From positions 1-46,396 of the IMG/VR virus record IMGVR_UViG_3300042564_005512: 46,396 nucleotides of DNA. One strand, given 5' to 3'. Numbering within the stretch: the stretch's first letter is position 1; each line of letters starts with the position of its first letter. Under the pieces are notes generated by a model. The model did no database searches. It was not told the origin of the DNA and saw only the letters and a list, made by a program, of their open reading frames with translations. The position numbers and the translations under genes are program-made. Shown here in pieces: positions 1 through 46,396 of this stretch. This DNA comes from a virus.

Positions 1-363
1 TACACAGGACAACCTGATAAAATTTGGTTAGTGGTTAATAAGAAAGGTGATGAATTTGGATTACTAATAACCGACTGGAAAACAAATAAACCTAAAAACT
101 TTGTTGCTAATAATTTCACAAAGTCAATGTATAGTCCGTTTCAGAAGTATCCAAATACTGCATTAGGACATTATTATGTTCAGCTACCACTTTATGGTAA
201 ATTATTGTTAAAAATGTTAGAGGGGACAAAATATGAAAACATTAGGTTATATGGATGTATTGTCGTATTATTGCGTGAGGATTCAGAATATGAAGAATAT
301 CGTGTTCCACAAGATGTAATTGATACCGTTCTTAATATGAACGTAAAAGATTATTTAAATTGA
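1..363 (+). CDS. PD-(D/E)XK-family nuclease, C-terminal part (5' end outside window)
   Basis: The frame is open from the first base, so the true start lies upstream of the window. The visible 120 residues carry the core of a PD-(D/E)XK (RecB/Cas4-like) nuclease: a hydrophobic strand ending in ITDWKT, whose D and K fit the acidic and lysine positions of the active site, followed about 30 residues later by a helix with YYVQLPLYGKLL, the QxxxY element typical of RecB-like members. It probably processes DNA ends. It lies upstream of the SbcD/SbcC genes, which fits a recombination and DNA-degradation region. The N-terminal acidic residues cannot be checked. Confidence 0.75.
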   Translation, partial: YTGQPDKIWLVVNKKGDEFGLLITDWKTNKPKNFVANNFTKSMYSPFQKYPNTALGHYYVQLPLYGKLLLKMLEGTKYENIRLYGCIVVLLREDSEYEEYRVPQDVIDTVLNMNVKDYLN

Positions 364-396
364 CAATAAACTTAAAAAGTTATATATTTAAACACT

Positions 397-615
397 ATGA
401 TTAAACTAACATTTTACACAAAAAACAAACAAGTTACCGTTGATTTTGGTGACCTACATCACGAAAGTTACGAGAACGTACCAACAGTTCAGGTAAGAGA
501 AGGATACTATGAAGTTATGAAACGAATTGATAATATTATGGTTCCTTCAGGTTACTCATCAATTCCGGTACTCAGAGTACCAATTTCACAAACAATAATG
601 TTTATCGAAGAATAA
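397..615 (+). CDS. hypothetical protein, 72 aa
   Basis: This 72-residue protein alternates short beta-like stretches with polar turns, has no membrane segment and no cysteine, and I do not recognise it. It sits 33 bases after the nuclease gene and one base before the next small gene, so it belongs to the same tight plus-strand run. The call rests on spacing and on the ATG being the first start of the frame. Confidence 0.6.
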   Translation: MIKLTFYTKNKQVTVDFGDLHHESYENVPTVQVREGYYEVMKRIDNIMVPSGYSSIPVLRVPISQTIMFIEE

Positions 616-616
616 T

Positions 617-700
617 ATGATTACATTTGGAATTATCTCAATTGCAATATCAGTGTATGTTGCTTACGATATTATAAAAACTGTTAAAAATAATAAATAA
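617..700 (+). CDS. single-span membrane peptide, 27 aa
   Basis: A 27-codon frame begins one base after the preceding stop and ends directly before the next ATG, so it fills the gap exactly. Residues 2-20 are almost all hydrophobic (ITFGIISIAISVYVAYDII) and are followed by a lysine/asparagine tail, as expected for a one-pass membrane peptide with a charged cytoplasmic end. Function is unknown. The perfect fit between neighbours is the main reason to call it. Confidence 0.55.
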   Translation: MITFGIISIAISVYVAYDIIKTVKNNK

Positions 701-934
701 ATGGATTTAGAAAAACCAAGAATTAATTTAAGAGAAATGAACTTTGTTAAATGTGACGAGTGTGACTTTGACCAGTTCAAAGAAGTTACTTATTTAAAAT
801 TAGTCCCAAAACTAATGACAGGGTCGCCTAATGACACAATCGTACCTTTTCCAACTTACGCTTGTCTGAAGTGTGGACATATTAATGAGGAATTAAATCC
901 TTTCACACAAGACTCACCTAAACTTGACTTATGA
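701..934 (+). CDS. small zinc-ribbon-like protein, 77 aa
   Basis: Two cysteine pairs, CDEC near residue 18 and CLKC near residue 55, are placed as in a zinc ribbon with a loop of about 35 residues. The rest is polar with no further motif. Its stop overlaps the ATG of the SbcD-like gene (ATGA at 931-934), so the two are probably translationally coupled. It might be a DNA- or RNA-binding accessory of the nuclease operon, but that is inference from context. Confidence 0.65.
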   Translation: MDLEKPRINLREMNFVKCDECDFDQFKEVTYLKLVPKLMTGSPNDTIVPFPTYACLKCGHINEELNPFTQDSPKLDL

Positions 935-1710
935 TAAAAAAAATAATTCATTTCAGTGATTTACACATTCGTTTATTTAAAGACCACGACTTGTATAAGA
1001 GAATTTTACAAGATGCCTTCAAACAGTGGAGAGATATTGCTCCTGACCGTATTGTCTTTACTGGAGATTTAGTACATTCTAAAAATCAAATGACGCCTGA
1101 GCTTGTTGAATTTATTGCTTGGGTATTGACAGAATGTTCAAAAATTACTAAGACAATTTTAATACCTGGTAACCATGACTTCCTTGAAAATAATATGGAA
1201 AGATTGGACGCCTTAACTCCAGTGGTGGATTCACTACAAAATGAAATGGTGGTCTATTATAAAAATAGAGGTGTTTACCCTGACCAAAATATTGATTGGT
1301 GTGTGTACTCACTTATGGACCATAATATTCCACCTGAGATTGAAAAATCAGACCGAGTTAAGATTGGATTGTTCCATGGTCCTGTACAAGGATTAACAAC
1401 CAATTTAGGATTTAAATTTGAAGATGGATTTGAATCTTCAAAATTTGATGGATGTGATTTGGTATTTTGTGGTGACATCCATAAGAGACAAATCTTTGAT
1501 ATACCTGGTGGAAAGAAAGCTTATATGATTGGTTCAACCATTGTACAAAACTATGGTGAAACTATTACAAAACATGGGTATGGAATTTATGATGTTGAAA
1601 AGGATGAATATGTTACTGTTGACTTACATAACCCAAAACCATTTATTGCTTTTAGAATAAACTCATACGAAGATATTGAAAATGGAAAAGAAAAACTCGT
1701 TAACTATTGA
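931..1710 (+). CDS. sbcD: SbcD/Mre11-like metallophosphoesterase (T4 gp47 type), shortened
   Basis: This is the nuclease subunit of the SbcCD/gp46-gp47 complex that trims double-strand ends for recombination and host DNA breakdown. The calcineurin-type motifs are all visible: D10-L-H12, G45-D46, G80-N-H-D83, H149 and G181-D-I-H184. The protein stops at residue 259, soon after the phosphoesterase core, where family members usually continue for about 80-100 residues with a capping and SbcC-docking domain. A segment with the expected pattern of that missing domain is found at the N-terminus of the SbcC-like gene at 2708. Upstream coupling is by an ATGA overlap; the next gene overlaps the 3' end. 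Confidence 0.9.
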   Translation: MIKKIIHFSDLHIRLFKDHDLYKRILQDAFKQWRDIAPDRIVFTGDLVHSKNQMTPELVEFIAWVLTECSKITKTILIPGNHDFLENNMERLDALTPVVDSLQNEMVVYYKNRGVYPDQNIDWCVYSLMDHNIPPEIEKSDRVKIGLFHGPVQGLTTNLGFKFEDGFESSKFDGCDLVFCGDIHKRQIFDIPGGKKAYMIGSTIVQNYGETITKHGYGIYDVEKDEYVTVDLHNPKPFIAFRINSYEDIENGKEKLVNY

Positions 1711-2134
1711 GTTAAGTAGATTAGACTCTGAGGATATTAATTTATTTTGTAAATTAAATGAAATAAATGATGTAAATGGATTTATTACATTATGTTTGAG
1801 AAAAGGGTATTATATTGAAAAATATGGATTATTAAATCAAGGTAACCTACCTGATGTAATTGAAAGAGAATTTGAAAGAGAAATAAAAGTCGAGGATACT
1901 TCAAAGATTGAAGAACTTGAAAATCAAATTTATATACTTAAAGGTAAACTTGAAAACCAAAAAGAAATTGAGTGTTTAAAACTTCAAGAAACACTCATGG
2001 AACTTAATAGACAACTTGGAGATAAAAATGAAACAATAAAAGAATTAAGAAGTAAGGTTAATGACCTTGAAAATTTGACAAAAACTTCTTATGCTTTTTA
2101 TATGAAAAATTCAAACTTAACAAATAAATTATAA
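1682..2134 (+). CDS. coiled-coil protein between sbcD and sbcC, 150 aa
   Basis: The N-terminal 60 residues form a compact polar domain and residues about 75-135 are a long heptad-rich helix (KIEELENQIYILKGKLEN, then LMELNRQL and IKELRSKVNDLENL), so the protein probably dimerises. It overlaps the end of the SbcD-like gene by 29 bases; an ATG six bases further upstream is also possible. It stands where the SbcD C-terminal domain would be expected, but its sequence does not look like that domain. It may assist the nuclease complex; function is unknown. Confidence 0.7.
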   Translation: MEKKNSLTIELSRLDSEDINLFCKLNEINDVNGFITLCLRKGYYIEKYGLLNQGNLPDVIEREFEREIKVEDTSKIEELENQIYILKGKLENQKEIECLKLQETLMELNRQLGDKNETIKELRSKVNDLENLTKTSYAFYMKNSNLTNKL

Positions 2135-2138
2135 TATT

Positions 2139-2489
2139 ATGACAGCATTTATTGTATGGGCAATATTAGCCTACGGATTTAGCACAATAATGGTATATGG
2201 TACCATTTTTAAAGGAATGAGAAATTTCATAAAAGAATATGGGGAATCTGATTTGATTATGTCTGATACATCTAAATTCATATCTGGTATTTTATCATGT
2301 ATGATGTGTTGTTCTACATGGATTGGGTTTTTCTTAGGTTTATTTATTTATTCCCCTACCCACGAATTATTCCAATTAAACTCATATTTCTCTTGGTTTT
2401 TTGACGGATTATTGGCTTCAGGGTCAGTATGGGGAATAAATGGATTTATTGAATGGTTCGAAGAAAATAGACCAAGTAAAATTAAATAA
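2139..2489 (+). CDS. membrane protein with CxxCC motif, DUF1360-like
   Basis: Three hydrophobic segments (about residues 2-24, 48-70 and 82-100) indicate an inner-membrane protein. The second begins LSCMMCCSTWIGFFLG: the spacing C-x2-C-x3-W resembles the CxxCxxxW signature of DUF1360 phage and bacterial membrane proteins as I remember it, although an extra cysteine is present. It follows the coiled-coil gene after four bases. Function is unknown. The DUF assignment is tentative; the membrane call is firm. Confidence 0.65.
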   Translation: MTAFIVWAILAYGFSTIMVYGTIFKGMRNFIKEYGESDLIMSDTSKFISGILSCMMCCSTWIGFFLGLFIYSPTHELFQLNSYFSWFFDGLLASGSVWGINGFIEWFEENRPSKIK

Positions 2490-2505
2490 CTAAAAACAAA
2501 TATAT

Positions 2506-2691
2506 ATGCCAAAATCAAGATTAAGACCAAACCACAAACAGAAAGTTGCGGCTTGGAAAATGAAAGTAGAACACGCTAAAAGACGTTATCAAAGAATGAT
2601 GAACGAAGCGATGATGGAACAAATTGAAAAAATTAGAGAGGCTCAATCAGGAACCACTGAGAACAATGAACCTGTTCAGCAAACCGTTTAA
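2506..2691 (+). CDS. small basic helical protein, 61 aa
   Basis: The first half is strongly basic (many K and R in residues 3-31) and predicted helical, and the second half is polar with glutamines. This could bind nucleic acid or a protein partner, but no family is recognised. It ends 16 bases before the preferred SbcC start, and an alternative longer SbcC frame would overlap it. Confidence 0.6.
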   Translation: MPKSRLRPNHKQKVAAWKMKVEHAKRRYQRMMNEAMMEQIEKIREAQSGTTENNEPVQQTV

Positions 2692-2707
2692 TTTAGAGAG
2701 AGTAAGG

Positions 2708-5035
2708 ATGATTAAAGATTTGGATTTTAATAAGTTTGAAAACCCATATGTACAAGTCGTATGGGAGGATGCTCCCGAAAATTTCACACAAGAAAAGTTA
2801 AAGAATGTGAAACATTACTTCCAAAAGAAGTATAACACAACTAGTGTAAATGTTATTACAAAACTTAAAAAGAGTGAAGAAGTTCAGGACAATGTTGACG
2901 TGTCATTCAATATTATGGATGAAAACTTCCAACATGAACTTATGAAATCCATTCTTGAATCTAAAGGACAAGTAAATCTTTATGAAGATATTCTAAAAAT
3001 TGACTCAGCAGTTAACAACAAAATGATTGCTGAACAAGAAGAGGTTGGGACATTCAAGAAGTGGTTTATTAAGAAAATTGAGTTTTCAAATTTTTTATCT
3101 TACGGTGAAAATCAAACCCTTAACTTTGAAAAGTTAGGGGGTATCACTGTAATTGAATCAGACCCACCTAACTTTGGAGGTAAGACTGTTCTATCTGTTG
3201 ATTTATTGTTATTTTTATTCTTTAATACTACGACCAAGACAAACAAGGCTGAGGAAGTATTCAATAGGTACTCAGATAAAGATAAAGTATCTGTTCGTGG
3301 TGAGATTGTAATTGATGGTGAGGATTACATTATTGTTCGAGAACTTGAACGTAAAAAATCAAAGGCAGGTGAATGGAATGTTAAAACTGAATTAGATTTC
3401 TTTAAGAAATATCCTGATGGTTCATTAGTTAAGTTTACTGGAGAACAAAGACGAGAAACTGAAAATTTCATCAAAACATCTATTGGAAGTTATGATGACT
3501 TCTTAATGACTATTTTAACTACAGGTACTAACCTTGAAGATTTACTTGAGGCTAAACCAACGGCAAGAGGACAAGTTTTATCAAGATTTTTAGGATTAGA
3601 TTTCTTAAAAAGAAAAGAAGAAACTGGTAAAGAAATTTATTCAGTATTTTCTAAGTCTATGATTTCAAATATCTACAACACTGAATCATTAAAAACTCAG
3701 AATGAGGAGTTAGTCATTACCAATGAAACTATTAAAAATACAATTAAGGAAAATCAAACTAAGATTGTTGATGTTAATGGACGTATTGATAAAGGTCAGG
3801 AGTATCGTGACAATTTATTAAAATCAAAAGTTGTTGTTGAAAAAGAACTTACTCTAATGAACCCTGACCAAACTCAAAAAGAGATTGATGGGTTTGAAAA
3901 TCAGATTAAACAAAACATTTTATTGAGAGATTCAATTAAGATTGTTGAACCTTCAGAGTTTTATACTGAAAGTGAACACGACAAGATTAAAGAAGAATAT
4001 CAAAAGGCTTATAAGCAAAAAGTTGAGGTTGATACGAACATTTCAGGAATTGAAAAGTTAAAAAGTTCTGTGAGTGGTGGAATCAAATGTGAACACTGTG
4101 GAATTGAATTAATGAACGCGGCAATCACACAATCTAGAATCGCAGAACTTGACGGACTTATCATGCAAAAAACCGAAATACAAGGGCTAATGCAGGAATT
4201 GTCCGACAAAGAACAGGGGTTTGTTAAACTTAAAAAAGACTTTGATGAGTATGAAAAAAATAAACTTGTTTATGAAAAATACCAAGCTACAATAGAAACA
4301 TTCCAAACTAAAAAAGAAACTTTGGAGTCAAAACTATCAAGGTACTCTGAGATGCAAGACGTTATTAAGTCAAATGAGCAAATCGAGAGCCAAATCATAA
4401 AGGCAAATTTAAGGTTGGAAGAATTAAAAAGAGAATTGGAACAGATACAAAAAAGTATCTCCAATTCAGAGTTCCAAATTAAACAAAACGAGGAGAAAAT
4501 TGACGGTAATTTAAAGACAATTGTTAAAATTGCTGAGGAACAAGAAAAAGAAATGAAGTATAAATTGTACTTGGAATTGTTCGGTAAGAATGGTATTGCT
4601 AAGAGAATTATGAAGAGCATGATGCCACTTATCAATTCAGAGTTACAACGATTATTACAGGACTCTTGTTATTTCAGATTAGAAATTCGTATTAGTGAAA
4701 AGAATGAGGTTGAGTTTTGGATGATTGATAACAATACCCAAGTTGAAAAACTTATGACAACAGGTTCAGGGTATGAGAAAACCATTGCATCACTCGCTCT
4801 AAGAGCGGTACTTGCCAAAGTATGTTCATTACCAAAACCAAACATTACAGTATTTGACGAGGTGTTCGGAAAGATTTCCAACGACAACTTGGAAATGGTA
4901 TATGAGTTCTTTATTAAGATTAAAGAGTACTTTGAAAACATTTTAGTAATTACACACAACCCAATGATTTCAAATTGGGCGGATAATGTAATCAAAATTT
5001 CAAAAACAGACAATATCTCCAAAGTTTCACAATAA
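2708..5035 (+). CDS. sbcC: SbcC/Rad50-like ATPase (T4 gp46 type) with N-terminal extension
   Basis: This is the ATPase and tether of the recombination nuclease. Counting from ATG 2708 (chosen because AGAGAGTAAGG precedes it; ATGs at 2666 and 2624 are alternatives), the ABC core starts near residue 117 (FKKWFIKKIEFSNFLSYGEN). The P-loop at 151-160 is SDPPNFGGKT. Long coiled coils flank a zinc hook C461-E-H-C464. The signature lies near residue 686 (SGYEKTIASLALR) and Walker B near 717 (ITVFDE). T4 gp46 begins directly with the core, so residues 1-115 are extra: a strand-helix-strand unit followed by helices, matching the pattern of the SbcD capping and docking domain that gene 931-1710 lacks. 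Confidence 0.92.
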   Translation: MIKDLDFNKFENPYVQVVWEDAPENFTQEKLKNVKHYFQKKYNTTSVNVITKLKKSEEVQDNVDVSFNIMDENFQHELMKSILESKGQVNLYEDILKIDSAVNNKMIAEQEEVGTFKKWFIKKIEFSNFLSYGENQTLNFEKLGGITVIESDPPNFGGKTVLSVDLLLFLFFNTTTKTNKAEEVFNRYSDKDKVSVRGEIVIDGEDYIIVRELERKKSKAGEWNVKTELDFFKKYPDGSLVKFTGEQRRETENFIKTSIGSYDDFLMTILTTGTNLEDLLEAKPTARGQVLSRFLGLDFLKRKEETGKEIYSVFSKSMISNIYNTESLKTQNEELVITNETIKNTIKENQTKIVDVNGRIDKGQEYRDNLLKSKVVVEKELTLMNPDQTQKEIDGFENQIKQNILLRDSIKIVEPSEFYTESEHDKIKEEYQKAYKQKVEVDTNISGIEKLKSSVSGGIKCEHCGIELMNAAITQSRIAELDGLIMQKTEIQGLMQELSDKEQGFVKLKKDFDEYEKNKLVYEKYQATIETFQTKKETLESKLSRYSEMQDVIKSNEQIESQIIKANLRLEELKRELEQIQKSISNSEFQIKQNEEKIDGNLKTIVKIAEEQEKEMKYKLYLELFGKNGIAKRIMKSMMPLINSELQRLLQDSCYFRLEIRISEKNEVEFWMIDNNTQVEKLMTTGSGYEKTIASLALRAVLAKVCSLPKPNITVFDEVFGKISNDNLEMVYEFFIKIKEYFENILVITHNPMISNWADNVIKISKTDNISKVSQ

Positions 5036-5057
5036 TTCTTTGGGGATATTGTTTTTT
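5010..5057 (+). terminator. intrinsic terminator overlapping the sbcC stop
   Basis: The arms 5010-5024 and 5038-5052 pair over 15 positions with one G-U pair, and a run of six T follows. The sbcC stop codon lies in the loop. The downstream arm also contains the TTG of the next promoter. Confidence 0.85.
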
Positions 5058-5070
5058 CATCGTATATTTG
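5040..5070 (+). promoter_or_regulatory. Bacteroidetes-type promoter for gene 5084
   Basis: TTG at 5040 and TATATTTG at 5063-5070 are separated by 20 bases, fitting the Bacteroidetes consensus. Transcription would begin just upstream of ATG 5084. The -33 element sits inside the terminator stem of sbcC. Confidence 0.75.
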
Positions 5071-5083
5071 TAGAAATAAAATT

Positions 5084-5605
5084 ATGGAATATATACTTTT
5101 TGCTTTTGGGGATTACAAGGAAACTGAGCCTCACATTAAATTAATAATTGATTGTGTCTCACAAATATCTAAAAAAGACGTAAGGTACCAATATGGAGAC
5201 GCTGGGATAATAGTTAACTTTGAAACTTCATTGGATACTGATGGAATTAGTAAATTTTTTGAAGAATCAATAACTAAATTGACCGCAATGTTTTTTGTTT
5301 TTCCTGTAAATGATAATATGATTCTTTCTATGGATGAGGACATTCATAGTCATTTATTTGGTGAAACTGACAAAAAGTCAGACAATAAAGTCACAAATTT
5401 TACAATTGATATGACTGACATACCTAAGTTTGGGGATAGTGATATCAGTGATTCTATGGAAAAACTGTTTAGTGTATTATTTAAACCACAGACAATACCT
5501 GTTGAAGTACCTACTTTGGACCAATTATTGGACAAGATAAATGAATCAGGTATTGACTCATTAACTGAAAACGAAATCAAATTATTAAATGAATACTCAA
5601 AATAA
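5084..5605 (+). CDS. hypothetical protein with DUF6576-like C-terminal segment, 173 aa
   Basis: The first 100 residues look like an alpha/beta fold with beta strands such as GIIVNFET and AMFFVFPV. The last 30 residues (LLDKINESGIDSLTENEIKLL) resemble the short tail found at the C-terminus of many Bacteroidetes rhomboid and related proteins (DUF6576, from memory), a pattern of the form LDKIxxxGxxSLTxxE. That segment supports a Bacteroidetes host. Function is unknown. It starts a promoter-driven unit whose next gene is the sigma factor, which overlaps or directly follows it. Confidence 0.7.
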   Translation: MEYILFAFGDYKETEPHIKLIIDCVSQISKKDVRYQYGDAGIIVNFETSLDTDGISKFFEESITKLTAMFFVFPVNDNMILSMDEDIHSHLFGETDKKSDNKVTNFTIDMTDIPKFGDSDISDSMEKLFSVLFKPQTIPVEVPTLDQLLDKINESGIDSLTENEIKLLNEYSK

Positions 5606-5612
5606 ATTAAAC

Positions 5613-6413
5613 ATGATAAATAAACAATCTGTAATTCCAATTAATCAAGACGAAGTTAGTTTTTACTTAAAAGACATTAGGAAAATTAAAGTGATGACAC
5701 CTGAAAGAGAAAGGGAGTTATCAAAAATAATGCAATCTGAAAACATTTCAGAAAAACAAAAAGAGTCAATTAAGAAGGAAATTTTAGAAGGTAATTTACG
5801 TTTTGTCATTACAGTTGCAAAACAGTACCAAAATCAAGGAGTTGATTTTCCTGATTTGGTTGCGGAAGGTAATATTGGATTGATGAAAGCTCTGAATAAT
5901 TTTGATTGGTCTAAAAATTTAAGATTTATTTCTTACGCAGTTTGGTGGGTTAGACAATCAATTCTACAGTCTCTTAACGAACATTCACGAACTATTCGTA
6001 TACCCGTTAACGTTGTTCAAGACCTACATAAAGAAAAAAAGAGAGTTGAAAAAACTGACGGTAGAATGGAGGATAAATTCGCCAACTTACCATACACTAT
6101 TAACTTAGAGACTCAAATCAATGAAGAGGGGGATACTTTAATTGATTTGATTGAGAATAAGGATTCTATGAGACCTGACGAAGTATTCAATACTTCACAA
6201 CAATTACGAGATGGTTTAGTTAATATACTAAACATATTAGATGAAAGAGAAAAACAAATTGTTGAGGACTATTATGGAATTTCAGGTACACCTAGAACAT
6301 TAGAGGATATCGGTTCAGATTTCAATCTAACTAAAGAAAGAGTTAGACAGATTAAAGAAAAGGCTCTACGTAAGTTACGTAATGAGAGTTCATCGTTGTT
6401 CGATTATATCTGA
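5613..6413 (+). CDS. RNA polymerase sigma-70 family factor (RpoD-like)
   Basis: A full primary-type sigma layout is visible in 266 residues: region 1.2 at about 14-40 (VSFYLKDIRKIKVMTPERE), region 2 at about 61-130 (NLRFVITVAKQYQNQG, then FISYAVWWVRQSI for core binding and -10 melting), a shortened region 3, and region 4 at about 200-258 with the helix-turn-helix LEDIGSDFNLTKERVRQIKEKAL. It resembles the Bacteroidetes housekeeping sigma but lacks region 1.1. It probably redirects host RNA polymerase and is the natural candidate to read either the TTG/TAnnTTTG or the TATTTATA promoters here. An ATG at 5589, overlapping the upstream gene, is an alternative start. Confidence 0.93.
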   Translation: MINKQSVIPINQDEVSFYLKDIRKIKVMTPERERELSKIMQSENISEKQKESIKKEILEGNLRFVITVAKQYQNQGVDFPDLVAEGNIGLMKALNNFDWSKNLRFISYAVWWVRQSILQSLNEHSRTIRIPVNVVQDLHKEKKRVEKTDGRMEDKFANLPYTINLETQINEEGDTLIDLIENKDSMRPDEVFNTSQQLRDGLVNILNILDEREKQIVEDYYGISGTPRTLEDIGSDFNLTKERVRQIKEKALRKLRNESSSLFDYI

Positions 6414-6432
6414 TGAAGTATTTATTGTTTAT

Positions 6433-6440
6433 TATTTATA
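6433..6440 (+). promoter_or_regulatory. TATTTATA motif upstream of gene 6463
   Basis: TATTTATA lies 22 bases before ATG 6463, and a second partial copy (TATTTAT) is at 6419-6425. This is a member of the putative late-promoter set. The intervening sequence is nearly all A and T. Confidence 0.4.
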
Positions 6441-6462
6441 TTTAAATTTTAAAAAAAAAGTT

Positions 6463-6741
6463 ATGGACAAAATTAAAAATTATCTTCCGATTACGACTTT
6501 TGTTTTAGTATTCTTAATTTTCATTAAAGGATGTGGAACAGGAAGTCAGGTTAAATCAACACAAAAAGATGTTGAAATTTTAAAAACTAAAGTAGATTCA
6601 CTATCCAATATTTTGGTAACACAAGATGAGATGGTTAAGTTAATTAAAGAAACTCCAAATTGGAAAACTTTAGAGATTGAAGAATTATCTGACAAAAACA
6701 ATGTGCCAATAAATCATTATAAGAATGAATTAGAAAAATGA
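6463..6741 (+). CDS. membrane-anchored coiled-coil protein, 92 aa
   Basis: Residues about 7-23 form one hydrophobic span followed by KGCGTGSQ and a heptad-containing segment (VEILKTKVDSLSNIL). The IKGC sequence is a poor lipobox, so a plain membrane anchor is more likely than a lipoprotein. The layout of anchor plus periplasmic coil recalls spanin subunits, but there is no second subunit or lysis cluster beside it, so that is only a possibility. The ATG at 6463 was chosen over 6382 because the upstream part overlaps the sigma gene. Its end overlaps the next gene by four bases. Confidence 0.65.
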   Translation: MDKIKNYLPITTFVLVFLIFIKGCGTGSQVKSTQKDVEILKTKVDSLSNILVTQDEMVKLIKETPNWKTLEIEELSDKNNVPINHYKNELEK

Positions 6742-7604
6742 AAAATTGGTTAACTAAAAATCTAAAAAACATTATCGTAACTGCTTTTGTTATACCGATT
6801 TTACTTGTTGCCTTTGTTTCTATTTCCCATGTAACTTCTTTTTACGGGTTATCGAATCCATTTACTTGGGCAATTTATTTGTCTGTTGGTATTGAAATTG
6901 CTGCATTGTCAGCACTTGCGGCTGTCTCTGTTAATATGGGTAGGTTTGTTTACTTACCCTTTTTTATTGTGACTCTAATACAAATGTTAGGTAACATATT
7001 TTTTTCATTCACTTATATTGACGAAACAGGGCAATCGTTTAAAGATTGGATTGATATGACTGGAGGATTATTTGAGACTATGGGTGTTGAAAGAAACGAT
7101 TTAAATTCACATAAAACAATTTTATCTTTTTTGACCGGTGGATTATTACCAATAATATCTTTAACTTTCGCACATATGTTGGTTAAATTTAGTGAAAAAA
7201 ATCAGTCAGTAGTTGAAGAAGTTAATGATAAAGTGGAGTTAACTACCGAGGATGCCCGTAAGATAATGGAGGAGAAAATTAAACAAGAAGAAGAAATAAG
7301 ATATAAACCAACAGAAGAGGACTTACAAAAATTAGAAAAGGTTATTAATGTTATTCATCACGAACCTGAAGAAGTATCCACAGAACCTATTAGACCATCT
7401 GATGAGGAGTTAGATAAGTTGCAAGATTTATTGAACCAAAAATATATGGGGCATATTGAAAATTCTACAACTACTGAAGATACTGAAACAATCTTGAATA
7501 ATGATGAGAATAAAGAAATTACTTTGGAGGAAAACACAATAAACGATTCCTTAAATCCGCCAAGGTCTTTGAGATATGTCAACGATAGAATTTACGGTAG
7601 ATAA
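6738..7604 (+). CDS. multi-span membrane protein with acidic cytoplasmic tail, 288 aa
   Basis: Four hydrophobic segments are seen in the first 155 residues (about 11-32, 42-65, 71-92 and 128-150), with a charged loop of roughly 35 residues between the third and fourth. From residue 160 on the protein is hydrophilic, acidic and helical, rich in E and D. No family is recognised. It is coupled to the upstream gene by an ATGA overlap and overlaps the amidase-like gene by 29 bases, so the three are likely co-translated. Confidence 0.7.
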   Translation: MKNWLTKNLKNIIVTAFVIPILLVAFVSISHVTSFYGLSNPFTWAIYLSVGIEIAALSALAAVSVNMGRFVYLPFFIVTLIQMLGNIFFSFTYIDETGQSFKDWIDMTGGLFETMGVERNDLNSHKTILSFLTGGLLPIISLTFAHMLVKFSEKNQSVVEEVNDKVELTTEDARKIMEEKIKQEEEIRYKPTEEDLQKLEKVINVIHHEPEEVSTEPIRPSDEELDKLQDLLNQKYMGHIENSTTTEDTETILNNDENKEITLEENTINDSLNPPRSLRYVNDRIYGR

Positions 7605-8193
7605 GTATGGTGTTTTCAAATCTCTTGGTACACACGATAAAAAGAACATAATATTATGTTCAACTAATAGGGATATTACAAATTATTTAATTAGTTTAAA
7701 ATATCGGTATTTAAAAGAATACTCTAAAATCCCTCACTATATTATTACAAAAACCGGCACAGTGTTACAATTATTGAATAACACTGATGTCGGTTATTTT
7801 TTTCAAAACCCTGAAATAGATAATGAGAGTATTGTTGTTTGTTTAGAAAATTTAGGATGGTTTGAAAAAGAAGTACAAAATAATGGTTTCAAAGACTGCT
7901 TTGGTAATATTTATAAAGAAGTAGAAGTTTTTGAAAAAAAATGGAGAGATAAACTTTATTGGGACGTTTTTACTGAACAACAAAAAAATGTTATTTATCC
8001 ACTATTAGATAAAATTTGTACTGAAAATAACATAAAAAAAAGGTTTATTGGACATAATACTAAAGTAAAAGGGTTCAGTAAGTTTGAAGGTGTACTGATA
8101 AGAAGTAATATTAATCAGAGATATTTGGACTTAAACCCATCTTTTGATTGTGAATATTTAACAAAAAAATTTGATAATGATGAATTCATATAA
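7576..8193 (+). CDS. amidase_2-like protein, probably without the usual zinc site
   Basis: The order of motifs resembles N-acetylmuramoyl-L-alanine amidases of the T7 lysozyme type: IPHYIITKTGTVLQLL, then SIVVCLENLGWF, then FTEQQKNVIYPLLDKI, then FIGHNTKVKG. The strand where the first zinc histidine should be reads NIILCSTNRD, and the last ligand position after FIGHN has no clear Cys or His. Only the middle histidine is convincing. It may be a non-catalytic structural or peptidoglycan-binding relative rather than an endolysin. Neighbouring genes look structural, which agrees with that reading. Confidence 0.55.
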   Translation: MSTIEFTVDKYGVFKSLGTHDKKNIILCSTNRDITNYLISLKYRYLKEYSKIPHYIITKTGTVLQLLNNTDVGYFFQNPEIDNESIVVCLENLGWFEKEVQNNGFKDCFGNIYKEVEVFEKKWRDKLYWDVFTEQQKNVIYPLLDKICTENNIKKRFIGHNTKVKGFSKFEGVLIRSNINQRYLDLNPSFDCEYLTKKFDNDEFI

Positions 8194-8782
8194 TGACATT
8201 AAAGACCATTTAGCCAAAGTAAGACAGGCTCTTAGCTCTAATCAACAAAACATTAAAGAAAATAAAGATATTAAAAATCTCTATGTTATTAAAGAGGATT
8301 TTGAGGCGACAGGGGATATCACTAAGAAATACGATTTGGGTAAAACTATTGAAGATGAAATTGATGTGGACATTGATAGAGAAATCCCAAAAGATGAATA
8401 CGACCAAGCTTATAGAATATCTGGAGGGGTATTAATCATTTACGGAAATAAAAAGTCTGATACCGAACTTACTAGTGAAGAGAAAACAGTATTTCAAGAA
8501 ACTATGGATGAATTTGTAAGTGAAGTTTCTGATTTAACAAATTTTGGTCCATTACAAATATATTCAAATAATGTTGAGTGGTCAGGTAAAATTGTTGATT
8601 TTGATATGACATTTAAATTTAGAATAGGTGAAAGTAACGGATTGTACATTACAGGGGACACATTACAGGTTGATGATAACTTTTTAAACACTATCACAAA
8701 ATTACAAACCTATTACGAGAAATTTAAATCTAAGTGGGCTAAAGTGATAGCATCAAGAAAAAAGACAAGTGTAAAAAAGTAA
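8180..8782 (+). CDS. hypothetical protein, about 200 aa
   Basis: The first 70 residues are polar and helical, the middle is acidic, and residues 80-180 alternate strands such as GGVLIIYGNKK and VDFDMTFKFRIGESNGLYI. No cysteine or membrane segment is present. I do not recognise it. It overlaps the amidase-like gene by 14 bases, and two further ATGs three and nine bases upstream are also possible starts. The context suggests a virion or assembly protein. Confidence 0.65.
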   Translation: MNSYNDIKDHLAKVRQALSSNQQNIKENKDIKNLYVIKEDFEATGDITKKYDLGKTIEDEIDVDIDREIPKDEYDQAYRISGGVLIIYGNKKSDTELTSEEKTVFQETMDEFVSEVSDLTNFGPLQIYSNNVEWSGKIVDFDMTFKFRIGESNGLYITGDTLQVDDNFLNTITKLQTYYEKFKSKWAKVIASRKKTSVKK

Positions 8783-8788
8783 TTAATT

Positions 8789-9034
8789 ATGGCTCTATCC
8801 CAAAGTGAAAAAAAAGAAATTGAAACTCTTGTAAAAAAAGAGATTAAAGACTTTTTAAATTCAAACACTCTTAGGCAGTTTGAAGATAAAATGTTAGATA
8901 TGGTTGCTAAAGATTTAAAAAGAGGAAAACTAGAATCTGAGACCAAAGAAATTGTAATAAAAATATTCAAAGAGTTTTACCAATTGATGTGGACACAAAG
9001 GTCAATGTGGGAACCAAGACTAAGAAGTGCTTAA
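8789..9034 (+). CDS. hypothetical helical protein, 81 aa
   Basis: The protein is almost entirely amphipathic helix with many K and E residues, ending in a short Trp- and Arg-rich tail (MWTQRSMWEPRLRSA). It stands six bases after one gene and five before the next. It is unrecognised and may be a small structural or scaffold-associated protein by context. Confidence 0.6.
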   Translation: MALSQSEKKEIETLVKKEIKDFLNSNTLRQFEDKMLDMVAKDLKRGKLESETKEIVIKIFKEFYQLMWTQRSMWEPRLRSA

Positions 9035-9039
9035 AAAAA

Positions 9040-9903
9040 ATGGAAAACAAAATCGCAAGTAATTTTAAAAGTGAGTTAAACAAACAATTTGCAGCGGCTT
9101 CTGCCCAAAACTCCGATTTGAACTCAATTGAAGGTGTTAAAACTAAATCTGATTTCATCAGTTCAATAAAAGAGAAGAAAGGTGAAACTAATGAAAAATG
9201 GTCTGAGAAGTACAAAAAAAGTATAGACTGTAACAACCCTAAAGGTTTTAGTCAAAAAGCTCATTGCCAAGGTAAGAAAAAGAAAAGTGAGAATAAAGAG
9301 GCGGCATCTTCAGGAGGTGCAGGTGCTTTTGTTACCGCACTGTCAGGTAAAGTACAAGAAAATATTACTGAAGCTGAAAGAACTATTATGGCTAAATTAA
9401 GAGACTTATCTAAAAAGTACGCTAAAGAAAAAAATGACTCACCATCGAAAGAACAAATAGAAAAAATTTATCAAGATTTAAAAAAACAATTTAACAAAGG
9501 TGTTAATGTTGAAAAAGAACATAAATCTGCGGACCCTAAACTCATAACCTTAGACCACTTATCAGAGGACCCAAAGTATTATGATAAGTTAGAAAAGGTT
9601 GAAGCTAAAGAGGCGACTAGTTCATTTTCTTCAGGTTCATATGAAACACCATCATTTTTAGCAAAATCCATGAGTCCAAAAAAGTGGAGAGGTAGAAGTA
9701 AAACACAGATTCCTGGAGGTAAATTTGTTGAGGTTAAAAAAAAATGTAAGAAATTTCCTTACTGTAATCAAGGAGATATTAATGCGCTTACTTTAACTGA
9801 AAATAGTACAATAAAAAATATTATTAAAAAATTGGCAAAAGAATTTGGAGTTAACGAGTCAATTATAAAAAAAATTATAATTAGAGAATACTCTAAAAAC
9901 TAA
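9040..9903 (+). CDS. lysine-rich phage protein with paired Cys motifs, 287 aa
   Basis: The protein is highly basic and low in hydrophobic residues. Two conserved-looking cysteine segments stand out: C64-NNPKGFSQKAH-C76 followed by a lysine run, and KKKCKKFPYCNQGDIN near residue 245. I have seen the first pattern in proteins of large marine T4-like phages, without a known function. The last 40 residues contain LTENSTIKNIIKKLAKEF, which resembles the leader peptides found on other proteins in this window. The ATG at 9040 is preferred over GTG 8989, because it starts just after the previous stop. A structural or DNA-contacting role is plausible. Confidence 0.6.
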   Translation: MENKIASNFKSELNKQFAAASAQNSDLNSIEGVKTKSDFISSIKEKKGETNEKWSEKYKKSIDCNNPKGFSQKAHCQGKKKKSENKEAASSGGAGAFVTALSGKVQENITEAERTIMAKLRDLSKKYAKEKNDSPSKEQIEKIYQDLKKQFNKGVNVEKEHKSADPKLITLDHLSEDPKYYDKLEKVEAKEATSSFSSGSYETPSFLAKSMSPKKWRGRSKTQIPGGKFVEVKKKCKKFPYCNQGDINALTLTENSTIKNIIKKLAKEFGVNESIIKKIIIREYSKN

Positions 9904-9920
9904 AAAGCTAATTATTGTGG

Positions 9921-9928
9921 TATTTATA
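9921..9928 (+). promoter_or_regulatory. TATTTATA putative late promoter for gene 9933
   Basis: TATTTATA ends four bases before ATG 9933, in the sense orientation. If it acts as a -10 element, the mRNA would start at or next to the start codon. Confidence 0.5.
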
Positions 9929-9932
9929 TAGT

Positions 9933-11411
9933 ATGAATAAGAAAACTATCATAGATAAAATTTTGAATGAGTCAATCGATGACAAAATTAATGAATTGAC
10001 ATCAAGACTTGAAGAAAAAATTAATATTTTAGAAGTTGATGCTTATGATTTAGAATATGAACAGACATATGTTTTTGATAGTGTTAATGGAAAACCTAAA
10101 AGAGTAATTTTTAAAGGTAGAGGTAGAAAAGGTAGGAGTGATTCTGAAACCCAAACTTATCATTTTGAAGATGATAGAGGTAACGATATAATGTTATCAA
10201 AAAAAGGAGTGTTGAATAAAATAAAAAATGTAGATAAAGAAATGAAAAAAGAAAATGACGAGTTTACCGAGGGTAATGCTTTCACAAAAAAATTGAAAGA
10301 TACCAAAAAAGGTGGTGAATTTAAAATTGGAAATAAAACTTATGTTGACAAATCAGAATTAGAAGAAAAACTATATGGTGGTCAAAAAAAGTTAGACAAA
10401 AATAACAATAATAAAATTGACTCTGAGGATTTTAAAATGTTAAGAAAGCATAATAAATCTGAAATTGAAGAGTTAGGTGGTATGGATGATGTACACCCAA
10501 GATTTGGAAAGAAAAATTTTGGAAAAATGAGTTATGATGAGATAATTGGTCTTTTAACTCAAAAATTGGAAGATGATGAGGATGAAAGTGGGACGAAAAC
10601 CAATAATAGTGACCGTTTGGAAGAAGCTAAAAAATTTATTCAGAAAGCGGTAAATAAAATGGGAAAGAAAGGTACCTCAGGTGCTAAAAATGAGTCAATT
10701 ATGTATAAATTAGCATTAACTGAAAACACAACAATGGATTTAACTGAAGATGAGTTGATTGATATGATTGAGGAATTAGTTATTGAAGCGAAAGAAAATG
10801 AAAAGTTTTCAGGTAAGGCTAAAGGTACAGTTGAATATGAAAGAATTTCAAAATTGAATAAGAAAGAAAATAGTGACGCGTTAAAAGACGTAGATAAAAA
10901 AATGAGAGAATATCTCAAAGATGGTTCAAAGGGACAGTACAATACAAACCCTAAATTTTTTCCAAAAAATAACGGACAATTGGCTAAAATGGATAAAAAG
11001 GCTTATATCCCTTCCGATGCGGTTAATGATTATGTGGACAATTTAACGGCTGCGGCACTTGAAAACATTGATTATGATGGAATAAATCCTGACGAGAAAT
11101 GGGTAACTGATAATATTGAAGGTTCTTCAAGAACTGGTAACAATCCAGGATGGGCGAACACAGGAGAATCCGATGTTAACAAAAAAAGAAATAAGATTAG
11201 AAAAGATAATTTGTTATCTAAAATTAAAAGAAAGGCTTATAATAAATCCGCTCAACCAATTGTTAAAGATTCTTCAGGTGAACAAACGGATAAGGCAAGT
11301 AAATTAATGATGAAGTTAGAGTCAACTTTTGAAAAAGAACAAAATAATTTAATTAGTGAAGAGTTCAGTAAAATTATGAACCTTATGAGTTACAATAAAA
11401 AAACTCAATAA
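9933..11411 (+). CDS. large charged protein with leader peptide and EF-hand-like loop, 492 aa
   Basis: It opens with a leader-like segment (MNKKTIIDKILNESIDDKINE) containing an LNE site at residues 11-13. Residues 155-166 (DKNNNNKIDSED) fit the 12-residue EF-hand or dockerin calcium loop. A second leader-like stretch lies inside the chain near residue 260 (LALTENTTMDLTEDEL). The rest is very hydrophilic with many K, D, E and N. I do not recognise the whole. Size, charge and promoter suggest a late, packaged or scaffold-type protein. ATG 9933 is preferred to 9915 because the TATTTATA motif would otherwise fall inside the gene. Confidence 0.65.
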   Translation: MNKKTIIDKILNESIDDKINELTSRLEEKINILEVDAYDLEYEQTYVFDSVNGKPKRVIFKGRGRKGRSDSETQTYHFEDDRGNDIMLSKKGVLNKIKNVDKEMKKENDEFTEGNAFTKKLKDTKKGGEFKIGNKTYVDKSELEEKLYGGQKKLDKNNNNKIDSEDFKMLRKHNKSEIEELGGMDDVHPRFGKKNFGKMSYDEIIGLLTQKLEDDEDESGTKTNNSDRLEEAKKFIQKAVNKMGKKGTSGAKNESIMYKLALTENTTMDLTEDELIDMIEELVIEAKENEKFSGKAKGTVEYERISKLNKKENSDALKDVDKKMREYLKDGSKGQYNTNPKFFPKNNGQLAKMDKKAYIPSDAVNDYVDNLTAAALENIDYDGINPDEKWVTDNIEGSSRTGNNPGWANTGESDVNKKRNKIRKDNLLSKIKRKAYNKSAQPIVKDSSGEQTDKASKLMMKLESTFEKEQNNLISEEFSKIMNLMSYNKKTQ

Positions 11412-11438
11412 CATACACGATTTATTAAATCTTATTAT

Positions 11439-11471
11439 ATTCTCCATAGTATCCCTATGGAGAATTTTTTT
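11439..11471 (+). terminator. perfect hairpin plus T-run that contains the start codon of gene 11457
   Basis: Arms 11439-11449 and 11455-11465 are perfectly complementary (11 bp) with a five-base loop, and T residues run to 11471. The ATG at 11457 lies in the 3' arm. It can end transcription of gene 9933 and would also bury the next start codon. Confidence 0.75.
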
Positions 11472-11936
11472 AACTACATATCAAAACCAGTTACTGAAGA
11501 CGAGTTTAGTCTTTGGTATGAATCTAATAATATAATTTTTGAAAGGCTCGAAGTCTATCAGGATTTTGTTGTTTCATTAGTCCTTATGATTATGGATACG
11601 TACTTAGGGGATGATGGAGATGAGAACGCAGAAACTAAAATTAGGTTAACCAAAGATGAAAAAGACGACCATTTTGAATGGTGTTGGAATAAAGTGGTTA
11701 ATAACTTCTCAAAGGAAAACATCATGATAGAACAAGATGGAGAACACAAGGTATTCCTTAAAGACTTCATATTTGAAATCTATTACGAACAAAAAAATAA
11801 ATACATCAAAGATTCAATGATTAAGTTTTTTCAAGATGTATTTAAACTTGGAACGGTAATAACTAAATCCGACTTAGATTTAATAACAACAATTTATAAA
11901 ACATTTAATCGAAGTACTAAATTTAGATTTACATAA
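11457..11936 (+). CDS. hypothetical protein, 159 aa
   Basis: The protein is mostly helical and acidic, with a hydrophobic helix around residues 38-50 (FVVSLVLMIMDTYL) that is too short and too mixed to be a clear membrane span. No family is recognised. The only good start is the ATG inside the hairpin 11439-11465, so translation would depend on opening that structure or on a transcript starting inside it. Confidence 0.65.
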   Translation: MENFFNYISKPVTEDEFSLWYESNNIIFERLEVYQDFVVSLVLMIMDTYLGDDGDENAETKIRLTKDEKDDHFEWCWNKVVNNFSKENIMIEQDGEHKVFLKDFIFEIYYEQKNKYIKDSMIKFFQDVFKLGTVITKSDLDLITTIYKTFNRSTKFRFT

Positions 11937-11972
11937 ACAAAAAAAATAGTATTTTTTTAAAAAAATAAACTT

Positions 11973-12152
11973 ATGGAAACAACTATTGAAAAAATCAAAG
12001 CTTTAACAGAGTCTCTTTCAGGTGATGTCACTAAATTCAATAACGGGAATAATAGTGCTGGGACTAGAGCTAGAAAAACATCACAAGAATTAAAATCATT
12101 ATTACAAACTTTAAGAGGTGAAATTCTTGAAAAAAGAAAAGAAGAAAAATAA
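11973..12152 (+). CDS. histone H1-like (Hc1 family) DNA-binding protein, 59 aa
   Basis: The core segment NGNNSAGTRARKTSQELKSLL matches the conserved NGNKAAGTRARKA...L pattern of the small histone H1-like proteins (Hc1 family) common in Bacteroidetes, as remembered. A short helical N-terminus and a lysine/glutamate tail (RGEILEKRKEEK) complete it. Such proteins bind DNA non-specifically. Here it could help compact phage DNA or alter the host nucleoid. The frame starts at ATG 11973 and ends two bases before the next ATG, which supports it being a real gene. Confidence 0.75.
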   Translation: METTIEKIKALTESLSGDVTKFNNGNNSAGTRARKTSQELKSLLQTLRGEILEKRKEEK

Positions 12153-12154
12153 TA

Positions 12155-12337
12155 ATGGATTTTAATATTTTGTATAAGTTCTTTTGGGTATTTTCACTCT
12201 TGTATAGTGGAACGTTTTTAATACGATTTATATTTTCGATTTTTAAAACAGTTCCTGAAAAAATACAAGTGGGTTATTGGGAAAGAATTTTTCTTTACAT
12301 TAATATTTCTTACTTTATAACTTATTTAATAAAATGA
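12155..12337 (+). CDS. two-span membrane protein, 60 aa
   Basis: Two hydrophobic segments, about residues 5-30 and 44-59, are separated by a short loop with charged residues (KTVPEKIQ), giving a hairpin topology. It is unrecognised. Its end overlaps the next gene by four bases. Small two-span proteins can be holins, but no lysis gene is adjacent, so no function is assigned. Confidence 0.6.
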   Translation: MDFNILYKFFWVFSLLYSGTFLIRFIFSIFKTVPEKIQVGYWERIFLYINISYFITYLIK

Positions 12338-12777
12338 AAATGTTTGATTACTTAAAAAAAATTGGACCTTATTTCTTTCAGTTAAGAAAATTGGAAGACT
12401 ATTTGGTTTTTGATGTTTTATTTCCTAGTTCTTGGAAATTACCCAAAAGATTTATACAAGAAGATAAATTTATTAATAATGGTGAAACTGATAAAGAAGA
12501 ATTATCATTATCATTTATTACTGATTTTACCGAAAGTGGGGTTGATTTAATGTACCAAAATATTATTGGTATTATTAATTTTAATATTGAAAGAGAGGAA
12601 AAAGAAAGATTACTTGATGAAAAAATTGGTGAATTAAAAAAATTGTTTGATTCACAAAAATTAGAAAACTTAAAAGAATTAAAGTTTGACATTAACCAAT
12701 TTAAAGAACCTGTAAATGAAACACTCAAACGTGGAAACAGAACTAAATCTACTTCAGAAATCACAACTGAAGAATGA
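12334..12777 (+). CDS. hypothetical protein with C-terminal coiled coil, 147 aa
   Basis: The N-terminal 60 residues include aromatic and hydrophobic positions (YFFQLRKLEDYLVFDVLFP) and the region 80-130 is a charged helix with heptads (EREEKERLLDEKIGELKKLF). No family is recognised. It overlaps both neighbours, a tight arrangement typical of phage early or middle gene runs. Confidence 0.6.
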   Translation: MKMFDYLKKIGPYFFQLRKLEDYLVFDVLFPSSWKLPKRFIQEDKFINNGETDKEELSLSFITDFTESGVDLMYQNIIGIINFNIEREEKERLLDEKIGELKKLFDSQKLENLKELKFDINQFKEPVNETLKRGNRTKSTSEITTEE

Positions 12778-12901
12778 GTTAGATATTGAAAATTATAAAA
12801 GTAGTTTAATACAAGAGATTAAAACTCTAAAAAAAGAAGATATAGTTAAAACAGAGAAACTTACATTATGGAGGAGAATCAAGATAATATTGGGTTTGTA
12901 G
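12716..12901 (+). CDS. small helical protein ending in a basic-hydrophobic tail, 61 aa
   Basis: The chain is a charged helix followed by KLTLWRRIKIILGL, an amphipathic tail that could touch the membrane or a partner. The overlap of 62 bases with the preceding gene is long, so the true start may be further in, but no better start codon is visible. It overlaps the next gene by 34 bases. Function is unknown. Confidence 0.5.
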   Translation: MKHSNVETELNLLQKSQLKNELDIENYKSSLIQEIKTLKKEDIVKTEKLTLWRRIKIILGL

Positions 12902-13089
12902 AGAAATTAGCACTTATTGCGGATGCTTGTGAAAGTCTAATACCGGTACAATCCAATATATTATTTGAGTTAAATGATGAGAATTATAAAAAAGTTTGTA
13001 AAGAAGTCGGATTTAACAAAGAAGATTCTGAATTAAAAGTAGATGTTGGAATGACTTCTTTTATTTTTATTCGCGAGGGTGAGTTGTAG
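12868..13089 (+). CDS. hypothetical acidic protein, 73 aa
   Basis: A small acidic protein with a helical first half (VEKLALIADACESLI) and a strand-rich end (MTSFIFIREGEL). It is unrecognised. GGAG sits in its own first codons rather than upstream. Its 3' end overlaps the convergent minus-strand gene by 23 bases. Confidence 0.55.
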   Translation: MEENQDNIGFVEKLALIADACESLIPVQSNILFELNDENYKKVCKEVGFNKEDSELKVDVGMTSFIFIREGEL

Positions 13090-13696
13090 TTTTCCTATAC
13101 AACATCTTTTTATTAAACCCATAATCTTCTAATAATTTATAAAGATATTTTCTCTGCTCAATTGAAAAATCTATAGAAATCAGGTACGGTTTCTTTTTTT
13201 CATTTGAAAGTATATTAATTATTCTTTCACTGTCATCTTCATTTTTTAATGAAAATAGTTCAATCAATTCATTATTTTGAATAATAATTTTGTTATTAAG
13301 TTTTGAAATTAAACTTATCTCTTTTTTATTTATTATTGAGTTGTAAAACTCATCATATGATATCTTTTTATTTCTTTTGATATCAAATAAAAAATCTTCA
13401 TTTAAATAATCATTTAGTTTAATGATTTCGAAATCTGATGATGTGATTGATACATTTCGACCAAACTTGTCCGTGAAGAAAAATTTACTATTTAAATTTA
13501 AATCTTCAAAAATCAAACCAATCATATAAGAACACCGTTTACCATTTTCAAATTCTTTATTAAATTTAATAAGTGAATTTTTATTTAACAAATCACTAAA
13601 ATAAGATAATGCTCGTTGTTTAGTTACAAAACTTTTGACAACCTTCTTTTTCTTATTATTTTTAAAAATAACTACTTTGAATTTTTTTTGATTCAT
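13067..13696 (-). CDS. hypothetical lysine/asparagine-rich protein, 209 aa
   Basis: The protein begins with a strand-turn-strand unit (KKFKVVIFKNNKKKKVVKSF) and continues as a mix of short strands and helices, with no membrane span and one cysteine. No family is recognised. It stands alone on the minus strand between plus-strand genes, with its own upstream TATTTAT motif, and faces dnaJ divergently. Confidence 0.6.
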   Translation of the reverse strand: MNQKKFKVVIFKNNKKKKVVKSFVTKQRALSYFSDLLNKNSLIKFNKEFENGKRCSYMIGLIFEDLNLNSKFFFTDKFGRNVSITSSDFEIIKLNDYLNEDFLFDIKRNKKISYDEFYNSIINKKEISLISKLNNKIIIQNNELIELFSLKNEDDSERIINILSNEKKKPYLISIDFSIEQRKYLYKLLEDYGFNKKMLYRKTTTHPRE

Positions 13697-13707
13697 ATGT
13701 AAAGAAT

Positions 13708-13714
13708 AAATATT
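13708..13714 (-). promoter_or_regulatory. TATTTAT motif upstream of gene 13067-13696
   Basis: On the minus strand TATTTAT ends 11 bases before the ATG at 13696. It is one base short of the full TATTTATA form, so it is a weaker member of the putative late-promoter set. Confidence 0.35.
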
Positions 13715-13736
13715 AATTTCAAATTTTGAACATAAT

Positions 13737-14666
13737 ATGGAGAATTATTATAATGTTTTAGGAGTTTCAGAAAATTCCACACAAGAAGATATTAAAAAGG
13801 CTTATAAAAAATTAGCAGTACAACACCATCCTGATAAAGGTGGGAATGAGGAAACATTTAAAAAAATTTCCGAAGCGTATGAGACCTTAGGTGACTCTGA
13901 AAAAAAACAACAGTATGATTCACAGAGAAACAATCCATTTGGTGGTGGAGGGGATGGTTTTGACCCATTCAGTATGTTTTCAAATATGTTTAATAACATG
14001 GGGGGAGCTCAAAGAAAAAATCCCGATAAAATTGTTAATTTAAAAGTTGGTATTTTTGAGGCGTATAAAGGTGGAAGAAAAAAAGTTAACTATATGAGAC
14101 ATGACAAATGTGATGTTTGTTATGGTACTGGTGGGGACAAAGAAAACTGTAAATCGTGTCAGGGACAAGGGTTTTTCATACAGAGAGTTGGGAATGGATT
14201 TTTCCAAACTGTACATAAAACTACTTGTCAGGCTTGTAACGGTAAAGGTTTTAAATACACTAAGGCTTGTTATTCTTGTAATGGTAATACAACTATGGTA
14301 AAAATGCAAAACATCGATATTGAGTTACCAAGTGGAGTTGATGACGGTACTTTCTTTAAATCACATGGAGGTGGTGACTATGCTAATGGTTCATACGGTG
14401 ATTTATTATTTAAAGTTGAGGTTGTCCCTGAAAATAACTTCGAGAAAATAGGACCTGATTTAGTTTATAACTATGATTTTACTATCGAAAATCTTAACGA
14501 TGATAAAATTACCATTCCACATCCTAACGGAAATTTACAAATTGATTTTCCGATTGATTTAGAAACAAAAAAACCTTTACGGGTTAAAGGTAAAGGTTTT
14601 TACAGAGAAGTTAGTGACTTGTATATAAAATTTAATTTTAAATACAAAAAATTAAAAGAAGGATAA
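13737..14666 (+). CDS. dnaJ: DnaJ-type (Hsp40) co-chaperone
   Basis: All domains of a type I Hsp40 are present in 309 residues. The J domain spans residues 1-62 with the HPD motif at 31-33. A Gly/Phe-rich linker spans 66-92. The four CxxC zinc repeats start at C125, C138, C164 and C178, and a client-binding C-terminal domain follows to about 306. It would stimulate host DnaK ATPase and recruit it to phage folding, replication or capsid assembly. It is somewhat shorter than bacterial DnaJ because the C-terminal dimerisation part is reduced. No DnaK is in this window, so it must use the host chaperone. Confidence 0.93.
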
Positions 14667-14795
14667 AATCCATTTTGTACATTCAACACAACCCCATATA
14701 AACATGGATAAACTGAATAATTGAAACATTATTAACCATGGTTTATAATCGTTGATTTTTGCACATGCTTTACATTTTGGAGTATTTTGTATCAT
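14652..14795 (-). CDS. small membrane protein with two CxxC pairs, 47 aa
   Basis: The frame encodes [19 protein letters not shown], then a hydrophobic span ([15 protein letters not shown]), then [12 protein letters not shown]. The CKAC and CVEC pairs flank the span or its ends and could bind metal or form disulfides. It fills an otherwise empty 180-base gap and overlaps the dnaJ 3' end by 15 bases on the opposite strand. It is short and unrecognised, so it is a moderate call. Confidence 0.45.
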
Positions 14796-14846
14796 AACTT
14801 ATTATTTTTAATTTAATAATAAAAAGTTTAATTAAATAATAAATAT

Positions 14847-15242
14847 TTAATTCTTAGCTTCGGGGACCACTAAGTACATCCAAGCGTAATCGTTATATTC
14901 TATTATCATAAATAACACTCCTGTAATTTCAGAAGGTCCCATATAGAAGTTACAACTATTCCCACTAGAATCTTGCATTCGGTATTGGGCAACATTATCT
15001 TGTTCTGCAAGTTTACCAACAACATAATAATCTTGTTGAGATTTACTAAAAATAGTAACTTTGGAATCCGTAAGTTTAATTAGAATGTCACAATCATTTA
15101 TTGTTCCGTTCCATACAATTTCATTTGTACTAAAGTCACGGTAACCAATATTAAATGTTCGGGCTCTCGCGTACTCAATGTCTTGAGAGAAATAGGGTAA
15201 AGAAAAAAGAAAGAAAAGAATTGATAAGATAAAGTTTTTCAT
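14847..15242 (-). CDS. secreted protein with signal peptide, 131 aa
   Basis: The N-terminus MKNFILSILFFLFSLPYFSQ is a clear signal peptide, with cleavage likely after the serine before QDIEYAR. The mature part is beta-rich with two cysteines about 48 residues apart (DCDILIK, GNSCNFY) that could form a disulfide. It resembles small secreted proteins of Bacteroidetes, which often end the signal with Q after the cleavage site. It is driven by its own host-type promoter, unlike the operon upstream. It could act at the host surface, for example in exclusion of other phages; function is not known. Confidence 0.7.
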   Translation of the reverse strand: MKNFILSILFFLFSLPYFSQDIEYARARTFNIGYRDFSTNEIVWNGTINDCDILIKLTDSKVTIFSKSQQDYYVVGKLAEQDNVAQYRMQDSSGNSCNFYMGPSEITGVLFMIIEYNDYAWMYLVVPEAKN

Positions 15243-15258
15243 TTGATTATATTTTTTA

Positions 15259-15289
15259 CAAATATAATAAAAAAAATTAATTTACCAAA
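15259..15289 (-). promoter_or_regulatory. Bacteroidetes-type promoter for gene 14847-15242
   Basis: On the minus strand, TTTG (15289-15286) and TATATTTG (15266-15259) are 19 bases apart, and the start codon follows after 16 bases. The -33 element lies within the end of the upstream gene. Confidence 0.7.
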
Positions 15290-16155
15290 CTAATCAATTT
15301 ATTAATATCAAACATTTCGTCAATAGACATATAAGGACATTCATGATTTGGACCTTCAAATGAATAGTCAAAAAGATATGAGTCAATTAACTTAACTGTA
15401 TCAGTTGGTAACTTTGGTGATATATTATTATGTATACTATATCCAAAATTATTTGGTGATGTTCCTACCCATATAACATTAGATTTAAGATTTAGAGCTG
15501 CCGCAGCATGTTGTAAACATGAGTCAATTAACACCCTTTTGTCTGATGATAAAATGATTAAACATAAATCAACTGCGGACAATTCATAATCAATAACTTC
15601 GGCATTTGGAAGTTGTCTTGATGATTTTTTACAAATTTGAATTATATGGTGTGTTTCACTAAATTTATTAGCAATTGATGATGACACATCAAATGGGATA
15701 TCTCTGGTCCATGAATAAGATTGATTTGAATTAAACGCGCCCCCATTTGTTTGAATGAGTAATATTGGTTTTTCTCTTTGCCATTTAGACAATGAACGTT
15801 TTTGAGAAATATTTAAACTAATACTTGGTGTTTGATTGGTATACTCAATCCCGAGTAAGTCACACCAATTTTCAATTAGATGTGATTTTTTAAGTATATG
15901 ATTTGTTTGATAATATGGTTCTTGTCGAAAGATTATTGTGTCTTTATCTTTAATATAATCATCATAAAAATATTGAGTGGTACCTAATTTGTATACTCTA
16001 TAAACTGAAGAATGGTTTAAGAATACTTCAGGGTATGAGGCGACTACTACAATTTTTCTGTCTTCGTATTTCTCTTTTAATGATGTTAATAGAGACGTGG
16101 CGGCAATGTTTTTACCCAATCCTCCCTGTATGTGCCAAACAATATATTTTTCCAT
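15277..16155 (-). CDS. GT9/heptosyltransferase-like glycosyltransferase
   Basis: The protein begins with a strand and glycine-rich loop (YIVWHIQGGLGKNIAATSLL), similar to the nucleotide-fold entry of family 9 glycosyltransferases. Near residue 215 it has the second-half signature VLIDSCLQHAAAALNLKSNVIWVGTSPNNFGY, like the donor-binding region that reads DSxxxHxAAAL in that family. It probably moves a sugar onto a phage or host glycan. ATG 16155 is preferred to 16173 since it follows the upstream stop. It is the last gene of a minus-strand run with APS kinase and sulfotransferase. Confidence 0.7.
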   Translation of the reverse strand: MEKYIVWHIQGGLGKNIAATSLLTSLKEKYEDRKIVVVASYPEVFLNHSSVYRVYKLGTTQYFYDDYIKDKDTIIFRQEPYYQTNHILKKSHLIENWCDLLGIEYTNQTPSISLNISQKRSLSKWQREKPILLIQTNGGAFNSNQSYSWTRDIPFDVSSSIANKFSETHHIIQICKKSSRQLPNAEVIDYELSAVDLCLIILSSDKRVLIDSCLQHAAAALNLKSNVIWVGTSPNNFGYSIHNNISPKLPTDTVKLIDSYLFDYSFEGPNHECPYMSIDEMFDINKLISLVN

Positions 16156-16156
16156 A

Positions 16157-16600
16157 TTAATTTTTAGAACCAATTCTTATAAATTTATACCATACTCTTT
16201 CGTGGAAGAAATAAACAATTGGTTTAAGTAACAATTCTCCCACACCTAATAACGATGATAACTCAATTGATGCCCCCAATGAGTACGCAACTCCTACGGT
16301 AATTAAAGTACCTAAAATTCTGTAAGATATTGTTTTTAAAATATGTCTGGTTAATACCGATTCTTGTTTAACTGTTGTTATATATGCTACAGTGTTTTTA
16401 ATCTCACAGTGACCCTCACAACTGATATGCCATTTATATTCGTTTAATTCAGGTATCCAGTCTTTAGTAGTATAAGTGTGACCATCAACAACAATATCAG
16501 AAACTAAAATTTCAGAACCATTCTCAATCAATCTCCATCTATCACATTCATTAGTTGAGTGAGTGTTAAATCTTATTTGAAATGTTTTAATTTTTTTCAT
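16157..16600 (-). CDS. DUF2061 membrane protein with extra N-terminal domain
   Basis: Residues about 85-147 form a DUF2061 unit: RHILKTISYRILGTLITVGVA, then an amphipathic segment with a glycine- and leucine-rich stretch (LLGVGELLLKPIVYFFHERVWY). The first 80 residues form a separate soluble domain with three cysteines and a tryptophan-rich core. DUF2061 proteins often lie beside sulfate-activation genes, which is the case here, and may serve in transport of an oxyanion or in membrane organisation; the exact role is not known. It overlaps the neighbouring gene by four bases. Confidence 0.8.
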   Translation of the reverse strand: MKKIKTFQIRFNTHSTNECDRWRLIENGSEILVSDIVVDGHTYTTKDWIPELNEYKWHISCEGHCEIKNTVAYITTVKQESVLTRHILKTISYRILGTLITVGVAYSLGASIELSSLLGVGELLLKPIVYFFHERVWYKFIRIGSKN

Positions 16601-16995
16601 AGTTTACCTTCCAATTTCATTTGTTCTCTTATTTTAGTTGCAGAAATATCGTGTATTTCTTGAGGGGGAATTCTTTCAATAATATCATACCCAACACCTC
16701 TACCAAATTCTATTGAACATATATCAGGTATTACCATCACTTTAACTCTATCACTCAATTCAGAATAGTGTGACTCAATATTACTCTTAACTTCTTGAGC
16801 GGTGAATGGATTTTTTTCATCAGGTTCAATGTCTCTGATACAAATCAATACATTCTTACCTTCATCCATCGCTTGTTTAAATAACTCTTGGTGTCCTTTA
16901 TGTAGTGGTTGCCATCTACCGACAAACATTGCAAATTGTCCATCTTTTGGTTTCAAAGATGACTGAACGTGAACTTTTTTATCCCAGTTACTCAT
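16597..16995 (-). CDS. HxGH-motif nucleotidyltransferase (cytidylyl/adenylyltransferase fold)
   Basis: FVGRWQPLHKGHQELF at residues 24-39 carries the HxGH motif (H32-K-G-H35) that binds ATP or CTP in this superfamily, and ISATKIREQM near residue 117 is the matching second motif. At 132 residues it is a minimal domain. The superfamily includes NMN and pantetheine-phosphate adenylyltransferases and ATP sulfurylase. The sequence looks nearest to the NMN type, but its place between APS kinase and DUF2061 makes a role in sulfate activation possible. The substrate is undecided. Confidence 0.8.
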   Translation of the reverse strand: MSNWDKKVHVQSSLKPKDGQFAMFVGRWQPLHKGHQELFKQAMDEGKNVLICIRDIEPDEKNPFTAQEVKSNIESHYSELSDRVKVMVIPDICSIEFGRGVGYDIIERIPPQEIHDISATKIREQMKLEGKL

Positions 16996-17420
16996 TTTTT
17001 ATTAAAAGGTATTAAATCAAGACATTCGTCTATAGTTTTATTTGTTGTGTCAATATCAATAAAGTTTTCAGTTGGTTGTTCATACTCCTTAACAAAGTTT
17101 TGTTCTCTACCTCTGATTTCACTTGTGTGAACATAGATTTCACAAACTTCATTAGTTTCTTTTAATGAGTCCCTCATTCTTTTATAAGGAGCAACAACAG
17201 AAATTACAACTGTAAATCCCTTGTGGTCTAAAAAACGAGCCAAATCAACAACAGATTGGATATTTTTAATTCTACCTTCAGGTGAATAATCAAAGTTTTG
17301 AAATAACTCCCTCAAACCATCTCCATCAACATTAATACAATTATCTGAACACTTCTCAATTAAAGCATTCGCCAATGTTGTTTTTCCTGAGCCAGGTTGA
17401 CCTGTGAACCAATAAATCAT
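16992..17420 (-). CDS. cysC: adenylylsulfate (APS) kinase
   Basis: The P-loop GQPGSGKT is at residues 7-14, followed by VDGDGLRELF at 31-40, the typical APS kinase substrate region, and by SVVAPYKRMRD near residue 75. The enzyme phosphorylates adenylyl sulfate to PAPS, the donor for sulfotransferases. At 142 residues it is shorter than usual (about 180-200). It is coupled by four-base overlaps to both neighbours. A PAPS-using sulfotransferase lies two genes upstream in the same operon, which makes a sulfation pathway likely. Confidence 0.9.
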   Translation of the reverse strand: MIYWFTGQPGSGKTTLANALIEKCSDNCINVDGDGLRELFQNFDYSPEGRIKNIQSVVDLARFLDHKGFTVVISVVAPYKRMRDSLKETNEVCEIYVHTSEIRGREQNFVKEYEQPTENFIDIDTTNKTIDECLDLIPFNKK

Positions 17421-17674
17421 AGTTGTGTATAAGTTTTACCTGATTGAATCGTATCGTTTATTTCCGTTAATTGAGTTTCAGTTAATGCTGACATAAACCA
17501 ATCTTTACTTTTCATAACTTCTAAATGTTTGTAATTTCTCTCGACTGTAGTTTTTTTAACTTCAATTTTTTCTGTTGGTAATTTAGAACCATCAATAATT
17601 CCATTTATTAGTGTCACCGAATTAAAGGCTGAATTAATTGATTTAGTTGGGTTTGGTATTTCATCGTTTTCCAT
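17417..17674 (-). CDS. small protein of the sulfation operon, 85 aa
   Basis: The first 50 residues are polar with a lysine-rich part (KIEVKKTTVERN). The C-terminal 30 residues (MKSKDWFMSALTETQLTEINDTIQSG) form a compact helical unit. No family is recognised. It lies five bases after the sulfotransferase stop and overlaps APS kinase by four bases, so it belongs to the same transcript. Confidence 0.6.
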   Translation of the reverse strand: MENDEIPNPTKSINSAFNSVTLINGIIDGSKLPTEKIEVKKTTVERNYKHLEVMKSKDWFMSALTETQLTEINDTIQSGKTYTQL

Positions 17675-17679
17675 AAAGC

Positions 17680-18495
17680 TTATTTATAATTAAATTTATT
17701 GAAGAACCAATTATAGTGTTCGTATAATCTATTACTATTATCAGCACCTAATATTTCGTTATAATCTTCTTTTGGTTGAGATAATGTATTTTTTATTGAG
17801 TGGTCACCAAAAATTCCGTGTATGACATCATTTTCAATAGTTAACTGCTCAATATTATTAAAGTCGTGTTGATAAAAAGGTATCTCCAAATAATCGTAAA
17901 TCCGTTTTAACTCTTTATCAGGATTTGATGTTAGGTCTTCAAATCTAACAAAAAGAATATCTTTGTCATATCCTTGGTGAATTGACTCAAATAACCATTC
18001 TAATGATGGACCAATTGGGGGAGATATTGAAAAATGGTCAACTCTTGATGTTGTTGTCATATTTTTTAATTCATTGACATTTACTAATAGAGGGTCTTTA
18101 TGTGAATTTTTTCTATAGTTTTTTTCCATTGAAGAGAAAATTGCCCTTAGGTCCCTAACCATACAAATAATTTTAGGTGTCCCGTAAAACCACTTTAAGA
18201 AATGATAGTTACCTATCCACGCTCTACTCTTATCAATAACATAGGGTCTATCAGTTATGTTATCGAAAAAACCCGTTAAACCTTTTTCACAAAAACTTTT
18301 TAATCCCTCTCTCATTTCATCAGGATTTTGTGCTTTAAATGCGTCACCTGTTGTATATATGGTTCTAGCTTGTAAAAGTAGCTCAATCACTCCTGAAGTT
18401 GGTGTTGAATAAATTTCAGGATTTTGCATTAATATGTTTTGAATTAATGTTGACCCTGCTCTTGGTAATGATGCGTTAAAAAATATTTTCTTCAT
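17680..18495 (-). CDS. PAPS-dependent sulfotransferase
   Basis: SLPRAGST at residues 9-16 is the 5'-phosphosulfate loop of PAPS sulfotransferases. CMVRDLRAIFSS near residues 111-122 is the 3'-phosphate binding segment, with R114 and S121 or S122 in the expected places. In this family a sulfate group is moved from PAPS to a hydroxyl or amine of a glycan, lipid, protein or small molecule. The APS kinase two genes downstream would supply PAPS. The target could be the phage fibre, a host surface glycan or a lipid; the sequence does not say which. Confidence 0.9.
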   Translation of the reverse strand: MKKIFFNASLPRAGSTLIQNILMQNPEIYSTPTSGVIELLLQARTIYTTGDAFKAQNPDEMREGLKSFCEKGLTGFFDNITDRPYVIDKSRAWIGNYHFLKWFYGTPKIICMVRDLRAIFSSMEKNYRKNSHKDPLLVNVNELKNMTTTSRVDHFSISPPIGPSLEWLFESIHQGYDKDILFVRFEDLTSNPDKELKRIYDYLEIPFYQHDFNNIEQLTIENDVIHGIFGDHSIKNTLSQPKEDYNEILGADNSNRLYEHYNWFFNKFNYK

Positions 18496-18532
18496 AGGTT
18501 AATATTAACCCACAAAACTAAAAATGTCAAAG

Positions 18533-21500
18533 TTAAGCTAATAAAACTTTGTAAGAATTTCCGTTAATTCTTATTTCCCAAGTCCTTGAGGAACTGCACG
18601 ACTCAGTTGTTATAGTACCAATAGGAATTGAGGAACTACCTACAACAAATTGATTATTTCCAGTTGCCGTAGCATAACCACCAAGAATAATTGAATAATT
18701 ATAATTTCCTGAATTTGTATTATTACCAATTGCAATATTTCGGTACCCTGAGGTGTTTTGATATAATGATTTATATCCAAGTGCAATATTTGATTGTCCA
18801 TAGTTAGAAAATAAAACACAATAGCCCAATCCAATATTATGAGAACCACCATTACTTCCATACATTGATTTAAGACCTAAAAGAATATTATAACTACCAC
18901 CGCAAGACGTTCTTCCAAAACTATAATATCCAATAGCAATGTTGTGATTTCCAACAGGTACTGGACCAGTATAACCAATTGATTTAGTCCCTATTGCAAT
19001 GTTATTATTACCTCCATTAGCCCTATATAGAGCACCACTACCTATTGCAACATTTTCACTGCCATATACATTAAAAGTGAGAGTATTATGTCCTAAACTC
19101 ACATTTAAATTTCCATAATAGTTGCAAGATTGAGATTCTTGCCCTATCGCAATATTACCTGAAAATTTTGAGTAATTTGTTGTGTAGTACGGCGCTCCTG
19201 AGTTTGTTGTACCACCATATAGGGAATTCAATCCGATTGCAATATTTGATAGTCTACTTTCACCACCAACCCAATCATGTAATGTATTGGGCCCAATTGC
19301 TATATTATCAGATTTTTTGTCCGATTTACGAAGTGATTGATAACCTATCGCAATATTTCTAACCCCATCAGTATTATAACATAACGCCTGATTACCAATT
19401 GCAATGTTGTCTCTACCTGTACTTGTATAGTATAATGAGTTATATCCTAATGAAATATTGTTACTACCTGTTGTAATTTCTCCACCTGAATTTCTACCTA
19501 ACGCAATGTTGTGTACACCTGTAGTATTACTATATAAAGAACTTCTACCTATTGCAATATTATAATTACCCGTAAAATTGTTGGCCATTGTACCTCTACC
19601 TAACGCAACATTACCACAACCTTGGTTGGAATAACATCCTGAATTACTCATCAAAGCTCTTCTACCAATTGCAATATTTTCACAACCATTATTATTATTT
19701 AACATTGAACACCTACCAATTGCAACGTTAAAATCAGGTTTTGGTCCTTGTGCTCCTGTATTGTAATACAATGCCGCCTGACCAATTGCAATGTTATGGT
19801 CTGAAGCCGAAGTATTGTTTCTTAAAGAATCATATCCGATTCCAATATTACCAATACCACTTGTTAAACAATTCGAGTTTTGTCTTATAGCATTAGTCCC
19901 AATTGCAATATTCTTGGAACCGTTGGGATTACAATACAATGATGTAACACCTAAGGAAATATTATCATCACCTGCACATTTATTTTTTTGACTTTTGAAA
20001 CCCAATGCAATGTTACGAGAAAAACTAATTGAACATCCGTAACCATATAACGCATAATCACCTATACCGATATTACAATAACCTGTAGACAACTTTTTTA
20101 AAGAATTAGTACCTATCCCAATATTACGAGAAATACTAGTCCCCTCACGTAATGATTTATCACCAATTGCAATATTTCCAAACATACATTGAGAGATATT
20201 ATAAAGAGAAGAACTCCCCATAGATATGTTATTATTCCCACATGCTTGGTACATATTTTTATATCCAATGGATATATTGTAATTCAGGCCATAACATACT
20301 GATTGAGAACTGGACATAGATTTATGACCTAAGGATATGTTAAAATCACCTATGGTTTTACTTCTTAAAGACTTATACCCAATTGATGTATTACCTTGTC
20401 CAAGATTACTTGTTTGTGACTGTTGTCCTATCGCAATGTTATTCCCTCCAGGAGCCACTCCACTAAATGCAACACCACCAATTGATATATTAGTACATAC
20501 GTTAAAATTACCTCTACCAACACGAACACCATTCACATTCAACGTTGGTGAGGTTGCGGCACCATCAAATGTTAACAATGATTCTGCAACTGCGCCTCCA
20601 CTACCATCAGATGTTAAAACCTGATTGTTTGAACCTGGCACCGTGAACTGAGGTGACCCACTAAAAACTAATGTATTTGTTGACGCTGAAGTAATTGATA
20701 TATTAACACCACTAAAATTTATAAAAGTTCCAGTATTTGCGGAGAATTGTGTGGTACCACTAATTCTTACAGATTGAAATGATGATGGTAAGTTTTGATA
20801 TGTGGTTGCAGATATTGTAGTTGCAGTTAATCCTTGTAGTGAAGTATTTCCTGTTACGGTTAAGTTGCCATTAATAGTTCCACCACTTTTATCAAATTTA
20901 TTACTTATATCGGTTTGAATTGTTTGAATTATTGAACATCCGCTTAATGTACCACAAGTCAAAGCCGAATTGTCTGAAAATGGTGTTATTCCATAAGAAT
21001 AATGTTGGGTACCTTCAGTGACTAAAGTTATTGAATGTGATTGATTACTAGTATTCGTTGCTCTTACTTTTACAACAATTCTGTCAGTTGTATTTATTGA
21101 TGAACCCGAATAATATCCGTCCGTTAATTGCATTGATGGATTTGGGGAATTTGTAGTTACTGGAGCCGGGTCAGTTGTAACAAGTAGAGTTTCGGTTCCC
21201 CCTGTGGTTCTTAAATAAACCTCACAGAATATATCAAAAGATGCGTTACTATTTTGTTTGAAAGAATGAAGATAAAAGCTCCAATATCCTGCAGGTATTA
21301 GAGATGCGTTTGGATATCCAGTTGGTGTTTGAAATGAGGTAATCGTACTAGTTACTCCATTGTTAATTGTAACAGCCGTTATTTGTTGTGAATTTGTTGT
21401 TCCACTTGGACTAAATTCTCTATATGGTGGTTGTGAGTTTGATAAATTTAAATAATATACTTGACCTCCAGGTCCTCCTATTGGAAGTCCAGTAACCGTA

Positions 21501-21916
21501 AAAGTTCCTCCTGTATTATTTAAAAAGGTAATTTCTCCATTTGTATAAGTTCCTCCTGTAACATAAACATCGGTTGGTAAATTCTGATAAGTTGTTGCTG
21601 AAATTGTGTTAGCAGTTAGTCCACTTTGGAATATAGTCCCCCCCGATACAGTTCCACCACTTAACGGAAGATATACACCTGTTGTTCCTCCAGCAGGACC
21701 CCAATTGGCGTTACCTGAAGCATCACAAGTTAATACATAACCATTTTGTTCAGTTCCATTAGAATACGTAAATCCACTATTTATAGTAAGTCCCGATAAA
21801 AAGATTGGATTAACAGGAATGGCTCCACCGATACGATAAACAATACCTGTTGATAAGTCAGATTGTAAGACGTAATTATAAGAATCTTTAATTAATTGGT
21901 TTTTAATATCGGCCAT
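18533..21916 (-). CDS. long tail-fibre/adhesin-like protein with about 33 short beta-roll repeats
   Basis: This is the largest gene in the window at 1127 residues. Residues 1-110 look like a virion-attachment region. Residues about 110-460 are Gly/Thr/Ser-rich and beta-structured. From about 475 to 1085 there are some 33 copies of a degenerate unit beginning N-[IV]-[AGS]-[ILM]-G followed by a short variable loop. The unit recalls the YadA-type head repeats of trimeric adhesins, so a trimeric left-handed beta-roll is likely. The last 40 residues (RTWEIRINGNSYKVLL) form a cap; no S74 peptidase motif is visible. It is probably a host-recognition fibre. A TATTTATA motif precedes it by 28 bases. 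Confidence 0.85.
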   Translation of the reverse strand: MADIKNQLIKDSYNYVLQSDLSTGIVYRIGGAIPVNPIFLSGLTINSGFTYSNGTEQNGYVLTCDASGNANWGPAGGTTGVYLPLSGGTVSGGTIFQSGLTANTISATTYQNLPTDVYVTGGTYTNGEITFLNNTGGTFTVTGLPIGGPGGQVYYLNLSNSQPPYREFSPSGTTNSQQITAVTINNGVTSTITSFQTPTGYPNASLIPAGYWSFYLHSFKQNSNASFDIFCEVYLRTTGGTETLLVTTDPAPVTTNSPNPSMQLTDGYYSGSSINTTDRIVVKVRATNTSNQSHSITLVTEGTQHYSYGITPFSDNSALTCGTLSGCSIIQTIQTDISNKFDKSGGTINGNLTVTGNTSLQGLTATTISATTYQNLPSSFQSVRISGTTQFSANTGTFINFSGVNISITSASTNTLVFSGSPQFTVPGSNNQVLTSDGSGGAVAESLLTFDGAATSPTLNVNGVRVGRGNFNVCTNISIGGVAFSGVAPGGNNIAIGQQSQTSNLGQGNTSIGYKSLRSKTIGDFNISLGHKSMSSSQSVCYGLNYNISIGYKNMYQACGNNNISMGSSSLYNISQCMFGNIAIGDKSLREGTSISRNIGIGTNSLKKLSTGYCNIGIGDYALYGYGCSISFSRNIALGFKSQKNKCAGDDNISLGVTSLYCNPNGSKNIAIGTNAIRQNSNCLTSGIGNIGIGYDSLRNNTSASDHNIAIGQAALYYNTGAQGPKPDFNVAIGRCSMLNNNNGCENIAIGRRALMSNSGCYSNQGCGNVALGRGTMANNFTGNYNIAIGRSSLYSNTTGVHNIALGRNSGGEITTGSNNISLGYNSLYYTSTGRDNIAIGNQALCYNTDGVRNIAIGYQSLRKSDKKSDNIAIGPNTLHDWVGGESRLSNIAIGLNSLYGGTTNSGAPYYTTNYSKFSGNIAIGQESQSCNYYGNLNVSLGHNTLTFNVYGSENVAIGSGALYRANGGNNNIAIGTKSIGYTGPVPVGNHNIAIGYYSFGRTSCGGSYNILLGLKSMYGSNGGSHNIGLGYCVLFSNYGQSNIALGYKSLYQNTSGYRNIAIGNNTNSGNYNYSIILGGYATATGNNQFVVGSSSIPIGTITTESCSSSRTWEIRINGNSYKVLLA
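18690..20490 (-). repeat. coding tandem repeat array of the fibre gene
   Basis: About 33 diverged copies, spaced mostly 36-75 bases, are recognisable on the plus strand by CCNATTGCAATATT-like words that encode N-I-A-I-G. Copies differ in loop length and content, so the array is ancient or selected for diversity rather than a fresh slippage product. Confidence 0.85.
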
Positions 21917-21940
21917 GCTTTAATTTTACAAATTTTAAGT

Positions 21941-21952
21941 TATTTATAAATA
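21941..21952. promoter_or_regulatory. palindromic TATTTATAAATA between divergent late genes
   Basis: The 12-base palindrome gives TATTTATA on both strands: six bases before ATG 21955 on the plus strand and 28 bases before the fibre start at 21916 on the minus strand. It can act as a shared divergent promoter. Confidence 0.5.
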
Positions 21953-21954
21953 GT

Positions 21955-22293
21955 ATGGCAACTGTTTGTTATAAATGGAGTGACGCACCTTTTGCGTGGA
22001 TTGATACCCCTTTTACATGGGTGGAAGGGTGTATTATTGAAAAAATATTAGATGTAGTTAGTGCCGGTAGGGACAATTACAAAAAAACTAAAGAAAGAAT
22101 AAAAGAATTAACAGACGATGAAAAGGAAATTTTAATAAAACTTTTTGTCAGATTAGAAGTTGATGAGATAGAGTTTGAAAAAAGAGTTAATAAAAATAAA
22201 AATACAAAAGTTAAAATAAAACTTAAAGATATTGAAGTTGCAATGGCTCAAGAAAAATTTATAAAAGTCAATGTTAAAATTAATGAAGATTGA
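21955..22293 (+). CDS. hypothetical late protein with aromatic N-terminus, 112 aa
   Basis: The first 25 residues contain two similar units, KWSDAPFAW and WIDTPFTW, each with W, D and PF in register. The remainder is a charged helix and a strand-rich lysine segment. It is unrecognised. It is divergent from the fibre gene and shares its putative late promoter, which suggests a virion or assembly role. Confidence 0.65.
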   Translation: MATVCYKWSDAPFAWIDTPFTWVEGCIIEKILDVVSAGRDNYKKTKERIKELTDDEKEILIKLFVRLEVDEIEFEKRVNKNKNTKVKIKLKDIEVAMAQEKFIKVNVKINED

Positions 22294-22295
22294 TA

Positions 22296-22303
22296 TATTT
22301 ATA
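22296..22303 (+). promoter_or_regulatory. TATTTATA putative late promoter for gene 22308
   Basis: TATTTATA ends four bases before ATG 22308 and begins two bases after the previous stop, so almost the whole 14-base gap is the motif. Confidence 0.5.
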
Positions 22304-22307
22304 AGAT

Positions 22308-22769
22308 ATGGGATACAATTTATATACAGACAAACCAAATAAATTCAATTGTAATATTGAAATTGAAGGTACTTCCTTATCTAAGTCTAAAGTTAGATTA
22401 GTTGTTGAAACAAATGACATGTCATACATGTTTAATGGTAGTATCGAAAATAATGGAGTTTGTGAAGTTAACATCCCAAAAACAAAACACTTTTTACCTG
22501 AAGGTACAAAAGGTAATATGAGACTTGAAGTTATTGCTGATGATGTTTATTTTGAGCCATGGTCCTCAGACTTCAACGTTAAAACAAACAAAAAAGTGAA
22601 TGTTACGGTTTCAGAACAAGTTGAAGAAAAACCAAAATTAAAAGTTCAAGTATTTGAACAAGAAGAAGAAAAAAATGTTAAACCCGTTGTCGAGACAAAA
22701 CAACCTGTTAAGAAATTCAAAAAACAGTTAACAAAAGAGGACCTTCTTAAAAAATTGATGTCACTTTAA
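22308..22769 (+). CDS. hypothetical late protein, beta-sandwich plus charged tail, 153 aa
   Basis: Residues 1-105 show regular beta alternation (SKVRLVVETNDMSYMFNGSI, GNMRLEVIADDVYFEPW), suggesting an immunoglobulin-like or other beta-sandwich fold. Residues 105-153 are a charged linker ending in a helix (LTKEDLLKKLMSL). No family is recognised. Its late-type promoter and position next to the fibre suggest a tail or baseplate component. Confidence 0.65.
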   Translation: MGYNLYTDKPNKFNCNIEIEGTSLSKSKVRLVVETNDMSYMFNGSIENNGVCEVNIPKTKHFLPEGTKGNMRLEVIADDVYFEPWSSDFNVKTNKKVNVTVSEQVEEKPKLKVQVFEQEEEKNVKPVVETKQPVKKFKKQLTKEDLLKKLMSL

Positions 22770-22777
22770 TTCTAAAG

Positions 22778-22808
22778 TTGATATTTCTAATATTTAATGT
22801 TATATTTT
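22778..22808 (+). promoter_or_regulatory. near-consensus Bacteroidetes promoter for gene 22822
   Basis: TTG at 22778 and TATATTTT at 22801-22808 are 20 bases apart; only the final G of TAnnTTTG is missing. The ATG follows at 22822. Confidence 0.55.
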
Positions 22809-22821
22809 TACCAAAAAAATT

Positions 22822-23661
22822 ATGCTATCATATATTGGAGGTAAGAGTAAAATTGGTAAATGGATTGTTCCGTTTTACCCAAAAGATATGGAAACATATG
22901 TGGAGACTTTTGGAGGGATGTTTTGGTGTTTCTTTAATATGGACTTAAAACAATTTCCAAATCTTAAACGAGTTGTTTATAACGACTTTAATCCACTTAA
23001 TTACAATTTGTTTATGTGTCTTCAAAATCCCGAAGTTCTTTTATCTGCGGTGAATAGAATTCCCTGTCAGGAAAAAGGAGAGGAAGTGACCCCACCAATT
23101 TACAAAGAACAGTTTCAGGATTTTCAAAAAGAAATATTTGGGGAGGGATTTGCAATTAATTACCCTGACTATGATATCGCTGCTAAGTACGCTTATGTTT
23201 TAACTCAGGTATTCAGTGGTTCAAAACCAGAAACAAGTTCATTTATTGATTTAAAAGGTAAATACAAATCAAAATATCTTACATTCAGAGATAAATTATC
23301 TAAACCTGAATGGGTTGAGCATTTTAATAAAATAAGTCATTTCAGATTAGGTGACTTTGAAAATGTTATTAAAGAATTTGATAGTCCTACTACATATTTT
23401 TATCTTGACCCTCCATATTGGAAAACTGAAAATTATTACTCAAACCATGATTTTGATAGAGATGACCATGAGCGTCTTGCGAATTCTTTAAAAAATATAC
23501 AAGGAAAATTTTCACTATCGTATTATGATTTTGAACTATTACACACTTGGTTTCCTGAAAGTCAATATAAATGGGAGAAAAAAGAATTTGCTAAGGCAGC
23601 CGCTGCTAAAAAAGGAAAATCACAAAATATGGGTGAGGAATTGTTAATTATGAATTATTGA
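22822..23661 (+). CDS. Dam-like (D12 class) DNA adenine-N6 methyltransferase
   Basis: The protein begins SYIGGKSKIGKWI, the D12-class start motif, followed by YVETFGGMFWCFF for AdoMet binding and VYNDFNPLNYNLF, and has the catalytic DPPY at residues 196-199. It methylates adenine in DNA, probably to protect phage DNA from host restriction or to mark it. At 279 residues it is of normal length. No cognate endonuclease is adjacent, so it is an orphan. A weak host-type promoter precedes it. Confidence 0.9.
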   Translation: MLSYIGGKSKIGKWIVPFYPKDMETYVETFGGMFWCFFNMDLKQFPNLKRVVYNDFNPLNYNLFMCLQNPEVLLSAVNRIPCQEKGEEVTPPIYKEQFQDFQKEIFGEGFAINYPDYDIAAKYAYVLTQVFSGSKPETSSFIDLKGKYKSKYLTFRDKLSKPEWVEHFNKISHFRLGDFENVIKEFDSPTTYFYLDPPYWKTENYYSNHDFDRDDHERLANSLKNIQGKFSLSYYDFELLHTWFPESQYKWEKKEFAKAAAAKKGKSQNMGEELLIMNY

Positions 23662-23663
23662 TA

Positions 23664-23670
23664 TATTTAT
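23664..23670 (+). promoter_or_regulatory. TATTTAT motif upstream of gene 23687
   Basis: TATTTAT lies 16 bases before ATG 23687, directly after the methylase stop. The last A of the full motif is missing. Confidence 0.4.
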
Positions 23671-23686
23671 TGTAAAAACTCAAAAG

Positions 23687-25048
23687 ATGAAATTTACAAA
23701 TTTATTAAAGTCGCTTATTGTCGAAAATTCAAGATTTAAGCTACTATATGACAAACTTGTTCAAAAAACTGAAAAAGATAAGAAGGAAGGTAAGAAAATT
23801 CCGTTTGAAATATTAAAAGCATTGATATTTGCTGACCCAGATACTAAAATACCAAGAGGTATGGAAGGTGATATTGACACATTAACTCCTGAACAAATGG
23901 ATAATGTGAAGGTTGGTAAATACACACAGTGGTTATTGAAAAGTTTTATCGCTCCAACATCTGCAACTATTACTGCTGAAGTTGGTACTCCTGAGTATAA
24001 AAAACAATTGAAAAATTTCAGAGATTTGTTTTTGGAGGATTTATATAAGACAACAACTGACCTCAAAAAATTTGAAAAATATAAAGGTAGATTACCTGAA
24101 GATTCAAGAGATATTAATAAGTTAACTCCTGAAACTTTATTTAACTTAGTTAAAGATTTTTCTTTAGAAAAAGTTAAAGCTAGTAAAGAAGAGAAAAAAC
24201 AAGCTGCTACGACATATTCACATCCTGGTGGTGACATTGTATTTAAAGGTCCTAATTGGACTGTCATTAAAATTGAAAGACAGGATAAATTAGGTAAAGA
24301 TGCTGCATGTTTCTATGGTGGACAACATGAGTATGATAAAGGTGAATCAAGATGGTGTACATCATCACCTGGGTTGACTTATTTTGAAAGATATATTAAG
24401 GATGGTCCTTTATATGTAATTTTACCTAATGATGCTGAACAACGTGGACAAGTTTCACAATTACCTGTCGATAGATATCAATTCCATTTCCCATCTAATC
24501 AGTTTATGGATAGACATGACCACAACCAAGATTTAGTAAAATTATTGAGTCCTGGTGGTAAACTTGCAGAGATTGCTGATTATTTAAAACCTGAATTTGC
24601 AAAAGGATTTAAAACTCAGGGAGGTAAAAAGGTTGAAATTAATATTCCTGATAGTTCAGCAGGTAAGTTTATTGCGATTTACGGACCTAAAGAACTTTTT
24701 GATAACTTACCTGACGATGTTGAACATTTATTGATTCAAAATAGAAGTGATAGAAATTTAGGATGGAAATCTGACGTTTTAATGGGTATTGGAAGATTTA
24801 ACAATTTGGAGGCGTTAATGTTGAAAAATTGTGTAGACGAAGTTCCTGAAACTTTATGTAATTGTAACCAACTTACTTTATTAGCGTTACCTAATAACCC
24901 TAATTTAAAGAGTATTCCGGCATGTGTTGGAGATTTTGAAAACTTGGCTTTCATTAACTTAAAAGACAGTAACAAAAACGTACATATTCCTGAAGAGTTG
25001 AAATCAAAACTTGACGACCAAGGTGATGGTTTTTATTACATTATGTAA
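23687..25048 (+). CDS. leader-bearing protein with WCT domain and leucine-rich repeats, 453 aa
   Basis: The start MKFTNLLKSLIVENSRFKLL is one of the shared leaders, with a possible cleavage site at IVE (residues 11-13). The middle of the protein (about 180-290) carries ACFYGG, RWCTSSPGLTYFERYI and GPLYVILPND, a pattern seen in other large-phage proteins without known function. Residues about 340-440 form three to four leucine-rich-repeat-like units (LEALMLKNC, LTLLALPNN, LAFINLKDS), suggesting a protein-binding surface. If the leader targets it to the capsid, it could be an injected host-interacting protein. Confidence 0.65.
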   Translation: MKFTNLLKSLIVENSRFKLLYDKLVQKTEKDKKEGKKIPFEILKALIFADPDTKIPRGMEGDIDTLTPEQMDNVKVGKYTQWLLKSFIAPTSATITAEVGTPEYKKQLKNFRDLFLEDLYKTTTDLKKFEKYKGRLPEDSRDINKLTPETLFNLVKDFSLEKVKASKEEKKQAATTYSHPGGDIVFKGPNWTVIKIERQDKLGKDAACFYGGQHEYDKGESRWCTSSPGLTYFERYIKDGPLYVILPNDAEQRGQVSQLPVDRYQFHFPSNQFMDRHDHNQDLVKLLSPGGKLAEIADYLKPEFAKGFKTQGGKKVEINIPDSSAGKFIAIYGPKELFDNLPDDVEHLLIQNRSDRNLGWKSDVLMGIGRFNNLEALMLKNCVDEVPETLCNCNQLTLLALPNNPNLKSIPACVGDFENLAFINLKDSNKNVHIPEELKSKLDDQGDGFYYIM

Positions 25049-25096
25049 TTAGAATTTGAAAAAAAATTCTTATATTTGTTGTTTAAATTTTAGATT

Positions 25097-25387
25097 ATGA
25101 ATAATGTAGAAGCTGAAATATATTTAAACAACCTTTTAGGATTCTTTGAAAAAAATCCTAATGACCTTATTGACCTTATCGGTGAAATGAATAAGGATGC
25201 TTTCTACAAAAAATTAAGAGAAAAAGTTTACGAAAACGCTGAAAAGGGTGAGGAAATACAACTCACCCAAAAACAGCTTATTGATATTGTAGTTGGTATG
25301 TACGACGAAATGACTAAAAAGGGTGAAAAGATAGAAGTATTAGTCCCTGTTATTAAAACAAATTACGGAATTATTTGGTTGAATTAG
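25097..25387 (+). CDS. hypothetical acidic helical protein, 96 aa
   Basis: Mostly helical with alternating K and E residues and a strand at the end (IEVLVPVIKTNYGIIWL). No family is recognised. TATATTTG at 25071 resembles a -7 element, but no TTG lies 19-20 bases upstream, so the promoter is doubtful. Confidence 0.6.
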   Translation: MNNVEAEIYLNNLLGFFEKNPNDLIDLIGEMNKDAFYKKLREKVYENAEKGEEIQLTQKQLIDIVVGMYDEMTKKGEKIEVLVPVIKTNYGIIWLN

Positions 25388-25405
25388 AATTTTGATGTAT
25401 CTTTG
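25375..25405 (+). promoter_or_regulatory. Bacteroidetes-type promoter for the DUF932 gene
   Basis: TTG at 25375-25377 and TATCTTTG at 25398-25405 are 20 bases apart. The -33 element falls within the last codons of the preceding gene. Confidence 0.7.
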
Positions 25406-25430
25406 TACTCATAATTAAACACCAAATAAT

Positions 25431-26180
25431 ATGATAAACATAGAGTCACTTCAAGAAAACGTACCTTCACTTTTCCAAACAGAAAAACTTTCAAAATTAT
25501 CTGACCGTTATGTAATGGTTCCCACTATTGATGTGGTAGATAAATTTATCCAAAATGGTTGGCAAGTTAGTTCGGCAAAACAAGTTGGTAAGACCGCCTA
25601 TGGTAAACACCAAATTCGTCTTCGTAACTCAGATTTACCACAAGTAGGTGACTCATTATTAGAGGCGGTAATCACTAACTCACACAATGGTACATCAGCT
25701 CTTCAAATTGGAGCCGGACTACACAGATTGGTATGTTCTAATGGTCTTACAGTTCCTGTATCGACATTCGGAGATATGAAACAAACTCACTTAAATTTGA
25801 GTATGAGTGATGTTGAGATGATTACTGAGCAGTTCGTGTTAAACACTCCAAAAATTCAAAAGTCAGTAAATCGTATGATGGAAGTGACTATGGATACTGA
25901 CAGAAAGATTGACTTTGTATCGAAGGCTGTTGGAATTCGTTGGAAGAACACTGAAGACATTTCATCTTTGACTTTGGAGACAATCATTGACCCACTTCGT
26001 GACGGAGACCGAGAAGACAACTTATGGAACACCTTCAACGTTGTTCAAGAGAAGTTAATTCGTGGTGGATTCATCAAACAACAAGGTCGTAACGTTAGAA
26101 CAGTAAAGGGAATCCAATCCTTAAATATGGACAACTTAATTAACACCAAACTTTGGGAACTTGCTGAAACATATTGCTAA
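25431..26180 (+). CDS. DUF932 family protein
   Basis: The sequence has the hallmarks of the phage and plasmid DUF932 family: a start region followed by YVMVPTIDVVDKFIQNGW, a central beta-rich part with HQIRLRN and EAVITNSHNGTSALQIGAGLHRLVCSNGL, and a helical C-terminus. The SHNGTSALQ...GLxRLVCSNGL stretch is the most telling. The biochemical function is unknown; members are typically encoded by mobile DNA. The codon choice is slightly more GC-rich than that of its neighbours. The stop overlaps the next gene's start in TAATG. Confidence 0.85.
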   Translation: MINIESLQENVPSLFQTEKLSKLSDRYVMVPTIDVVDKFIQNGWQVSSAKQVGKTAYGKHQIRLRNSDLPQVGDSLLEAVITNSHNGTSALQIGAGLHRLVCSNGLTVPVSTFGDMKQTHLNLSMSDVEMITEQFVLNTPKIQKSVNRMMEVTMDTDRKIDFVSKAVGIRWKNTEDISSLTLETIIDPLRDGDREDNLWNTFNVVQEKLIRGGFIKQQGRNVRTVKGIQSLNMDNLINTKLWELAETYC

Positions 26181-27865
26181 TGGAGAACTTATTCAAACTC
26201 ATCAATGAAAAACATTATGTCGGTTATTATCTCCCCTACAATTCGGTAGGGGAGGTTGCCGATAGTATTCTTTTAGAACCATTTGGTTTGAAAGATAGGT
26301 ATCACGCCAAAGAATCCTTTGATGGTAAGCATTATGTTTATACATTTGATAAATCTGTAAATGGTGATAAAGAAGAGTTTGAAAAAAACTATGGTAACCC
26401 TCTTTGTGAGGTAACTGTATATAGAAGTACTTTTGTTGTTGAGGAGAATGAGGATAAGATTTGCTTAAAAGTATTTTACTGTGGTAAACACAGAAAGGTT
26501 GGGGAAGTATTTTTTAGAAAAAGTACTAAACTAAATTACATCACATTTAATAAAAAAACCAATATTTTTACTGTAGGTAAAAACACTGAATACCATAAAA
26601 AAAGAGGTAAGGGTAAGGGTAGTGTCGTTAGAAGAAACTCATTTCCGGTGTCATTAACTACGGATGGTTATCATTCTTTTATGAATGGGATTAAGGACTC
26701 TGAAACATATGGTTTGGATGTTATTGAAGGTATTAATGTATTTTTGTCTAAACTTGGGGCTGAAAGAATTTTAAACTATAGTAAGTTACCTATGTCTTTA
26801 TTTGGATGTTTATTAGACAAACAAGGGGTTAAGAAACCTGACAATTGGAGAGGGTATTACGAGGTGTTTCCAAAACCAACTAAAAAAGACTATCAGAAAA
26901 ATGGGTTTAAGATGATTGATACTTATATGAAATTACATAATGTAAGTTCAGAGAAAATTAAAAAAGTATTACATAAAGTCCAAAACCCTTGTTTCAAAAG
27001 TATTAAGAGTTTGATACACATATTCGGTAAAGATTTTATTTTACAAAGACCTGAAGAAGAGTTATGTATTATCTTTAATGTCAAAGGTGATGAGTCTCCA
27101 TTTCAACCTGCGGTGTATCATTTTGAAAATTTTGGTAAAAGGGATATGATTAATTGTTATCTTACTTACTTATTATGTAAGAAAGACCCTAATTCGTCCA
27201 TTCATACTTTTTACGACCACATAAGATTTTTTGACACCATATCAAGATATGAACCGATTAAATGGATGTCTAAAACATTAAAAGAATTAATCACTGAACA
27301 TAGTGTTTGGTCGGACAAAGTTGACTTCTATACCAAAGGAAAATATTCAAGAGAGTATTCCAATGAATTTGTTGAACAAGTTTCAAAACCAATTATAACA
27401 AAAGATGGTATGGTATTTAACCCTGTTGTTTTACAAAGTAGTGAAGAGTATGTTAATGAATCAGTACATCAGTCTAATTGTGTAAGAACTTATCAAGATA
27501 GACCTTCATCATTAATTATATCACTTCGTAAGGAAGATGGTGAGAGAGCATCAATCGAATACAGACCTTCAATCAGTAAGTTTGGTATGAATGAAAATCA
27601 ACCAGTCCATTTTAAACGAGTTCAGACACTTGGAAGGTTTAATAATGTGTTAGATGATACTTGGCATGGTGCAATTTTTGATTTAGATGTTAGGTTAAAA
27701 ACCGTGACTTTGAAAAAGTGGGGGAATCCTATTGCTAAGTTTATAAGTGGTGGTGGGACGAAAGAATATGACTTTATCTTTGATAAAGATGGAATATTGT
27801 CATGGAATAATCTTCACAAAGACGAAACAATGGATTATCTTCCATTTTATGAAATTGACTTTTGA
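26180..27865 (+). CDS. PcfJ-like protein, 561 aa
   Basis: Near residue 425 the segment SEEYVNESVHQSNCVRTYQDRPSSLIISLR matches the PcfJ-like pattern in which a His and Cys precede a Tyr and a strand of the form LIxxR. The remaining N-terminal 400 residues are mixed alpha/beta with a basic loop (KKRGKGKGSVVRR near residue 137). PcfJ-type proteins are common on conjugative and phage DNA and their activity is unresolved. A perfect 9-bp hairpin sits in codons 18-25 (26231-26254). It is translationally coupled with the DUF932 gene. Confidence 0.7.
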   Translation: MENLFKLINEKHYVGYYLPYNSVGEVADSILLEPFGLKDRYHAKESFDGKHYVYTFDKSVNGDKEEFEKNYGNPLCEVTVYRSTFVVEENEDKICLKVFYCGKHRKVGEVFFRKSTKLNYITFNKKTNIFTVGKNTEYHKKRGKGKGSVVRRNSFPVSLTTDGYHSFMNGIKDSETYGLDVIEGINVFLSKLGAERILNYSKLPMSLFGCLLDKQGVKKPDNWRGYYEVFPKPTKKDYQKNGFKMIDTYMKLHNVSSEKIKKVLHKVQNPCFKSIKSLIHIFGKDFILQRPEEELCIIFNVKGDESPFQPAVYHFENFGKRDMINCYLTYLLCKKDPNSSIHTFYDHIRFFDTISRYEPIKWMSKTLKELITEHSVWSDKVDFYTKGKYSREYSNEFVEQVSKPIITKDGMVFNPVVLQSSEEYVNESVHQSNCVRTYQDRPSSLIISLRKEDGERASIEYRPSISKFGMNENQPVHFKRVQTLGRFNNVLDDTWHGAIFDLDVRLKTVTLKKWGNPIAKFISGGGTKEYDFIFDKDGILSWNNLHKDETMDYLPFYEIDF

Positions 27866-28175
27866 TTTTAAATTTGAGGATATTGTAGATAAGATAGATA
27901 GCACTCTATCAAGAATTCAAATTTTGGATAATAAGATAAGTCCTGACTACATTTTAAAAAATGCTAAGGATTATGAAATTTTATTTATAAATTCTAAATT
28001 TTCTGATAGTAAAGAAATTATTTATGATGAAATCTTCAAACTTAAAAATGGATTGATTTTGTATTTATCAAGAGAACAAGAGACCCCAATTTTTAAATTA
28101 AAGGTCTATTATGATATCGAAAAAATAAACGAACTAAAAATGTTTTTAAGTACATTAAAATTATGGAAAGAATAA
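27849..28175 (+). CDS. hypothetical protein, 108 aa
   Basis: A short alpha/beta protein with strands KLTFDF, LILYLSR and IFKLKVYY. It is unrecognised. ATG 27849 is preferred to 27747 because the longer frame would overlap the PcfJ-like gene by more than 100 bases and its extra residues look non-coding. It overlaps the thioredoxin gene by 13 bases. Confidence 0.6.
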   Translation: MKLTFDFKFEDIVDKIDSTLSRIQILDNKISPDYILKNAKDYEILFINSKFSDSKEIIYDEIFKLKNGLILYLSREQETPIFKLKVYYDIEKINELKMFLSTLKLWKE

Positions 28176-28465
28176 GCTCACAAGAAGTAAAAAGTAAGAT
28201 TGATAATAAAGAATCTTTTATTTTAAAAATGTCCGCAAGTTGGTGTGGACCATGTAGACAACTAACTGAAGAAATTAACAAGTCTGGAGTATCAGTACCT
28301 GTTTACGAATTTGACGTAGAATCCGATGTTAACTTCTCAAGGGAAATGAATGTTAGAAGTGTACCTGTAATGAAATTCTTCAAAAATGGAATTGATTCAG
28401 CTACTACGGTAGGTTTAAAACCAGCAAGTGAAATAAAACTTATGTCAGAACAATATATACTATGA
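28163..28465 (+). CDS. thioredoxin
   Basis: SASWCGPC at residues 24-31 is the canonical thioredoxin active site, and the cis-proline segment SVPVMKFFKNG follows near residue 72. At 100 residues it has the usual size. It reduces disulfides in the host cytoplasm; in phages it commonly serves ribonucleotide reductase or other redox enzymes. It is directly followed by, and overlaps, a glutaredoxin-like gene. No reductase or ribonucleotide reductase lies in this window. Confidence 0.92.
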   Translation: MERISSQEVKSKIDNKESFILKMSASWCGPCRQLTEEINKSGVSVPVYEFDVESDVNFSREMNVRSVPVMKFFKNGIDSATTVGLKPASEIKLMSEQYIL

Positions 28466-28752
28466 TTAAAAAAAGAAAACCACTTAAAGTTTTGATTGTT
28501 TATTCTATGGAAGGATGCCCATGGTGTATAAAATTTAAAGAGTTATTAACAAAACATAGAATCAAATTTAAAGAAAGAGATATTCATAAATTTAAAGATG
28601 AGTACGATTTATTTGTAGAAGCGACTCAAAATGATTTTGTTCCAGCATTTATGATTTTAGATGTTGCATCTGAAAAAGGTGATTTTTTCGCACCTGAGAG
28701 AGATTTCCAAGATTTAGATGAAGCTTTAAAGATTGTTAAAGAAAATTTGTAG
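28462..28752 (+). CDS. glutaredoxin-like protein
   Basis: The start KVLIVYSMEGCPWCIKFKELL holds a CPWC active site at residues 19-22 on a thioredoxin fold. DFVPAFMIL near residue 58 is the cis-proline region (VPAF). The C-terminus ends in a helix. It probably works with glutathione or with the thioredoxin system on phage nucleotide metabolism. It overlaps thioredoxin by four bases, so the pair is co-expressed. Confidence 0.85.
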   Translation: MIKKRKPLKVLIVYSMEGCPWCIKFKELLTKHRIKFKERDIHKFKDEYDLFVEATQNDFVPAFMILDVASEKGDFFAPERDFQDLDEALKIVKENL

Positions 28753-28764
28753 TATATTTGTTAC

Positions 28765-29292
28765 ATGAAAGAATTAGTTTTTAAAAAGAAAGGGGTGGTT
28801 CACACCCCTTTGACTTACTGGCAAATTGATAAACGATACACAATTGCGATTTATCAGGGAGGTAGAGGAGCTAGACCTGACCTTGACTTTATTGTAAAAT
28901 ATAAAGAAGAGGGTAAACGGTTACGTACTCCATCACATACTCATTGGATTGTAGATTTGATTGCAAAGGCTCAATACGATAAGGGAAGAGTTAAATCATA
29001 TGTTGAAGATATGATTAAAATGTATGATGAGTGTGAACCTTTTAATAGTGAGGAAGAACGAAACAATTATAAGTTACAATGTCCTACAAAATTTTGGATG
29101 AATCACATTATGATTGAGGATAAAGGATATTATCCACTACAGGTATTAACTACCTTTATTGAGTTATTTTCTAAATGTGAAAAACAAACACCAGGGGCTT
29201 TCATGTTTAGAAACTTATTGGTTTTGGTTAAAGAGTATTGTGAAGGTAAAAAAGACTTTTACCAGATAGTAGGTTACTCTAAACGAGTTTAA
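28765..29292 (+). CDS. hypothetical protein, 175 aa
   Basis: A soluble alpha/beta protein with RYTIAIYQGGRGARPDLDFIVKY near the start and several conserved-looking aromatics (THWIVDLI, KFWMNHIM). No catalytic motif is recognised. TATATTTG at 28753-28760 with a TTG 17 bases upstream could be a promoter. A perfect 9-bp hairpin lies at 28789-28811 in codons 9-16. It overlaps the convergent gene by four bases. Confidence 0.65.
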   Translation: MKELVFKKKGVVHTPLTYWQIDKRYTIAIYQGGRGARPDLDFIVKYKEEGKRLRTPSHTHWIVDLIAKAQYDKGRVKSYVEDMIKMYDECEPFNSEEERNNYKLQCPTKFWMNHIMIEDKGYYPLQVLTTFIELFSKCEKQTPGAFMFRNLLVLVKEYCEGKKDFYQIVGYSKRV

Positions 29293-29906
29293 AATAAATT
29301 TAACAATAACCTACTTTCATCTAACAATACATCAATTGGACCATCGTAGTTATCTTTTAGGATTGACAATAGTTTTTCTGATGTATAATAACTATCAGAT
29401 TTTATTGATGTAATTTCAAAATCTGTTTTAGTTAGTTTACAAGTTAACTCGACCCAACTAAATTTAAAATACGGTTGAGATTTACAAGATATTTCTTTCA
29501 GATGATTATAAGTTTGTTTAAGGTAATTTTCAGAGTAACCGTGAGGGAATTTTGAAGATACTGAAATACTTAATTCTGAATTGATTTGAGGGACTTCTTT
29601 AGTGGAATATGAGATTACCTCATCTTCAAAATCTTTTTCATCACAACTATATGATATTACATCAATCGTACTAATATATTTTAAATATGGGTATTTGTTT
29701 TTAACCGACTCAACAAACTCAGAAGATATTTTGTTGGGAGATATTACTTCAGAACTTTCAGTAAACCCTTTAATTACCATAAAGTTCTCAACATCAACTA
29801 CTGATAATCTTGTTTTATGTGTGTTATTCTCACTGATTAAATTACATAGATAATCGGCAAAATCGTTAACTAAATTTTGGCGAACTGATACTTCCATTTT
29901 TTCCAT
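29289..29906 (-). CDS. hypothetical protein, 205 aa
   Basis: An acidic, serine-rich protein with alternating strands and helices and no membrane segment. It is unrecognised. A second in-frame ATG nine bases downstream (29897) could be the true start. A full TATTTATA precedes it by 28 bases on the minus strand, so it belongs to the putative late set. Confidence 0.6.
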   Translation of the reverse strand: MEKMEVSVRQNLVNDFADYLCNLISENNTHKTRLSVVDVENFMVIKGFTESSEVISPNKISSEFVESVKNKYPYLKYISTIDVISYSCDEKDFEDEVISYSTKEVPQINSELSISVSSKFPHGYSENYLKQTYNHLKEISCKSQPYFKFSWVELTCKLTKTDFEITSIKSDSYYTSEKLLSILKDNYDGPIDVLLDESRLLLNLF

Positions 29907-29934
29907 GTTAAAATTTAGTAGGAAAAAAAATGAC

Positions 29935-29942
29935 TATAAATA
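29935..29942 (-). promoter_or_regulatory. TATTTATA putative late promoter for gene 29289-29906
   Basis: TATTTATA on the minus strand, 28 bases before the ATG, the same spacing as at the fibre gene and the 16-aa peptide gene. Confidence 0.45.
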
Positions 29943-29963
29943 GTAAATTGATTTTTACAATTA

Positions 29964-31289
29964 TTAAAAGTAATCTCCGATATTTCCGTTAACACAACTA
30001 TCAACTTTCCTATGGTCGGGATATTCGTCTAATCTTGGAACTCTCAATAAATCACGACCACCATCATCAATTAAATCTGAATATAATCTTTCGTAACTAC
30101 CAAAATATATGATTGTATCGCAATAAGTACCATTACAATCTTTGTTATCGTTTAACCATTCTGAAACAACATTATATATACAGTTTGTTGCTTTGTATCT
30201 TGTTCCGTAAAATGTTCTTGATACTTTATTACCATCTTTATCGAAAGATTGTTTTTTGTATGAATAGTCATCTATTTCACCATTATCAATTACAGAACCA
30301 ATTAGTTCCCCCATTAAACTTTTATACCATTCTTCAGTTAATACTCCTTCATAACAACCCTGGTATAAACTATATAAATCACTTCTAACATCATATAATT
30401 CTTTATTGATTAGATATTCAATGGTATCATCGTCACCAAGTACTCGAGAAATAACATCATCGGTTAACTCAACGTCATTACGACCTTGTTCCCGAGCAAT
30501 TTCTTTAAGTAATTCGGTGTCGGTACCTATTGTTTTCATATCTCTAAGTTCTAATACAATTCTTTCATTAACCAATTGTTTATTTTCATTTTTTAATTCA
30601 GTATATACGTCCCTATAAACATCATCAGTCACATCCCAAAAATTCATATCATGTTCACCTTGTAAAATACTTTCAATCGTATCTCTACTCATTTCACTGC
30701 GATAACCTGTTTCAAAGAAACCTGAAAGTTCCGCAGGGGATGTGTCAAAATAATAATCGTTACCAATTTTTGTAACATCTGAAATAAATTTATCAACTAT
30801 TGTCCAAACAAATGAACTATCGTTTTCATAGAATAAATAAAATAATTGATTTTGGTAATCATCCCAATCACTTGAAAAAGGGTCAATGTAACCAAGAAGA
30901 TTGTTTTTTGTTAATAAATTAAAAAATTTATCTATACCACCTATTGCATTTTCAATAAAATCAACATCGATGTCCCCATTTTGAAATTTATTAAGGATTC
31001 TAAGTAATTTTTCTTGAACTTTATTTAATTTAAGTTCTTCTTGTTCTTCTTCATTTAATTTTTTATTGTGTATTAAATTACCGCTATCAATAATTTCATA
31101 ATTAACACAATCTTCATTAAAATTGACTACATCTAAAATTGGGTGGGTAACATATATTTTACTATTTCTAATTAGACAAACTTTTGTTGGAAACCCTATT
31201 AAGTCTTTCATGTGTTTCCAGCAATGAAATTCAGGGTCTTCATTTATGAACCCTTTGATGTAAATTGTATCACCCATTTTTAATTCCAT
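29964..31289 (-). CDS. large acidic protein of unknown function, 441 aa
   Basis: The first 75 residues are a beta-rich domain (GDTIYIKGFINEDPEFHCWKH). The rest is strongly acidic and helical, with scattered cysteines (CYEG, NGTYCDTIIYFG). Its composition resembles that of the leader-bearing acidic protein encoded head-to-head at 31676, although no clear alignment is visible. It has a late-type motif three bases before the start codon. No function is recognised. Confidence 0.65.
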   Translation of the reverse strand: MELKMGDTIYIKGFINEDPEFHCWKHMKDLIGFPTKVCLIRNSKIYVTHPILDVVNFNEDCVNYEIIDSGNLIHNKKLNEEEQEELKLNKVQEKLLRILNKFQNGDIDVDFIENAIGGIDKFFNLLTKNNLLGYIDPFSSDWDDYQNQLFYLFYENDSSFVWTIVDKFISDVTKIGNDYYFDTSPAELSGFFETGYRSEMSRDTIESILQGEHDMNFWDVTDDVYRDVYTELKNENKQLVNERIVLELRDMKTIGTDTELLKEIAREQGRNDVELTDDVISRVLGDDDTIEYLINKELYDVRSDLYSLYQGCYEGVLTEEWYKSLMGELIGSVIDNGEIDDYSYKKQSFDKDGNKVSRTFYGTRYKATNCIYNVVSEWLNDNKDCNGTYCDTIIYFGSYERLYSDLIDDGGRDLLRVPRLDEYPDHRKVDSCVNGNIGDYF

Positions 31290-31292
31290 AGT

Positions 31293-31300
31293 TATAAATA
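31293..31300 (-). promoter_or_regulatory. TATTTATA putative late promoter for gene 29964-31289
   Basis: TATTTATA on the minus strand ends three bases before the ATG at 31289. Transcription starting a few bases downstream would give a leaderless mRNA. Confidence 0.5.
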
Positions 31301-31302
31301 TT

Positions 31303-31328
31303 AAAAAAGGGAGAATATTCTCCCTTTT
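31303..31328 (-). terminator. palindromic terminator between tiny peptide genes and gene 29964-31289
   Basis: The 24-base perfect palindrome at 31305-31328 (AAAAGGGAGAAT and its complement) is followed on the minus strand by a T-run. It would stop transcripts of the two Cys-Gly-Cys peptide genes just before the next promoter. Confidence 0.75.
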
Positions 31329-31357
31329 AAATTCTTTAATTAATAGATTTGGATTGA

Positions 31358-31408
31358 TTATTTACCACAACCACATCCACCACCGTTATTACCACCACCG
31401 TTTTTCAT
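31358..31408 (-). CDS. Gly-rich Cys-Gly-Cys peptide, 16 aa
   Basis: The frame encodes MKNGGGNNGGGCGCGK. It has its own TATTTATA motif 28 bases upstream and a strong terminator 30 bases downstream, which is why such a short frame is worth calling. The CGC tail could bind a metal or be modified. The neighbouring minus-strand gene also encodes a peptide with GCGCK. It is not recognised and might also be an unstructured by-product. Confidence 0.45.
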   Translation of the reverse strand: MKNGGGNNGGGCGCGK

Positions 31409-31436
31409 AGTATTATTTTTTTAAAAGTTTATTATC

Positions 31437-31444
31437 TATAAATA
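31437..31444 (-). promoter_or_regulatory. TATTTATA putative late promoter for the 16-aa peptide
   Basis: TATTTATA on the minus strand, 28 bases before the ATG at 31408. Confidence 0.45.
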
Positions 31445-31446
31445 TT

Positions 31447-31581
31447 TTATTGCTGTTTGTTTTTATAAAATTTTTCAATAGTTTTTTTTACTGCATTTTG
31501 TACACTTTCATTTTGTTGTTGAACTTGTTGAATTTTAACCTGTTGTTCAGGATTTTGTTTGTTTTTACAGCCACAGCCCAT
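31447..31581 (-). CDS. small protein beginning MGCGCKNK, 44 aa
   Basis: The N-terminus MGCGCKNK is followed by a glutamine-rich helix (EQQVKIQQVQQQNESVQNAV) and a basic tail. The CGCK motif parallels the CGCGK end of the neighbouring 16-residue peptide. The two look like a family with a shared metal-binding or modification tag. A TATTTATA motif lies 30 bases upstream. Function is unknown. Confidence 0.55.
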   Translation of the reverse strand: MGCGCKNKQNPEQQVKIQQVQQQNESVQNAVKKTIEKFYKNKQQ

Positions 31582-31611
31582 ATTTTTATTTTTTTTAGAT
31601 TTATTCTTTTT

Positions 31612-31619
31612 TATAAATA
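31612..31619 (-). promoter_or_regulatory. TATTTATA putative late promoter for the 44-aa CGC protein
   Basis: TATTTATA on the minus strand, 30 bases before the ATG at 31581. Confidence 0.45.
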
Positions 31620-31663
31620 TTATTAATTGAAATATTAAAAGGAAATAGTTATTAATTTAACAG

Positions 31664-31670
31664 TATTTAT
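31664..31670 (+). promoter_or_regulatory. TATTTAT motif for gene 31676
   Basis: TATTTAT ends five bases before ATG 31676, in the short-spacing class shared with the other leader-bearing genes. Confidence 0.5.
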
Positions 31671-31675
31671 TTAAT

Positions 31676-32956
31676 ATGAATAGTAGAAACTTAATAAAAA
31701 AATTCATTAAAGAACTGGTTTTAGAATCTGAAAATGATATTGTACATTTAACACCTGAGAAATATATTGAGTTAATGAATTTTGTTGACCATGACGGAAG
31801 AAGAATTAATAATTTGAAAAAATATAAAGGAAAACAAATTGTTATTGACGGTAATATAAAACTACCAAGTGATACAACTTATTTAGGTAATATTACTGTT
31901 AATGGTAGTGTTGATGCGAATTACAGTCAGCTAAGAACTAAACAAGGAGTTATTGCTAATTACATATCATATTATAATACACCTCTTAAAAAACAAGAAA
32001 TCTATCAAGAATTCCAAAGAAGAAAGGAGGTTCAGAATGATAGAAGAGAGGAAGGTTATTTTGAAGAAAGGGGAGATTTATCTGATGTTGATAAATGCAC
32101 ATTAGCATTATTTAATTTTTTAATATCAACTGTATATGAAGAGAAAACACCTGAAGATACACAAAGATTAGAGGACCTTTACGCTGAAAAAGAAAGAAGA
32201 GAACAAATAGAGAAAGAGACGGAAGATGATGAGAATCTAACAGAACTTAGAGCGATTGACATCGAAATAGAAGAAATTGAAGGTCGTATTGACATTTATG
32301 ATATTATCTACGAAGGTAAACATTATTTCTTACATTCATTCAAAGTTTTAGAGAGTGATGGTGAGAGTCGTGCAACATGGGCGGTTGGTGATGAATATTA
32401 TACTGAAAAAACGGCATATAAAACAGTTGAAAACTTAATTGATGATGTCGGACTGGAAGGATTTAGAACAGGATTTGTTGAGAATCATATTGATGAAGAA
32501 GAATTGAAAAATTACTTTAGAGAAAGTGAGGAAGATTATGTTAGAGAAAATTTAGAAGATTTCTTTGATGAAGATGATTTTGAATATTCTGACTCAGAAG
32601 TCCAACAAAGAATTGATGAGATTACTGAAATGCTGGAAGATTCTGAGAACTTATCACAAGAACAATATGACGAATTAAATGAAGAGTTGGACGAGTTAAA
32701 AGATAGTGATAAAACTATACCTGAAAATTTGATTGAAGAAAAGGTTGAGAGTTTGTTGGAGGATAAAACTTATGATGCGGCTACAACAATTAGAGATTAC
32801 GGTCTAAATATGCAAGATTTTGTTGATATGGGCGCGTTAATTAAAGATGTTGTTGATACTGACGGATATGGGAATACAATTAATTCATACGATGGTACAG
32901 AAGATACTGTTGAGTTTGATAACGAAACATACTATATTTTCCAAATAGATGGTTGA
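31676..32956 (+). CDS. leader-bearing, very acidic protein, 426 aa
   Basis: The start MNSRNLIKKFIKELVLESEN is a shared-type leader with a possible VLE site at residues 15-17. Residues about 55-85 have a strand-repeat look (GNIKLPSDTTYLGNITVNGSV). From residue 150 on the chain is extremely acidic, with long D/E-rich helices. No family is recognised. The acidity could mimic DNA or keep it soluble inside a packed capsid. It is head-to-head with the other large acidic gene. Confidence 0.65.
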   Translation: MNSRNLIKKFIKELVLESENDIVHLTPEKYIELMNFVDHDGRRINNLKKYKGKQIVIDGNIKLPSDTTYLGNITVNGSVDANYSQLRTKQGVIANYISYYNTPLKKQEIYQEFQRRKEVQNDRREEGYFEERGDLSDVDKCTLALFNFLISTVYEEKTPEDTQRLEDLYAEKERREQIEKETEDDENLTELRAIDIEIEEIEGRIDIYDIIYEGKHYFLHSFKVLESDGESRATWAVGDEYYTEKTAYKTVENLIDDVGLEGFRTGFVENHIDEEELKNYFRESEEDYVRENLEDFFDEDDFEYSDSEVQQRIDEITEMLEDSENLSQEQYDELNEELDELKDSDKTIPENLIEEKVESLLEDKTYDAATTIRDYGLNMQDFVDMGALIKDVVDTDGYGNTINSYDGTEDTVEFDNETYYIFQIDG

Positions 32957-32957
32957 T

Positions 32958-33719
32958 ATGGAAAAAACCGACAAACGGAAATACAATAGAAAGAAAAAAC
33001 ACTTGAAGTTAAATCCTGAGTGGATAGTCGAACACACTCCTGATTTTGAATATCACTATTATAAATTAATGGATTTTATTAAATATTCTGATTCACAGAT
33101 TGATAAATTTGAGTTATATCCATTATTTAGTGAAATGTCATTACATCTTGCTAACTTACAATCAATTAGTAATGACTCAAAATACATTACAATTGATAAA
33201 AAATTTAAAAGCGTTGATGATGAAATACTCATAACTGATTTAAAATTTAACCCAATTCCTAATATGACCGATAATGAAATTAAGGAGTTTGATAAAATTT
33301 TAAAATACTGTGGTCAAAAAATTTTTGAATATTTTAACATCGTTAAAGCACTTTGGACAATAACTTACGATTCAATATCTATCAATATAATTAATACTGA
33401 AAAATTTGACACTATCGAAAAGGGTTACTTTTTTACTGTATATAACGAAACAACGTACATTTGGGGATACAATGTTAAAATTTCTGATGTTGTCAGATTT
33501 GATAAAAAAAATGGAGTTAACATAATCTATGAAGATGTGAGTCAAAAAAATGTATTTGAAATACTACGTGAAATAGATGAGGATGATAAATTACCGGTGT
33601 TTGAATTATCATCAAAAAATGAGTTACCTTTAGAAAACACACTATTACCAGTCTTTAAAAGAAAATTACTTACATATATTACGCAAGCTAAAACTATTGT
33701 TGTTTTGAAAAATCCGTAG
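32958..33719 (+). CDS. hypothetical protein, 253 aa
   Basis: After a basic N-terminus (KRKYNRKKKHLK) the protein alternates helices and strands with many aromatic and isoleucine residues. No motif is recognised. An ATG nine bases upstream overlaps the preceding stop and is also possible. It is likely co-transcribed with the acidic leader gene. Confidence 0.6.
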   Translation: MEKTDKRKYNRKKKHLKLNPEWIVEHTPDFEYHYYKLMDFIKYSDSQIDKFELYPLFSEMSLHLANLQSISNDSKYITIDKKFKSVDDEILITDLKFNPIPNMTDNEIKEFDKILKYCGQKIFEYFNIVKALWTITYDSISINIINTEKFDTIEKGYFFTVYNETTYIWGYNVKISDVVRFDKKNGVNIIYEDVSQKNVFEILREIDEDDKLPVFELSSKNELPLENTLLPVFKRKLLTYITQAKTIVVLKNP

Positions 33720-33727
33720 TATATTTG
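33697..33727 (+). promoter_or_regulatory. Bacteroidetes-type promoter for genes from 33732
   Basis: TTG at 33697 and TATATTTG at 33720-33727 are 20 bases apart. The next ATG begins only four bases after the -7 element, so either that mRNA is leaderless or the first translated gene is 33868. Confidence 0.65.
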
Positions 33728-33731
33728 TAAT

Positions 33732-33908
33732 ATGGGTTTTAATAAAAAAATTGTTGGGGAGTTACAGATAGACAGTATTTGTAAAAATTTGAATGAGATT
33801 AGATATTTTTTAAAATCCGATTGTTTATTATTTACCACTAATGAAGTAGAACAAAAATTTAGAACATATGAGAAAAAATACATCTCCGACAGAAATTCTG
33901 TTAGCTAA
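33732..33908 (+). CDS. hypothetical protein, 58 aa
   Basis: A short helical protein (residues 8-36 amphipathic) with two cysteines. It overlaps the following gene by 41 bases. It directly follows a good promoter and has a proper ATG, but its start is so near the promoter that expression would be leaderless. It is a tentative call. Confidence 0.45.
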   Translation: MGFNKKIVGELQIDSICKNLNEIRYFLKSDCLLFTTNEVEQKFRTYEKKYISDRNSVS

Positions 33909-34071
33909 ACTTGAAACACCAATACATATCAATTATATTTCTGAATATATTCTTAGAGTTGGTTTAAATGAAACTAAAGAAAGAATTGACAATTTAATTG
34001 AGGATGGATTAGTTAAAGAAAGTGAATATGGAAAAGGATATTATGTCGCAACAAAAAGAAATGGTAAATAA
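33868..34071 (+). CDS. small winged-helix-like protein, 67 aa
   Basis: The layout helix, helix, recognition helix, wing fits a small winged helix: ILLAKLETPIHINYISEYIL, then ETKERIDNLIEDGLVKES, then a hairpin GKGYYVATK. The pattern LVxxxxxGYYVA is common in transcription regulators and DNA-binding phage proteins. It may control the promoter 33697 just upstream. Function is inferred from fold pattern only. Confidence 0.5.
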   Translation: MRKNTSPTEILLAKLETPIHINYISEYILRVGLNETKERIDNLIEDGLVKESEYGKGYYVATKRNGK

Positions 34072-34273
34072 CCCTGAACACTATGGAGGAGTCTCAAATC
34101 CATATGAAGCAATAAAAGTAATTGATGCTTGGGACCTTGGGTTCTGTTTAGGTAACACAGTGAAATATATTTCTAGAGCTGGTAAAAAACACAAAGAAAA
34201 AGAGTTGGAAGATTTGAAAAAAGCTCTTTGGTATTTACAACATCACATTGAAAAGTTAGAAAATAATGATTGA
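34043..34273 (+). CDS. DUF3310 protein (T7 gp1.7-like)
   Basis: NNPEHYGG near the start, then EAIKVIDAW, FCLGNTVKYISRAGKK and LEDLKKALWYLQHHI are the successive signatures of DUF3310. T7 gp1.7, a member as I recall, is a nucleotide kinase acting on dGMP and dTMP, so a role in phage nucleotide metabolism is likely. Starts at 34022, 34043 and 34061 are all possible; the family core begins soon after 34061. It overlaps both neighbours. Confidence 0.85.
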   Translation: MSQQKEMVNNPEHYGGVSNPYEAIKVIDAWDLGFCLGNTVKYISRAGKKHKEKELEDLKKALWYLQHHIEKLENND

Positions 34274-35123
34274 AAATTATATTAATAAAGTTATTACCGG
34301 AGATTGCATTGAGGTGATGAAAGAAATGCCTGAAGGTTGGGTTGATTTAATTGTTACATCTCCACCTTACGGTGTTAATATCGCTTATGATGTTCACAAT
34401 GATGACATGGAGATTGGTGAATATTTGGAATTTACCCGACAATGGTTAACTGAAGCTTATAAAGTATTGAAAGACGATGGACGTATCGCTTTAAACATTC
34501 CTTATGAGATTAATAGACAATCAAAGGGAGGTAGAATTTTCTTCGTATCTGAAGTTTATCAGGTTATGAAAGAGATTGGGTTTAAGTTCTTTGGTGTAGT
34601 TGATTTAGAAGAAGATAGTCCTCACAGAAGTAAAACAACTGCTTGGGGAAGTTGGATGAGTCCATCTAGTCCGTACATCTATAATCCAAAAGAATGTGTT
34701 GTATTGGCTTATAAGAAGGTTCATATTAAGAAAGTTAAAGGTGAAACACAATGGAAGGGAGAACCAACAGTAACTGAAGAAGGTAAGAACAAGATGGTTT
34801 ATCAGGATGAAGATAAAAAAGAGTTTATGGAGTTAGTATTTGGTCAGTGGAAGTATTTTGCTGACACAAGGTCCCTAACTAAGGCAACATTCTCAATGGA
34901 TATCCCAAACAAGGCAATTAAAATTTTATCTTATAAGAATGATATTATTTTAGACCCATTTAATGGAAGTGGTACAAGTTGTGTGGCGGCCGAGATTAAT
35001 GATAGAAGATGGGTAGGGATTGAATTATCTGAAAATTATGCAAATATTTCTAGAGAAAGAATACAAGGATTTGTTGACCAAAAGAAACAACAAAAATTAG
35101 AATTTGAAAACGGGGGGCAATGA
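34266..35123 (+). CDS. DNA methyltransferase with TSPPY motif (beta-type order)
   Basis: Motif IV TSPPY at residues 31-35 comes before the AdoMet-binding DPFNGSGT at 230-237, the motif order of beta-class N4-cytosine or N6-adenine methyltransferases. The target-recognition region lies between them. It modifies DNA, probably for protection from restriction. This is the second methylase in the window and of a different class from the one at 22822. No restriction endonuclease is adjacent. The gene ends inside its own terminator. Confidence 0.92.
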   Translation: MIENYINKVITGDCIEVMKEMPEGWVDLIVTSPPYGVNIAYDVHNDDMEIGEYLEFTRQWLTEAYKVLKDDGRIALNIPYEINRQSKGGRIFFVSEVYQVMKEIGFKFFGVVDLEEDSPHRSKTTAWGSWMSPSSPYIYNPKECVVLAYKKVHIKKVKGETQWKGEPTVTEEGKNKMVYQDEDKKEFMELVFGQWKYFADTRSLTKATFSMDIPNKAIKILSYKNDIILDPFNGSGTSCVAAEINDRRWVGIELSENYANISRERIQGFVDQKKQQKLEFENGGQ

Positions 35124-35136
35124 CCTCCGTTTTTTA
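35109..35136 (+). terminator. intrinsic terminator at the end of the methyltransferase gene
   Basis: Arms 35109-35116 and 35124-35131 pair over eight positions, with the stop codon TGA in the loop and a run of T after it. Confidence 0.8.
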
Positions 35137-35146
35137 TTTTATGATA

Positions 35147-35153
35147 TATTTAT
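35147..35153 (+). promoter_or_regulatory. TATTTAT motif upstream of gene 35167
   Basis: TATTTAT lies 13 bases before ATG 35167, shortly after the terminator, so a new transcript is expected here. Confidence 0.4.
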
Positions 35154-35166
35154 TAATAAAAGAATT

Positions 35167-35532
35167 ATGGAACAGGTTATTATTGAACTTTTGACAATAC
35201 AAAATCAATTTAGAATATATCATTGGCAAACAAAATCATACGCTAGACACAATGCTTTTGGAACTGTTTACGGAGATTTAGACGGTTTGATTGATGAATT
35301 TGTTGAAATTTGTATGGGTAAACATGGAAGACCTGATTTCCAAGGGAAAGTAAGTTTAATACTTTCTGATTTAAAAGAATTGGACCCAACTCATTTCTGT
35401 GACACTGTTATTGAATTTTTAATTGATTTAAACAATAAGTACGACAAAACAAAAGACAGTGACTTATTAAATTTACGTGATGAAATTATGGGTCTAATCA
35501 ACAAGTTGAAATATTTGTTGACTTTAAAATAA
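35167..35532 (+). CDS. Dps/ferritin-like four-helix protein (DUF5856-like), 121 aa
   Basis: The first helix IELLTIQNQFRIYHWQTKSYARHNAFGTVYGDLDGLIDEFVEI follows the Dps pattern: Hxx-T, then H, then a Y/F-rich stretch, then D-x-x-x-E. Residues H20, D37 and E41 sit where Dps places its ferroxidase ligands. The remainder is helical. A role in iron or oxidative protection or DNA binding is possible; similar phage and giant-virus proteins are grouped in DUF5856, as remembered. ATG 35167 is preferred to 35104, which would overlap the terminator. Confidence 0.65.
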   Translation: MEQVIIELLTIQNQFRIYHWQTKSYARHNAFGTVYGDLDGLIDEFVEICMGKHGRPDFQGKVSLILSDLKELDPTHFCDTVIEFLIDLNNKYDKTKDSDLLNLRDEIMGLINKLKYLLTLK

Positions 35533-35551
35533 TCAATTTTAATTTCTTATT

Positions 35552-35965
35552 ATGAAAGACGTAGCGGGTATTTTAGTTAAATATCAAGATAGGTGTTTGC
35601 TTTGTAAAAGAGCTCCGGGTGAGCATTTGGAAGGGTATTGGTCAATTCCTTGTGGAGGGGTTAATCCTAAGGAAGATTTAAAAGATGCTGCGGTAAGAGA
35701 ATTTAGGGAAGAAACTTATTTGGTTTTGAATCCCCAAGAAGTTTCTTATGTAACATCAATTCTTAATTCAAACAAGAAAAAGGTAATAACATCTATATTA
35801 CATGTATTTTATACAAGGGCTTCAACAATAAAAAAACCTAATTTAGAAAAGGCAAAAGATGGGTTTGAACATACTGAATGCCGTTATTTTGGGTTAAGTG
35901 AGGTGGATAATTTAAAAATTACTCCAAAACTCAAAGAAATTATCAAAAAAGCCTTGGCAAATTAA
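35552..35965 (+). CDS. Nudix hydrolase
   Basis: The Nudix box runs from G35 to L57: G35-x5-E41-x7-R49-E50-F-R-E53-E54, with the usual late glycine replaced by tyrosine (56). The start MKDVAGILVKYQDRCLLCKRA and the GYWSIPCGG lead-in are typical. It hydrolyses a nucleoside diphosphate linked to another group, for example oxidised nucleotides, NAD-like caps or sugar nucleotides. The substrate cannot be read from sequence. It is the last gene before the giant RNA locus. Confidence 0.9.
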   Translation: MKDVAGILVKYQDRCLLCKRAPGEHLEGYWSIPCGGVNPKEDLKDAAVREFREETYLVLNPQEVSYVTSILNSNKKKVITSILHVFYTRASTIKKPNLEKAKDGFEHTECRYFGLSEVDNLKITPKLKEIIKKALAN

Positions 35966-35984
35966 AAAAAAAGTATTAGATTTG
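35954..35984 (+). promoter_or_regulatory. promoter P0 of the large RNA locus
   Basis: TTG at 35954 and TAGATTTG at 35977-35984 are 20 bases apart. It is the most upstream of three tandem host-type promoters before the RNA. Confidence 0.65.
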
Positions 35985-36007
35985 TATCACTTTTGAAATA
36001 TTAAAGA

Positions 36008-36015
36008 TATTTATA
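36008..36015 (+). promoter_or_regulatory. TATTTATA motif upstream of the large RNA
   Basis: A full TATTTATA in sense orientation lies between promoters P0 and P1, so the RNA may also be transcribed late. Confidence 0.35.
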
Positions 36016-36043
36016 TTTCACAAGAAAAAAACTCTAAAAAAGT

Positions 36044-36074
36044 TTGACACTTTGAAAAAAATGTCGTAAGTTTG
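36044..36074 (+). promoter_or_regulatory. promoter P1 of the large RNA locus
   Basis: TTG at 36044 and TAAGTTTG at 36067-36074 are 20 bases apart. The word ATGTCGTAA before the -7 element recurs in P2. The transcript would begin with a TTGAGA/TCTCAA hairpin. Confidence 0.8.
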
Positions 36075-36135
36075 TAAAAGATTTGAGATAGGTAACGATT
36101 CAGATACAAGTCTCAAAAAAAATAAAACAAATTAC

Positions 36136-36166
36136 TTGACAAGAACAGAAAAATGTCGTAACTTTG
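36136..36166 (+). promoter_or_regulatory. promoter P2 of the large RNA locus
   Basis: TTG at 36136 and TAACTTTG at 36159-36166 are 20 bases apart. A perfect 8-bp hairpin with a 4-base loop (36173-36192) follows at once and would form the 5' end of the transcript. Confidence 0.85.
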
Positions 36167-36205
36167 TAAAACAAATCTCAAATGTGAGATTTAAAACGGG
36201 GAAAC

Positions 36206-36216
36206 GTTCTTTGAAA
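36206..36216 (+). promoter_or_regulatory. boxA-like antitermination element in the large RNA leader
   Basis: GTTCTTTGAAA resembles the boxA element of Bacteroidetes rRNA leaders (GTTCTTTGACA-like, from memory). It lies 40 bases after promoter P2. The same word stands before the tRNA array at 46003. Confidence 0.5.
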
Positions 36217-37137
36217 ATACCTAAATACCCCCTTTGAAGTATATAGGTAATATTAATTATCCGTTCAGTAGTTGATTATGAGACCTTCGGGTTGATTATG
36301 AGACATTTAATCTGATAAACGATAATGGGCCGTGTATGGTCCTTAAATAAACTACGAAAGTAGGATAAAGTGGTCTCCCCTGTGTTGAGGAGACTGCGGT
36401 TTGAAACCCCGTAAGGGGAATTGAACTCAAGTACACAAGTGGGATATCATCAAACCTTTAGTACCGAGGATAACTTCGTAGGGAAAATGGTAGGGTGACT
36501 TGGGAAAGTAGATTCTCAAGTTGAGTTCGGAAGAACAATAAGAATAACCCATAGGAACTCTGTAAGAAATGTGACCATCCAGTTACACTATTGCGGGTCC
36601 CAATATAATAGAGGACTTAAAACCGAAAGGTAAGATAGAGAACGAGTGGTGTCGCTACTATCCCTAAGGAATACCTACCAAGGTATCTTTATGAAGTAAT
36701 CTTGAAATATGGAGGTGGGGACACTTCACGGAGTAGTTTAGTATTCTGTCGCTCAAAAGGAGACGGAGCTTACGGTGGACCACTACTCTGACACATCTAC
36801 TACACAAACCTAACATTATTACAAAATAACTAAGGAAAAGTGTCCATCAGGTTTAGGTGAAAGGTCACTACATAGTAATGAGACGTTCATTGCACAGAAA
36901 GACCCCAAGTCTAACTGTAGTTTTACGAAAAACCTTTAGTCCCGCAAGGACGAACTGGGACGGCAGTCTCGGAAAGAGTTGAGTAAGAAGAGAGTAACTT
37001 AAACCTCAAGGAGTGGTAAACCTAAAAGACCGTGACTGAGAAATACTTCTCAAAAGGAAGTGGATACGAAGGGAAACAATAATCCTTCAAAAGGTTCTCA
37101 CATAAAGCTATAATCTCAGGCTATATTAACTTATCTG

Positions 37138-37166
37138 ACCTGTCGTTCTGACGGGTTTTTTTGTTT
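37138..37166 (+). terminator. intrinsic terminator of the large RNA
   Basis: ACCTGTC (37138-37144) and GACGGGT (37150-37156) pair over seven positions with one G-U, and a run of T follows. It marks the 3' end of the RNA gene. Confidence 0.85.
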
Positions 37167-37185
37167 ATAATAGATACTTAATGAT

Positions 37186-37410
37186 ATGTCAATATTAGAA
37201 AATTTAAAAGAAGTTTTACCAGAGTGGTCAAAAATTTCAGTTAGAGAGTTACCTAACAAAATCGAATACGAAATTCATATTCAACCAACAATTACTGATG
37301 ATGAACATTTTAAATTGATGGTTAATATAAAACAGGCTTGTCAGGGAAAATTTTTAGAAAGATATACAAAAGAAATCGGAGAACATTTTTATATTTATAC
37401 AAAAAAATAA
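37186..37410 (+). CDS. hypothetical protein, 74 aa
   Basis: A compact alpha/beta protein: helix, strand (KIEYEIHIQPTI), helix (HFKLMVNIKQACQ), strand (EHFYIYTK). It is unrecognised. It starts 20 bases after the RNA terminator and ends one base before the next gene. No clear promoter is seen, so it may depend on terminator read-through. Confidence 0.6.
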   Translation: MSILENLKEVLPEWSKISVRELPNKIEYEIHIQPTITDDEHFKLMVNIKQACQGKFLERYTKEIGEHFYIYTKK

Positions 37411-37411
37411 A

Positions 37412-37636
37412 ATGGAAACAAGTCAAATAGAAAAGGAATTTATTAAGATTAAAAAATGTATTAATTCTGTTAAACATTTTGGACAAATCCAATCTTGTGA
37501 AAATTTAATTAAGTTATTTTCATCAAAACATTTTGATGAGGATATGTCAAACAATGAGGAATTACAATTTGGTTCTGAAATTACAATATTAAATAACCTT
37601 TTGAATAAAAAAATAAAAAAGTATAAAGAACTATAA
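37412..37636 (+). CDS. hypothetical helical protein, 74 aa
   Basis: The protein is predicted mainly helical and charged, with two cysteines (KKCINSV and QSCENL) 15 residues apart. It is unrecognised. It forms a pair with the gene before it and is followed by a terminator. Confidence 0.6.
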   Translation: METSQIEKEFIKIKKCINSVKHFGQIQSCENLIKLFSSKHFDEDMSNNEELQFGSEITILNNLLNKKIKKYKEL

Positions 37637-37642
37637 GTTTTA

Positions 37643-37664
37643 ACCTCACAAATGTGGGGTTTTC
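37643..37664 (+). terminator. intrinsic terminator after gene 37412-37636
   Basis: ACCTCAC and GTGGGGT pair over seven positions around a 4-base loop, followed by TTT-CG-TTTTT. Confidence 0.75.
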
Positions 37665-37675
37665 GTTTTTTATGG

Positions 37676-37682
37676 TATTTAT
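37676..37682 (+). promoter_or_regulatory. TATTTAT motif for gene 37688
   Basis: TATTTAT ends five bases before ATG 37688 and lies just after a terminator, which supports a new start of transcription. Confidence 0.5.
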
Positions 37683-37687
37683 TAATT

Positions 37688-38758
37688 ATGAAAGTTATTC
37701 TTAAAGAGAGTCAATTCGGAAAATTATTGAATGAAGCTAAAGGTGTTAACGAGGCTTCAATAGAATATGTTAACTTATTATATAAAATCATTGAACCTAA
37801 GGTAATTGAAATGATTTCAATTGGTAAAAATGATACTGATGAATTTTACGTTGAGGGGAATGAAATTTTAAAAAAATTCAGAAATAATTTAGACACATAT
37901 TATGAGTTCCCAATAGAATATCTTGACGTTGATTTAACTTTTAAAGTTACCAAGAAAAAACCTGAAAACGGGTTAACGTTCTCCACTGGTGGCGCGGCTT
38001 ATCCAGTTACTCTTGATTCTAGTGGAGGTTCATATCTTAAAGAACCTGATGAAGATTTACCTGTAAAAGTTTTAAAAAATGTAGATAAAACAATCTACGC
38101 TAAATTTGAGTTTGAGGTTTATATTAATATTGAGTTTGATTTTAGTCAGATGAATGAATTATTGTTTGATTTAAGAGATACTATAACTCACGAATTAAAT
38201 CATATGTACGAATTCTATAATAGAGTTCAAAAAACTCCACCTTCTGAAGTTAGTTTAGCAAAATCTTTTTCCGGAGGTAAAAATATTAACACCCCTAAAA
38301 AAATATTTAAAGTTTACACCAAGTTTTTAGATTATTTATATTATTCTGAACCATGGGAAATAAATGCTAATGTTCAAGAGGCGTATTCTAAAATACTTAG
38401 AATGTCATGGGAAGAATTTAAAAAAACAAACCAATATAGAATTGCCGATGAGATGGAAAACTATAGTGGTGAAAAAATGTTTGATGAGTTATATAATGCA
38501 ACAATGGAGAGAAGTCCTGAAGCAGTTCTTTTTCATATTAGAAATTTACATAAATTTTATTTGAAACAATATTTGGAATATATTGTCGCTGAGAGAGGTG
38601 ATAAGATTAAAAATGAGGAAGAATTATTGAGAGACGAAGTTTTCAAAACTAAAAATATTTTAGAATTGTTTAAAAAGTTTGAGTCAAGAATCAATAACGC
38701 AGGTAAAAAGTTAAAAAGAAACTATGCCAGATTAATGACAATTGAAAGAGATGAATGA
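37688..38758 (+). CDS. leader-bearing zinc metalloprotease-like protein, 356 aa
   Basis: The start MKVILKESQFGKLLNEAKG is a shared-type leader with LNE at residues 14-16. H168-E-L-N-H172 is a zincin HExxH motif, and E224 in EPWEINANVQEAY is a likely third zinc ligand. The domain could cut host cell-envelope or cytoplasmic proteins, or a virion protein during assembly. The 356 residues have a beta-rich N-terminal part and a helical C-terminus. A start at 37652 is unlikely because it would swallow the promoter motif. Confidence 0.75.
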   Translation: MKVILKESQFGKLLNEAKGVNEASIEYVNLLYKIIEPKVIEMISIGKNDTDEFYVEGNEILKKFRNNLDTYYEFPIEYLDVDLTFKVTKKKPENGLTFSTGGAAYPVTLDSSGGSYLKEPDEDLPVKVLKNVDKTIYAKFEFEVYINIEFDFSQMNELLFDLRDTITHELNHMYEFYNRVQKTPPSEVSLAKSFSGGKNINTPKKIFKVYTKFLDYLYYSEPWEINANVQEAYSKILRMSWEEFKKTNQYRIADEMENYSGEKMFDELYNATMERSPEAVLFHIRNLHKFYLKQYLEYIVAERGDKIKNEEELLRDEVFKTKNILELFKKFESRINNAGKKLKRNYARLMTIERDE

Positions 38759-39152
38759 TAAATTACATAAAATTAATAAGTTTATCGAAGGTAAAACTTT
38801 TGTTTACGACCATGATGTTAGGTTTAATCAAAACCCTGTAAAGGTTTACTACCAATTTCATATTGATGGGGTTAAAAGATTGATTTCAATAGGAGAATGG
38901 AAAGACCATCTTTTTGTTTCGGTTAAAATTGTAAATGGGGAAGGGATGGTTAATCTGTATCTTAGTCATTTCAAAAATCAAAGAATTGTGGGAAGAGAGT
39001 CAGTTTCTAATAACTGGTTTGAGTTCTCCGTTCAGACGGGTCAAGATATTGAATCTTTTTTAAATTTTTTTAATATTGATATGAAAGTTGTAATTGATAC
39101 GATTGAATTTGAACCAAATAAAGATTTTAAATCATTTTTAAAAGATGAGTAA
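38742..39152 (+). CDS. hypothetical protein, 136 aa
   Basis: A small beta-rich protein (VKVYYQFHIDGVKRLISIG, LFVSVKIVNGEGMVNLYL) with a helical tail. It is unrecognised. It overlaps the metalloprotease gene by 17 bases, and an ATG at 38751 is a possible shorter start. It may be a partner or inhibitor of the protease, from position only. Confidence 0.6.
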   Translation: MKEMNDKLHKINKFIEGKTFVYDHDVRFNQNPVKVYYQFHIDGVKRLISIGEWKDHLFVSVKIVNGEGMVNLYLSHFKNQRIVGRESVSNNWFEFSVQTGQDIESFLNFFNIDMKVVIDTIEFEPNKDFKSFLKDE

Positions 39153-39636
39153 ATTTATAATTACAGAAGAAGAGAAAAAAAATATTTTATCGCAATATAA
39201 TTTAATTAATGAACAAGATTACGGAGCTCAAAGATTAAATTTGGGGGAGATTTCTGGTAAAACTTACGAATTTTATTTACAACCAGGTAAAAAAAGTGAA
39301 GAATTTAAGTTTACAGATTCCTCACAACCGCACCCAACACCTAAAGCTTATTTACCAAAAGGTAAAAATAGATTTTTAATTAGTCCAAAAACACTTACTT
39401 ATTGGAGTGGTGAGACTCAAATGAATTATTCGTTTGTAACTAAACCAATAACTGATGGTAGTGAAACTTATTCTTCAACTTCTTTATACACTGATAAAAA
39501 TATGATACAAACGTCTCAATTTTTATTGACAATCGCTTATAAGCCGGACTCACCAAAGTCTAAGTGGAGAAATGAAAGATTCTATGCTTACAGTGACGAT
39601 TTAAAGAATGATATGGTGGCTAACAAATTAATCTAA
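39145..39636 (+). CDS. leader-bearing beta-rich protein, 163 aa
   Basis: The start MSKFIITEEEKKNILSQYNLINEQ is a leader of the same type, with INE at residues 21-23. The rest is predicted beta structure with many aromatic and serine residues (KTYEFYLQPGKK, TYWSGETQMNYSF). No family is recognised. It is the third gene of the transcript that starts at the TATTTAT motif 37676. Confidence 0.65.
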   Translation: MSKFIITEEEKKNILSQYNLINEQDYGAQRLNLGEISGKTYEFYLQPGKKSEEFKFTDSSQPHPTPKAYLPKGKNRFLISPKTLTYWSGETQMNYSFVTKPITDGSETYSSTSLYTDKNMIQTSQFLLTIAYKPDSPKSKWRNERFYAYSDDLKNDMVANKLI

Positions 39637-39637
39637 T

Positions 39638-39668
39638 TTGGATTAATTAGAATTATTTCGTATCTTTG
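39638..39668 (+). promoter_or_regulatory. Bacteroidetes-type promoter for genes 39677 and 39849
   Basis: TTG at 39638 and TATCTTTG at 39661-39668 are 20 bases apart, eight bases before ATG 39677. Confidence 0.75.
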
Positions 39669-39676
39669 TGCTCGTT

Positions 39677-39847
39677 ATGAGTAAAAAAGAACAATACCAA
39701 CAAATTTACGAGGATGATGAGGCGGTTACCGTTTGGACTTATGATTTAACGAAGTTCAAGAATGGACCAATCTCTGTTGAGATTAAGTATAAGAATCCAC
39801 CTGAAAAAAAACAAACCAACCGACAAAAATACTCCAAAAAGAAATAA
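39677..39847 (+). CDS. small basic protein, 56 aa
   Basis: The first half is acidic and aromatic (YEDDEAVTVWTYDL) and the end is rich in K, Q and N. It lies directly after a consensus promoter and ends one base before the HAD gene. It is unrecognised; the tight fit supports it. Confidence 0.6.
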   Translation: MSKKEQYQQIYEDDEAVTVWTYDLTKFKNGPISVEIKYKNPPEKKQTNRQKYSKKK

Positions 39848-39848
39848 T

Positions 39849-40421
39849 ATGAAAGTTATATTTTTAGACCACGATGGGGTAATTTGTCTATCCAATAATT
39901 GGGGGTCACGATTTAAGAAACAAAAAAAGTATAGAAAAAAATTGAGTCAATCAGTAATGACAATGCCTCTTGATGCTCGTTTTGATAACTTTGATAAGAA
40001 AGCAATCAAGGTACTAAATGAAATCTTGGAACAGACTGGAGCTGAAATCGTTGTATCTTCCGATTGGAAAGTTTGGTGTTCAGTTGAAGAGATGGGTGAT
40101 TACTATGAGAAAAAAGGTATAATCAAACGACCAATTGATTTCACAACAAATATGATTGATGGAGACAAGGTAACTTGGTTCCGAAATTGGGATTTGGAAG
40201 GAACAAGAAGTGTACAGATTCAAGAATGGTTAAAGGAACACCCTGAAGTGACACATTGGGTGGCAATTGATGATTTGGAGATGGGGAAGACTGGACTACG
40301 CTACTCAATGGAATATGAACACGAGTGGGGATTGGATAATTTTGTATTAACACCTTTGAACAATGAAGGTATCAAACAGGTTGGGGTTAAAGAAAAGGTA
40401 TTATCTTTCTTACAAGGATAA
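39849..40421 (+). CDS. HAD-superfamily phosphatase-like protein, 190 aa
   Basis: The start KVIFLDHDGVICLSNNWG has the HAD nucleophile and acid (D7 and D9). EIVVSSDWKVW near residue 68 matches motif II (SS), and WVAIDDLEMG near 140 fits the late acidic motif. The form resembles HAD domains associated with phage nucleic-acid repair (the SAK-type group, as remembered). It may remove phosphate from nucleotides or RNA ends. No kinase or ligase partner is adjacent. Confidence 0.8.
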   Translation: MKVIFLDHDGVICLSNNWGSRFKKQKKYRKKLSQSVMTMPLDARFDNFDKKAIKVLNEILEQTGAEIVVSSDWKVWCSVEEMGDYYEKKGIIKRPIDFTTNMIDGDKVTWFRNWDLEGTRSVQIQEWLKEHPEVTHWVAIDDLEMGKTGLRYSMEYEHEWGLDNFVLTPLNNEGIKQVGVKEKVLSFLQG

Positions 40422-40428
40422 TATTTAT

Positions 40429-40458
40429 TTGTGGGTTCAAAAAAAAGTTGTATATTTG
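40429..40458 (+). promoter_or_regulatory. Bacteroidetes-type promoter for gene 40463
   Basis: TTG at 40429 and TATATTTG at 40451-40458 are 19 bases apart. The ATG begins only four bases after the -7 element. A TATTTAT motif is also present at 40422-40428. Confidence 0.65.
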
Positions 40459-40462
40459 TTAA

Positions 40463-41167
40463 ATGAAAAAAATAATACTATACACACTAATCTTAATTTT
40501 ACCAATTTTCATTTGTGCTAAAATTGTAAGTACCTATTCAAATGACTATTCATGTGAATATTTTTCTATTAAGTCTAGTAATAAGTTTCACGTAATTACT
40601 TTTAAAAAAGATAAAGTTAAGTTTGGAGTTTCAAACTCTACAAAAGGTAACTTTAATTTTTATGTGAATTCAAATTTCTTTGGTACCAATGGTAAAGCCA
40701 TCGGTGGAGTTGTGATGGATGGTAAAAGAAAAAGTCAAAGAGTTAATAAAGGAGGGTCATTCATTGTTAAAGATGGTAAACCAAATATTGTTTTTGGTTC
40801 AGTGGATAATTGTCAATACGAATCTCAAAGTATTATATGGGTTTTAAAAAACGGAGTAAAGAATACTGGTATGTTAAAACAACCACATGCTAAAGAAAAA
40901 GTTATGCGTCTTTTGATGGGTAAAAACAAAAAAGGTGAAATTGTTGTAATCCATTCTAATCAATATATTTTAGTAACAATGTCTGAAATAGTTAATGTAG
41001 CGGTTGATAATGGAGTGACAGATGCTATAATTTTAGATAGTGGTTCTTCTGTTGATTTAATGTTAACTAACGGAAGTTTTTCACATAGTGTGAAGTCAGT
41101 ACCTTCTGAAATTAAAGGTTTGGTTGGTATTAAAGAACCACCTGTTTACATTACAGGGTCTTTTTAA
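40463..41167 (+). CDS. secreted phosphodiester glycosidase-like protein (NAGPA family)
   Basis: A signal peptide (IILYTLILILPIFICA) leads into a NAGPA-type domain: FYVNSNFFGTNGKAIGGVVMDG near residue 70, GGSFIVKDGKPNIV near 95, and AIILDSGSSVDLML near 195, the D-x-G-x-S signature of the family. Members split sugar-1-phosphodiester bonds; in bacteria related proteins act on cell-wall glycopolymers and exopolysaccharides. Here it could modify the host surface or help release. The stop overlaps the convergent transglycosylase gene by four bases. Confidence 0.8.
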   Translation: MKKIILYTLILILPIFICAKIVSTYSNDYSCEYFSIKSSNKFHVITFKKDKVKFGVSNSTKGNFNFYVNSNFFGTNGKAIGGVVMDGKRKSQRVNKGGSFIVKDGKPNIVFGSVDNCQYESQSIIWVLKNGVKNTGMLKQPHAKEKVMRLLMGKNKKGEIVVIHSNQYILVTMSEIVNVAVDNGVTDAIILDSGSSVDLMLTNGSFSHSVKSVPSEIKGLVGIKEPPVYITGSF

Positions 41168-42051
41168 CCACAAGTGAATCTTTTAATATTTTTTGCAACT
41201 TCTTTAACATAACCGTGAGTTGAGATGTTTACACTATCCCATCTTTCGGTTGTGTAGTTTGGTAGATAATTAACGGCTTTTTTATCTTTATAAATTTGAA
41301 GACCTGACTTTGTTTGTGAGTCAGAACATTTACCTTTAATTTTTGGGTCAGTTGTTTCACAATACGGTGTAATATAAGATGGACCCAAATTAAAAGTTGC
41401 AATTGCCATATCTAAAGCCGCATTACCGGTCCCCTCTTTAAAATTAGAGGATGGTTGATTCTGAGCATATCCGATACTAACTAGTTTGTCGTAATTATTT
41501 TTAATAATATTGTATGCTGCCCTTAAAGACCCTATAGTTGTATATAAATCGTCGACTGGTATTCCAATCTCCTTGGCTGTTTCAGGTCTTATTTGTGCGT
41601 ATCCAATAGAACTATCACCACCTAATTTTTGCCATAATTGTTTAAGTGGGCCTAAATATTTGTATCTATCACTTGTCCCAAAGGTGGTTTCTCTACCAAT
41701 GATTCCTAAAGCAGTCTTTAAAATATTGGTATTTAAACCTTCTTTTTTTAGAGTAAAATAAGCGTGTCTGAAAAGATAAGGAATACAGGCAATTTGTTGA
41801 TATTTAGAAGTCAATATAGTTGGAACTGGACTACCATCCTTCATTATTGGATTTTTATTTTTATCTAATTCTTTTGGGTACTGTTGTTCTGAATATGACG
41901 GAAAAAGTTTTTTTGCTTCAATTCCTTGGTAAGGTCCGTTTATCAAAGTGTAACCACCTTTTTTATTAGATTGATAAACCCATTGTTCATTTAAAACTTT
42001 TTTAACTAATTTAACAATGTCTGATTCTGTAAGTTTGATAATTCTACTCAT
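41164..42051 (-). CDS. leader-bearing lytic transglycosylase (SLT-type), 295 aa
   Basis: The start MSRIIKLTESDIVKLVKKVLNEQ is the clearest example of the shared leader, with LNE at residues 20-22. The catalytic glutamate is E121 in ALGIIGRETTFG, and SSIGYAQIRPETAKEIG near 148-163 is the following signature of SLT transglycosylases, with an AIATFNLG late motif. It would cleave peptidoglycan. With a capsid- or virion-targeting leader it is likely a virion-associated enzyme used at entry rather than at lysis. The longer frame up to 42183 has a spurious hydrophobic stretch and was not used. Confidence 0.85.
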   Translation of the reverse strand: MSRIIKLTESDIVKLVKKVLNEQWVYQSNKKGGYTLINGPYQGIEAKKLFPSYSEQQYPKELDKNKNPIMKDGSPVPTILTSKYQQIACIPYLFRHAYFTLKKEGLNTNILKTALGIIGRETTFGTSDRYKYLGPLKQLWQKLGGDSSIGYAQIRPETAKEIGIPVDDLYTTIGSLRAAYNIIKNNYDKLVSIGYAQNQPSSNFKEGTGNAALDMAIATFNLGPSYITPYCETTDPKIKGKCSDSQTKSGLQIYKDKKAVNYLPNYTTERWDSVNISTHGYVKEVAKNIKRFTCG

Positions 42052-42056
42052 AATTT

Positions 42057-42064
42057 TATAAATA
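42057..42064 (-). promoter_or_regulatory. TATTTATA putative late promoter for the transglycosylase
   Basis: TATTTATA on the minus strand ends five bases before the ATG at 42051. Confidence 0.5.
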
Positions 42065-42097
42065 TTTGATAACTTAAAAAAAAATGTATGATACACC

Positions 42098-42128
42098 TTG
42101 TTAGAATAAGAAATCTGGTGTATATTTG
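42098..42128 (+). promoter_or_regulatory. Bacteroidetes-type promoter for gene 42160 and perhaps the RNA after it
   Basis: TTG at 42098 and TATATTTG at 42121-42128 are 20 bases apart, with the ATG 31 bases downstream. Confidence 0.75.
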
Positions 42129-42159
42129 TAAAAGAAAATAAAAACAAAAAATAAATATT

Positions 42160-42525
42160 ATGAGCAAAAAAAACAAAAAACAAAACAGTGAGTTGATTGA
42201 GAAATTAAATGAAATCCAATCACAATTAAATGAAGTTAAATCAGATGCAGGTATCGTAGTTGAAGAAGCGGATATCGTTTTCACACGAGAACAACTTGAA
42301 AACTTCTTGGTTGAATACACCAACAAAATTAATGAGTACATCTTTGATGAAATGATTAATTCATTAGATGCTAATGATGTGGTAACATTTGACGTAGATG
42401 GTCGTGAAATTGTACCAAGTATTGACGAAGATGTTTTGAGAGACGCATTCGTAAGTGCTACAGAAGGTGTTGAAAACGATATTATTATGGAATATGCTGA
42501 CGAAGCAATTTCCGAAGTAAACTAA
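42160..42525 (+). CDS. acidic coiled-coil protein, 121 aa
   Basis: Residues 8-28 form a coiled-coil helix (ELIEKLNEIQSQLNEVK). The rest is acidic and helical with VVTFDVDGREIVPSIDEDVL in the middle. It is unrecognised. It is driven by a consensus host-type promoter and is directly followed by the structured RNA 42535-42947. Confidence 0.65.
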   Translation: MSKKNKKQNSELIEKLNEIQSQLNEVKSDAGIVVEEADIVFTREQLENFLVEYTNKINEYIFDEMINSLDANDVVTFDVDGREIVPSIDEDVLRDAFVSATEGVENDIIMEYADEAISEVN

Positions 42526-42534
42526 TTTGTAAAG

Positions 42535-42947
42535 AAGACCCCACAATACCGATTTATCTGCGGTTGGACAGTGTGAACCTGGCGGGAAGGCTCCAAGGCT
42601 ATGGGGGAGGCTACACAAACTTGAATCAGATACCCCAATTATGGATGGAAGGGGTTAGGGACCTTAAATGGTTGTAATACAATCCACAAGTTGTAGAAAG
42701 ACTGGACAATTCTACAATATACACTCTTCTTACGAGTGAGACCGACCATGTAACTTTGGGGGTAGGGTTAAGATGTCCTGAGGGTAACCCTGTAATATGG
42801 GTGAGAGTAGAGGTCTTCGGTGGATGGTTACTACGGTCCCACTCTCTTGGGGCATATCCGAAGAAATACTATGGATGGTAAATACTACAAACCAAAGGTC
42901 GTCTCGTGAAATACCACACGGACAGAGAAGACGACCTTTACCTTTTT
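42535..42947 (+). ncRNA. second structured RNA, about 410 nt, upstream of clpP
   Basis: Between the stop at 42525 and clpP no credible frame exists. The sequence is richer in G than its surroundings and full of complementary segments: ACCCC/GGGGT (42632/42651), TTGTAGAA/TTCTACAA (42691/42710), CACTC/GAGTG (42722/42734), AGGGTTA/TAACCCT (42764/42785), TCTTCGG/CCGAAGA (42814/42858). It ends with a perfect 11-bp stem AAAGGTCGTCT/AGACGACCTTT (42894/42929) followed by a short T-run. It could be an independent RNA processed from the 42160 transcript or a 5' regulatory region of clpP. It does not match tmRNA, RNase P or SRP RNA landmarks I know. Confidence 0.65.
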
Positions 42948-42951
42948 AAAA

Positions 42952-43680
42952 ATGAATATGAATTACGGAAAAGAGTTTAGAAAGTATGCTATGAGTGAGG
43001 GGATTTCCTCGTTGAATTTGGATAGATTTGAAAATGCTTTAACACCTTATGTGTTAGAGGAAAGAGAATTAAGAGCGACTCAGATTGATATCTTCTCACG
43101 ATTAATGAGAGAAAGAATTTTGTGGGTATCGGGAGCGGTTAACCAACATATGTCAGATATTGTTCAGGCTCAGTTGTTATTTTTGGACTCGGTTGAACAA
43201 CGTGATATTACATTATACATTAACTCACCTGGTGGTTCGGTTCTTTGTGGACTAGGAATTGTTGATTTGATGAACTATATTAAGTCAGATGTTGCAACAA
43301 CAAATATTGGAATGTGTGCGTCTATGGGGTCGGTCTTACTATCATCAGGTACCAAAGGTAAAAGGTCATCTCTAGTGTATTCAAAAGTAATGACACATCA
43401 GGTAAGTCACGGAACCGAAGGAAATGTTCAGGACACAAGAATTAATCAAATGGAGGCTGAGAAATATAACTACATTTTGTTTAAGATGATTGCCGAGAAT
43501 TGTGGTAAAACGGTTGAGGAAGTGTTGGGGGTTTCAAGAAGAGACAAATGGTTCAACTCGGATGAGGCAAAAGAGTTTGGTTTGATTGATGAGGTAATTA
43601 AGAGTGAGGGAACCAAAACAATTTCTGAGATGTTAGTAGGTTTTGATGACTACTACAACAAGGAAGTTTTTAATAGATAA
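42952..43680 (+). CDS. clpP: ClpP-type serine protease
   Basis: The catalytic triad is in place: S124 in GMCASMGS, H149 in MTHQVSHG, and D198 in SRRDKWF. YINSPGGSV near 89-96 is the oxyanion-hole region. The length of 242 residues includes an N-terminal extension of about 35 residues relative to bacterial ClpP. It may work with host ClpX, alter host proteolysis, or mature virion proteins. It follows the structured RNA 42535-42947 closely, so expression may depend on it. Confidence 0.9.
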   Translation: MNMNYGKEFRKYAMSEGISSLNLDRFENALTPYVLEERELRATQIDIFSRLMRERILWVSGAVNQHMSDIVQAQLLFLDSVEQRDITLYINSPGGSVLCGLGIVDLMNYIKSDVATTNIGMCASMGSVLLSSGTKGKRSSLVYSKVMTHQVSHGTEGNVQDTRINQMEAEKYNYILFKMIAENCGKTVEEVLGVSRRDKWFNSDEAKEFGLIDEVIKSEGTKTISEMLVGFDDYYNKEVFNR

Positions 43681-43688
43681 TATAAAAT

Positions 43689-43763
43689 GAAGAAGTAGCT
43701 CAGCAGGTAGAGCATAGGGACAGAAATCCCTTGTGCCGCGAGGTTCGATTCCCGCCTTCTTCA
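43689..43763 (+). tRNA. tRNA-like element, possibly tRNA-Phe(GAA), with irregular loops
   Basis: A perfect 7-bp acceptor (GAAGAAG/CTTCTTC), a normal D arm (GCTC/GAGC) and a TTCGATT T-loop are present. The anticodon arm AGGGA/TCCCT closes a loop of only six bases (CAGAAA), lacking U33, and the T-stem needs a bulged A (GCG-A-GG/CCCGC). GAA can be read as the anticodon. Function as a decoding tRNA is doubtful; a degenerate or specialised tRNA-like RNA is possible. Confidence 0.6.
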
Positions 43764-43770
43764 CTCTTAA

Positions 43771-43796
43771 AACCGAAGATTTCTTCGGTTTTTTTT
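43771..43796 (+). terminator. intrinsic terminator after clpP and the tRNA-like element
   Basis: AACCGAAG and CTTCGGTT pair over eight positions around a 4-base loop and are followed by a T-run. Confidence 0.85.
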
Positions 43797-43825
43797 GTTT
43801 TAGTAAAAATAATTTTGTAAATTTG
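43795..43825 (+). promoter_or_regulatory. Bacteroidetes-type promoter for gene 43845
   Basis: TTG at 43795 and TAAATTTG at 43818-43825 are 20 bases apart. The -33 element touches the end of the terminator. Confidence 0.75.
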
Positions 43826-43844
43826 TAGAAATAAATAATGGACT

Positions 43845-44063
43845 ATGAAAGGTTGGTATGAAACAATGTTATGGGTAATCGGTGTTATTGACTCTTGTAC
43901 CCATCCCATACAAGATATCGCTTGTCGAAAACTTGTAAAAAATTATTTAACCATGTATGGGAAACAATTAGGTGGACCGACGGGTGATTTATACAGGGCG
44001 ACAGAACAACGTTTAAGAACGGCAATTGATGAAAACAGATACAATAGATTAATCAATCAATAA
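43845..44063 (+). CDS. hypothetical protein, 72 aa
   Basis: A helical protein with a weakly hydrophobic N-terminus (WYETMLWVIGVI), two cysteines and a basic C-terminal helix. It is unrecognised. It begins a promoter-driven unit with the GH73 gene nine bases downstream, so it might be a lysis accessory; that is inference from position. Confidence 0.6.
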   Translation: MKGWYETMLWVIGVIDSCTHPIQDIACRKLVKNYLTMYGKQLGGPTGDLYRATEQRLRTAIDENRYNRLINQ

Positions 44064-44072
44064 AATAATATT

Positions 44073-44645
44073 ATGTATAAATTAAATCATGATTCATTAG
44101 AGTTTGTTAAGGTAAACAAATTTAAATTCTTTTCAAAGATTGGAGTTGTAACAATTACAATGGCTATCCTATCATCACTATTCACCTTTTTTTGGACTAA
44201 ATCTCATATCGTAGAGACGATGACTGAGTATGAAAAAGTATTGTTGGTAGAAGAAGTTAACAAATTCTCGGAAGACAAGATGGTTGAAAAAATCAAAGAA
44301 CTTGGATTTAAATATCCACACGTTGTTATGGCTCAAGCAATCCTTGAGACTGGTAATTTTAAGAGTCCTGTTTTCCAAGAGAACCATAACTTATTTGGAA
44401 TGAAAGAAGCCACAAGCCGATTGAATTTGGCAAAAGGAACCCAAAATAATCACGCATCATATGCAAATTGGGAAGATAGTATTTTGGATTATGCATTGTG
44501 GTGTTCAACATACGCAAACAAAGCACAATCAGAGGACGAGTATTTCCAAATCTTAAATAGTCTTGGTTACGCTGAGGACGGGACATACGAAATGAAACTA
44601 AGAGAAATTATTAATAAGTACGATTTAAAGAATAAGTTTAGTTGA
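44073..44645 (+). CDS. membrane-anchored glucosaminidase (GH73, FlgJ-like), 190 aa
   Basis: A transmembrane segment at about residues 22-42 is followed by a GH73 domain: VMAQAILETGNF with the catalytic E92, HNLFGMK at 105-111, and WEDSILDYALWC near 145. It cleaves N-acetylglucosaminyl bonds in peptidoglycan. The N-terminal anchor is like that of signal-anchor endolysins, which cross the inner membrane without a holin. It is the best lysis enzyme candidate in the window. It shares a host-type promoter with the gene before it. Confidence 0.85.
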   Translation: MYKLNHDSLEFVKVNKFKFFSKIGVVTITMAILSSLFTFFWTKSHIVETMTEYEKVLLVEEVNKFSEDKMVEKIKELGFKYPHVVMAQAILETGNFKSPVFQENHNLFGMKEATSRLNLAKGTQNNHASYANWEDSILDYALWCSTYANKAQSEDEYFQILNSLGYAEDGTYEMKLREIINKYDLKNKFS

Positions 44646-44647
44646 TG

Positions 44648-44655
44648 TATTTATA
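44648..44655 (+). promoter_or_regulatory. TATTTATA putative late promoter for gene 44660
   Basis: TATTTATA ends four bases before ATG 44660 and begins two bases after the previous stop. Confidence 0.5.
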
Positions 44656-44659
44656 GAAT

Positions 44660-45211
44660 ATGAAATACGTCATTACGGAATCTCAACATAGACAAATCAT
44701 AAAAGAAATGAACGAGGAAACCCTTAAAAAGGTTTCAACCAATTGGTTCAAGAAACAAATTGCACGAGGTGAGGACCCACATATTGATGGGTCCTTACTT
44801 ATGTTTTTAGGGATTAAAAAATACTCAACGGCTCACGATAGATTACTTAGGTCATTAAGGGAGTTTTTGGGTAATGGTATATATGAGGCAGCGGACAATA
44901 GGACTAATAAAGTATTTAACACATCTGACTACCCTGAAATATCAGGCGGATATGACTTTAAATTCAAAGTTAATATTGTTGATAGAGACATGTTTCAATT
45001 ATTATTAGGGATTGATGTTTTACCTGGTGGTGAGGTGGATTTAATTATGACAGATGGTGGAGTTCGTGATTTAAAAGATGCAATGCTTGACGATGAAATT
45101 GGAATGGAAATTCACCATGAATCTGCTGATGTAATTTATAGAATCATAGAAGAGGAAATTACTGACTATACTGGATTTAACTGCGTTGTAGAAGACATCA
45201 ATTATATTTAA
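44660..45211 (+). CDS. leader-bearing hypothetical protein, 183 aa
   Basis: The start MKYVITESQHRQIIKEMNEE is a shared-type leader with MNE at residues 17-19. The remainder has a helical part (HDRLLRSLREFLG) and beta strands with acidic turns (YDFKFKVNIVDRDMFQLLLGI). No family is recognised. Its late-type promoter in the close-spacing class groups it with the transglycosylase and metalloprotease genes. Confidence 0.65.
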   Translation: MKYVITESQHRQIIKEMNEETLKKVSTNWFKKQIARGEDPHIDGSLLMFLGIKKYSTAHDRLLRSLREFLGNGIYEAADNRTNKVFNTSDYPEISGGYDFKFKVNIVDRDMFQLLLGIDVLPGGEVDLIMTDGGVRDLKDAMLDDEIGMEIHHESADVIYRIIEEEITDYTGFNCVVEDINYI

Positions 45212-45283
45212 CAAATCTTTTAACTCTTTCTTTGTAACCTTTTCTATTTATATGTAGTATATTTGTATACTGACACAAATCAC

Positions 45284-45760
45284 ATGGATAACACTTTACT
45301 TTATCTTAGTCAAAATTTTACACAAGAAGATGTGGATAATACGGTAAAGTTTATTGAGACATTAGATGAAAAGTTACCATTAATTAGAAAGATATCTTTT
45401 CTAACCGTTGAAACAATCCAAAACATTATCCATCACTCAGATAAAAATAAAAAAGGTGAAACTTTTGCATATTTTGAATTAATTAAATCTGAAGAAGGTT
45501 ATTTAATAAAAACTGGAAACCTAATCTCAAAAGAAAACACCGAAGGATTAGAAAAAAGACTGAACTGTGTTTTAAGTTCAACTGATGAAGAGATAAAAGA
45601 AAAAATATTAAATAGGTTACAAAATTCTGAATTTAGTGAAAAGGGTGGTGCGGGAATAGGACTCCTGTCAATTAAGAAAAGGGTAAGTCAAGGAATGTCA
45701 TATAACATTGAAGTATTTGAAGGAGAGTATAATTTTATACATTTTGAAATAAAAATTTAA
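45284..45760 (+). CDS. GHKL-type ATPase-like protein (SiaB/DUF6272-like), 158 aa
   Basis: VETIQNIIHHSDK near residues 42-54 is an N-box with the Mg-coordinating N47, and EKGGAGIGLLSIKKR near 128-142 is a G-box of the HATPase fold. There is no receiver or phosphorylation domain. The arrangement resembles SiaB-type single-domain kinases that act on anti-sigma antagonists. It could phosphorylate or bind a host regulator, and a phage sigma factor is also encoded in the window. ATG 45284 is used because the earlier start falls within a promoter-like sequence. Confidence 0.7.
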   Translation: MDNTLLYLSQNFTQEDVDNTVKFIETLDEKLPLIRKISFLTVETIQNIIHHSDKNKKGETFAYFELIKSEEGYLIKTGNLISKENTEGLEKRLNCVLSSTDEEIKEKILNRLQNSEFSEKGGAGIGLLSIKKRVSQGMSYNIEVFEGEYNFIHFEIKI

Positions 45761-45766
45761 AAAAAC

Positions 45767-45797
45767 TTGACATAACTGAAAAATTATTGTAACTTTG
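45767..45797 (+). promoter_or_regulatory. Bacteroidetes-type promoter of the tRNA array leader
   Basis: TTG at 45767 and TAACTTTG at 45790-45797 are 20 bases apart. The layout CTTGACA...GTAACTTTG is nearly the same as promoter P2 of the large RNA. Confidence 0.85.
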
Positions 45798-45826
45798 TCA
45801 AACAATTACATATTTAATTAGAAACA

Positions 45827-45940
45827 ATGAAACAGAACTCAAAACATAACGTAACTAATCTCCCGATTAACGTGGGCCAATCTTGGTTTACGATTAAGGG
45901 GCAGGATTGCCGTAAGTTCAGGGTTCTTAATGAGATGTAA
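45827..45940 (+). CDS. possible leader peptide or small protein, 37 aa
   Basis: An ATG frame of 37 codons (starting MKQNSKHNVTNLPINVGQ) lies between the promoter and the terminator-like hairpin. It is polar with one cysteine and no obvious run of a single amino acid. Its last third contains the 12-base repeat AAGTTCAGGGTT that also forms the terminator's 3' arm, so its translation could affect folding. It might also be no gene at all. Confidence 0.4.
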   Translation: MKQNSKHNVTNLPINVGQSWFTIKGQDCRKFRVLNEM

Positions 45941-45967
45941 ACGTATCATCAAATATATAGAAAGAGA

Positions 45968-46001
45968 CCCTGGACTACAAAAAAGTTCAGGGTTTTTTTT
46001 T
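45968..46001 (+). terminator. terminator/attenuator before the tRNA array
   Basis: CCCTGGAC (45968-45975) pairs with GTTCAGGG (45985-45992) over eight positions with one G-U, followed by nine T. A second copy of the 3' arm lies upstream at 45916-45923, so an alternative pairing is possible. Confidence 0.75.
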
Positions 46002-46002
46002 G

Positions 46003-46013
46003 GTTCTTTGACA
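46003..46013 (+). promoter_or_regulatory. boxA-like element before the tRNA array
   Basis: GTTCTTTGACA matches the boxA form of Bacteroidetes rRNA leaders as I remember it, directly after the T-run and 13 bases before the first tRNA. Confidence 0.55.
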
Positions 46014-46025
46014 TATTGGAAAAAT

Positions 46026-46100
46026 GACTTCGTAGCTCAGCAGGTTTAGAGCATCGCACTTTTAATGCGAGGGTCGTGGGTTCGAGTCCCACCGGGGTCA
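46026..46100 (+). tRNA. tRNA-Lys(TTT)
   Basis: Acceptor GACTTCG/CGGGGTC with two G-U pairs, D arm GCTC/GAGC, anticodon loop CTTTTAA, and T arm GTGGG-TTCGAGT-CCCAC. All arms close; the discriminator is A. No CCA is encoded. Confidence 0.92.
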
Positions 46101-46110
46101 CTTTTTATAC

Positions 46111-46193
46111 ACGTCAGTGGCAGAATGGTTATGCAACGGTCTCCAAAACCGTGAACACTATGTTCTATGAGGGTTCGAGTCCTTCCTGGCGTG
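46111..46193 (+). tRNA. tRNA-Trp(CCA) with long variable arm
   Basis: Acceptor ACGTCAG/CTGGCGT, D arm GCA/TGC, anticodon stem ACGGT/ACCGT around CTCCAAA, T arm GAGGG-TTCGAGT-CCTTC, and discriminator G. The variable region is 16 bases (46153-46168) and forms a GAAC/GTTC stem, which is unusual for tRNA-Trp. Confidence 0.85.
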
Positions 46194-46199
46194 CAACAA

Positions 46200-46270
46200 G
46201 CCTCTATAGTTAAAAGGTATAACGATTGATTTGTAATCAATTGTTCTTGGTTCGATTCCGAGTAGAGGCT
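46200..46270 (+). tRNA. tRNA-Thr(TGT)
   Basis: Acceptor GCCTCTA/TAGAGGC, short D arm GTTA/TAAC, anticodon loop TTTGTAA within stem ATTGA/TCAAT, and a T arm with TTCGATT. The discriminator is T. The length of 71 bases is short but every arm pairs. Confidence 0.9.
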
Positions 46271-46277
46271 CTAACAT

Positions 46278-46352
46278 TCTCACGTAGCTCAGTTGGTTTA
46301 GAGCATTTGTCTGATACACAAAAGGTCGTTGGTTCGATTCCAACCGTGAGAA
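46278..46352 (+). tRNA. tRNA-Ile(GAT)
   Basis: Acceptor TCTCACG/CGTGAGA, D arm GCTC/GAGC, anticodon stem TTTGT/ACAAA around CTGATAC, T arm GTTGG-TTCGATT-CCAAC, and discriminator A. Confidence 0.92.
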
Positions 46353-46359
46353 CTTAATT

Positions 46360-46396
46360 CGGGATGTAGCTCAGTTGGCTTAGAGTACTTGGTTTG
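46360..46396 (+). tRNA. tRNA, 5' part only (anticodon begins TG)
   Basis: The acceptor 5' strand CGGGATG, the D arm GCTC/GAGT and the anticodon stem CTTGG are present, then TT-TG to the window end. The anticodon starts TG, so Pro, Ser, Ala or Thr is possible. Pro(TGG) is a guess only. Confidence 0.7.

Follow-up and report, generated by a model that had tools for sequence, protein, structure and literature searches.

N-terminal leaders ending in a hydrophobic-x-glutamate site on unrelated proteins: a probable capsid-targeting system in uncultured giant T4-like phages

The window analysed here, the whole 46,396-nt stretch of IMG/VR record IMGVR_UViG_3300042564_005512, carries seven genes whose products have different bodies behind an N-terminal leader of similar build, as an initial annotation had proposed; all seven open reading frames and their leaders were confirmed at the coordinates that follow. 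Four leaders fit the long consensus well or fairly. Three of these lie on the plus strand (an arrow marks a predicted cut): a 16-residue leader at 37688..37735, predicted to be cut after E16 (LLNE↓A), ahead of an HELNH (HExxH) protein (37688-38758); a 23-residue leader at 39145..39213, with a predicted cut after E23 (LINE↓Q), ahead of a small protein (39145-39636); and a leader of either 16 (IIKE↓M) or 19 (EMNE↓E) residues at 44660..44716, ahead of an acidic protein (44660-45211). The fourth, a 22-residue leader of class A on the minus strand (41986..42051, predicted cut after E22, VLNE↓Q), precedes a lytic-transglycosylase-like protein (41164-42051). The forms previously described as looser were confirmed as a shorter class, all on the plus strand: 13 residues at 9933..9971 (predicted cut after E13, ILNE↓S) before an acidic protein with an EF-hand-like stretch (9933-11411), 13 residues at 23687..23725 (predicted cut after E13, LIVE↓N) before an LRR-like protein (23687-25048), and 17 residues at 31676..31726 (predicted cut after E17, LVLE↓S) before a further acidic protein (31676-32956).

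The motif TATTTAT precedes six of the seven starts by 5 to 16 nt, in agreement with the initial annotation. It stands 5 nt ahead of the starts at 9933 (9921..9927), 31676 (31664..31670), 37688 (37676..37682) and 44660 (44648..44654) and 16 nt ahead of that at 23687 (23664..23670), all on the plus strand, and 6 nt ahead of the minus-strand start at 42051 (42058..42064); there is none directly ahead of the 39145 start. Across the whole window the motif is not above chance (41 occurrences against 34.8 expected, with 41 reached in 15 of 100 shuffles). Its placement is strongly tied to gene starts, and it was found upstream of 61 of the 94 leader genes collected in this work, compared with 233 of 1,310 other genes.

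Among the orthologues of the seven window families, whose leaders differ, the glutamate at P1 is conserved at the boundary between leader and body in six families and a hydrophobic residue at P3 in all seven. These counts exclude rows whose alignment began past query residue 90, whose start was off by more than 30 residues or whose length was below 40% of the query, as well as rows for which at least 85 of the first 100 positions agreed with a row already retained. The P1 glutamate was present in 15 of 15 members of the 23687 family, as was the hydrophobic P3, in 4 of 4 of the 42051 minus family, in 3 of 3 of the 39145 family and, despite differing leader sequences, in 6 of 6 of the 31676 family. 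In the 37688 family E16 is invariant in 12 homologues (10 of 10 once near-identical rows were removed). Both positions were retained in 7 of 7 sequences of the 9933 family, a set reduced from 46 distinct rows and counting the window itself; further, more divergent orthologues exist. In the 44660 family the site is not fixed, E19 being retained in only two of four members, and IKE, LIE, LKE and LME could be read by eye as alternatives near residue 16. The predicted structure of the 37688 protein has pLDDT below 50 at residues 1-19 and 184-193 and of at least 70 over most of the remainder, and in a low-confidence model of the 42051 minus protein a predicted helix (residues 9-22) stops at the site.

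A tblastn search of a collection of deposited phages with the leader peptide gave no match at E 10, and relatives from IMG/VR were therefore used for comparison. A seed profile built from the seven window leaders only was applied to five related phage contigs of 240-326 kb with 1,342 protein N-termini, the genes being called by a simple script in 20 kb tiles taken singly, so that genes spanning tile edges were cut or lost. At 10 bits or more the profile matched 77 of the 1,342 N-termini and 1 of 5,595 internal segments, although the relatives share orthologues and the pooled counts are thus not fully independent. When the starting methionine was left out, 63 N-termini, 1 of the 5,595 internal tiles and none of 4,449 segments following an internal methionine reached this score. 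The enrichment over chance expected from the initial annotation is thus borne out, and the search revealed leader-bearing proteins beyond the window, with 13-24 profile-positive genes per relative and at least 483 leader matches across the viral collection. Within the window the seed profile missed the 44660 leader, and an iterated profile retained only three of the seven leaders at 9 bits or more. With or without methionine, no N-terminus reached 10 bits among 61 from T4, 87 from Mel-JY01 and 187 from immuto (partial genomes). A role of the leader as a general second, C-terminal tag was also considered and rejected, as copies were not enriched at C-termini (2 of 1,113 scored at least 8 bits when the seed profile lacking methionine was used).

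The bodies behind the leaders are unrelated. The 94 leader proteins fall into 79 body clusters, and in an alignment of 90 of them (one of more than 1,000 aa, one of fewer than 60 aa and two of about 68 aa were removed) the majority consensus is almost confined to the leader. Several cargo labels of the initial annotation proved weaker than claimed: the HExxH motif of the 37688 family stands, being invariant in 12 homologues, with no PDB match to the body fold at E 0.001; the transglycosylase label has a weak fold match to MltF/MltD; and the EF-hand (E 0.0055) and LRR (E 0.027) assignments are below the Pfam cut-offs. Elsewhere, the leader proteins include phage lysozyme, L,D-transpeptidase and peptidoglycan-binding domains and a peptidase. 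Searches of the 90 proteins against PHROGs gave several endolysin families and an 'internal virion lysozyme motif' (1.8e-5), with one member each, while PADLOC gave a single weak match, to LmuB (3.2e-5). One leader protein has a weak match to the Pfam family phiKZ_IP (E 0.0013), below the cut-off.

Neither a head or capsid gene nor a protease was seen in the 46 kb window, and the protease is known from the relatives. A gp21-type protease, which the initial annotation had anticipated, is indeed present there: Peptidase_S77 was detected above the Pfam cut-off in 7 of the 26 relatives searched, these being all seven contigs above 240 kb, and the relatives' prohead protease is homologous to T4 gp21 (E 8.5e-18), with at least 599 protease relatives across the viral collection. 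Two of the seven contigs, G001 and G002, look near-identical. The gp23-type capsid propeptide ends in LINE↓A (40) or LINE↓S (4) in all 44 distinct N-termini, which come from 69 of 87 loci examined, and by analogy with T4 it would be cut at this place. The propeptide and the leaders thus end in the same (I/L)-x-E type of site, and the LINE string closing the 39145 leader is that of the propeptide itself.

The site pattern [ILVM]-x-E, with its glutamate at residues 12-30, occurs in 83 of the 94 leader proteins but is common on its own, being found in 531 of 1,310 other N-termini and 1,544 of 5,754 internal tiles. Eleven leader proteins have no second site in this range. Five of them are small proteins of the M-K-Y/V-x-ITE type, which may be cut earlier or never, and the others may include a few false positives of the profile search. 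In a family encoded next to the capsid gene the leader is swapped between members, with lengths from 8 to more than 20 residues and changes of class (one member, L299, has a class C leader like that of 39145), whereas the glutamate stays at the boundary with the body; a hydrophobic-x-E directly before the body was read by eye in 24 of 24 distinct N-termini, a poorly built script pattern having matched 14 of the 24, some of them elsewhere.

We consider it very probable that the leaders direct proteins into the capsid of a giant T4-like phage, that the prohead protease removes them and that the cargo is ejected with the DNA. The conservation of the P1 glutamate and the swapping of leaders beside the capsid gene both point in this direction, and together with the enrichment and the protease and capsid site of the relatives they support the capsid-targeting interpretation of the initial annotation. 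Also in its favour are the shared upstream motif, the low pLDDT of residues 1-19 in the 37688 model, the frequency of [ILVM]-x-E at residues 12-30 of leader proteins, the codon-position identities of class A leaders given below, and the DNA identity of class A leaders, which is high in the leader and declines behind it (codons 1-21, 22-30 and 31-40: 0.74, 0.41 and 0.29 in the relative G007; 0.74, 0.38 and 0.32 in G005; 0.60, 0.42 and 0.28 in G001). Points against it are how common the bare site pattern is, the 11 leader proteins lacking a second site, the unfixed site of the 44660 family, the low scores of T4's own leaders, the few window leaders retained by the iterated profile and the missing protease and capsid genes of the window contig. 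In the mechanism we envisage, a short amphipathic segment, of 13-25 residues as a rule, would dock late-made cargo on the prohead core, and the shell would close around it. The gp21-type protease would then cut after (I/L/V/M)-x-E, as at the end of the capsid propeptide, so that the mature cargo would be free in the head and could be ejected together with the DNA into the next host.

Other explanations must be weighed against capsid targeting. The leader may be an uncut docking helix for virion assembly, in the core, shell or tail, with the glutamate forming part of a binding surface. Class A leaders are helix-like with recurring hydrophobic positions, and 11 of the 94 leader proteins lack a second x-E site at residues 12-30. 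We nevertheless regard this as unlikely, because a free P2, a hydrophobic P3 and a glutamate at P1 (imposed by the pattern in the class A set) resemble a protease site, the capsid propeptide has the same kind of end, and the capsid-adjacent family varies the length of its leader while keeping the glutamate at the body boundary. Even less probable is an amphipathic basic helix that directs its cargo, in the course of infection, to the membrane or envelope of the host, where the cargo would act in lysis or on the envelope. Some of the cargo would fit such a role, as it consists of wall enzymes or binders, including the transglycosylase-like protein; however, a Pfam scan of 90 leader proteins gave wall-related domains in only a few, the same kind of leader is found on the gene adjoining the capsid gene, and such a role would not explain why the leader ends in a fixed glutamate or why this end resembles the capsid site.

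A further explanation is recent copying of a cassette made up of promoter and gene start, which would give unrelated proteins similar N-termini without any function for the peptide. A promoter-like motif and a leader do recur before unrelated bodies, with TATTTAT within 35 nt upstream of 19 of 23 class A leaders in three relatives. Class A comprises 40 of the 94 leader proteins, picked by a pattern requiring glutamates at P1 and P14, so that these columns are no evidence. Identity among the 40 leaders is 0.703, 0.825 and 0.524 at the first, second and third codon positions; because third positions differ far more than second positions, selection on the peptide is suggested. As divergent orthologues also retain the site, we find functionless copying highly improbable. 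Chance or compositional bias of AT-rich, lysine- and glutamate-rich proteins might be considered, x-E sites being common in these proteins, but is scarcely credible given the near-absence of profile matches from internal tiles and their absence after internal methionines.

Our results suggest that, in a group of giant T4-like phages without cultured members, this leader probably sends many otherwise unrelated proteins into the head, to be carried into the next host cell. A wider proposal, to which we assign an even chance, is that of a modular, expandable delivery code, in which a late-promoter-plus-leader cassette can be placed before any gene. Every virion would then bring at least two dozen different proteins into the host, among them peptidases, wall hydrolases and probable factors against host defence, and close relatives would differ in their sets. 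Phage effectors that enter the cell as infection begins rank with the least known; all three T4 internal proteins are reported to have defence enzymes as targets (PMC12373910). If capsid targeting is correct, the injected cargo of giant uncultured phages could be listed straight from a leader recognisable in sequence, and the leader would provide a test of whether phages exchange cargo by moving the promoter-leader cassette. Searches of the open PubMed Central literature brought up papers on T4, giant phages, P1 and other phages, with no description of this leader in the text available from them.

Among known systems, giant phages of the phiKZ-like/SPN3US type resemble the present ones in that a gp21-related protease processes many of their head proteins behind a glutamate, and SPN3US has an identical 15-residue N-terminus on two paralogues (PMC9026906, PMC5694885). 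The motif is S/A-x-E in phiKZ and A-x-E in SPN3US, where several propeptides exceed 100 residues, in contrast to I/L-x-E and leaders of mostly 13-25 residues here. Judged by its capsid protein, Immutovirus (Flavobacterium phage vB_FspM_immuto_2-6A) is one of the closest cultured phages. It has an annotated prohead protease, and its capsid protein shows IVSE↓A in the equivalent N-terminal position, whereas none of its 187 N-termini, called in 150 of 160 kb, scored 10 bits. Several short leader-like N-termini were seen by eye near its head module. No virion proteomics of this cultured relative was found, the main text of the one open paper on Baltic Flavobacterium phages that was searched mentioning neither immuto nor mass spectrometry. 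In T4 (Tequatrovirus), IPI, IPII, IPIII and Alt have a short N-terminal leader on unrelated proteins that is cut at (L/I)-x-E by the gp21-type protease, with the same type of site in gp23 and gp24 (PMC9026906, PMC12373910). Both systems thus share a short leader on unrelated bodies, the site, the protease and the type of capsid site. However, the leader sequences (MKTYQEFIAE on IPII and IPIII, MAKINELLRE on gp24) are unrelated to ours at the profile level: none of the 61 N-termini from the T4 segment at 60-110 kb, IPI, IPII and IPIII among them, reached 6 bits, IPI-III scored at most 0.0 bits and nine T4 head proteins at most 2.2 bits, with no homology to the IPII/IPIII leader. T4 also has three internal proteins plus Alt, compared with the number of profile-positive genes in each relative here, where the cargo includes recognisable wall enzymes and a peptidase and the lineage is uncultured and giant. 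The best reading of these sequences is a capsid-targeting system like that of the T4 internal proteins, but with unrelated leader sequences and more cargo, enzymes included.

All seven open reading frames named in the initial annotation are present, with the N-termini it gave them: those starting at 9933, 23687, 31676, 37688, 39145 and 44660 on the plus strand and 41164-42051 (hereafter 41164) on the minus strand. The window, an IMG/VR virus fragment of 46,396 bases with 30.6% GC, also carries a gp46-type gene, whose PHROG match is to SbcC-like subunits. Relatives were gathered through this gene, their gp46 proteins being 60-85% identical to the window's; 80 of 136 loci were kept, including contigs of 240-326 kb. 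At 18533-21916 on the minus strand lies a 1,127-residue protein with many GNxNIAIG-type repeats, fibre-like by eye and with no Pfam match.

The initial annotation had asked whether the leader exceeds chance, and it does. A profile made from the seven window leaders only reached at least 10 bits in 77 of 1,342 N-termini of five relatives (G001, G004, G005, G006 and G007) versus 1 of 5,595 internal 50-residue tiles, pooled counts that are not fully independent because orthologues are common to these relatives. Without the Met, the profile reached this score in 63 of the N-termini, one of the tiles and none of 4,449 segments following an internal Met. With an iterated profile, 94 of the 1,404 N-termini in the relatives plus the window scored at least 9 bits (G007, 16; G006, 13; G005, 21; G004, 17; G001, 24; window, 3); these per-contig counts are likely lower bounds, because the profile shifts towards the long classes and misses short leaders such as those of 9933, 23687 and 31676. 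In the parts read of three other T4-like phages, 0 of 61, 0 of 87 and 0 of 187 N-termini reached 10 bits with the seed profile, with or without Met; one of 87 Mel-JY01 N-termini scores with the iterated profile. The density of [ILVM]-x-E-[QA] per 10,000 positions was 38, 53 and 36 within the first 30 residues, 7 to 25 in bins between residues 30 and 160, and 11 past residue 300, an early excess of some 3- to 5-fold that is still about 3-fold without the profile matches. The site alone is common, an x-E at residues 12-30 occurring in 531 of 1,310 non-leader N-termini, and a second site is absent from 11 of the 94 leader proteins, five of them small ITE-type proteins.

The bodies behind these leaders are diverse. 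The 94 proteins form 79 body clusters, and an alignment of 90 of them gives the majority consensus MxKxIxLTESxLxxLxKxxIxE and then almost nothing. For the class A leader (the class found on 41164), a search of the viral collection gave at least 483 confirmed matches; the best 80 of these, at 79 distinct loci, yielded 132 leader ORFs at 78 of the loci, and the 129 bodies of sufficient length fell into 78 clusters. Among 84,980 prokaryote species genomes it was found at five loci, each on a metagenome-assembled genome contig, possibly phage contigs within the bins (Alphaproteobacteria UBA3650, Bacteroidales and Bacteroidota); four of the five have the variant LTESD(L/I)H(R/K)IVK. Twelve Pfam families, with one or two members apiece, were matched among the 90 proteins, including phage lysozyme, L,D-transpeptidase, C39-type peptidase, peptidoglycan-binding domains and MORN repeats, and one protein weakly matches phiKZ internal head proteins. 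The window's cargo includes one HExxH protein and a transglycosylase-like protein (Foldseek hits to MltF/MltD with E 0.04, a TM-score of about 0.33 at best and a probability of up to 0.95); EF-hand and LRR matches were sub-threshold.

Within class A, the leader peptide seems to be the conserved unit, because identity at codon positions 1, 2 and 3 is 0.703, 0.825 and 0.524. At the DNA level, identity in G007 falls from 0.74 in codons 1-21 to 0.41 in codons 22-30 and 0.29 in codons 31-40; the corresponding values are 0.74, 0.38 and 0.32 in G005, and the drop is less sharp in G001 (0.60, 0.42 and 0.28). In the AlphaFold model for 37688, pLDDT is under 50 at residues 1-19 and 184-193 and mostly at least 70 elsewhere; in that for 41164, of low confidence (mean pLDDT 65), a predicted helix at 9-22 stops at the site.

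The glutamate at the leader/body boundary is kept in the families of 23687 (15/15 sequences), 37688 (10/10), 9933 (7/7), 31676 (6/6), 41164 (4/4) and 39145 (3/3), and P3 is hydrophobic throughout the window-family sequences. The exception is the 44660 family, with E19 in only two of four; alternative endings suggest a site at E16. Twelve sequences of the 37688 family all have E16; their residues 2-15 mostly vary, except for K2 and E7, which are nearly invariant. In the family adjoining the capsid gene of relatives, the leaders include MNKRRINE, MDRINQIVRRVLKE, MKSNFIKECLGNIFNLNE and the class C type seen on 39145 (L299), and hydrophobic-x-E directly precedes a G/S/T-rich stretch in all 24 distinct N-termini (by eye); the putative site is constant while leaders swap. 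By eye, a G/S-rich E-A-T/S-G-S-x-S/A-G stretch, often then P-L/I, directly follows a possible x-E site in two different conserved families, at 8989-9903 and beside the capsid gene (L118:11206-11949). Neighbouring paralogues of the 23687 family at three loci (L216, L228, L234) have leader and site in both copies.

The gp21-type protease presupposed by the initial annotation was found in relatives; neither it nor a capsid gene was seen in the window. Of the 26 relatives searched for Peptidase_S77, the T4 gp21 family, seven exceeded the cut-off, and these are all the contigs above 240 kb; an eighth, cut contig has a partial, below-cut-off match. A PDB search links the G007 copy to T4 gp21 (5jbl; E 8.5e-18), and a gp23-type capsid gene lies close to the protease gene. 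From these relatives, given their gp46 identity, we infer both genes for the window's phage. The capsid propeptide, of about 60 residues, ends in LINE before A or S in 44 of 44 distinct N-termini (69 of 87 examined loci), and four window leaders have the same N-E ending (ILNE, LLNE, LINE and VLNE). T4 reads MKTYQEFIAE before A on IPII and IPIII and SFLTE before A on gp23, the cut falling just before the A. L/I-x-E is the gp21 cut site in T4 (PMC9026906).

TATTTAT precedes six of the seven leader starts, as initially annotated, by 5-16 nt (for example at 9921-9927 and 37676-37682), and is absent before 39145. Of the 94 leader genes, 61 have it in the 30 nt before the start, compared with 233 of the 1,310 remaining genes (Fisher p 8e-22); among class A leaders in G007, G005 and G001, it lies in the 35 nt before the start in 19 of 23. 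Its spacing to the start peaks at 4-6 and 13-17 nt, with smaller peaks near 28-29 and 43-44 (window, G001 and G004-G007), and it also precedes genes resembling, by place and size, terminase and tail genes. It is probably a late promoter; extended by an A at its end, the motif reads as the T4 late promoter TATAAATA in reverse complement.

This kind of system is already known, since T4 packages and injects internal proteins that have only an N-terminal leader in common, a signal through which many T-even ip genes were discovered (PMC12373910). None of nine T4 head proteins matches the leader profile (at most 2.2 bits), so the likeness to T4 is one of mechanism and not of sequence membership. The system described here differs in leader sequence and lineage, in gene number per genome and enzyme cargo, and in the swapping of leaders among orthologues. 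Cleavage, packaging and injection are predicted steps of this proposed system.
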